This document shows, piece after piece, positions 1 through 34,738 of a stretch of 34,738 nucleotides of DNA; the first letter of the stretch is position 1; every line of letters begins with the position of its first letter. Position numbers and translations under genes: made by a program. The stretch is from the NCBI GenBank assembly GCA_017615125.1, contig JAGAAS010000019.1, positions 1 through 34,738 on the forward strand. The letters run 5' to 3'. A model generated the notes under the pieces. It searched no databases. It was not told the DNA's origin and worked only from the letters and a program-made list of their open reading frames with translations. The stretch comes from Bacteroidaceae bacterium. GTDB lineage: Bacteria; Bacteroidota; Bacteroidia; Bacteroidales; Bacteroidaceae.

Positions 1-350
1 AAAATAACTGGAACAACTGGAACTGGAACAAAGACTCTCCTAAAAGGCTGTAAAACAGCAATATACATTTTAAGTAATTTCTCGGAAGTCCCGAAAAATT
101 ACAGATGAGGCTCCAAAAACGGCCTTTTTGGCATCAAAAAACAGGCAAAAACCCCTTGTTTTAACACTTTTTTCTCTCCGTTTCGTGCATTTGGGGCCTA
201 CTAACTTTTCGCTATTTTTCTCTCAAAGGCGGGGTTTTTGCAGGAAAAGAGGGCTTTCTGTTGTCGAAAATGACAGGTAACGGGAGCGAAAAGGCGGTTT
301 ACTGCATCGTATGTATGCGTTTTTTCTCGAAAGCTGGAACTGTTTCCTCG
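1..350. other. Non-coding left edge, no gene recognised
   Basis: No convincing coding sequence is seen here. The first 27 bases repeat AACTGGAAC-like words. A short hairpin lies at 113-131, with CCAAAAA pairing to TTTTTGG across a five-base loop; it could be a weak terminator for a gene to the left of the window. The long plus-strand open frame that begins near 261 is mostly the antisense of the GH97 gene and is not believed. The base composition is more AT-rich than the neighbouring genes. Confidence 0.4.
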
Positions 351-357
351 CCGAATT

Positions 358-441
358 TTGCTAGGAGAAAAAAGAATTATGAAGAAAGAAAAAAGATTTT
401 TCCCTTCTCGAGCGCGCGAGATTCTTTCTTCATATTTTTCC
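358..441. repeat. 21-bp repeat locus R1 (inverted arrangement)
   Basis: Four consecutive 21-base blocks start at 358, 379, 400 and 421. The block at 379 begins ATGAAGAAAGAA. The block at 421 holds its exact reverse complement TTCTTTCTTCAT (422-433), so the two halves face each other across TTCCCTTCTCGAGCGCGCGA. This is the same unit as in the arrays at 4618, 11103, 16407, 26772 and 32693. Short GAATTTCTC direct repeats follow at about 449-468. No function is known; the inverted layout could form a cruciform or RNA hairpin. Confidence 0.7.
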
Positions 442-545
442 GAACACGAATTTCTCGAATTTCTCGAATTCTTTTACGGCACCTCTTTGAGGACGGAACC
501 GACGAACGAAGCAGGAGCCAAAGGGTTTTATTACTCGGGGACGAA

Positions 546-579
546 CAAGGCAGAGCTCCGGGTGTGGAGCTCTGCCTTG
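546..579 (-). terminator. Strong hairpin downstream of the GH97 gene
   Basis: CAAGGCAGAGCTCC (546-559) pairs perfectly over 14 bp with 566-579 across a six-base loop. It lies 71 bases past the stop of the minus-strand GH97 gene. There is no clear U-run on either strand, so it may protect the 3' end or pause transcription rather than act as a classical intrinsic terminator. Confidence 0.5.
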
Positions 580-650
580 GGTTGTGTTGCGGGGGCGCTC
601 GTTCAGCTAAACGATTGACCGATGAACCATTTAGCCCTTGGCCAGACGTG

Positions 651-2609
651 TTACTTGATGATGCCGGCGAAGCCTCCGTTGCGGACGACCTTGATGGTGA
701 GCACGTCGGAGGGGGTGACGGTGGACTCCTTGCGGCGGTAGTCCATAGCCTGGCGTCCGGCGTTGATGCCGTCGGTGAAGAGCTCGAGCTGGTGGCTGCC
801 TGCGGTGAGGAAGTCGAGCGGGAGGGTCACGATGCGCTCGTCCTGGCTGTTGTTGGTGATGCCGGCGATGTACCATGTGGTGCCCTTGCGCTTGGCTTCG
901 ACGATGAGTTCGCCGGCCTTGGCTTCAAGGACGCGTGTCTCGTCCCACGTGACGGGCACGGAGGAGATGTAGCGGGTGCAGTCGTCGTTGCGGTAGTAGA
1001 GGGTGGGGTTGTCGGCGAGCATCTGGAGTCCGCTCTCGAAGATGACGAAGAGGGCCATCTGGTAGGCGCGGGTGCCGGTGCTCCCGTTGTTGGGACGGCG
1101 GGCGGCGTAGTTGTTGGGCTGGTAGCTGAGCATGGCGCCGGGAGTGTAGTCCATAGGTCCGCAGATGTTGCGCATGAAGGGCAGCCAGAGGCTGTTGTCG
1201 GGCACGCAGCGCCCGCCCTGCTCCATGCCGAGGACGCCTTCGTAGGAGAGCACGTTGGGGTACTTGCCTTCGAGGCCGGCGGGGCGGTAGGCTCCGTGGA
1301 AGTCGACGAAGAGGTGGTTCTGTGCGGCACGTGCTGCCACGCGCTCGTAGAAGTTGACCATCCACTGGTCGCTGCGGTCCATGAAGTCGATCTTCACGCC
1401 CTTGACGCCCCACTGGGCGAAGGTCTCGAAGAGGTCCATGTGGTTGTCGACGGTGAGCCAGGTGAGCCAGAGGACGATGCCGACGCCGCGCTCCTGTCCG
1501 TAGCGGATGAGCTCGTGGAGGTCGACGTTAGGATTGGGGGTGAAGGGGTCGCGGGTGTCCTTGGCCCAGCCTTCGTCCATGAGGATGTACTCGATGCCGT
1601 ACTTCTGTGCGAAGTCGATGAAGTACTTGTAGGTCTCGAGGTTGTAGCCGGAGACGAACTCCACGTCGGGCCCGTAGGGGGAGGCGTCGTTCCACCACTC
1701 CCAGCTGACCTGTCCGGGCTTGATCCAGGAGGTGTCGTCGAGGACGCTCGCGGGGGCGAGGCGTGTGGCGATGGTGCTCTCGGCGAGTGTCTCGTCGTCG
1801 CGGGTGATGACGAAGTAGCGCCAGGGGAAGGCGCGCGTGCCGGCGGTGCGGGCTATGTAGTCGGCTTCCTTGGTGATGTGCACGGAGCGGTCGCTGTTGG
1901 GTGCGAACTCGAGGGGTGCGTGGGGGAAGGTGGCAACGACGCCGCGGGTGCCGTTGGGCTTGACGAACATGCCGGCATAGTCGAGCAGGCCGCTCTCGGA
2001 GAGGAGGATGCGGTGTCCGTCAGGGGTGTCGATGAGGAGGGGCAGCTCGGCGAGCTTGCCTGCCTCGGCCCACTCGGCAACGGTGTGGTGGGTGTAGCGC
2101 TCCTCGTTGTTGCAGTGGAAGCTGCCAGGCTCCTGCATGTGGAGGTTGGCGGTGGCGGCGAGGTTGACTTCGCAGAGCTCGTCCATCACGTCGACGGTAC
2201 CCTTCTGGCGGGTGACGAAGCGGTAGGCGACGGCGTCGTCGTAGGCGCGGAACTCAACGGCGTAGTTGCCGGAGAAGTCGAGGCGCAGCAGGTTGTAGTT
2301 GTTGTCGACCTTAGCGTTCTTCATGGGAACGGCAGGCGTGAGCGTCTCCTTGACGGAGCGGAGGCTCTTCTTGCTGAGCTTGGGCTTGGCGCCGAGCGTC
2401 TTGTTGCCGAGGGTGAGGGCGATGGCGTTGTCCTGCATGACGGTCTCGTCGTCGATGGCGACGGTGTAGGTGAGCTGCTCGCCCAGGGCGACGGTGACGG
2501 CAATCTTCCCGTCGGGGGAGGTGAGGGAGAGCGTTTTCTGGGCTTGTGCCGACAGGCAGCAGAGGGTGAGCAGTGCTGCGAGGGTGCAGAGGAGGGGTGT
2601 TTTTTTCAT
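651..2609 (-). CDS. Secreted GH97 family glycosidase (SusB-like; retaining type predicted)
   Basis: A 652-residue protein with a signal peptide (about 1-23, ending LSAQAQ), so it acts in the periplasm or at the outer membrane. The order is an N-terminal beta-sandwich (about 25-290), a TIM-barrel (about 295-560) and a C-terminal beta domain, as in GH97 enzymes. WEWWND (303-308) and DEGWAKD (345-351) are typical barrel segments. The KIDFMDRSDQ segment places an Asp (D408) where retaining GH97 members have their nucleophile; inverting SusB-type enzymes lack it. The general acid is probably in YEGVLGMEQ (E457 or E463). This points to an alpha-galactosidase-like retaining enzyme rather than SusB alpha-glucosidase, but the substrate is inferred. 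The DUF3109 gene ends 24 bases upstream, so the two are probably co-transcribed. No susC/susD pair is nearby. Confidence 0.9.
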   Translation of the reverse strand: MKKTPLLCTLAALLTLCCLSAQAQKTLSLTSPDGKIAVTVALGEQLTYTVAIDDETVMQDNAIALTLGNKTLGAKPKLSKKSLRSVKETLTPAVPMKNAKVDNNYNLLRLDFSGNYAVEFRAYDDAVAYRFVTRQKGTVDVMDELCEVNLAATANLHMQEPGSFHCNNEERYTHHTVAEWAEAGKLAELPLLIDTPDGHRILLSESGLLDYAGMFVKPNGTRGVVATFPHAPLEFAPNSDRSVHITKEADYIARTAGTRAFPWRYFVITRDDETLAESTIATRLAPASVLDDTSWIKPGQVSWEWWNDASPYGPDVEFVSGYNLETYKYFIDFAQKYGIEYILMDEGWAKDTRDPFTPNPNVDLHELIRYGQERGVGIVLWLTWLTVDNHMDLFETFAQWGVKGVKIDFMDRSDQWMVNFYERVAARAAQNHLFVDFHGAYRPAGLEGKYPNVLSYEGVLGMEQGGRCVPDNSLWLPFMRNICGPMDYTPGAMLSYQPNNYAARRPNNGSTGTRAYQMALFVIFESGLQMLADNPTLYYRNDDCTRYISSVPVTWDETRVLEAKAGELIVEAKRKGTTWYIAGITNNSQDERIVTLPLDFLTAGSHQLELFTDGINAGRQAMDYRRKESTVTPSDVLTIKVVRNGGFAGIIK

Positions 2610-2633
2610 AATTGCGGGGGTATTGGTTAAAGG

Positions 2634-3215
2634 TTAAATATAATGTTGTTTTTTGAGTTCTTCGACGACGGTCTCCAGCTCGCGGTACCACTCTTCGCCG
2701 AAGCAGCGCACGAGGGGTTCCTTCAGGAAGCGGTAGACGGGGATGCCTGCCTGCCGGCCCTTGAGGACGGCGCCCTTGCAGATGTCCCAGCGGTTGTAGT
2801 TGAGTGCCTTGTAGGGCCCGCACGCGCTGATGCGGATGGGGTAGAGGTGGCACGAGAGAGGTTTCATGAACGATGTGAGCCCCTTGCGGTAGGCGCGCTC
2901 GATGGCGCAGTAGCAGCAGCCGGAGGAGTCGTAGCAGGTGAACACGCAGTCCTTGCCGCCGACGATGCTCGTCACCAGGTCGCCCGACACGTCGGTGTAG
3001 GCGACTCCCTGCTGCTCGATGACCTCGCGGGCCTCGGGCGAGAGCTCGTCGATGATGTGGGGCAGCAGCTGCTCGATGGCTGCCACCTCGTCGAGGGTGA
3101 CGGGTGCGCCGGCGTCGCCCTCGATGCAGCAGGCTCCCTTGCAGCTGCCCAAGTCGCAGCAGAAGGGTTCTCTCAACACGTCGAACGAGACGATGGCTTC
3201 TCCTACCTGTACCAT
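2634..3215 (-). CDS. DUF3109 family cysteine-rich protein
   Basis: A 193-residue cytoplasmic protein with 14 cysteines, many clustered: C19-C20, C25, C29-C30, C90, C94, C100-C101, C103, C122, C132, C146 and C171. The N-terminal CCDLGSCKGACC segment and the later CCYC and SCHLYP segments match the DUF3109 family, which is widespread in Bacteroidota and related to YkgJ-type cysteine-cluster proteins. Metal or Fe-S binding is a reasonable inference, but the biochemical role is unknown. The start at 3215 follows a possible -7 box at 3235-3242. It is followed closely by the GH97 gene on the same strand, with no obvious functional link. Confidence 0.88.
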   Translation of the reverse strand: MVQVGEAIVSFDVLREPFCCDLGSCKGACCIEGDAGAPVTLDEVAAIEQLLPHIIDELSPEAREVIEQQGVAYTDVSGDLVTSIVGGKDCVFTCYDSSGCCYCAIERAYRKGLTSFMKPLSCHLYPIRISACGPYKALNYNRWDICKGAVLKGRQAGIPVYRFLKEPLVRCFGEEWYRELETVVEELKKQHYI

Positions 3216-3234
3216 ACGGGGATGATTTCAGCTA

Positions 3235-3242
3235 CAAAGATA
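3235..3242 (-). promoter_or_regulatory. Possible -7 box for the DUF3109-GH97 unit
   Basis: Read on the minus strand this is TATCTTTG, a match to the Bacteroidota -7 consensus TAnnTTTG, 20 bases before the DUF3109 start. No matching -33 TTTG is seen at the usual distance, where the upstream terminator hairpin lies, so the call is tentative. Confidence 0.4.
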
Positions 3243-3249
3243 ATCCAAA

Positions 3250-3286
3250 AAAGAAAATATCGGCGCGGGAAGCCGATATTTTCTTT
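3250..3286 (-). terminator. Intrinsic terminator after the fucP-type gene
   Basis: A perfect 15-bp stem (3250-3264 with 3272-3286) has a seven-base loop and core CGGC/GCCG. Read on the minus strand the right arm ends in TTTCTTTTTT, a good U-run. It lies 23 bases past the transporter stop codon and separates that unit from the DUF3109-GH97 unit. Confidence 0.85.
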
Positions 3287-3309
3287 GAAAAAACTTTTCC
3301 GCAGACGGG

Positions 3310-4599
3310 TTATTTCTGCTCGAGCGCCTTGCGCTTGTCGTCGCGTTCCACCATCAGGCCGAAGAGCAGCACGACGATGAAGCAGAAGCAGGGCACGACG
3401 TAGCTGGTGTTGATGCTTGTGGCGTCGGAGATGATAGCCTGGAGCGGCGTGAGAAGGGCGCCTCCGAGGATGGCCATGATGAGTCCCGAAGCACCGATCT
3501 TCGCATCCTCGCCGATGCCGTCGAGCGCGATGCCGTAGATGGTGGGGAACATGAGGCTCATGAAGATGCTGATGCACATGAGGGCGCTTACTGCTATCCA
3601 TCCCGAGCCGGCAGTGAAGATGACTACCAGCGAGAGGAGGATATCGGCAACGGCGGCGACGACGAGCAGCTTGCTCGGGCGGAAGAACTTCATGAGCCAG
3701 GTGAAGATGAAGCGGCTGGCGCTGAAGCCGATGATGGAGTAGAGGTAGATGAGGCTTCCCTGTTTCTCGAGGATGCCCAGCTCGCTCATCGCCAGGCGGA
3801 TGGTGAACGACCAGACGCCAATCTGTGCACCCACGTAGAAGAACTGGGCGACGACGCCCATCCAGTAGCGCTTGTTCTTCATGAGGCGGCGGAAGGTGGA
3901 GCGCAAGTGGAGGCTCTTGTCGCTGTCGCCGTTCTTCGGCATCTTCGCAAAGAGCATGATGAGCAGGACGGCCAGCAGGACGAATCCCAGCGTCATGTAG
4001 GTGCCGGTGACGGCTCCCATCTCGTGGGCCTGGATGCTCTGCAGCTGCTCGGGACTCATGGCCGCCCGTGTGGCGGCATCTGCGTTGTTGAGCTGTGCCT
4101 GAATGAAATAGGTGCTGAGGAGGATGCCCGTGATGGAGCCGAGGGGGTTGAACGACTGAGCGACGTTGAGCCTGCGCGTTGCCGTCTCGGGAGAGCCCAT
4201 CGAGAGGATGTAGGGGTTAGCCGTCGTCTCGAGGATGGAGCATCCGCCCGCCATGATGAAGATGGCGATGAGGTAGAACGTGTAGCTGGCTGCCTTGCTC
4301 GCGGGGTAGAAGAGGATGGTGCCCGCGGCGTACATGAGCAGGCCTATGATGATGCCGCTCTTGAAGCTCCGGCGCTTGATGTAGAGGGCGGCGGGGAGCG
4401 CAAGGATGGCGTAGGCTCCGTAGAAGGAGAACTGGATGAGCGACGTCTGCGTGTCGGTCATGCTCATGATGCGCTTGAAGGCGGCAAGGAGCGTGTCCGT
4501 CATGTTGTTAGCTATGCCCCAGAAGAAAAAGAGGCTGGTGACGAGGATGAACGGCACGAGGTATTGCCGGGTTACTACGGACGAGTGTGAGCTTTTCAT
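3310..4599 (-). CDS. fucP: FucP-type sugar:proton symporter (MFS)
   Basis: A 429-residue inner membrane protein with about 12 transmembrane segments. It closely resembles the L-fucose permease family: FFFWGIANNMTDTLL near the N-terminus, then SLIQFSFYGAY, GGCSILETTANPY and LNVAQSFNPLGSI. D35 and E124 fall where E. coli FucP has the two acidic residues used in proton coupling and sugar binding. Family members in Bacteroidota carry fucose, glucose, galactose or other hexoses, so the substrate is not fixed by sequence. The linked mutarotase-like gene upstream (4834-5211) favours a deoxy-sugar such as L-fucose or L-rhamnose. The repeat locus R2 lies in the 234-base gap between the two genes. Confidence 0.88.
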   Translation of the reverse strand: MKSSHSSVVTRQYLVPFILVTSLFFFWGIANNMTDTLLAAFKRIMSMTDTQTSLIQFSFYGAYAILALPAALYIKRRSFKSGIIIGLLMYAAGTILFYPASKAASYTFYLIAIFIMAGGCSILETTANPYILSMGSPETATRRLNVAQSFNPLGSITGILLSTYFIQAQLNNADAATRAAMSPEQLQSIQAHEMGAVTGTYMTLGFVLLAVLLIMLFAKMPKNGDSDKSLHLRSTFRRLMKNKRYWMGVVAQFFYVGAQIGVWSFTIRLAMSELGILEKQGSLIYLYSIIGFSASRFIFTWLMKFFRPSKLLVVAAVADILLSLVVIFTAGSGWIAVSALMCISIFMSLMFPTIYGIALDGIGEDAKIGASGLIMAILGGALLTPLQAIISDATSINTSYVVPCFCFIVVLLFGLMVERDDKRKALEQK

Positions 4600-4617
4600 A
4601 TCAATGGTTGTATTGCA

Positions 4618-4783
4618 CTAAAAATTATTCTTTCTCCAAAAATTTTTTTCTTTCTACATACGGTGAGATACCTTGAGCATATTTCTATGCTCTTCCTCTG
4701 TCGCGACTCGGGATAACAGAAGCAAGCTTCGTTCTCCTCTCGCTGCTCCATCGGCTCTTCATACGGCGAGATTCCTTCTCGAT
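4618..4783 (-). repeat. 21-bp repeat locus R2 with 61-base hairpin block
   Basis: Read on the minus strand, 21-base units lie at 4763-4783 (ending AATCTCGCCGT) and 4742-4762 (ATGAAGAGCCGATGGAGCAG plus one base). A 61-base block follows at 4681-4741, then units at 4660-4680, 4639-4659 and 4618-4638. The block holds GAGTCGCGACAGAGG and a perfect hairpin GAGCATA-GAAA-TATGCTC. It is the same composite element as R4 at 16407-16574; the two differ mainly by a two-base gap in the hairpin loop. It fills the gap between the mutarotase-like and fucP-type genes. Confidence 0.85.
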
Positions 4784-4833
4784 AAATTTTGGCCCCTTCT
4801 CTTCCGTAGGGGATTCAACACGGTGAGGAAGGG

Positions 4834-5211
4834 CTAATAAAGGTGGAACATGCGCTCCATCATCTGCCACTTCTCCGACGACGATGCACCGGGCTTGCTG
4901 GCCTGGAAGAGCGCGACGTAGTCCTCCCACTCCTGCTGGCGCGGAAGGGTGGCAAGCTGGGCCATAGCGCTGTCCCAGTCGAAGTCGAGGGGAGTCTCCA
5001 CAATCATGAAGAGCCTGTTGCCGAGGATGTAGATCTCCATCTCGAGGATGCCCACCTGCCGGATGCCGGCAAGGATCTCGGGCCAGGCCTCCTCGCGGCT
5101 GTGAGCCCTGCGGTAGCGCGCGATGAGCTCGGGGTTGTCCTTCAGGTCCAGCGTCTGGCAGAAACGGCGGACAGGAACGTGATATTCTTGAACTTGGTAT
5201 CCTTTTTCCAT
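4834..5211 (-). CDS. L-rhamnose/L-fucose mutarotase-like protein (RhaM/YiiL family)
   Basis: A 125-residue cytoplasmic protein of the dimeric alpha/beta-barrel mutarotase family (formerly DUF718). Visible family features are the N-terminal RRFCQTLDLKDNPELIARY segment, EAWPEILAGIRQVGI, IYILGNRLFMIVE (60-72) and the C-terminal MERMFHLY. Such enzymes interconvert the alpha and beta anomers of imported deoxy-sugars. The start at 5211 is chosen over the in-frame ATG at 5265 because a good promoter (5235-5266) lies between them, and the family begins near this point. The downstream FucP-type transporter gene suggests import and anomerisation of one sugar. Which sugar is not shown, and no isomerase or kinase is present. 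Confidence 0.85.
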   Translation of the reverse strand: MEKGYQVQEYHVPVRRFCQTLDLKDNPELIARYRRAHSREEAWPEILAGIRQVGILEMEIYILGNRLFMIVETPLDFDWDSAMAQLATLPRQQEWEDYVALFQASKPGASSSEKWQMMERMFHLY

Positions 5212-5234
5212 ATTCGTTGAAGAAAATTCGCAGC

Positions 5235-5266
5235 CAAAAATAGAAAAAAGTTTTCTTATCGCCAAA
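5235..5266 (-). promoter_or_regulatory. Bacteroidota-type promoter for the mutarotase-fucP unit
   Basis: On the minus strand a TTTG -33 element (5263-5266) is followed after 20 bases by TATTTTTG (5235-5242), matching TTTG-N~20-TAnnTTTG. It would start transcription about 17 bases before the mutarotase start at 5211. Confidence 0.75.
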
Positions 5267-5377
5267 AAAATCTCGTTCTTCTATCCATCCCCCACCAAAA
5301 ATGAAGGATTTTTTCATAAAAAGTAAAATTCATAACTTGCAGATTAACAAATATATTGGTGACGATAAGAAGGCTTG

Positions 5378-5440
5378 GTGGAAAACTTTTTAAAAAATGT
5401 GGAAAACTTTTTGTGGATTTTTGTGGGGAATTGTGGGGAA
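5378..5440 (+). promoter_or_regulatory. Probable MraZ operator: five GTGG boxes
   Basis: GTGG occurs at 5378, 5399, 5413, 5423 and 5433, giving offsets of 21, 14, 10 and 10 bases. The last two are GTGGGGAATT repeats, and the first two are identical GTGGAAAACTTTTT words. MraZ of other bacteria is known to bind three tandem TGGGN boxes spaced one helical turn apart upstream of its own gene. The 10-base spaced trio at 5413-5440 fits that layout and overlaps the promoter. Confidence 0.75.
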
Positions 5441-5453
5441 TTATGTAACTTTG
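5420..5453 (+). promoter_or_regulatory. dcw cluster promoter
   Basis: TTTG (5420-5423) and TAACTTTG (5446-5453) are separated by 22 bases and fit the Bacteroidota promoter consensus. The predicted transcript would begin about 20 bases before the mraZ ATG. The -33 element and spacer overlap the GTGG boxes, so MraZ binding should block it. Confidence 0.75.
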
Positions 5454-5480
5454 AGGCGATTTTTCAAAAAGTATCTACAA

Positions 5481-5939
5481 ATGGCTCGATTCATAGGAAA
5501 TATTGACGCGAAGATGGACGAGAAAGGGAGGGTCTTTTTCCCTGCCGTCTTCCGCAGAATCATCCAGAAGGAGGGGGAGGAGGCGCTGATGGTGCGCAAG
5601 GACGTGCACCAGAACTGCCTGGTCCTCTACCCCAAGAGCGTGTGGAACGCGCAGCTCGACGAGATGCGCAGCGTGCTGAGCCGCTGGAACTCGAAAGACC
5701 AGATGGTCTTCCGCCAGTTTGTGGCTGGCGTTGACGAGCTGCCTGTTGACGGCAACGGGCGCATCCTTATCCCGAAGCGCCTGCAGCAGCTGGTGAACCT
5801 GCAGTCGGCAGTACGCTTCATCGGGATGGACGACACCATAGAGCTCTGGTCGAAGGAGGAGGCAGACGCCCTGCTGGAGAATCCCGCAGACCTAGGAGAG
5901 AATATAGAACGGCTGCTCGGCGGAGGCAACGCGCTTTAA
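5481..5939 (+). CDS. mraZ: MraZ, transcriptional regulator of the dcw cluster
   Basis: A 152-residue DNA-binding protein with two SpoVT/AbrB-like halves. Each has the family signature: D13-EKGR-17 followed by VFFP, and D90-GNGR-94 followed by ILIP. MraZ forms ring oligomers and represses the dcw promoter by binding tandem boxes upstream of its own gene. The matching boxes are present at 5378-5440. The ATG at 5481 is preferred to the longer open frame beginning at 5397, because that frame starts upstream of the promoter and its extra residues are not in the family. It is the first gene of the cell division cluster, with rsmH starting 21 bases after its stop. Confidence 0.97.
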   Translation: MARFIGNIDAKMDEKGRVFFPAVFRRIIQKEGEEALMVRKDVHQNCLVLYPKSVWNAQLDEMRSVLSRWNSKDQMVFRQFVAGVDELPVDGNGRILIPKRLQQLVNLQSAVRFIGMDDTIELWSKEEADALLENPADLGENIERLLGGGNAL

Positions 5940-5960
5940 CCGCCTGAGGAGAGAGAAAAT

Positions 5961-6872
5961 GTGAAGAGAATGGCAGAAACCTATCATATTCCCGTGATGC
6001 TGAAAGAGAGCGTGGAGGCAATGAACATTGTCCCCGGGGGAATCTACGTGGACGTCACGTTCGGGGGCGGAGGCCATTCGCGTGAGATACTGAGCCGCAT
6101 GGACGAGACGGCCCATCTGTATGCCTTCGACCAGGATGCAGACGCGGAGGCCAACATCATCGACGACAAGCGGTTCACCTTCGTGCGCAGCAATTTCCGC
6201 TACCTGTGGAACTTCATGCGCTACTACGACGTGCCGCAGGTGGATGCCGTCCTCGCCGACCTGGGCGTGTCGTCGCATCACTTCGATACCGAGGAGCGGG
6301 GCTTCTCGTTCCGTTTCGATACGGTGCTCGACATGCGGATGAACACCCGCGAAGGGAAGACAGCCGTCGACGTGCTCAACGACTACGACGAGGAGAAGCT
6401 CGCCCAGATCTTCTACTTCTACGGGGAGCTGAAGAACGGGCGGCAGCTGGCGCAGGCGATAGCCAGAGCGCGGCGCACCAAGCAGATACGTACTACGGGC
6501 GACCTGGCGGAAGTCACGGGACGCTTCTTCGAGCGCGACAGGGAGAAGAAGGAGATGGCGAAGATGTACCAAGCTCTCCGCATCGAGGTGAACGCCGAGA
6601 TGGAAGCCCTGAAGGAGATGCTCAATGCAGCCACAGAGCTGCTGAAGCCGGGAGGCAGGCTGGTGGTGCTGACGTACCATTCTATCGAAGACAGACTGGT
6701 GAAGAATATGATGAAGGCCGGGGATATGACGGGAGAGGTGCAGCAGGATATGTTCGGAAATGTATCCTCGCCCTATCGCATCGTGGAGAAGGTGGTGACT
6801 GCCACCGATGAGGAACAGCAGAGGAACCCCCGCTCGAGGAGTGCCAAACTACGCGTAGCAGAGAAAAGATGA
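5961..6872 (+). CDS. rsmH: RsmH, 16S rRNA (cytosine-1402-N4)-methyltransferase
   Basis: A 303-residue S-adenosylmethionine-dependent enzyme that N4-methylates C1402 in the 16S rRNA decoding centre. The N-terminal TYHIPVMLKE motif, the SAM loop DVTFGGGGHS (31-40), ADLGVSSHHFD, RGFSFR, LDMRMN and the late TYHSIEDRLVK are all family signatures. The GTG at 5961 follows GAGGAGAG; the ATG at 5970 (MAETYHIP) is an equally plausible start. The stop overlaps the next start in ATGA, which indicates translational coupling with the ftsL-like gene. It is in its usual second place in the dcw cluster. Confidence 0.97.
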   Translation: MKRMAETYHIPVMLKESVEAMNIVPGGIYVDVTFGGGGHSREILSRMDETAHLYAFDQDADAEANIIDDKRFTFVRSNFRYLWNFMRYYDVPQVDAVLADLGVSSHHFDTEERGFSFRFDTVLDMRMNTREGKTAVDVLNDYDEEKLAQIFYFYGELKNGRQLAQAIARARRTKQIRTTGDLAEVTGRFFERDREKKEMAKMYQALRIEVNAEMEALKEMLNAATELLKPGGRLVVLTYHSIEDRLVKNMMKAGDMTGEVQQDMFGNVSSPYRIVEKVVTATDEEQQRNPRSRSAKLRVAEKR

Positions 6873-7222
6873 GCAGTAAGAAAGAAACGAATCAGAAACA
6901 GTCGAAGAAGAGGCTGCGCATCTCCGACATCATCAACGGAGATGTCCTGACGCAGCCGTTTGTGCGTCGCCAGATGGGGCTGATAGTTTTGATCATGGTG
7001 TTGATCGTACTGTACGAAGGCAACCGGTATGCCTGCCAGAAGGACATCGTTGCCATCCAGCGCGCCCGGAAGGAGTTGCTGGACCTGCGCAACGAGTCGG
7101 TGGCGCTGAACAACGAACTGATGCAGAAGAGCCGGCAGTCGAATATCGAGCAGCGTGTGGCAAACACATCGAGTAATCTGAAGCCGTCGACGGCGGCTCC
7201 TGTTGTAATTGAGAGGAAATGA
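6869..7222 (+). CDS. ftsL: FtsL-like division protein
   Basis: A 117-residue single-pass inner membrane protein. It has a basic cytoplasmic N-terminus (1-34), a transmembrane helix (about 36-50, GLIVLIMVLIVLYEG) and a periplasmic coiled coil (about 58-95) rich in heptad Leu, Arg and Glu. Size, topology and position between rsmH and ftsI identify it as the Bacteroidota FtsL, which joins the divisome and activates FtsW/FtsI. Sequence similarity to proteobacterial FtsL is low, as usual for this family. It overlaps rsmH and ftsI by four bases each. Confidence 0.85.
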   Translation: MSSKKETNQKQSKKRLRISDIINGDVLTQPFVRRQMGLIVLIMVLIVLYEGNRYACQKDIVAIQRARKELLDLRNESVALNNELMQKSRQSNIEQRVANTSSNLKPSTAAPVVIERK

Positions 7223-9615
7223 GGGCAGACATCGAATCAATGACGAAGAAGTTCACCTCGGTGATTATCATCGTGGTGCTGCTGGCTATTCTCATTATGA
7301 TAAGAGCCGCTCTTCTCATGACGTTCGACAGAGGCAAGTGGGCTGTGGTAGCCAAGCGCTTCGAGGTAGACAGCGTGAAGGTGCTGCCTCAGCGCGGAAG
7401 CATCCTCAGTGATGACGGACATGTGATGGTGAGCAGTACGCCCGAGTACCAGCTCGTGTTCAAATACAAGGGCTCGTCGCCCACGCTCGAGCAGCAGCGC
7501 GTGCGCAACGCTATGGTGCGCGAGAACATGAAAATCTACTGCGACAGCCTGCACGAGATACTCCCCCTGCAGAGCTCGGATGAGTTCCGACGCCTGCTGA
7601 CGGAAGCCATCTCGCGCGGGGAGAGGAACGTGAAGAGCAACGCCAAGACGGGCTATTACACCAATCTGTATGTCAAGGGCAACCAGCGCCTTCCGTATAA
7701 TAAGTATAAGGAGGTGAAGGAGTTCATCGCCAGGCGCGAGGAGCAGTATAACATATATGCCACCTTCGGCGGCAACGGCAAGGACGGTAAGGTGCTCAGG
7801 CAGATGTGGATAGACAGCCTCGACGTCATCTGCGCCGATCTGCACAAGGCAATCCCGAAAGCCAGCGAGAAGGAGCTGCGCGACTCGATCATGAAGGGCA
7901 TCAATAGCCCGAAGAAGCGACAGAAGCTTTACGGCTCGTCGCTGAACCGCGAGCAGATAGAACAGATCAGGAAGGTTCCCGTCATACGGCTGGGAAGGAA
8001 ACGGTCGGGGTTCACCTACACGAAGAATATCGTCAAGAGCGGCATCGAGCTGGACGAGCTGATGGTGCGGAAGAATGTCTATAACAACACCGCCATCCGT
8101 ACCCTCGGGCAATGGAGCAACGCCGGGCTGAACAACGCCAAGCCCCGAAACGGAATAGAGCTGGCCTACGACAGCCTGTTGCGAGGAACACCGGGTGTGG
8201 CTCATCGTCGGAAAGTGCTCAACGAGTATGCCGAATTCGTGGATGTGGCTCCCGTGAACGGCTGCGACGTTGTCACAACGCTGAACCTCGTCATTCAGGA
8301 CATCGCCGAGCAAGCCCTGATGCGGAAGATGGAAGAAGCCGACGCCAACGCAGGAACGGTGATCGTGATGGAGACGAAGACAGGAGAGATAAAGGCTCTC
8401 GTGAATGTGGCCCGCACGTCGGGGCGCGGCTGGCTGGTTGACGACAACTACGCCCTCAGGCGCTGTATCGAGCCAGGCTCAGTTTTCAAGCCGGCATCGC
8501 TGCTTGTGGCACTCGACGACAAGGAGGTAACGGTGGAAGACTCGGTGGACACGGGCGTCGGAACGAAGTTCTTCTATGGCGCGAGGATGAAGGACGACAT
8601 CGTGGAACCTCATGTGAAGAAGATCCCGCAGATACTGCAGTTCTCATCCAACCTCGGAACGATGCTTGTCGTCGATGAGCACTACGTGAAAAAGGGGAAA
8701 TCGCTCGACTTCCTGAAGCATCTGCAGCGCCTGCATCTGACTGATAACTTCCAGGTGCTCCCCGAGGAGAGAGACTCCAAGCTCCGCACGGAGGCAGAGG
8801 TGAAAGCCTCCAACGTCAACACCCTCTGGATGGCTATTGGGTACGGCTCGCAGATTGCTCCGATTAACCTGGCGGCGTTTTACAATGCTATCGCCAACGG
8901 AGGGAAGATGATGAAGCCGTTCCTCATCTCCGAAATAAGCCGCGACGGGAAGGTCATCAGCAAGAACGAGCCGGAAGTGGTGGCAACGATTGCAAGCGAG
9001 AAAGCCATACAGGATGTGACGCAGGGACTGATTGCCGTCGTGAACGGAGAGCGCGGAACGGGGCGTCAGGCGAAGTCGGAAGAGTTCATTGTTGCTGGAA
9101 AGACAGGCACGGCGCAAATCAACGAAGCGACAGGAAGGGTGGGCTACTGGGTTAACTTCTGCGGATTCTTCCCTGCCGACAAGCCGGAATACACCTGTGT
9201 GGTCTGCATCAATAAAAAGACTGCTGCAGGAGGCGGAGGAGGCAACTCGGCGCCTGTCTTCGGCGAGATAGCGCGGAGAGTGATGGCCTATCAGAAGACA
9301 AAGGAAGTGATGGAGCTGAAGGACTCGACAGCCGTCAACACACCGCTCCTGAAGCAGGGAAACGCGCAGGCAGCCGAGAAGGTGCTCGAAGGCATGCGAA
9401 TGGGAAAGGCCGACACGCTCATCGTTCCCGATGTGGAAATATCGGCAGGGACGGTTCCCAACGTCCTTGATATGGGCGCCAAGGATGCTATATATAATAT
9501 GGAAAGAAGTGGTGTCCACGCCCGATTGAACGGGACAGGCCGCGTATATCGACAGAGTATTCAGCCGGGAGCTTCGGTTCAGAAGGGAACGACAGTAGAC
9601 CTGTATTTGAAATAA
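7219..9615 (+). CDS. ftsI: FtsI/PBP3-like septal transpeptidase with C-terminal PASTA domain
   Basis: A 798-residue class B penicillin-binding protein. It has a short N-terminal cytoplasmic part, one transmembrane anchor (about 15-33), a dimerisation domain, the transpeptidase domain and a PASTA domain (about 731-798). The three active-site motifs are S421-VF-K424 (acylated serine), S476-S-N478 and K628-TGT-631. It cross-links septal peptidoglycan in complex with FtsW. A PASTA domain on FtsI is common in Bacteroidota but absent from enterobacterial PBP3. The start overlaps ftsL by four bases. Length is longer than E. coli FtsI because of an enlarged region before the transpeptidase domain plus the PASTA tail. 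Confidence 0.96.
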   Translation: MRADIESMTKKFTSVIIIVVLLAILIMIRAALLMTFDRGKWAVVAKRFEVDSVKVLPQRGSILSDDGHVMVSSTPEYQLVFKYKGSSPTLEQQRVRNAMVRENMKIYCDSLHEILPLQSSDEFRRLLTEAISRGERNVKSNAKTGYYTNLYVKGNQRLPYNKYKEVKEFIARREEQYNIYATFGGNGKDGKVLRQMWIDSLDVICADLHKAIPKASEKELRDSIMKGINSPKKRQKLYGSSLNREQIEQIRKVPVIRLGRKRSGFTYTKNIVKSGIELDELMVRKNVYNNTAIRTLGQWSNAGLNNAKPRNGIELAYDSLLRGTPGVAHRRKVLNEYAEFVDVAPVNGCDVVTTLNLVIQDIAEQALMRKMEEADANAGTVIVMETKTGEIKALVNVARTSGRGWLVDDNYALRRCIEPGSVFKPASLLVALDDKEVTVEDSVDTGVGTKFFYGARMKDDIVEPHVKKIPQILQFSSNLGTMLVVDEHYVKKGKSLDFLKHLQRLHLTDNFQVLPEERDSKLRTEAEVKASNVNTLWMAIGYGSQIAPINLAAFYNAIANGGKMMKPFLISEISRDGKVISKNEPEVVATIASEKAIQDVTQGLIAVVNGERGTGRQAKSEEFIVAGKTGTAQINEATGRVGYWVNFCGFFPADKPEYTCVVCINKKTAAGGGGGNSAPVFGEIARRVMAYQKTKEVMELKDSTAVNTPLLKQGNAQAAEKVLEGMRMGKADTLIVPDVEISAGTVPNVLDMGAKDAIYNMERSGVHARLNGTGRVYRQSIQPGASVQKGTTVDLYLK

Positions 9616-9635
9616 CGTAATCCGAAATAGAGAGA

Positions 9636-11096
9636 ATGAAACTATCCGAAATACTGAACGATGCGAAGGTGCTCGAGCTGATAGGCTCAGCCGAGCGCGA
9701 GGTATGCGACGTTGTCATCGATTCCCGCAAGGTGGTGGAGGGCAGCCTCTTCGTCGCCATCCCCGGAACGCAGGTCGACGGGCATACCTTTATTCCGATG
9801 GCTATTGAAAAGGGAGCAAAGACAATCGTTTGCAGCAAGCTGCCCGAGGTGTTGAACGAGGAAGTCACCTATGTGCATGTGGACGACTGCGAAGAGGCGG
9901 TAGGCCACATCGCAACAGCCTTTAATCATCATCCTACCGAGCGGCTCACGCTGGTAGGCGTGACGGGAACGAACGGGAAAACCACCATCGCTACCTTATT
10001 ATATAAGATGTTCCGCGCATTCGGATACAAGGTAGGACTTGTCTCCACCGTCTGCAACTACATCGACGACGAAGCTGTTCCTGCCGATCATACCACCCCC
10101 GATGCTGTGACGCTCAACAGACTTCTCGGGCGTATGGCTGATGCAGGATGCACGTATGCATTCATGGAATGCAGCTCTCACGCCATCGACCAGAAGCGGA
10201 TAAGCGGGCTCCGTTTCGCGGGAGGAATCTTCACCAACCTGACGCGAGACCATATGGACTATCATAAAACCGTCGAGAACTACTTAAGAGCCAAGAAGGC
10301 CTTCTTCGACGGGCTCCCTGCGGAGGCCTTTATGATTACCAACCTCGACGACAAAAATGGGCTCGTGATGGCTCAGAATACCCGTGCGCACGTCTATACC
10401 TACTCGCAGCAGCGCATGTGCGATTTCAAGGGACGTATTCTCGAGCACGACTTCGACGGAATGCTGTTGGACATCAACAACACGGAGGTGTTCGTGCAGT
10501 TCGTGGGCAAGTTCAACGCGAGCAACCTGCTGGCTGTCTACGGAGCTGCCTGCGCACTGGGAAGGGAGCCGATGGAAGTGCTTACGGTGCTGAGCACGCT
10601 GCGCCCGGTTTCCGGAAGGTTCGAGGCTATCCGCTCGCCCAAGGGCTTCTCGGCTATCGTGGACTATGCGCATACACCCGACGCCATCAACAACGTGCTG
10701 AAGGCCATCAACGAAGTGGTTGACGGGAAGGCAGAAGTGATAACCGTCGTCGGAGCAGGAGGTAACCGCGACAAGGGAAAGCGCCCGCTGATGGCTCAGG
10801 AGGCCGTGAAGGGCAGCACTCGCGTCATCATCACAAGTGACAACCCCCGCTTCGAGGAGCCGCAGGACATTATCAACGACATGCTTGCAGGGCTCACCGA
10901 CGAAGAGCGGAAGAAAGTCCTGACAATCGTCGACCGTCGTGAGGCAATCCGCACGGCGTGCCTGATAGCCCATCCCGGCGACGTAATTCTCGTTGCCGGA
11001 AAGGGACACGAGGACTACCAGGAGGTGAAAGGCGTGAAGCATCATTTCGACGACCGGGAGGTACTCCGCGAAGAATTCGGGCTCACGAAAGGCTGA
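9636..11096 (+). CDS. murE: MurE, UDP-MurNAc-tripeptide synthetase (meso-diaminopimelate type)
   Basis: A 486-residue cytoplasmic ATP-dependent ligase that adds the third residue to UDP-MurNAc-L-Ala-D-Glu. The ATP loop GTNGKTT lies at 111-117. ECSSHAID follows in the central domain, and DNPR at 402-405 is the known signature for meso-diaminopimelate rather than lysine. [12 protein letters not shown] and [15 protein letters not shown] are Mur ligase C-terminal motifs. It starts 20 bases after ftsI. Its 3' end runs into the repeat array R3, and the last codons may already be affected by repeat sequence. Confidence 0.97.
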
Positions 11097-11102
11097 ATCC
11101 GT

Positions 11103-11228
11103 ATGGAGAAAGAATCTCGCCGTATGAAGAAAGAAGCCGGCCGTATGAAGAAAGAAAAAATTTTTTTGGAGAAGGAATAAATTTTTTTCAAGAAAGAAAA
11201 AATCAACAAGAAAGGAATATAGAAGATG
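11103..11228 (+). repeat. 21-bp repeat array R3, six units ending in the mraY start codon
   Basis: Six contiguous 21-base units start at 11103, 11124, 11145, 11166, 11187 and 11208. Units 1-3 begin ATGGAGAAAGAA, ATGAAGAAAGAA and ATGAAGAAAGAA. The first two end TCTCGCCGT and GCCGGCCGT, and later ones have A/T-rich tails (AAATTTTT). The sixth unit ends exactly with the mraY ATG (11226-11228), so the array forms the whole murE-mraY gap and supplies the ribosome-binding region. A- and T-tracts recur at two helical turns, which should bend the DNA. Confidence 0.9.
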
Positions 11229-12506
11229 CTGAACTATTTATTTGATTACCTCGCTTCCCTGAATTTCCCAGGCGCAAGGGTTTTCGGCTACATCTCGGTA
11301 CGAGCCGCCGTCACCGTCATACTGTCGCTGCTCGTTTCGGCTTGGTTCGGGAAGTATTTCATTCAGCTGCTGAAGCGCAGGAACGTATCGGAGACGCAGC
11401 GTGACGCAAAGCTCGATCCTTTCGGCGTGAACAAAGTGGGAGTTCCCACGATGGGAGGCGTAATCATTATTGTCGCCATCCTCATTCCCTGCCTCCTGAT
11501 AGGGCGCCTTGATAATGTGTACATGATGCTTATGCTGCTTGCTACCGTATGGCTCGGCCTGCTGGGCTTTGCCGACGACTACATCAAGGTGTTCAAGCAC
11601 GACAAGGAGGGCCTTCACGGCAAGTTCAAGGTGATAGGGCAAGTGGGCCTGGGGCTTATCGTCGGGCTCACATTGTTCCTCAGCGACGATGTAGTCATCC
11701 GCGAGAATGTGGAAATGGGACATACCTCCGACGGGACGACAATCGTCGTGCACAAGAGCAGTCCTTCCAAGTCGACGAAGACAACGATTCCTTTCTTCAA
11801 GAACAACAACCTCGACTACGCCGACGCCTTCGGCTGGCTGGGACGATACAAGCAATACGGGGGGTGGATACTCTTCGTGCTGATGACAATCTTCGTGGTG
11901 ACGGCTGTTTCCAACGGAGCCAACCTGAACGACGGTATGGACGGGATGGCAGCAGGAAACTCAGCCATCATAGGCGTCGCGATAGGCATCCTTGCCTATG
12001 TGTCGAGCCACGTTTCGCTGGCAGGCTACTTGAATATCATGTACATCCCGGGCTCGGAGGAGATGGTGATATACATGTGCGCCTTCGTCGGGGCACTCAT
12101 CGGCTTTCTGTGGTACAACTCCTTCCCGGCACAGATCTTTATGGGCGACACAGGGAGCCTCACCATCGGAGGCATCATCGCTGTCAGCGCCATCATCATA
12201 CGGAAGGAGCTGCTCGTGCCGATACTCTGCGGCGTGTTCCTGATGGAGAGCCTGTCGGTGATCATCCAGCGAACCTACTACAAGACGGGCAAACGCAAAG
12301 GGGTGCACAGAAGATATTACAAGCGTGCCCCGCTGCACGATCATTATCGTACCTCCCTGCAGCAGGTTGAAGCCATCGACCCGGGCTGCACGGTTCGGCA
12401 TACGAAGCCCGTTGCCTTGCAGCACGAGGCGAAGATTACCGTGCGGTTCTGGATTGTGTCGATAGCTCTTGCAGCAATAGCAATTCTAACGTTGAAGATA
12501 AGATAA
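11226..12506 (+). CDS. mraY: MraY, phospho-MurNAc-pentapeptide translocase
   Basis: A 426-residue multi-spanning membrane enzyme (about 10 segments) that transfers phospho-MurNAc-pentapeptide to undecaprenyl phosphate to form lipid I. Active-site landmarks are GFADDYIKV (Asp pair 117-118), NLNDGMDGMA (233-241) and MGDTGSLTIGG. The C-terminal RRYYKRAPLHDHYR replaces the HHH-type loop of proteobacteria and is followed by an extra segment before ITVRFWIV, as is usual in Bacteroidota. An additional loop lies around 158-190. Length exceeds E. coli MraY (360) for these reasons. It is preceded by repeat array R3, and murD starts three bases after its stop codon. Confidence 0.97.
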   Translation: MLNYLFDYLASLNFPGARVFGYISVRAAVTVILSLLVSAWFGKYFIQLLKRRNVSETQRDAKLDPFGVNKVGVPTMGGVIIIVAILIPCLLIGRLDNVYMMLMLLATVWLGLLGFADDYIKVFKHDKEGLHGKFKVIGQVGLGLIVGLTLFLSDDVVIRENVEMGHTSDGTTIVVHKSSPSKSTKTTIPFFKNNNLDYADAFGWLGRYKQYGGWILFVLMTIFVVTAVSNGANLNDGMDGMAAGNSAIIGVAIGILAYVSSHVSLAGYLNIMYIPGSEEMVIYMCAFVGALIGFLWYNSFPAQIFMGDTGSLTIGGIIAVSAIIIRKELLVPILCGVFLMESLSVIIQRTYYKTGKRKGVHRRYYKRAPLHDHYRTSLQQVEAIDPGCTVRHTKPVALQHEAKITVRFWIVSIALAAIAILTLKIR

Positions 12507-12509
12507 AGG

Positions 12510-13847
12510 ATGGAAAAGAAAAGACTGGTAGTGCTGGGAGCTGGGGAGAGCGGCGTGGGAGCTGCCATCCTGGCGAAGGTGAAAGGATACGATGTGTTCG
12601 TGAGCGACATGTCGGCAGTGAAGGACTACTATAAGCAGCAGTTGGAGGACTATCACATCGCGTGGGAAGAGGGGCGTCACAGCGAGGCGTTGATACTGAA
12701 TGCAGACGAAGTGGTGAAGAGCCCGGGTATTCCCAACAATGCGCCGATGATACTGAAGCTCAAGGAGAAGGGCATCCCCGTCATCTCGGAGATAGAGTTT
12801 GCCGGACGGTACACCAACGCCAAGATGATATGCATTACCGGCTCCAACGGGAAGACGACGACAACGTCGCTCATCTACTATATCTTCAAGAGCGCTGGCT
12901 TGAATGTGGGGCTGGCAGGGAACATAGGCCGCAGCCTGGCACTCCAGGTGGCTACGAAAGACTACGACTACTACGTGATAGAGCTGAGCAGTTTCCAGCT
13001 GGATAATATGTATGACTTCCGTGCCAACATTGCCGTGCTGATGAACATCACTCCCGATCATCTCGACCGTTACGACTACGACATGCAGAAGTACGTCGAT
13101 GCGAAGTTCCGAATCCTGCAGAATCAGACGGACGACGACGCCTTTGTGTTCTGGGCTGACGATCCCATCATCCGTCGGGAGCTCGATAAGTACGGCATTC
13201 ACGGCAAGCTGTATCCTTTTGCCGAGCTGAAGAAGGCAGGACTCGCTGCCTATACGGACGAAGGGAAGCTCTATTTTGCTGAACCCTATGCCTTCAATAT
13301 GGAACAGGAGTCGCTCGCCCTTACAGGGAAGCACAACCTTTACAATTCGATGGCGGCAGGTATCTCTGCCAACATTTCCGGCATTAAGAACGAGGTGATT
13401 CGTGAAGCGCTGCAAACGTTCAAGGGTGTAGAGCATCGTCTTGAGAAGGTCTGCTCCGTGCGAGGCGTGGAATTCATCAACGACTCAAAGGCTACCAACG
13501 TCAACAGCTGTTGGTATGCGCTGCAGAGTATGCGTGCCAAGACGGTGCTCATCCTCGGAGGCAAGGACAAGGGAAACGACTACAGCGAGATAGCCGATCT
13601 GGTGCGCGAGAAGTGCGTAGGGCTTGTGTATCTCGGACTTCACAACGAGAAGCTTCACGGATTCTTCGATAGCTTCGGACTTCCCGTCAGCGACGTGCAG
13701 AGCATGAAGGATGCCGTTGATGCAGCCTTTCGTATGGCTCAACCCGGGCAGACGGTATTGCTGAGTCCCTGCTGCGCAAGTTTCGATTTGTTCAAGAGCT
13801 ACGAGGATCGGGGCGAGCAGTTCAAGGCTTGCGTGCAGGCGCTTTAA
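12510..13847 (+). CDS. murD: MurD, UDP-MurNAc-L-alanine:D-glutamate ligase
   Basis: A 445-residue cytoplasmic ligase that adds D-glutamate to UDP-MurNAc-L-Ala. The N-terminal VLGAGESGVGAAILAK binds the UDP part, and the ATP loop is GSNGKTT (111-117). NITPDHLDRY, GKHNLYNSMAA, EFINDSKATN and LSPCCASFDLF are typical MurD segments. It follows mraY with almost no gap and precedes ftsW by 38 bases. Confidence 0.97.
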   Translation: MEKKRLVVLGAGESGVGAAILAKVKGYDVFVSDMSAVKDYYKQQLEDYHIAWEEGRHSEALILNADEVVKSPGIPNNAPMILKLKEKGIPVISEIEFAGRYTNAKMICITGSNGKTTTTSLIYYIFKSAGLNVGLAGNIGRSLALQVATKDYDYYVIELSSFQLDNMYDFRANIAVLMNITPDHLDRYDYDMQKYVDAKFRILQNQTDDDAFVFWADDPIIRRELDKYGIHGKLYPFAELKKAGLAAYTDEGKLYFAEPYAFNMEQESLALTGKHNLYNSMAAGISANISGIKNEVIREALQTFKGVEHRLEKVCSVRGVEFINDSKATNVNSCWYALQSMRAKTVLILGGKDKGNDYSEIADLVREKCVGLVYLGLHNEKLHGFFDSFGLPVSDVQSMKDAVDAAFRMAQPGQTVLLSPCCASFDLFKSYEDRGEQFKACVQAL

Positions 13848-13885
13848 GAAAAAGAGACAAAGGAAAAACAATAAAGGACAGACAG

Positions 13886-15256
13886 ATGAAAGGCGAGTTT
13901 TTTGGGAAAATCTTCCGCGGAGATAAAGGAATATGGTTCATTTTCATGTTCCTCTGCCTCATCTCTGTCATTGAGGTGTTCAGCGCTACAAGCCAGCTGG
14001 CGTATAAGCAAAGCTTCTGGACGCCCATATCCTCTCATTGCATTCATCTCATGATGGGAGTCGCTGTCGTCCTCGTTGTCCATCGGGTTCCATATAAGTG
14101 GTGGAAGGTGATTTCGTGGCTTCTCTTAGTCATTTCGATGCTCTTGCTTGTCTACTTGGCTCTTTACGGAAGCGCGGTGAACGGGGGAGCCCGCTGGATT
14201 CCCATCTTCGGATTCACGTTCCAGCCCTCCGAGCTGGCAAAGCTTTCGATGGTCATCATAACGGCGTTCCTCCTGTCGAGGCTGCAGGAGGATATCGTGT
14301 CGCACAGAAAGATCTTCTGGTTCATCATCGGGCTGACAGCAGTCGTTGCCCTGCTTATCGTGGGGGAGAATATCTCTACGGCTGTGATACTTATGTTAGT
14401 TATCTTCGTGATGACGATAATCGGTGGCGTCTCAAGGCGTATCGTAGGTCCCATTGCCCTTGCCGGCTTGCTGATGGTGGGCTTGGCGCTGGCGTTTTTC
14501 ATCCTTACGCCCGAGCACACGATGCGGAGCCTGGCGGAAAAGGGAGGAGTGATGAACCGAATGGCTGTCGGGCAGCAGCGAATAAAGCGGGCTGTGGTGA
14601 CAATAGACGATCCTCAGAACTATCGCATCACCGACGAGAATAGGCAGATTTCGCACGCGTTGATAGCTGTCTCCTCGAGCGGCATTTTCGGCTGCGGGCC
14701 AGGCAACTCCGTGCAGCGCGACTTCCTTTCGCAGGCATACTCCGACTTTATCTACTCGATCATCATCGAGGAGCTGGGCCTTCTTGGGGGACTGCTTGTG
14801 CTGATGCTCTATGTGGCGCTGCTTCTCCGAGCGGGAAAGATAGCGCGGAAATGTAAGACGCGCTTCTCGGCCCTTCTTGTGATGGGGTGCGCCCTTATGC
14901 TCGTGACGCAGGCGATGATAAATATGCTCATTGCCGTTGGCTTGTTCCCCGTGACAGGCCAGACGCTGCCGCTCATAAGCAGGGGAGGCTCGAGCATCCT
15001 TATCAGCTGTATGTATATAGGAATAATGCTGAACGTCAGCGACAGCCTGGAGCGCGCCGAAGGGCTGGCTGCGTCGGAGATGATAGACTATTCCAATCCG
15101 TCGGCATCCATAACCTATCAGATTCCCGAGTCAGAGGCGCAGGAAGAGCCTGCATCCAGCTCGTACTATCATACTTTCACGGCAGACGGCAGTTCTCCGG
15201 AAGCGAAGACAGGCATCACGTACGTCAACAGCAAACAGGAAGACTCAGATACTTAA
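13886..15256 (+). CDS. ftsW: FtsW, septal SEDS peptidoglycan glycosyltransferase
   Basis: A 456-residue membrane protein with about ten transmembrane helices that polymerises lipid II at the septum with FtsI. SEDS family features are ARWIPIFGFTFQPSELAK, the SDFIYSIIIEELGLLGG segment (its Asp is the predicted catalytic residue) and PLISRGGSSILISC. The hydrophilic C-terminal tail of about 60 residues is cytoplasmic. The ATG at 13886 is chosen because the upstream extension to 13829 overlaps murD and is not family-like. Confidence 0.95.
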   Translation: MKGEFFGKIFRGDKGIWFIFMFLCLISVIEVFSATSQLAYKQSFWTPISSHCIHLMMGVAVVLVVHRVPYKWWKVISWLLLVISMLLLVYLALYGSAVNGGARWIPIFGFTFQPSELAKLSMVIITAFLLSRLQEDIVSHRKIFWFIIGLTAVVALLIVGENISTAVILMLVIFVMTIIGGVSRRIVGPIALAGLLMVGLALAFFILTPEHTMRSLAEKGGVMNRMAVGQQRIKRAVVTIDDPQNYRITDENRQISHALIAVSSSGIFGCGPGNSVQRDFLSQAYSDFIYSIIIEELGLLGGLLVLMLYVALLLRAGKIARKCKTRFSALLVMGCALMLVTQAMINMLIAVGLFPVTGQTLPLISRGGSSILISCMYIGIMLNVSDSLERAEGLAASEMIDYSNPSASITYQIPESEAQEEPASSSYYHTFTADGSSPEAKTGITYVNSKQEDSDT

Positions 15257-15278
15257 TCATTCAATCAGCATCATAACT

Positions 15279-16400
15279 ATGGAACCATTACGAGTAATCA
15301 TCAGCGGAGGCGGCACAGGAGGACACATCTTCCCCGCTTTGTCAATCGCCAACGCCTTGAAGGAAAAGCTGCCCGACACGGATATTCTGTTCGTCGGCGC
15401 ACAAGACCGTATGGAAATGCAGCGGGTTCCTGCCGCAGGATATCCCATCAAGGGACTTCCCGTGAGCGGATTCGACCGTAGGCACCTTCTGAAGAACATC
15501 GTAGTCCTTTGGCGTCTGGCTAAGAGTCAGCGAATGGCGAAGAAGATTGTTCGTGACTTCAATCCCGATGTGGCTGTGGGTGTGGGAGGCTATGCCAGCG
15601 GGCCTACGCTCAAGACAGCGGCAGCAAAGGGCATCCCCACGCTGCTTCAGGAGCAGAACTCGTATGCAGGCGTTACCAACAAGCTGCTTGCCAAAGAAGC
15701 TTCCGTCATCTGCGTAGCCTACGAAGGGCTCGAGCGCTTCTTCCCGGCAGACAAGATAAAGCTCACGGGCAATCCCGTCAGGCAAAGCCTGCTCGACTGC
15801 TCCGAGACACGCGAGAAAGCGGTTGTCTCCTATGGTTTCAACCCTGAGAACCCTGTCGTGCTCATCGTCGGGGGCAGCTTGGGAGCCCGTTCCATCAACG
15901 AGGCCATTCTCGCCCACATCGATGAGATTCGCGCCAGCGACGTGCAGTTTATCTGGCAGACGGGCAAGTACTACTTCGAGGAGATGCGAAGCCGCGTGGG
16001 TGAGGCGCCCAAGAACCTCGTCATCACCGACTTTATCGGCAACATGGACGTTGCCTACGCCGCTGCCGACTTGATTATCAGCCGCGCAGGCGCAGGCTCC
16101 ATCTCGGAGTTCTGCCTTCTCGGCAAGGCTGTCATCCTTGTTCCCTCGCCCAACGTAGCCGAAGATCATCAGACGAAGAATGCGATGGCCCTCGTCAACA
16201 AGGGAGCAGCCGTCTATGTGAAGGATGCCGAAGCTAGCAGCAAGCTGGTAGAAACAGCCCTCAGGCTCGTTCGCGATGAGGAAAAGCTGGCAGACCTCCG
16301 CAAGAATATCCTTACGATGGCTCTGCCCGATTCGGCCTCCATCATTGCCGATGAAGTCATCCGTCTGGGCAGGGAATATCAGGCTAAGAAAAAGGCTTGA
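15279..16400 (+). CDS. murG: MurG, lipid II-forming GlcNAc transferase
   Basis: A 373-residue peripheral membrane GT28 enzyme that adds GlcNAc to lipid I. The N-terminal glycine loop GGGTGGH (10-16), the second loop GGSLGARSINEA, and the UDP-GlcNAc-binding SRAGAGSISEFCLLGKAVILVPSP followed by EDHQTKNA are all present. It sits 22 bases after ftsW. The repeat element R4 begins six bases after its stop codon. Confidence 0.97.
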   Translation: MEPLRVIISGGGTGGHIFPALSIANALKEKLPDTDILFVGAQDRMEMQRVPAAGYPIKGLPVSGFDRRHLLKNIVVLWRLAKSQRMAKKIVRDFNPDVAVGVGGYASGPTLKTAAAKGIPTLLQEQNSYAGVTNKLLAKEASVICVAYEGLERFFPADKIKLTGNPVRQSLLDCSETREKAVVSYGFNPENPVVLIVGGSLGARSINEAILAHIDEIRASDVQFIWQTGKYYFEEMRSRVGEAPKNLVITDFIGNMDVAYAAADLIISRAGAGSISEFCLLGKAVILVPSPNVAEDHQTKNAMALVNKGAAVYVKDAEASSKLVETALRLVRDEEKLADLRKNILTMALPDSASIIADEVIRLGREYQAKKKA

Positions 16401-16406
16401 AAAATT

Positions 16407-16574
16407 ATGAAGAACCGATGGAGCAGCGAAGCCAGAGCCAAACTTGTTTGAGCTATGCTGAGTCGCGACAGAGGAAGAGCATAGAAAAATATGCTCAAAG
16501 AATCTCGCCGTATGAAGAAAGAAGCCGGCGAGATGTAGAAAGAAAAAATAATTATCAACAAAGAATAAAATGGG
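16407..16574 (+). repeat. 21-bp repeat locus R4 with 63-base hairpin block, upstream of murC
   Basis: Eight 21-base registers fill the murG-murC gap. The first unit at 16407 is ATGAAGAACCGATGGAGCAG plus one base. A 63-base block (16428-16490) follows, then units at 16491 (ATGCTCAAAGAA + TCTCGCCGT), 16512 (ATGAAGAAAGAA + GCCGGCGAG), 16533 and 16554. The last contains the murC ATG at 16570. The block holds GAGTCGCGACAGAGG and the hairpin GAGCATA-N6-TATGCTC. A larger fold pairs TTTGAGC (16447-16453) with GCTCAAA (16493-16499). It is the same element as R2 at 4618-4783, in the opposite orientation. Confidence 0.88.
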
Positions 16575-17958
16575 CAACATGAAAATCGAAGACATACGCT
16601 CGGTCTATTTCGTTGGCGCTGGAGGCATCGGCATGAGCGCCCTTGTGCGCTACTTCCTTTCGCTGGGGAAGACGGTTGCCGGATACGACCGTGTGCCTTC
16701 GGCATTAACCGCCAAGCTCAACGAGGAGGGCGCCCTGATACATTACTCCGACGATGTGTCGCTCATCCCTGAGGCGTGCCGCGATTCGCAGGCGACGCTT
16801 GTCGTCTACACGCCTGCCGTCCCCGCGGAGCATACGGAGCTCACGTGGTTCCGCACGCACGGATTTGAGATTCAAAAGCGTGCCCAGGTGCTGGGAACTA
16901 TCACGAAAAGCCGCCGAGGGCTCTGTGTGGCAGGCACTCACGGCAAGACGACGACAAGCACGATGGCTGCCCACTTGCTTCATCAGTCGCACGTGGGAAC
17001 GGCAGCCTTCCTCGGGGGCATCTCGCAGAACTATCATACCAACCTGCTCCTTACCGAGAAGAGCGACTATGTGGTGATAGAGGCTGACGAGTTCGACCGT
17101 TCCTTCCATTGGCTTTCGCCCTTCATAGCTGTCGTCACAGCCACAGATCCCGATCATCTTGACATCTACGGCACGCCCGAAGCCTACTGGGAGAGCTTCG
17201 AGAAGTTCATTTCGCTTATCCGTCCCGGAGGAACACTTATCATCCACGAGGGACTTCAGATACATCCCTCCATTCCCGAGGGCGTGAAAGTCTTTACCTA
17301 CTCGCGCACACACGGAGACTTTCATGCCGAGAATATCCGCATCGGAAACGGAGAGATTTTCTTCGACTTCGTGTCGCCTACGGGCATCGTGCGCGACGTG
17401 CAGCTGGGTGTGCCCATCAGCATCAACATCGACAACGGTATTGCCGCGATGGCTGTGGCGCAGCTCTGTGGCGTCAACCCCGAGGAGCTGAAAGAGGGGA
17501 TGAGAACGTTCCGAGGCGTGGAGCGCCGGTTCGACTTCAAGGTGAAGGACAACCGTCACGTGTTCCTAAGCGACTATGCCCATCACCCGGCAGAGATACG
17601 CCAGAGTGCCCTTTCTATTCGCGAATTGTATCCCGAGCGGCACATCACGGCGCTTTTCCAGCCGCATCTCTATACCAGAACGCGCGATTTCTACCGCGAT
17701 TTTGCCGAGAGCCTTTCCCTGCTCGATGAGGTGATTCTCGTTGATATCTATCCCGCACGTGAGAAACCGATACCGGGAGTGACGTCGAAGCTCATCTACG
17801 ACAATCTGGCTCCCGGCGTTGAGAAGCAGATGATAAGCAAAGAGCAGATAATGCCGCTCTTAGAGGAGAAAAAGGACGAGCTGGATGTGCTCATCTCGCT
17901 TGGAGCGGGCGATATTGAAGATTTTGTTCCACAGATAACAACACTTCTCAGCGAATGA
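16570..17958 (+). CDS. murC: MurC, UDP-MurNAc:L-alanine ligase
   Basis: A 462-residue cytoplasmic ligase that adds L-alanine to UDP-MurNAc. The N-terminal YFVGAGGIGMSALVRYF binds UDP, and the ATP loop GTHGKTTT is at 122-129. EADEFDRSF, DPDHLDIYG, FRGVERRF and SDYAHHPAEI are the MurC-specific blocks. The start at 16570 lies inside the last unit of repeat R4; an ATG at 16579 is an alternative. The stop overlaps ftsQ in ATGA. Confidence 0.97.
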   Translation: MGNMKIEDIRSVYFVGAGGIGMSALVRYFLSLGKTVAGYDRVPSALTAKLNEEGALIHYSDDVSLIPEACRDSQATLVVYTPAVPAEHTELTWFRTHGFEIQKRAQVLGTITKSRRGLCVAGTHGKTTTSTMAAHLLHQSHVGTAAFLGGISQNYHTNLLLTEKSDYVVIEADEFDRSFHWLSPFIAVVTATDPDHLDIYGTPEAYWESFEKFISLIRPGGTLIIHEGLQIHPSIPEGVKVFTYSRTHGDFHAENIRIGNGEIFFDFVSPTGIVRDVQLGVPISINIDNGIAAMAVAQLCGVNPEELKEGMRTFRGVERRFDFKVKDNRHVFLSDYAHHPAEIRQSALSIRELYPERHITALFQPHLYTRTRDFYRDFAESLSLLDEVILVDIYPAREKPIPGVTSKLIYDNLAPGVEKQMISKEQIMPLLEEKKDELDVLISLGAGDIEDFVPQITTLLSE

Positions 17959-18689
17959 AGAAGACAGTAAAAAGAATCCTTTCCGTTGTGGTGATGCTGC
18001 TGCTCATCGCTTATATGGCTTTGGCGTTTACGGCATTCAGCCCTCGTCCTGCGGGAGACGTGTGCGACGGTATCGTGCTGACGAACCATAAAGGAGGCTC
18101 GCAGTTCGACAACGAAGGGGATGTGCTGGATTTGTTGCGCCGATTCAAGCTCAATCCTGTGGGAAAGCCTATGGATGAGATTTCCTGCTCGGCTATCGAG
18201 GATAGCTTGCGCAATCTGTCGCTGGTGCTAAGCTGCGAGTGCTTCAAGACGGTAGGCACGAAGGTGGGGCTCGATATTACATGCCGTACGCCCATCTTGC
18301 ACGTTATCGACAATCGTGGGAAGAACTTCTACATCGACGAGGAGGGCGTGCTGCTCGATCGTGTGCCAAGACCTCTCTACCTGCCTGTGGCTACGGGATA
18401 TATTGATAGCAAGTTTGCGGAGAACGACCTTTTCCGGCTGGCAACCTTCCTGCGGAAAGATGCCTTCTGGAACGCTCAAATCGTACAGATCAACGTGACA
18501 GCAGAGCATGAAGTGGAACTTGTGCCGCGTGTGGGGGGACAGATTATCCGCTTGGGAAAGGTGGAGAACCTGAAGTACAAGCTGGGCAAGCTGATGACGT
18601 TCTACAAGGAGGGGCTCTCGCAGATAGGGTGGGAGCGTTACAGCATCCTTGATATCCGCTACGGCAATCAGGTAATTGGAATCAAATAA
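17955..18689 (+). CDS. ftsQ: FtsQ-like division protein
   Basis: A 244-residue bitopic membrane protein with a short basic N-terminus, one transmembrane helix (about 9-29) and a periplasmic domain with a POTRA-like start and the FtsQ beta domain (ending GWERYSILDIRYGNQVIG). It links early and late divisome proteins together with FtsL. Divergence from proteobacterial FtsQ is high, and identification rests on topology, the C-terminal family segment and position between murC and ftsA. It overlaps murC by four bases. Confidence 0.9.
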   Translation: MKKTVKRILSVVVMLLLIAYMALAFTAFSPRPAGDVCDGIVLTNHKGGSQFDNEGDVLDLLRRFKLNPVGKPMDEISCSAIEDSLRNLSLVLSCECFKTVGTKVGLDITCRTPILHVIDNRGKNFYIDEEGVLLDRVPRPLYLPVATGYIDSKFAENDLFRLATFLRKDAFWNAQIVQINVTAEHEVELVPRVGGQIIRLGKVENLKYKLGKLMTFYKEGLSQIGWERYSILDIRYGNQVIGIK

Positions 18690-18702
18690 ATACTTTATAT
18701 CT

Positions 18703-20100
18703 ATGGCAGAGAAGAAAATGACGGCAATCATCGAAATCGGTTCCTCCGCAATCAGCGGGGCAGTCGGTTTCAAGCGTGTTGACGGAACGCTGGAGGTGGT
18801 GGCATACGCCGCTGAGGACGCTGGGGAGTTTGTCAAGAACGGCGTTGTCAGAAACATCGACAAGACGGCCCAAAGCATCACGAACATCATCAACAAGCTG
18901 GAGGGACAGCTCGGCGCGGTTATCAGTCAGGTGTATGTGGGCTTGGAGGGATATACGCTTCATTCCACGCACCAGCGGGTGGAACGCGAGTTCGAGGAAG
19001 AGACGCGTGTGACGGCAGAGCTTATCGATCAGATGACGGAAGAGTGCCAGAACACCCAGTCACCCGACAAGGTGATTATTCGCGTCATCCCTCAGGAATA
19101 TATGGTTGATAGCATGACGACGACCGATCCTGTGGGTTGCAACTGCAAACGCATCGTTGGGGAGTGCCTCAACCTGGAAGCGCGCTTCACCGTGATGAAC
19201 AACTTGCGTGCCGGCTTCGATATGGCGGATGTGGAGATTGCCGACGACTTGGTAACCCCTCTTCTGCTTTGCGAAAAGGTGCTCACGGACAACGACCGCA
19301 ACCTGGGATGTGCCCTCGTGGATATGGGCGCCGAAACCACTACCGTCACCATCTACAAGGGCGGATGTCTACGCTTCCTTTCCGTGATACCCATGGGCTC
19401 GCAGCTCATCACCTCCGACCTGACGACGCTAGGCATCAGCATCGCTGAGGCCGAGGGGATAAAGCGTCGTTTCGGGCTCTCAGTCGACAAGTCCGATTCT
19501 TCATCCTACACGACGGAGAACGGGACGGTGCTACCGATGAAGACCATCGCTTTGGCTATCCGCGCACGTTTCCAAGAGATTATCTCCAACGTGCTCAACC
19601 AGCTGAAAGTGTCGGGATATGCCGATGATAAACTTAGCTCAGGAATCGTCTTCACGGGCGGTGGCGTGGAGATGACGGGTGTGGAGGCATACCTGCAGAG
19701 CCAGCCCCACTTCCCCAAGTTCCGCCTGGCGTCATTCAAGGATGATTCGGTGGAGTGGAATGTGGAGGAGAAGCCCATGAAGGCAAAGAGGCTCGTGCTT
19801 GCCACGCTGCTTGCTGCCGGCAACGACGATTGCGTGACGATAGTCGAGCGTCGTCCTGTTGAGGTGGACTTTGGGCGACAGAATGAGATGGAGACACTGT
19901 CGTTGTTTACCGATACCGGCGAAGATGCTCAGGCAGAGCGCGAGCGGAAACAAAGGGAGGAAGAGGAGAAGCGTAGGGCTGAGGAAGAGAAGAAGAGGAA
20001 AGAAGCCGAAGAAAAGAAGAAAGAAAAACCCAAGAAGAAGGGCTTCTTCGAGCGTCTGCGCGACAAGGCGGAAATGTTGATAAAGGAGGAAAATGAATAA
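18703..20100 (+). CDS. ftsA: FtsA, actin-like membrane anchor of the Z-ring
   Basis: A 465-residue actin-fold ATPase. MTAIIEIGSSAISGAVG is the phosphate-1 motif, ALVDMGAETTTVTIYKGG the phosphate-2 motif and SGIVFTGGGVEM the adenosine motif, with the SHS2/1C domain between the first two. The last 60 residues are unusual in composition. A Lys/Glu/Arg-rich stretch that is nearly all charged leads into GFFERLRDKAEMLI, an amphipathic helix that should insert in the membrane. The ATG at 18703 is preferred to a TTG at 18676 that overlaps ftsQ. It overlaps ftsZ by eight bases. Confidence 0.96.
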   Translation: MAEKKMTAIIEIGSSAISGAVGFKRVDGTLEVVAYAAEDAGEFVKNGVVRNIDKTAQSITNIINKLEGQLGAVISQVYVGLEGYTLHSTHQRVEREFEEETRVTAELIDQMTEECQNTQSPDKVIIRVIPQEYMVDSMTTTDPVGCNCKRIVGECLNLEARFTVMNNLRAGFDMADVEIADDLVTPLLLCEKVLTDNDRNLGCALVDMGAETTTVTIYKGGCLRFLSVIPMGSQLITSDLTTLGISIAEAEGIKRRFGLSVDKSDSSSYTTENGTVLPMKTIALAIRARFQEIISNVLNQLKVSGYADDKLSSGIVFTGGGVEMTGVEAYLQSQPHFPKFRLASFKDDSVEWNVEEKPMKAKRLVLATLLAAGNDDCVTIVERRPVEVDFGRQNEMETLSLFTDTGEDAQAERERKQREEEEKRRAEEEKKRKEAEEKKKEKPKKKGFFERLRDKAEMLIKEENE

Positions 20101-21424
20101 CGTAAATAGCGAGAGTAGTATGACAGAGAAAGAGATACTGCCTTTCGATTTCGAAAGGACAACGGTGAAGCAGATAATCAAGGTCATCGGCGTAGGCGGC
20201 GGTGGAGGCAACGCGGTAAAGAACATGTTCCGCGAAGGAATCCACGACGTCAACTTTGCGTTGTGCAACACCGATCAGCAAGCGTTGGCAACATCGGAAA
20301 TCCCCACAAAGGTGCAGCTGGGACGCACAGGACTCGGTGCTGGAAACGACCCGGAGGTGGCGCGTGCAGCTGCTGAGGAGAGCGCCGATGAGATTCGTAG
20401 GCTCTTTGGCGACGACACCCAAATGGTGTTCATCACTGCCGGTATGGGAGGAGGAACGGGCACAGGAGCATCTCCTGTTATTGCCCGACTGGCTCGTGAG
20501 GCTGGTATGCTTACCATCGGAGTGGTGACGATTCCTTTCCGCTTCGAGAAGCGTCCCAAAATTCTGCAGGCCCTCAAGGGCGTGGATGCTATTGCCGAGC
20601 ATGTCGATGCCTTGTTGGTTATCAACAACGAGCGTCTTGTCGACATCTACTCGGGGCTTACCGTCAACGAAGGATTCGCGAAAGTCAACGAAATCCTTAC
20701 CGTTGCTGTGAAGAGCATTGCCGAACTCATCACCTGTCACGGAACCATCAACCTTGACTTCCACGATGTGAAGAAGATTCTGAAAGACGGCGGAGTGGCA
20801 GTCATGAGCTACGGAAGGGCTGGAGGCGAGCATCGTCTGGCAACAGCTATCGACAACGCCCTCCATTCGCCGCTGCTCAACGATAACGATGTGTTCAACT
20901 CGAAGAAGATTCTCTTCAACGTTTACCAGAGCTCTGCTCATCCGCTCTTCGTGCAGGAAATAGAAGAACTCGACCAGTTCATGGATGAATTCCAGAACAA
21001 CAATATCGAAGTCATCTGGGGTCTTGCCGACGACGACAGCTTGGGCGAGGATGTGAAGATTACTGTGCTTGCCACAGGTTTCGGATTGAGCGACATTCCG
21101 CAGATAGGGGAATCGTTCGAGGCAAAGAAGCGCGTCGAAACCCAGCAAGAAGAGACTGTAGTACGTCAACCTGCCGACGATGCTTCCGAAATCTCGGTGA
21201 CGGAACAGGAAACTCCTGCTGCCGAAACGGAGGAGCCTGTAGCGGCTGCATCCCGCTCTGCCGATGAGCGCATTGACGACATCTACGGCGAGAACTTCCA
21301 CACTTACACGTTCAGCGACGATGACTTGGGCAACGATGCCCTCATCAGCGCGATAGCTGCCTCGCCCACGTTCTCGCGTTCTATTCCCCAGCTCAAGGAG
21401 CTTCAGGCTCTCGGCAGGGCGTAG
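20093..21424 (+). CDS. ftsZ: FtsZ, tubulin-like GTPase of the division ring
   Basis: A 443-residue GTPase that polymerises into the Z-ring. The N-terminal IKVIGVGGGGGNAVKNM and the tubulin signature GMGGGTGTGASP (117-128) form the GTP site. NNERLVDIYSG and FNVYQSSAH are later core segments, with the globular part ending near 335. A variable acidic linker rich in Glu, Ala and Thr follows, then a C-terminal tail (SPTFSRSIPQLKELQAL) that should bind FtsA. It is the last gene of the dcw cluster. Confidence 0.98.
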   Translation: MNNVNSESSMTEKEILPFDFERTTVKQIIKVIGVGGGGGNAVKNMFREGIHDVNFALCNTDQQALATSEIPTKVQLGRTGLGAGNDPEVARAAAEESADEIRRLFGDDTQMVFITAGMGGGTGTGASPVIARLAREAGMLTIGVVTIPFRFEKRPKILQALKGVDAIAEHVDALLVINNERLVDIYSGLTVNEGFAKVNEILTVAVKSIAELITCHGTINLDFHDVKKILKDGGVAVMSYGRAGGEHRLATAIDNALHSPLLNDNDVFNSKKILFNVYQSSAHPLFVQEIEELDQFMDEFQNNNIEVIWGLADDDSLGEDVKITVLATGFGLSDIPQIGESFEAKKRVETQQEETVVRQPADDASEISVTEQETPAAETEEPVAAASRSADERIDDIYGENFHTYTFSDDDLGNDALISAIAASPTFSRSIPQLKELQALGRA

Positions 21425-21442
21425 TGTTACGCAGACATCATT

Positions 21443-21466
21443 TGATTACCTGATTATTTGATTATT
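21443..21466 (+). repeat. Three 8-bp TGATTA(CC/TT) tandem repeats before the yqeY-like gene
   Basis: TGATTACC, TGATTATT and TGATTATT lie head to tail in the 50-base gap between ftsZ and the yqeY-like gene. This may be a small binding site or simple slippage; no consensus promoter is visible here. Confidence 0.5.
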
Positions 21467-21474
21467 TCATAAAA

Positions 21475-21924
21475 ATGGATCTTTTCAGTCAAGTAAGTGC
21501 AGACATAGTAGCTGCCATGAAGGCTCGCGACAAGGTGTCGTTGCAAGCTCTTCGTAATATCAAGAAAGTGTTTCTCGAGGCAAAGACAGCTCCGGGTTCC
21601 AACGATGAACTGGCCGATGCCGACGCTGTTCGTATCCTTCAGAAGTTGGCAAAGCAGGGTAAGGATTCGGCTGCCATCTATACCGAGCAGGGACGTGCCG
21701 ACTTGGCAGAGGAAGAACTGGCACAGGTAGCCGTCATTGAGCGCTACCTGCCGAAGGCTCTTACCGACGAGGAGCTCACGGCAGCGTTGCGTGCCATCAT
21801 TGCCGAAGTGGGAGCTACCTCTCCCCGTGATATGGGCAAGGTGATGGGGGTCGCTACCAAGCAGCTGGCAGGCAAGGCAGAGGGACGGCTCATCTCCGCT
21901 AAAGTGAAGGAACTGCTCGGTTAA
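21475..21924 (+). CDS. yqeY: GatB/YqeY domain protein
   Basis: A 149-residue soluble, mainly helical protein of the YqeY family, which shares the C-terminal RNA-binding domain of the GatB amidotransferase subunit. ALRNIKKVFLEAK, IYTEQGRADLAEEEL, VIERYLPKAL and RDMGKVMGV are the characteristic blocks. A role in tRNA or amidotransferase-related processes has been suggested for the family, but the function is not settled. It commonly follows ftsZ in Bacteroidota. The gap to ftsZ is 50 bases and that to recO 81 bases, all on the same strand. Confidence 0.92.
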   Translation: MDLFSQVSADIVAAMKARDKVSLQALRNIKKVFLEAKTAPGSNDELADADAVRILQKLAKQGKDSAAIYTEQGRADLAEEELAQVAVIERYLPKALTDEELTAALRAIIAEVGATSPRDMGKVMGVATKQLAGKAEGRLISAKVKELLG

Positions 21925-22005
21925 CGTAGAACGTTCCGCTTGAGCCCCTCGAAGCGTTGTTTATACATAGCGGGGGAGGGGGTTCTGTTTTTCTTCATCA
22001 GAGAC

Positions 22006-22737
22006 GTGTACATTGACGATCAAGGCCTTGTGATGCAGAGCATACGCTACGACGACCATTCGTCGGTAGTTCATGTCTTCACGCGTTCACGTGGGCATAT
22101 CTCCTTCATGGTTACGCGTCCCCGCTCGCGGCAGTCTTCTCACGTGCCCTCACCTGCGCTTCTCACACCGCTGAGTGTCATTTCATTCCAGTGGGATGAG
22201 AAACCCAATGCTACGCTTTACCGCCTGCGTGATGTCCATCCCCAGCCTGCGTGGGTTGATATTCCTTTCCATCCTGTCAAGTCGGCAGTGGCGCTGCTGC
22301 TTGCCGATTTCCTTTCCCACGCGTTGCGAGAGGAAGGGGAGAATCTTGCGCTCTACGACTATATCGTTTCCTCCCTTTGCTGGTACGACGAGGCAGTAGA
22401 GGACTTTGCCAACTTCCACCTCGTGTTCCTCATTGGTGTTTTGGGCCTTCTGGGTGTTGCGCCCGAGACCAACAGCTACCTGCCGGGCTACTGCTTCAGC
22501 CTTGAAACCGCCTCCTTTGTGCCCATGCTCCCTTCGGGGCCTTCGGTGATGAATAGCTCTGATGCGGAAACCTTCTATCGTCTGGCTACTACCGACTTCA
22601 GTCACATGCACCTCATCGCGCTGAGCCACACCGACAGGGCGCGCCTCCTTACCTATCTTAACCGATATTTCATTTACCACATCCCGGGATTCCCCGTTGT
22701 CAAGTCGCTCGATGTGCTCGAGGGGCTTTTCGAATAG
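22006..22737 (+). CDS. recO: RecO, DNA repair mediator protein
   Basis: A 243-residue protein with an N-terminal OB fold (about 1-80) and a helical C-terminal domain; RecO helps load RecA on SSB-coated DNA in the RecFOR pathway. The N-terminal GLVMQSIRYDDHSSVVHVFT, the RPRSRQSS segment, FLSHALREE and ANFHLVFLIGVLGLLG fit Bacteroidota RecO. The open frame extends back to a TTG at 21940. The GTG at 22006 places the first residues exactly where family members begin and gives normal length, so it is preferred, although no clear ribosome-binding site is seen. The zinc-finger cysteines of some RecO proteins are absent. Confidence 0.85.
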   Translation: MYIDDQGLVMQSIRYDDHSSVVHVFTRSRGHISFMVTRPRSRQSSHVPSPALLTPLSVISFQWDEKPNATLYRLRDVHPQPAWVDIPFHPVKSAVALLLADFLSHALREEGENLALYDYIVSSLCWYDEAVEDFANFHLVFLIGVLGLLGVAPETNSYLPGYCFSLETASFVPMLPSGPSVMNSSDAETFYRLATTDFSHMHLIALSHTDRARLLTYLNRYFIYHIPGFPVVKSLDVLEGLFE

Positions 22738-22767
22738 GATTCCCGAAGGTTTGTTTGATTCATGATG

Positions 22768-22800
22768 CAGGGCGAATTCTTTTCCCTCCCTGTTTTGTTT
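22768..22800 (+). terminator. Possible weak terminator after recO
   Basis: CAGGG (22768-22772) can pair with CCCTG (22888-92 in the pattern's right arm, that is 22788-22792), followed by TTTTGTTTT. The stem is only five pairs with a 15-base loop, so confidence is low. Confidence 0.3.
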
Positions 22801-22857
22801 TCTATCGCAGATAAGGAAGTGGAAGGGCGCATAGATATACATTTTCGCCCTATAGTC

Positions 22858-22888
22858 TTGTTTCTTCAAAGTGCATTTAGTATTTTTG
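22858..22888 (+). promoter_or_regulatory. hut operon promoter
   Basis: TTG (22858-22860) and TATTTTTG (22881-22888) are spaced by 20 bases, matching the Bacteroidota consensus. The transcript would start about 30 bases before the ftcD ATG. Just upstream an inverted repeat AGGGCG (22824-22829) / CGCCCT (22846-22851) could be an operator. Confidence 0.7.
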
Positions 22889-22924
22889 CAGAAGAAAACA
22901 GAACAATGCCTTTTTGATTATACC

Positions 22925-24649
22925 ATGAAAAGAATCATCGAATGTGTGCCTAACTTCAGCGAAGGGCGAAACCAACAAGTTATCAACCAGATAGTCTCTG
23001 TCATCGCAGCTACTGACGTAGGAGGCGAACGGGTAAAGGTCTTGAATGTCGACCCGGGCGAAGCCACAAATCGAACCGTCGTTACTTTCACCGGCAGTCC
23101 CGAAGCCGTTTGCGAAGCGGCTTTTCAGGGAGTGAAAGCTGCTGGCGAGCTTATTGATATGCGCAAGCATCACGGAGCGCATCCTCGCTCGGGAGCTACC
23201 GACGTGCTTCCTCTTATTCCTATTTCCAATATTAGCCTCGAAGAGTGCGCCGAGCTGGCTCGGACGCTGGCAAAGCGAATCTCCGATGAACTTGGCATTG
23301 CCTGCTACTGCTACGAGGCTGCTGCTTTTAAGCCTGAGCGAAAGAATCTGGCTGTTTGCCGTGCAGGAGAATACGAGGCTCTTCCTGAGAAGATGACCGA
23401 TCCAGCCCGCCGTCCCGATTTCGGTCCTTCCGCCTATACGGAGCGGATTGCTCTTAGCGGCGCTACAAACGTAGGCGCCAGGGATTTTCTTATCGCTGTC
23501 AACTTCAATCTCAACACCACATCCGTCCGGCGCGCTATGGCTGTTGCTTTCGATGTACGCGAAAAGGGACGGAAGGCACGCGAGGGAGGCTCTCTTACGG
23601 GTAAGGTCTTGAAAGACGACAAAGGCGAGGACATCTGGATTCCGGGTACGTTGAAAGGATGCAAGGCAATAGGCTGGTATATCGACGAATACGGCATAGC
23701 GCAAGTTTCCATGAACATCACCGACATCCGTCAGACTCCCCTTCATGTGGCTTTCGATGAAGTCTGCCGTGCTGCCGCAGCTCGCGGGCTCCGCGTTACG
23801 GGAACCGAGATAGTGGGGCTTGTTCCGAAGCAGGTTCTCATCGATGCTGGCAGGTATTTCCTTGCCAAGCAGCAGCGATCCTTAGGAATCAGCGAGGAGC
23901 AAATCATTCATATTGCCATTAAGTCAATGGGCCTTGACGACTTGAAGCCCTTCGATCCCCGCAAAAAGGTAATAGAATATCTGATGGAGGATGAAAAAGA
24001 ACAAGCAGCACGCGAGAAATTGATTCGGATGACGTTGAAAGACTTCGCTATTGAGACAGCTTCCGAATCTCCTGCTCCAGGAGGAGGCTCTATTTCTGCA
24101 TTCATGGGCGCTCTTGCTGCTGCCCTAGGGACGATGGTTGCCAATCTCTCGGCTCATAAGCGCGGCTGGGACAGCCTGTGGAAAACCTATTCCGATGTAG
24201 CTGAAGAGGGGCAAAAGATAATGAAAGAGCTGATTTCCCTTGTTGATGAAGACACGGCAGCTTTCAATAGGATTATGGAGGTATTCTCTATGCCTAAGAA
24301 TACCGACGAAGAGAAAGCCGCGCGTGCTGCAGCTTTGGAGTCGGCAACTCTTTATGCCACAGAAGTTCCTCTCCGTACCATCAAGGCGGCTTCAAAAGCC
24401 CTTCCCGTTCTTTCTCTTATGGCGGAGAAAGGCAACCCCGCTTCTGCATCCGATGCAGGAGTCGGTGCTCTTGCTGCAGTTGCAGCTATACGCGGAGCAG
24501 ACTTGAATGTGCGAATCAATGCCGCTGGGTTGAAGAACCGGGAAACGGCAGAGAGGCTTGTTTCCGAAGCCCGCACCCTTGTCCGTGAGGCTATGGAAAA
24601 AGAACAAGAGATTCTTTCTTTGGTAAATAAAAATATCGACAAAGAATAA
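22925..24649 (+). CDS. ftcD: Bifunctional glutamate formimidoyltransferase / formimidoyl-THF cyclodeaminase
   Basis: A 574-residue cytoplasmic fusion. The N-terminal formimidoyltransferase part (about 1-330, starting IIECVPNFSEGRN, with HHGAHPRSGATDVLPLIP) moves the formimino group from formiminoglutamate to tetrahydrofolate. The C-terminal cyclodeaminase (about 370-570, with SPAPGGGSISAFMGALAAALG) releases ammonia to give methenyl-THF. This is the last step of the histidine pathway completed by the three genes downstream. The ATG at 22925 is chosen over upstream non-ATG starts because the promoter box at 22881 would otherwise lie inside the gene. The last codons (ATC GAC AAA GAA TAA) match the repeat unit of R5. 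Confidence 0.95.
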   Translation: MKRIIECVPNFSEGRNQQVINQIVSVIAATDVGGERVKVLNVDPGEATNRTVVTFTGSPEAVCEAAFQGVKAAGELIDMRKHHGAHPRSGATDVLPLIPISNISLEECAELARTLAKRISDELGIACYCYEAAAFKPERKNLAVCRAGEYEALPEKMTDPARRPDFGPSAYTERIALSGATNVGARDFLIAVNFNLNTTSVRRAMAVAFDVREKGRKAREGGSLTGKVLKDDKGEDIWIPGTLKGCKAIGWYIDEYGIAQVSMNITDIRQTPLHVAFDEVCRAAAARGLRVTGTEIVGLVPKQVLIDAGRYFLAKQQRSLGISEEQIIHIAIKSMGLDDLKPFDPRKKVIEYLMEDEKEQAAREKLIRMTLKDFAIETASESPAPGGGSISAFMGALAAALGTMVANLSAHKRGWDSLWKTYSDVAEEGQKIMKELISLVDEDTAAFNRIMEVFSMPKNTDEEKAARAAALESATLYATEVPLRTIKAASKALPVLSLMAEKGNPASASDAGVGALAAVAAIRGADLNVRINAAGLKNRETAERLVSEARTLVREAMEKEQEILSLVNKNIDKE

Positions 24650-24697
24650 AAATTTTTCCTTTGTCGAAAAAGAATTATTGACAAAGAAAAAGACATA
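24635..24697 (+). repeat. 21-bp repeat locus R5, variant units between ftcD and hutU
   Basis: Three 21-base blocks start at 24635, 24656 and 24677. The first and third contain GACAAAGAA in the place of GAAGAAAGAA. The first overlaps the last codons of ftcD. GACAAAG (24638-24644) and CTTTGTC (24659-24665) can form a hairpin with an A/T loop. The unit resembles the last unit of R4 (ATCAACAAAGAATAAAA). The hutU ATG follows 14 bases later. Confidence 0.65.
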
Positions 24698-24710
24698 CTG
24701 CTACGATACC

Positions 24711-26738
24711 ATGAAAACGTTTCAAGAAGAAATCCTTCAGGGAATTCCCAATGAACTTCCCCAGCCAAAGCCCTATGACCCAACCATAAACCACGCACCT
24801 AAGCGAAAGGACATCCTGACAAAGGAAGAAAAAGTTCTGGCTTTGAAAAACGCCCTCCGCTATTTTCCGTCGAAGCATCATGCCACTCTTGCTCCCGAGT
24901 TTGCGAAAGAACTTCACGACTACGGGCGCATCTATATGTATCGGTTCCGCCCCGAAAACGAGATTTTCGCCCGCCCTATCGACGAATATCCCTCCCGCTC
25001 GCGTCAGGCAGCAGCCATTATGGCGATGATACAAAACAATCTCGACCCACGTGTGGCACAGCATCCGCACGAGCTAATCATTTACGGCGGAAACGGCGCT
25101 ATTTTCCAGAATTGGGCTCAGTACAGGCTCACGATGCAATACCTTGCGAAGATGACCGACGAGCAAACGTTGGTTATGTACAGCGGCTTGCCCTTGGGGC
25201 TCTTCCCAAGCCACAAGGATGCCCCGAGAGTCGTCGTCACCAACGGAATGGTCATCCCCAACTATTCCAGCAAGGACCATTGGGAGCGTTTTAATGCGCT
25301 TGGCGTCTCCCAGTACGGGCAGATGACGGCAGGCTCCTATATGTATATAGGTCCTCAGGGCATCGTGCACGGAACTACGATTACGGTTATGAACGCTGCC
25401 CGCCGGCAGTTTCGGAAACGTAATATTCCTGGTACGCAGGAGAATATGCACGGAATGCTTTTCGTTACGGCTGGGCTCGGGGGAATGTCGGGCGCGCAGC
25501 CAAAGGCTGGCAACATCGCAGGTGTCGTCAGCGTAACGGCGGAAATCAATCCGATGGCGGCAGAAAAGCGCTACACGCAAGGATGGGTGGACGAGCTCCA
25601 CGATAGTCTCGACGAGCTTATCCCGCGAATCCGCCAGGCGGTAGAAAGGAAAGAAACCGTTTCGCTCGCATACGTTGGCAACGTCGTTGACCTCTGGGAG
25701 CGTCTCGCCCTTGAGGAAATACGCGTAGATATCGGCTCCGATCAGACATCCCTGCACAATCCTTGGGCGGGAGGCTACTACCCTGTCGGGTATACCCTCG
25801 AGGAATCCAAGAAGATGATGGCAGAATCGCCTGAACTCTTCCGCGAAGCCGTGCAGGCCTCTCTGCGGCGTCAGATTGCGGCTATCAACCGTTTGTCGGA
25901 AAAGGGAATGTATTTCTTCGACTACGGAAACGCTTTCTTGTTGGAAAGTTCGCGTGCGGGGGCTGACGTACAGAATGCTGACGGCACGTTCCGCTTTCCT
26001 TCCTATGTGCAAGACATCATGGGACCCCTTTATTTCGACTACGGATTCGGACCTTTCCGCTGGGTGTGTATGTCGGAAGATCCTGCCGATTTGGAAAAAA
26101 CCGACCAGCTTGCCGTAGAAGTCCTGAACGAGCTGGCAAAAGATGCGCCCGAGGAGATAGTGGGGCAGCTTCGCGACAATATCCACTGGATAGAAGAAGC
26201 CGGGCGAAACAACCTTGTGGTAGGCTCGCAGGCACGTATTCTCTATGCCGATTGTGAGGGACGAACGCGTATCGCGCTGGCTTTCAACGATGCTATCCGC
26301 AAGGGAGAAATCAAGGGGCCTGTCGTCCTGGGCAGGGATCATCACGATGTGTCGGGCACCGACTCTCCTTTCCGCGAGACGTCCAACATCTACGACGGCT
26401 CGCAGTTTACAGCCGATATGGCCATACAGAACGTCATCGGCGATGCTTTTCGGGGAGCCACGTGGGTTTCGATTCACAACGGCGGAGGCGTCGGATGGGG
26501 CGAGGTTATCAACGGAGGCTTCGGAATGGTTATTGATGGTTCCGATGATGCCAGCCGACGCATACGGCAGATGCTCTTCTGGGATGTCAACAACGGCATC
26601 GCGCGCCGCAGCTGGGCTCGCAACGCGGGTGCCCGGCACGCTATCGAGCGCGAAATGGCACGCACGCCGGGCTTGCAAGTGACTCTACCCGAAATGGCAG
26701 ACGACAGCCTTGTGCGACAGGCACTCGACGGCGTCTGA
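24711..26738 (+). CDS. hutU: Urocanate hydratase
   Basis: A 675-residue cytoplasmic NAD+-dependent enzyme that converts urocanate to 4-imidazolone-5-propionate. GGLGGMSGAQPKAGNIAG is the NAD-binding region. DQTSLHNPWAGGYYPVGY, VLGRDHHDVSGTDSPFRET and SIHNGGGVGWGEVINGGFG correspond to the conserved catalytic blocks. It is longer than Pseudomonas HutU (about 560), as is typical of the Bacteroidota form. The ATG at 24711 is preferred to an upstream TTG at 24678 that lies in repeat R5. It is flanked on both sides by 21-bp repeat loci. Confidence 0.95.
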   Translation: MKTFQEEILQGIPNELPQPKPYDPTINHAPKRKDILTKEEKVLALKNALRYFPSKHHATLAPEFAKELHDYGRIYMYRFRPENEIFARPIDEYPSRSRQAAAIMAMIQNNLDPRVAQHPHELIIYGGNGAIFQNWAQYRLTMQYLAKMTDEQTLVMYSGLPLGLFPSHKDAPRVVVTNGMVIPNYSSKDHWERFNALGVSQYGQMTAGSYMYIGPQGIVHGTTITVMNAARRQFRKRNIPGTQENMHGMLFVTAGLGGMSGAQPKAGNIAGVVSVTAEINPMAAEKRYTQGWVDELHDSLDELIPRIRQAVERKETVSLAYVGNVVDLWERLALEEIRVDIGSDQTSLHNPWAGGYYPVGYTLEESKKMMAESPELFREAVQASLRRQIAAINRLSEKGMYFFDYGNAFLLESSRAGADVQNADGTFRFPSYVQDIMGPLYFDYGFGPFRWVCMSEDPADLEKTDQLAVEVLNELAKDAPEEIVGQLRDNIHWIEEAGRNNLVVGSQARILYADCEGRTRIALAFNDAIRKGEIKGPVVLGRDHHDVSGTDSPFRETSNIYDGSQFTADMAIQNVIGDAFRGATWVSIHNGGGVGWGEVINGGFGMVIDGSDDASRRIRQMLFWDVNNGIARRSWARNAGARHAIEREMARTPGLQVTLPEMADDSLVRQALDGV

Positions 26739-26771
26739 CAAAAGGTTACTGCGAAACAAGATTAACTCAGT

Positions 26772-26876
26772 AGAAATTATTCTTTCTTCAAAAAAAAATT
26801 ATTCTTTCTACATCTCGCGAGATTCTTTCTTCATACGGCGAGATTCCTTCTCGAAAATAATTTTTCCCTTCTTGAA
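26772..26876 (-). repeat. 21-bp repeat array R6, five units between hutU and hutH
   Basis: Read on the minus strand, contiguous 21-base units lie at 26856-26876, 26835-26855, 26814-26834, 26793-26813 and 26772-26792. The unit at 26814 reads ATGAAGAAAGAA + TCTCGCGAG, and that at 26835 ends AATCTCGCCGT. The array faces against the hut genes, unlike R3 and R4, which run with their genes. It fills most of the 160-base hutU-hutH gap and ends 22 bases before the hutH ATG. Confidence 0.9.
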
Positions 26877-26898
26877 AAAATAAAAAGTATTGACAACG

Positions 26899-28386
26899 AT
26901 GGCACATATCATTTCACCTACCCAAATAACCATAGAGCGAATAAAGGAAATCCTTGACAACCACGAAAAACTCACCTTGGGCATCGAGGCTGTGGAAGCC
27001 ATACAGAAATGCCGCAGGTACCTCGACAGCAAGATGCAAAATATCGACCGTCCTGTGTATGGCGTCACAACGGGCTTCGGCTCTCTCTACAACATAACGA
27101 TTCCCGAAGAGGACCTGTCGCAGCTGCAGTACAACCTGGTTGTTTCGCACGCCTGCGGTATGGGCGAGGTTGTGAGCCCCGACATTGCCCGCATCATGCT
27201 GCTGCTGAAGGTGCAGTCGCTCTCGTACGGGCACTCGGGCTCGCAGCTTATCACGGTGCAGCGCTTGGTTGACATGTTCAACAACGACATCATCCCCGTC
27301 ATCTACCGGCAAGGTTCGCTGGGAGCCTCGGGCGACTTGGCTCCACTCGCCCACATGTCGCTGCCGCTGATAGGCTTGGGCGAGGTGTGGTACAAGGGAC
27401 AGCGTCGTCCGAGTGCTGAGGTGTGGGCAGAGAAGGGCTGGGAGCCCATCCGCCTGCAGTCGAAGGAGGGGCTGGCGCTGCTCAACGGCACCCAGTTCAT
27501 GAGCGCCCATGCGGTGTGGTCCATCATCCAGAGTGAACGTCTTTCTGCCTGGGCAGACATCATAGGGGCTCTCTCCCTCGATGCCTACGACGGGCGCATC
27601 GAGCCCTTCTATCCGCAGACGCACCGCCTGCGCCGGCAGAAGGGACAGCTCATCACCGCTTCGCGCTTCCTGGAGCTGCTCGAGGGGAGCGAGCTCATCA
27701 ACCGCCCGAAAGAGCATATCCAGGACCCCTATTCCTTCCGCTGCATCCCGCAGGTGCACGGCGCCGTGAAAGACAACATCGCCTACGTGCGCCAAGTGAT
27801 TGAGAATGAAATCAGCAGCGCTACCGACAACCCGAACATCTTCCCCGACGAGGATATGATTATCTCTGCCGGAAACTTCCACGGGGAGCCTATCGCCATT
27901 CCTATGGATACGCTGGCGATAGCGATGTCGGAGCTGGCAAACATCTCGGAACGCCGCACCTTCAGGCTTATCTCAGGGCAGCGTGCGCTTCCGAAGTTCC
28001 TTGTTGCCAACCCGGGGCTGAACAGCGGCTTTATGATACCGCAATATACGGCAGCTTCCATCGTCAGCCAGAACAAAGGCTACTGCTGGCCTGCCTCGTG
28101 CGACTCCATTCCTTCGTCGCAGGGACAGGAGGATCACGTCAGCATGGGGGCAAACTCCGCTACCAAGCTGGTTCATATCATCAACAACGTGGAAACGGTG
28201 CTCGGCATCGAGCTCTTCAATGCAGCCCAAGCCCTTGACTTCCGTCGTCCCGCACGCACCTCGGAACGGCTCGAGCAAATCGTCAGCGACTATCGCAAGC
28301 AGGTGCCGTTCATCGAGAACGACGTCTACATGCACCCGCTTATCAAGGCTTCGAAGCTGTTCCTCCGCAACGAACAGTATCTGTAA
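26899..28386 (+). CDS. hutH: Histidine ammonia-lyase
   Basis: A 495-residue cytoplasmic tetrameric enzyme that deaminates L-histidine to urocanate, the first step of the pathway. The triad A143-S144-G145, inside GSLGASGDLAPLAHMSLPL, cyclises to the MIO electrophile. YGVTTGFG, QDPYSFRCIPQVHGA, the NPNIFPDEDMIISAGNFHGE block and SCDSIPSSQGQEDHVSM are the other family signatures. The ATG at 26899 is used; a TTG at 26890 is less likely. Only 11 bases separate its stop from hutI. Confidence 0.97.
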   Translation: MAHIISPTQITIERIKEILDNHEKLTLGIEAVEAIQKCRRYLDSKMQNIDRPVYGVTTGFGSLYNITIPEEDLSQLQYNLVVSHACGMGEVVSPDIARIMLLLKVQSLSYGHSGSQLITVQRLVDMFNNDIIPVIYRQGSLGASGDLAPLAHMSLPLIGLGEVWYKGQRRPSAEVWAEKGWEPIRLQSKEGLALLNGTQFMSAHAVWSIIQSERLSAWADIIGALSLDAYDGRIEPFYPQTHRLRRQKGQLITASRFLELLEGSELINRPKEHIQDPYSFRCIPQVHGAVKDNIAYVRQVIENEISSATDNPNIFPDEDMIISAGNFHGEPIAIPMDTLAIAMSELANISERRTFRLISGQRALPKFLVANPGLNSGFMIPQYTAASIVSQNKGYCWPASCDSIPSSQGQEDHVSMGANSATKLVHIINNVETVLGIELFNAAQALDFRRPARTSERLEQIVSDYRKQVPFIENDVYMHPLIKASKLFLRNEQYL

Positions 28387-28397
28387 TCTTTCCCGCG

Positions 28398-29639
28398 ATG
28401 AAACGCACCCTTATCACTCATATTTCCCAGCTCACGGGAATTGTTCCTCAAGGAGTCAGGCTCAAAAGAGGCTCCGAGATGGATGTCGTTGAAAGCCTTC
28501 CCGACGCCTGGCTCCTCATCGAGGGGGAGCGCATTGCCGATTTCGGCCCTTCCTCTTCGCTGTCCACGCAGGAGGACGCCGTTGATATTCAGGTTATTGA
28601 CGCTAAGGGGGGAATGGTAATGCCCTCGTTCTGCGACTCCCACACGCATATCGTCTGGGCAGGGCAGCGCGACGCGGAGTTCGTCGACAAGATCAACGGG
28701 CTTACCTATGAGCAGATAGCAGCTCGCGGAGGAGGCATCTTGAATTCGTCGGACCTGTTGCATAAGACGTCCGAGGATGAGCTCTACCGCCAGAGCAAAG
28801 TCCGTCTGGACGAGATGATGGCAAAGGGCACGGGGGCTGTGGAAATCAAAAGCGGCTACGGGCTTAACCTCGACGACGAGCTGAAGATGCTTCGCGTCAT
28901 CCGTCGCCTGCGCGAGGAGAGTCCTGCGCTCATCCGCGCCACCTTCCTCGGGGCGCATGCCGTAGGACGGGGGTACGGGCACGAGGCATACGTCGATGCC
29001 GTCTGCAAGGAGATGATCCCAGCTGTGGCGGAAAGAGGTTTAGCCGAATTCATCGATGTTTTTTGTGACGAGGGCTTCTTTACCGTCAGCGACACGGAGC
29101 GCATCCTCGCAGCAGGAGAGCAAGTGGGGCTCATTCCGAAGATTCATGCCAACGAACTTGCTGTGAGCGGGGGCGTTCAGGTGGGAGTGCGTCACGGGGC
29201 CCTCTCTCTCGATCACCTCGAACGTACGGGCGATGCCGAGCTGGAGGCATTGCGCGGCAGCGACACGATGCCTACCATGCTGCCGGGCTCGTCGTTCTTC
29301 CTCGGGCTTCCCTACGGGCAGGCGCGCCGTTTCATTGAGGCTGGGCTCCCTCTAGCGCTTGCCAGCGACTACAATCCGGGCTCTTCGCCTTCGGGCGACA
29401 TGCGTTTCGTGATGGCCTTGGGGTGTATCCAGATGAAGCTCTCGGCAGAGCGCGCCTTCAATGCCTGTACGCTCAATGCTGCCTACGCAATGGGCGTGTC
29501 GGACGAGGTGGGCTCCATCACCCGCGGCAAGCGTGCCAACCTCATCGTCACCAAGCCCGGCTTCACGCTCACGCTCTTGCCCTACCTCCATCAGACACCT
29601 TTCATTGCCCATCATATCCTGCAGGGAAGGGTGATCTAA
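28398..29639 (+). CDS. hutI: Imidazolonepropionase
   Basis: A 413-residue amidohydrolase that opens 4-imidazolone-5-propionate to N-formimino-L-glutamate. The metal site is visible: H82-T-H84 in SHTHIVWAGQRDAEF, H250 in KIHANEL, H273 in LDHLER and D324 in ASDYNPGS. KSGYGLNLDDELKML and GAHAVGRGY bind substrate in the family. It is the last gene of the hut operon, 24 bases before a strong terminator. With HutH, HutU and FtcD it completes histidine to glutamate, with the formimino group passed to folate. Confidence 0.96.
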   Translation: MKRTLITHISQLTGIVPQGVRLKRGSEMDVVESLPDAWLLIEGERIADFGPSSSLSTQEDAVDIQVIDAKGGMVMPSFCDSHTHIVWAGQRDAEFVDKINGLTYEQIAARGGGILNSSDLLHKTSEDELYRQSKVRLDEMMAKGTGAVEIKSGYGLNLDDELKMLRVIRRLREESPALIRATFLGAHAVGRGYGHEAYVDAVCKEMIPAVAERGLAEFIDVFCDEGFFTVSDTERILAAGEQVGLIPKIHANELAVSGGVQVGVRHGALSLDHLERTGDAELEALRGSDTMPTMLPGSSFFLGLPYGQARRFIEAGLPLALASDYNPGSSPSGDMRFVMALGCIQMKLSAERAFNACTLNAAYAMGVSDEVGSITRGKRANLIVTKPGFTLTLLPYLHQTPFIAHHILQGRVI

Positions 29640-29662
29640 GCTTTGGGCAGTAAAGCATACGA

Positions 29663-29699
29663 AAAACGGGGATGCGAACGAAAGTCGCTTCCCCGTTTT
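29663..29699. terminator. Bidirectional terminator between hutI and the BspA-like gene
   Basis: AAAACGGGGA (29663-29672) pairs with TCCCCGTTTT (29690-29699). After one T-T mismatch, GCGA (29674-29677) pairs with TCGC (29685-29688) around a seven-base loop. The A/T arms give U-runs on both strands, so it should end the hut transcript from the left and the surface-protein transcript from the right. Confidence 0.88.
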
Positions 29700-29742
29700 C
29701 TGTTGTGGAGGGTTTGGTCGAATGTGCCTTTTTTGTCCCGTG

Positions 29743-32166
29743 TTATTTTTGGCCGAGGATGATGCTCACGAGGGCTGTGACGTCGGTGACGTTTACCTGC
29801 GTGTCGTCGTTGACGTCGGCGGCGGCGATCGACGGCGTGTTGCCGAGGATGATGCTCACGAGCATGGTGACGTCGGTGACGTTGACGGCACCGTCGCCGT
29901 TCACGTCGCCCTGCTTCAGCTTGAGGGTGAAGTATCCGGGCGTGCCGGGAGCGTCGATGCGGGCATAGGTGTTGTCGAGGTAATTGTAGTCGTATTGCGT
30001 GCCGTTGCCTCCCACGATGCTGGAGCAGCCGAGGAACATCCAGCTGGAGCTCTGTACGTTTGACATATCCCATTCGCCTGCCACATAGATTTTGTAGAGG
30101 CTGGGATTGTAATAGAACATGTAGCTTATGTCAGTCACGCCGTGCAAGTCGAAGCTCGTCAGGTCAAGTTCTTCCACGGCCGTGCATTCATTGAACATAT
30201 AACTCATGTCGGTCACTTTACGAGTGTCGAAATGGCTCACGTCGATGGCCGTCAGCGCCTCACATTTGGAGAACATGCTCTGCATCGTCGTCACCTCGCT
30301 GGTGTTGAGGTACTCGAGGCCCTCGATGAAGGTGAGGTTCGTCATGTCCTCGAACCAGGCATACGTGGTGGTGGGGCGGGCATAGATAAACGACGGGTCG
30401 AACACCACCTTGGTGATGTCGCTGGCATAATAGACCTGCCAGTAGGGCTTCGTGTTGCCTGAGTTGAGGTAGTAGAGGGTACCCCAGCCGTTGCCTATCA
30501 TCTTGCCGTCGCAGCGGAACATGAGGGTGTTATTGTTGTACGCGATGTAGGGCAATGCGCTGAAGTAGCCCGTGTTGCCGTCAACACCGTCGACAACGGC
30601 ATAGTCCTTGCCTACCCGTTCAATATTGTACTTTGTTCCAGCCATACCCACAAGGTTGTCGCAACCGTAGAACATATATTCGTCGTTTGTTACCGCTTCC
30701 GTAGTGAAGACGCTGTTGACGTAGATGGTCTTCAGGGCAGAGCAGTCTTCAAACATACTGTTCATGTCCGTCACCTTGCCGGTGTCCCAGTAGCTGATGT
30801 CGAGCGAGGTGAGGCTGCGGCAGTCGTAGAACATGTGACTCATGCTGGTGACATTTGCAGTGTTCCAGTTGGGGAAGTGGATGTCTGCCAGACGGGTGCA
30901 GTTGAAGAACATGTAGCTCGTGTCAGTGATCTTGCCGGTGTACCATCCGTTGAGATTAAGCGAGGTGAGGCTGCTGCAGCCGCAGAACATGTCGGCCACA
31001 TTGGTGAGATTGGCTGTATACCAGCCGTTTATTTTGCCCACGCTCGTGAGGCTGCTGCAATATTGGAACATAAAGCTCATGTTGGTGACGTTATAGACGT
31101 CGAAGTGGCTCAGGTCAAGCGATGTGAGGCTGCTGCATTCGCTGAACATATAGAACATGCTAGTGACGTTCCTGGTGTTGAGGTACTGCAGGTCCTTGAT
31201 AGTCGACAGGTTCACCATTCCGTAGAACCAGCGGGCCGTCGTCGTAGGCCGTGCATCGATAAACGAGGGGTCAAACACCACGCCCCTAATGGTGGAGCTT
31301 TTAGTGTACCATCCGGGGGAGTTCGTGCCCGTGTTGAGCGTGTAAGGGGCTTCTGTGTGCAAAGCCTTGTAGCCGTCGTAGTAGAACGTCAGGGTGTCGT
31401 TCTTTAATATAGCGTATGTGGCGCGCTTCGAGATGTCGGTGAGGTAGCCGGGAGAGGAACTTGTCGGACCTTGGTCGATGACGGCATAGGTCTTAGTAAC
31501 ATTACCTAAATTACTCTGATCGTAAGTCGTTCCCTTTCCGCCTACGAGTTTTTTGCAAGAAAGGAACATGTGAGTTGAACTCGTCACGTTGGTCATGTCC
31601 CAGCCTGAGCCCACATAGATGGTCTTCAGATTTCCGCAAGAATTAAACATCTGGAAGGTGCTTTCCAAGTTGGCGGTATTGAAGCTGCTTAGGTCGAGGC
31701 TTGTCAACGAACGGCAGTTGTCGAACATATATCGCATGGTCGTTACATTGCTGGTTTTGAAGCCGGACAGGTCAAGATGGGTAAGACTCCAGCAACCGTC
31801 GAACATCAACGCCATATCTTTCACGTAGTAAGTGTTGAGATACTGGATTCCGTTGATGGAAACCAGGTTTTTCATAGATCTGAACCAGTTATGCGTGCTC
31901 TTAGGGAGATAGTTGCCAAACGACGAGTTGAACACTACGTAGTAAACAGATGATCTGAACGTCTGGTCGTACCCGAGGGGACTCTCGGCAGTTTCATCGA
32001 TAAGGTACACCTCACCCTGTCGCGACGAGCTGCTGAAGTCGTAGTAGAAGGTGAGGGTGCTGTCGTTGGCGGTGAATACGGCATAGGCTTTCTGTGCCGA
32101 GAGCTTGGCTGCGCCCAGCAGGATGAGTGCCGTAAGCAAAAAGAGCTTTTGGTAAAGTTTCTTCAT
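29743..32166 (-). CDS. BspA-like leucine-rich-repeat surface protein with C-terminal dockerin-like module
   Basis: An 807-residue exported protein with a signal peptide (about 1-24, ending AAKLSAQ). The body is built of three modules (about 26-245, 249-540 and 541-748). Each opens with a Y-A-(I/V/Y)...NDTLTFYYDG-like strand and a VVFDPSF segment, followed by DUF285/BspA repeats of the type MFxxCxSLTSLDLSxFxTxxVTxM. BspA-type repeats in oral and gut bacteria and protists bind host matrix or other cells. The last 55 residues form two dockerin-like halves, GDVNGDGAVNVTDVTMLVSI and ADVNDDTQVNVTDVTALVSI, with the Ca-binding D-x-N-x-D pattern. A Type IX sorting domain and lipobox are not seen, so how it is held at the surface is open. 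Confidence 0.9.
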   Translation of the reverse strand: MKKLYQKLFLLTALILLGAAKLSAQKAYAVFTANDSTLTFYYDFSSSSRQGEVYLIDETAESPLGYDQTFRSSVYYVVFNSSFGNYLPKSTHNWFRSMKNLVSINGIQYLNTYYVKDMALMFDGCWSLTHLDLSGFKTSNVTTMRYMFDNCRSLTSLDLSSFNTANLESTFQMFNSCGNLKTIYVGSGWDMTNVTSSTHMFLSCKKLVGGKGTTYDQSNLGNVTKTYAVIDQGPTSSSPGYLTDISKRATYAILKNDTLTFYYDGYKALHTEAPYTLNTGTNSPGWYTKSSTIRGVVFDPSFIDARPTTTARWFYGMVNLSTIKDLQYLNTRNVTSMFYMFSECSSLTSLDLSHFDVYNVTNMSFMFQYCSSLTSVGKINGWYTANLTNVADMFCGCSSLTSLNLNGWYTGKITDTSYMFFNCTRLADIHFPNWNTANVTSMSHMFYDCRSLTSLDISYWDTGKVTDMNSMFEDCSALKTIYVNSVFTTEAVTNDEYMFYGCDNLVGMAGTKYNIERVGKDYAVVDGVDGNTGYFSALPYIAYNNNTLMFRCDGKMIGNGWGTLYYLNSGNTKPYWQVYYASDITKVVFDPSFIYARPTTTYAWFEDMTNLTFIEGLEYLNTSEVTTMQSMFSKCEALTAIDVSHFDTRKVTDMSYMFNECTAVEELDLTSFDLHGVTDISYMFYYNPSLYKIYVAGEWDMSNVQSSSWMFLGCSSIVGGNGTQYDYNYLDNTYARIDAPGTPGYFTLKLKQGDVNGDGAVNVTDVTMLVSIILGNTPSIAAADVNDDTQVNVTDVTALVSIILGQK

Positions 32167-32255
32167 TGTTGAATGTTAGTTTGTTAGAGTTTCTGTCTGT
32201 TTCGTTTTGTGAGGGAGGCGGCGCTTCCGCGCGCGAGCTTCTTACAAATACAGTA

Positions 32256-32287
32256 CAAAGGTACGCATTCCTTTTTGACTATGCAAA
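32256..32287 (-). promoter_or_regulatory. Promoter of the BspA-like gene
   Basis: On the minus strand TTTG (32284-32287) and TACCTTTG (32256-32263) are spaced by 20 bases, a full match to the Bacteroidota consensus. The predicted 5' leader is about 80 bases. Confidence 0.75.
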
Positions 32288-32418
32288 TTTTTTGGGCTTT
32301 TTTTATGCAATTCTCTCTTTTTTTCTCATCTCGCTGAGGTTTATTTAGTTGGGGCAGCGAGGGAGAAAATCTCCCGCAGGCGAAGACGTTGATGGCGCCG
32401 GAAAGGCGGGGCGAAAAG

Positions 32419-32627
32419 CGTTACACGTTACACGATAAAAATTTTAGGGGGTATAGTAACGAAATGGCCTTTTGGGGAAGAGATAGGGTGAGAAGGAGAG
32501 ATTACAATTTATAAGTAATAGAATTTAATTTTATATTATAATTCATTATAATATAAAATTAGCATTTACTCTCCCTATCCCTCGCGTTACTATACCCCCT
32601 TAAAAAAATTACGTGTAACGCGTAACG
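32419..32627. repeat. 209-bp fold-back element, MITE-like
   Basis: Two 43-base ends, 32419-32461 and 32585-32627, are inverted copies. They share CGTTAC, then CGTTACACG, and a perfect inner word GGGGGTATAGTAACG, with a divergent A/T segment between. Inside lie a second inverted pair (GAGATAGGG near 32480 against CCCTATCCC near 32575) and a perfect 15-bp hairpin, 32527-32541 with 32546-32560, of A and T only. The whole can fold into one long imperfect hairpin. It has no coding capacity. No clear target-site duplication is visible, so mobility is an inference. Confidence 0.75.
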
Positions 32628-32692
32628 GTTACGTCAAAGCACCCGTTTCTCTCTCGGGATGTACACTCATTTTCCTGCTTTTTCTGCGGATT

Positions 32693-32776
32693 TTGGAGAA
32701 GGGAAAAATTGTTTTTCTTTCTTCATCTCGCCGTATGAAGAAGGGAAAAATCAGCGAAGAGGGAGAGGTTTTTCAG
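32693..32776. repeat. 21-bp repeat locus R7 (mixed orientation)
   Basis: Four 21-base blocks start at 32693, 32714, 32735 and 32756. The second holds CTTTCTTCAT followed by CTCGCCGT, and the third begins ATGAAGAAGGGAAAA. The ATGAAGAAAG unit is therefore met in both orientations across CTCGCCGT, as in R1. This copy is not close to a start codon; it lies in the non-coding stretch after the ampG-like gene. Confidence 0.7.
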
Positions 32777-32835
32777 GCTTTCCTTCAATGCATGATGATT
32801 GCATAACGAGTGTATATGGACTGCATGCCGATTAT

Positions 32836-33070
32836 GCATAAAAGCTGCATAAAGCTAAAGGTAAGAATATGACGGTTTTACCCAAGGCTGTTTGGCCTCT
32901 TAGCCTTTTGGCTCAGCAAAGCCCGACCTTAAGGTCCTTAGGGTCCTTAAAGACCTTAAAGTCCTTAGTCCTTTGGCTGCTTAAGCTATCGCTATCGTAG
33001 GTGACGCAGTCACCGTATTGGCCTTTTAGCCCTTCGCCTTTTGGCCTTCTTAGCCTTTGGCCTCTTGGCC
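32836..33070. other. Low-complexity non-coding stretch rich in short repeats
   Basis: No gene is seen. TGCATAAAAGC and TGCATAAAGC lie in tandem near 32850-32870. Words of the type TTAGCCTTTTGGCC recur many times at 32891-32913 and 33019-33070. GGTGAC/GTCACC forms a six-bp hairpin at 33000-33014 and may end the ampG-like transcript. Confidence 0.5.
32927..32971. repeat. Five 9-bp tandem repeats, CCTTA-type
   Basis: CCTTAAGGT, CCTTAGGGT, CCTTAAAGA, CCTTAAAGT and CCTTAGTCC follow one another without a gap. Copies differ in the last four bases. They are placed downstream of the ampG-like gene, in non-coding DNA. Confidence 0.75.
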
Positions 33071-33074
33071 TTTC

Positions 33075-34379
33075 TTAGCTTTCAGCAGCCTTTTCCTTCT
33101 TGCCGAAGGAGGGGTCGATGCGGAGGAAGGCGGTGACGAGGAAGGTGACGAGGCAGCAGGCGGTGACCCAGATGAAGAACAGGCGGTAGCCCATCCACTC
33201 CTGCAGGTAGCCGGCGAACATGCCGGGAAGCATCATGCCGGCAGCCATGAAGGCTGTGGCGATGGCGTAGTGGGCAGTCTCGTGCGAGCCGCGGGCGTAG
33301 TAGAGGAGGAAGAGCATGTAGGCGGTGAAGCCGAAGCCGTAGCCGAACTGCTCGACGAACAGGCACGAGGCGATGAGCGGCAGGCTCGAGGGCTGGGCGT
33401 AGCTCATCCAGATGTAGACGACGTCGGGCAGCGAGATGGCCCACACCATAGGCCAGAGCCAGCGCTTGAGTCCTCCGCGTGAGGCGACGATGCCTCCGAG
33501 GATGCCGCCGAGCGTCAGGCCGATGACGCCTATCGTGCCCTTCACCAGCCCCACCTGCGCGGCGCTGAGCGCCAGGCCTCCCTTGTCGAGGGGGTCGAGG
33601 AGGAAGAGGGTGCTCATCTTGGTTAGCTGTGCCTCGGGCAGGCGGAAGAGGAGCATGAAGAGGAGGGCGGCCCACATGTTGTCCTTGCGGAAGAACGAGG
33701 CGAAGGAGCCAGCGAACTCGCGCAGGAAGGCGGCGGGGCGTACCGACTCCTTGCTGGGGACGTCGGTGGCGGGGCGGGGCAGCACGAAGCGGTGGTAGAG
33801 CGAGAGGAGCACGAAGAGCACGCCCACGCCGCAGAGGGCTGTCGTCCAGGCGCGTCGTGTGGCATCGGAGGCAGGGGCGTTGGCCGAGAACCGTCCCGTG
33901 AGCAGGCCGATGAGCGCCAGCATGCCCCCTTCGGCAGCGATGGTGGCCAGACGGTAGAACGTGCTGCGGATGCCCACGAAGAACGACTGGCGGCTCGCGT
34001 CGAGGCCCATCATGTAGAACCCGTCGGCAGCGATGTCGTGGGTGGCGCTGCTGAAGGCGAGGAGCCAGAAGAGACCCATCGACCACTGGAGCCATCCGCT
34101 GAGCGGCAGCGTGAAGGCGACGGCGCCGAGGCCTACGCCCACCAGCAGCTGCATGGCGGTGATCCACCAGCGGCGCGTGCGAAGGAGATCGACGAAGGGG
34201 CTCCAGAGGGGCTTGATGAGCCAGGGGAGGTAGAACCAGCCCGTGTAGAACGCCACGTCGCCGTTGCTCAGGCCCATCTGCTTGTACATGACGACGGAGA
34301 GGGTGATGACGACGACGTAGGGTACGCCTTCGGCGAAGTAGAGCGTGGGCACCCAGGCCCAGGGGTTGACTTTCTTCAT
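33075..34379 (-). CDS. AmpG-like MFS transporter (possible muropeptide permease)
   Basis: A 434-residue inner membrane protein with about 12 transmembrane segments. The N-terminal WVPTLYFAEGVPYVVV, GWFYLPWLIKPLWSPFVDLL and FSSATHDIAADGFYM segments resemble the AmpG/PAT family, which imports anhydro-muropeptides for cell wall recycling. Substrate is inferred from family only. The ATG at 34379 is chosen over the longer frame to 34514, because the extension overlaps the divergent promoter and gene and lacks membrane character. A TATTTTTG box on the minus strand (34413-34420) could be its -7 element, though no -33 is seen. It is divergent from an APH-type kinase, which may act on recycled sugar. 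Confidence 0.8.
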   Translation of the reverse strand: MKKVNPWAWVPTLYFAEGVPYVVVITLSVVMYKQMGLSNGDVAFYTGWFYLPWLIKPLWSPFVDLLRTRRWWITAMQLLVGVGLGAVAFTLPLSGWLQWSMGLFWLLAFSSATHDIAADGFYMMGLDASRQSFFVGIRSTFYRLATIAAEGGMLALIGLLTGRFSANAPASDATRRAWTTALCGVGVLFVLLSLYHRFVLPRPATDVPSKESVRPAAFLREFAGSFASFFRKDNMWAALLFMLLFRLPEAQLTKMSTLFLLDPLDKGGLALSAAQVGLVKGTIGVIGLTLGGILGGIVASRGGLKRWLWPMVWAISLPDVVYIWMSYAQPSSLPLIASCLFVEQFGYGFGFTAYMLFLLYYARGSHETAHYAIATAFMAAGMMLPGMFAGYLQEWMGYRLFFIWVTACCLVTFLVTAFLRIDPSFGKKEKAAES

Positions 34380-34412
34380 AGTGTGTGCGTAGGGTTTTCG
34401 GTTGCTGTGGCA

Positions 34413-34420
34413 CAAAAATA
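34413..34420 (-). promoter_or_regulatory. Possible -7 box of the ampG-like gene
   Basis: TATTTTTG on the minus strand, 33 bases before the start at 34379. A -33 TTTG is not found at the usual distance. Confidence 0.4.
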
Positions 34421-34430
34421 CGGAAAACTT

Positions 34431-34461
34431 TTTGTTCCGTCGCCACTTTGCATTATTTTTG
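34431..34461 (+). promoter_or_regulatory. Promoter of the APH-family kinase gene
   Basis: TTTG (34431-34434) and TATTTTTG (34454-34461) are spaced by 19 bases, a full match to the Bacteroidota consensus. The start codon at 34495 lies about 33 bases further on. Confidence 0.7.
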
Positions 34462-34494
34462 CACAAATAAACGATGTTTTTTCCGCTTCGCACG

Positions 34495-34738
34495 ATGACT
34501 GAAACCCTTTCCACCCTCTACCGCGAGCTCACGGGACACGCGCCTGCCGACGTGAAGGCGCTGACGCCTGCAGGCTCCAACCGCCGCTACTACCGTCTGA
34601 CAGCCGACGGCGAGGAGCCGCTGATAGGCGTCGAGGGGACCTCCGTTGCCGAGAACAGGGCGTTCGTCGCCATCGCGCGCCAGCTGCGCAGCAAGGGCGT
34701 AAGCGTGCCCGAGGTGAGGGCGTGCAGCGCTGACGGCC
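34495..34738 (+). CDS. APH-family phosphotransferase, partial (AmgK-like sugar kinase possible)
   Basis: Only the first 81 residues are in the window; the frame is open to the edge. PAGSNRRYYRL (25-35) is the glycine-rich nucleotide loop of aminoglycoside-phosphotransferase-like kinases, and IGVEGTSVAENRAFVAIARQL continues the N-lobe. Bacteroidota carry such kinases, some with a RapZ-like C-terminal domain, and AmgK of this fold phosphorylates MurNAc and GlcNAc at C1 in wall recycling. The divergent AmpG-like neighbour fits that role, but the sequence seen cannot prove it. An in-frame ATG at 34474 is an alternative start. Confidence 0.75.
   Translation, partial: MTETLSTLYRELTGHAPADVKALTPAGSNRRYYRLTADGEEPLIGVEGTSVAENRAFVAIARQLRSKGVSVPEVRACSADG

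Follow-up and report, generated by a model that had tools for sequence, protein, structure and literature searches.

The window analysed here, 34,738 nucleotides in length, is contig C81 of the 3.03-Mb draft genome G000 (107 contigs) and carries a cell-wall and division cluster in which Pfam matches fit murE, mraY, murG and murC, the remaining genes of the cluster presumably being those that gene order implies. The first-pass annotation of this DNA had described seven intergenic arrays of 21-base blocks, and all seven were present. The first (358..441, assigned to no single strand) has cores centred at 385 (+), 406 (-) and 427 (-), with steps of 21 and 21 bp. The second (4618..4783, minus strand) is positioned before an MFS gene at 3310-4599 (-) and has cores at 4633 and 4653 (step 20), followed 103 bp further on, over a longer module, by a variant core at 4756 and then a core at 4777 (step 21). 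The third (11103..11228, plus strand) occupies the murE-mraY spacer, with cores at 11109, 11130, 11151, 11172 and 11193 and every step 21 bp, and the fourth (16407..16574, plus strand) occupies the murG-murC spacer, where a variant core at 16413 and the longer module precede cores at 16518, 16539 and 16560 (steps 105, 21 and 21). Variant cores of the TCGACAAAGAA type make up the fifth (24635..24697, no single strand), centred at 24641 (+), 24662 (-) and 24683 (+) with steps of 21 and 21 bp. The sixth (26772..26876, minus strand) has cores at 26785, 26807, 26828, 26849 and 26870 (steps 22, 21, 21 and 21), and the seventh (32693..32776, no single strand) has cores at 32699 (+), 32720 (-) and 32741 (+), again at steps of 21 and 21 bp.

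The intergenic siting claimed for these arrays applied to six of them, which lie wholly outside called genes, but not to the fifth, which runs into the final codons of the gene upstream (22886-24649) and may also reach the beginning of the following one (from 24678, start uncertain). Similarly, the blocks are indeed 21-bp units, but orientation-free ones, and the arrays at 4618 and 16407 are not simple arrays, since they include the longer module. This module spans 16408..16512 (+) in the fourth array, where it has a GAGCATAG...ATGCTC inverted repeat and the next core at 105 bp, and approximately 4659..4761 (-) in the second, where the next core is at 103 bp. Across the sample, seven copies were seen in G000, followed by a core after 105 bp (5 x 21) in four, after 103 bp in two and by none within reach in the remaining one; the single copy in the congener G005 had its next core at 96 bp. 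Near the seventh array, positions 32927-33079 hold tandem repeats of period 8-24 of the CCTTAAAGT and TTGGCCTC types, outside the 21-bp family, and a gene at 29743-32166 (-) encodes DUF285/leucine-rich repeats together with a dockerin domain, a combination that suggests a cellulosome-like surface system.

The 21-base register reported for the arrays was borne out, with 15 of 17 neighbouring-core steps in the window exactly 21 bp and two slips, of 20 bp (4633-4653) and 22 bp (26785-26807), in addition to one distance of 105 bp (5 x 21) and one of 103 bp across the longer module. With up to 2 mismatches, ATGAAGAAAGAA matched 24 times in the window, compared to 3.18 expected and a maximum of 7 among 100 shuffles. 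The strict 11-bp core occurred in 22 copies, forming 12 pairs 21 bp apart and 2 pairs at 20 or 22 bp; 200 dinucleotide shuffles of the window gave a mean of 0.6 strict cores (maximum 3) and zero pairs at 21 bp. When core matches with up to 2 mismatches were counted in the seven arrays, 23 were on the best grid phase and 16 off it, the latter being mostly loose A-rich matches and in some cases slipped cores.

The repeat unit consists of an 11-bp core, T[GC][AGT]AGAA[AG]G[AG]A, and a 10-bp linker. The main cores of the carrier species are TGAAGAAAGAA and TCGAGAAGGAA, with TGTAGAAAGAA as a minor core, and the core is non-palindromic in these species. In 1.05 Mb of G000 and G005, the linker was 10 bp long in 294 of 305 neighbouring strict-core pairs (searched range 4-18 bp), and strict-core pairs numbered 294 at 21 bp against 10 at 20 or 22 bp. 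Linkers are drawn from a few recurring 10-bp types that are reused at many loci. Those made only of A and T were 10 bp long in 122 of 132 cases (strict cores, same 1.05 Mb), while the A-to-T boundary shifted within them (A5T5 25, A6T4 25, A4T6 22). Centre-to-centre spacing was 21 bp whichever orientation the neighbours had, as loose-core counts at 20, 21 and 22 bp were 18, 190 and 31 for ++ neighbours, 14, 45 and 12 for +- neighbours and 5, 49 and 11 for -+ neighbours; this loose-core PWM scan also gave secondary peaks, for example at 25 bp (++, 53) and 17 bp (+-, 37), which came from partial matches. The linkers between +- neighbours were A/T in most cases, and the commonest linker between -+ neighbours was TCTCGCCGTA or its complement (13 of 30). 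Palindromic linkers such as AAAAATTTTT and TCTCGCGAGA were common, although only some linkers are palindromic. Core spacing is a constant pitch close to a multiple of the helical repeat, 21 bp being two helical turns and also seven codons. That cores lie either way round on one grid had been overlooked in the first-pass annotation, as had the few arrays in frame inside conserved proteins that are described below.

Rarity elsewhere in the genome, or loss of the register in other copies, had been named as what would count against such a family; neither applies, as exact copies of the 12-mer numbered 304 in G000, with 1 for the reversed control. The sister species G005 had 165, and each of 17 other congeners had 0-7. 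When up to 2 mismatches were allowed, the 21-mer TCTCGCCGTATGAAGAAAGAA had 213 copies in G000 and 38 in G005 and, at the same threshold, was absent from 397 other genomes drawn from the family. A lone copy lay in L053 (JAFYZR010000098.1), a Paludibacteraceae draft from buffalo omasum with a GC content of 42% and one exact 12-mer in the genome; by eye, a tRNA-like sequence and an integrase-like ORF adjoin this array, which is either a transfer or part of a misbinned contig. The exact 21-mer was found in zero contigs of the viral collection, and a phage link was dropped on this ground. An assembly artefact is unlikely, as related families occur in G023 and G026, assembled as one contig each (3.3 and 3.7 Mb). 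A test for over-represented 12-mers singled out clade A only and was too weak in 14-80 kb samples even for the second clade described below, so that it does not count against families elsewhere. No described 21- or 22-bp lattice family was found in the open literature searched, and we file the arrays as lineage-specific extragenic repeats for which geometry is the defining feature.

Another clade of the genus, whose mraY is 65-68% identical to that of G000, has a family that differs in sequence but follows the same rule. With up to 2 mismatches, the unit of this second clade, AGCGTTTGATTCTATT, matched 75 times in G016, 69 in G003, 61 in G009, 57 in G017 and 22 in G012, with 0-4 matches in each of the remaining 14 genomes of the genus. 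Across the 21 arrays listed (some of them the same place twice), centre steps were 21 bp in all but 2 of 63, and flips stayed on the grid. The murE-mraY spacer of G009, G016 and G003 is 116 bp made of this different 21-bp unit, so that the same spacer holds 21-bp arrays of differing sequence in the two clades (the other being G000 and G005); there is none in the four other congeners measured, G001, G007, G011 and G012, where the spacer is 11-33 bp (in G008 and G013 it was unmeasurable). This spacer may be a hot spot; alternatively, it may be an old site whose letters have been rewritten. A nearer clade (mraY 73-77% identical) gave little lag-21 signal in 14-60 kb samples, with the exception of G013, where the signal is a 7-bp microsatellite, and because of this the lattice is taken to be dispensable.

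Two other genera have 22-bp counterparts. The palindrome CYWAAGTATWATACTTWRG occurs at 162 places in G026 (control 1; three congeners 0, 0 and 1) and in the listed part its copies are mostly spaced at 22 or 44 bp, and one stretch of this one-contig genome, G026:C1:1443813-1444161, contains at least 16 consecutive 22-bp palindromic units. The G023 family is smaller and less clear, CAAAATAAGTTGWTTTG having 44 strand matches at 35 places with many 22-bp steps, compared to 9 for the reversed control and 4, 6 and 12 strand matches in three congeners. In 840 kb sampled from 13 genomes beyond the genus, 12 belonging to the same family and one to the order, intergenic tandem repeats had periods of 21 bp in 6 cases, 22 bp in 17 and 23 bp in 3, with none at 16-20 or 24-25 bp; 100 kb of E. 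coli K-12, taken as a contrast, yielded 5 tandem loci, a single one with period 21, which are too few to use. Of 25 genomes given a self-lag test, 19 had a signal (top count of at least 5, a threshold set after the table was known), and the top lag was 21-23 in 18 of these 19, although 7-bp microsatellites contribute part of the signal in G013, G015 and probably G035. G001 gave a lag-22 signal. The one exception, G033, had a top lag of 16, and samples from it (e.g. L196:1514-1600) hold a dispersed GTGACAAC / GTTGTCAC family, with additional lags of 21, 42 and 63 bp.

Under our leading explanation, which we favour only tentatively, these are lineage-specific extragenic repeats, and their pitch persists because a protein occupies adjacent cores along a single helical face. 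This sequence-specific DNA-binding protein would sit on the cores as at phased operators or plasmid iterons, so that arrays that fell off pitch would be lost. Recombination would gain, lose, flip and swap whole units between arrays, and the palindromic linkers AAAAATTTTT and TCTCGCGAGA may help this and allow flips in place. The letters of the unit would change along with the protein in each lineage, and arrays would survive where they do least harm, past stop codons and far from starts, and sometimes in frame in protein linkers. One-face binding gains from the 21-22 bp families of other sequence in relatives and from the 21-23 bp peak of tandem-repeat periods; it is argued for most strongly by the shared 21-23 bp pitch of families with unlike sequences and by linkers that conserve length and not sequence. 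As relatives hold a near-identical grid with other letters, the spacing itself may be important. Against binding, the candidate protein is hypothetical, and recombination among on-grid arrays can hold an established register without selection. The non-palindromic cores of the carriers, the dispensability of the lattice in the nearer clade, the microsatellite share of the lag signals, G033 at lag 16 and the secondary peaks of the PWM scan also count against it.

The main rival is a passive minisatellite, neutral or selfish, which is only slightly less likely: the arrays would spread when units are exchanged unequally, when replication switches template at a palindrome, or when other arrays act as donors in gene conversion, and the register would be a by-product of copying on-grid arrays, with binding unneeded. 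The arrays do turn over fast. Between G000 and G005, pairs of orthologous places were formed for 14 of 85 G000 clusters tested against the G005 sample and, with the single-core pairs 58 and 61 left out, 12 places with a G000 array could be compared. By our reading, lattice DNA was present in G005 at 8 of these but rearranged (pairs 3, 4, 41, 44, 46, 55, 56 and 60), the array of pair 56 being wholly inverted relative to G000, and was absent at 4 (pairs 40, 45, 57 and 59). Inside the linker of an oxidoreductase gene, too, the array is in the sense orientation in G000 and inverted in G005, both forms being open and on the grid, with none in 12 other congeners. Such rearrangement, the common palindromic linkers and the patchy presence across congeners all favour a minisatellite. 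By itself, however, it does not account for the convergence of unrelated unit sequences on 21-23 bp, nor for a linker length that is fixed despite a moving A-to-T boundary.

The siting of the arrays bears on a second alternative, an RNA-level element whose transcribed hairpins would end or protect messages at the 3' ends of genes. Within the 1.05 Mb, 151 arrays of 2-8 units were found (68 in G000 and 83 in G005), at a density biased upward because the G000 stretches and most G005 stretches were picked on contigs with listed matches; gene positions were calls of our own script, with a cruder ORF mask for the tandem-repeat, G026-siting and self-lag counts. Not inside any called ORF were 142 of the 151. 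Counted as arrays per spacer longer than 60 bp, so that one spacer may count twice, G000 had 24/60 in ++, 11/27 in +-, 4/27 in -+ and 16/52 in -- spacers, and G005 had 25/85, 8/35, 10/45 and 33/93 respectively. Divergent spacers were array-poor (14 per 72 vs 117 per 352, pooled p = 0.025), significantly so in G000 (p = 0.027) but not in G005 alone (p = 0.28). Arrays in co-directional spacers follow stop codons, leaning to the end of the upstream gene, with only 24 of 98 nearer the next start than the previous stop (p = 4e-7), and 5 of 7 inspected G026 arrays sit between convergent genes. This siting is as hairpins would have it, and in 136 strands from G000 arrays folding was also more stable than in shuffles (mean z -2.03, with 62 strands below -2). 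Core orientation is mixed in 75 of the 151 arrays and single in 76, however, and the single-orientation arrays fold weakly (mean z -1.16 vs -2.57 for mixed); hairpins would have no need of a fixed pitch, and within what looks like one operon the murE-mraY and murG-murC spacers both contain arrays. No known RNA family was found in the window by Rfam at gathering thresholds. Hairpins were rejected as a general rule, half of the arrays being one-oriented and weakly folding even though arrays overall beat shuffles, and this alternative is unlikely. Orientation beside co-directional genes was unbiased (48 with, 40 against, 10 mixed), as is expected of a DNA-level element. A Shine-Dalgarno or leader role, considered for the purine-rich core, was rejected because strand bias is absent and the second-clade core is different.

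Very unlikely, in turn, is a REP/BIME or MITE moved by a transposase, to which the BIME-like copy number, extragenic siting and mosaic orientation would point. The Y1_Tnp profile (PF01797, the only one searched) had zero matches in G000, G005, G003, G009, G016 and G017 and one in G012, in drafts 84-91% complete from which one could be missed, and a listing of 53 clusters inspected by eye had no constant ends or terminal repeats. RAYT mobilisation was rejected because Y1_Tnp was not found in the carriers G000 and G005, drafts 87 and 91% complete.

Nine arrays were inside called ORFs, eight of them in one common frame; the ninth (L173) was judged a mis-called start and excluded from the eight. 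Pfam matches identified the in-frame hosts as the tail of a chromate transporter (two arrays in the same gene), PurL, a polysaccharide deacetylase, the DHODB/Fer4_20 oxidoreductase mentioned above and, in G005, DNA polymerase I, where the array separates the two exonuclease domains, together with a run-on ORF of YidD and TatD, the eighth host being a weak 81-residue ORF (L049). The PurL array is present in G000, in a diverged form in G005, and is lacking in all 12 other congeners with sequence across this position. The purL open frame of G000 (L031:10029-12116, minus strand) has 699 aa, where most congeners matched over the full length have about 1230-1310 aa, and may reflect a broken gene, a frameshift or an assembly error. 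At L174:6920-8041 (-) in G005, the YidD and TatD domains are in one open frame joined through the array, which may mean a fusion or the read-through of two genes. The common cores have one frame that is stop-free in both directions, and because the unit is also seven codons, flips and copy changes keep the frame; the seven codons per unit likewise make in-frame siting in protein linkers possible in both orientations. As the first-pass annotation had noted, the seven codons read MKKESRR in one frame, with interruption by stops. Many intergenic arrays hold stops, such as the TAG in core TGTAGAAAGAA, and translation is therefore not the general reason for the register; it was rejected as the cause, most arrays being outside ORFs, flipped and stop-interrupted. 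The idea that the register is there for the sake of a charged heptad peptide that it encodes is, despite the eight in-frame arrays, scarcely credible, given the 142 of 151 arrays outside called ORFs, the common stops, the absent strand bias and the different second-clade core.

Extending the protein-bound reading further, we consider it conceivable, if rather doubtful, that the arrays belong to a family-wide class of intergenic DNA set by geometry, in which two-turn, orientation-free binding sites would acquire new letters lineage by lineage, following the shifting target of a fast-evolving DNA-binding protein, and forming a chromosome-wide nucleoprotein lattice that would extend proteins in frame when it lands in genes. 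A geometric definition (pitch and core centre) permits this class of repeat to be searched for without knowing its sequence, and would open to test whether proteins use extragenic repeats as scaffolds or the repeats are mere passengers. With 21 bp equal to two turns and seven codons, one element fits between genes and, in either orientation, inside proteins.

Among known systems, a CRISPR array does not describe these loci, as the linkers are of a few recurring 10-bp types at many loci and not unique spacers. REPs are described as 20-40 bp palindromes, many of them GTAG- or CGTC-tagged and some with a cognate RAYT, and REPs and BIMEs resemble the present family in being high-copy, species-specific and extragenic mosaics of both orientations (PMC2817692, PMC3733652). 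They differ from it in that the family here has a 21-bp lattice cell and a non-palindromic core, with RAYT not found in the carriers. By inspection, the GTAG/CGTC tag is absent from the main cores TGAAGAAAGAA and TCGAGAAGGAA, although the minor core TGTAGAAAGAA contains GTAG; a palindromic unit of the REP kind is likewise not in the carrier species, but would be recognised in G026 with its 19-bp palindrome. BrickBuilt of Porphyromonas gingivalis, which shares a Bacteroidales host and an intergenic tandem unit of similar length, is described as a MITE with a leader, a tail and terminal inverted repeats, its 23-nt tandem unit being without spacers and found at 19 places in one strain; 22-nt repeats are likewise mentioned alongside it (PMC4596501). 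The 21-bp family differs in having hundreds of copies and free orientation, and leader, tail and terminal repeats were unseen by eye in 53 clusters. Rickettsia palindromic elements, of about 150 bp and known for their siting in genes, are inserted in frame in protein genes (PMC10969869), as are eight arrays here; the present units are of 21 bp, at 2-8 per array, and only 9 of 151 arrays are in called ORFs. PARCELs are similar in being dyad-symmetric DNA repeats able to encode repeat peptides, but differ in being coding repeats of 25 residues in dedicated ORFs (PMC2996958). Plasmid iterons, for which one example has a 22-bp interval and is interpreted as Rep binding sites, are likewise repeats at about two helical turns (PMC1924603). 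Iterons cluster at one replication origin, whereas the 21-bp arrays are dispersed over the chromosome.
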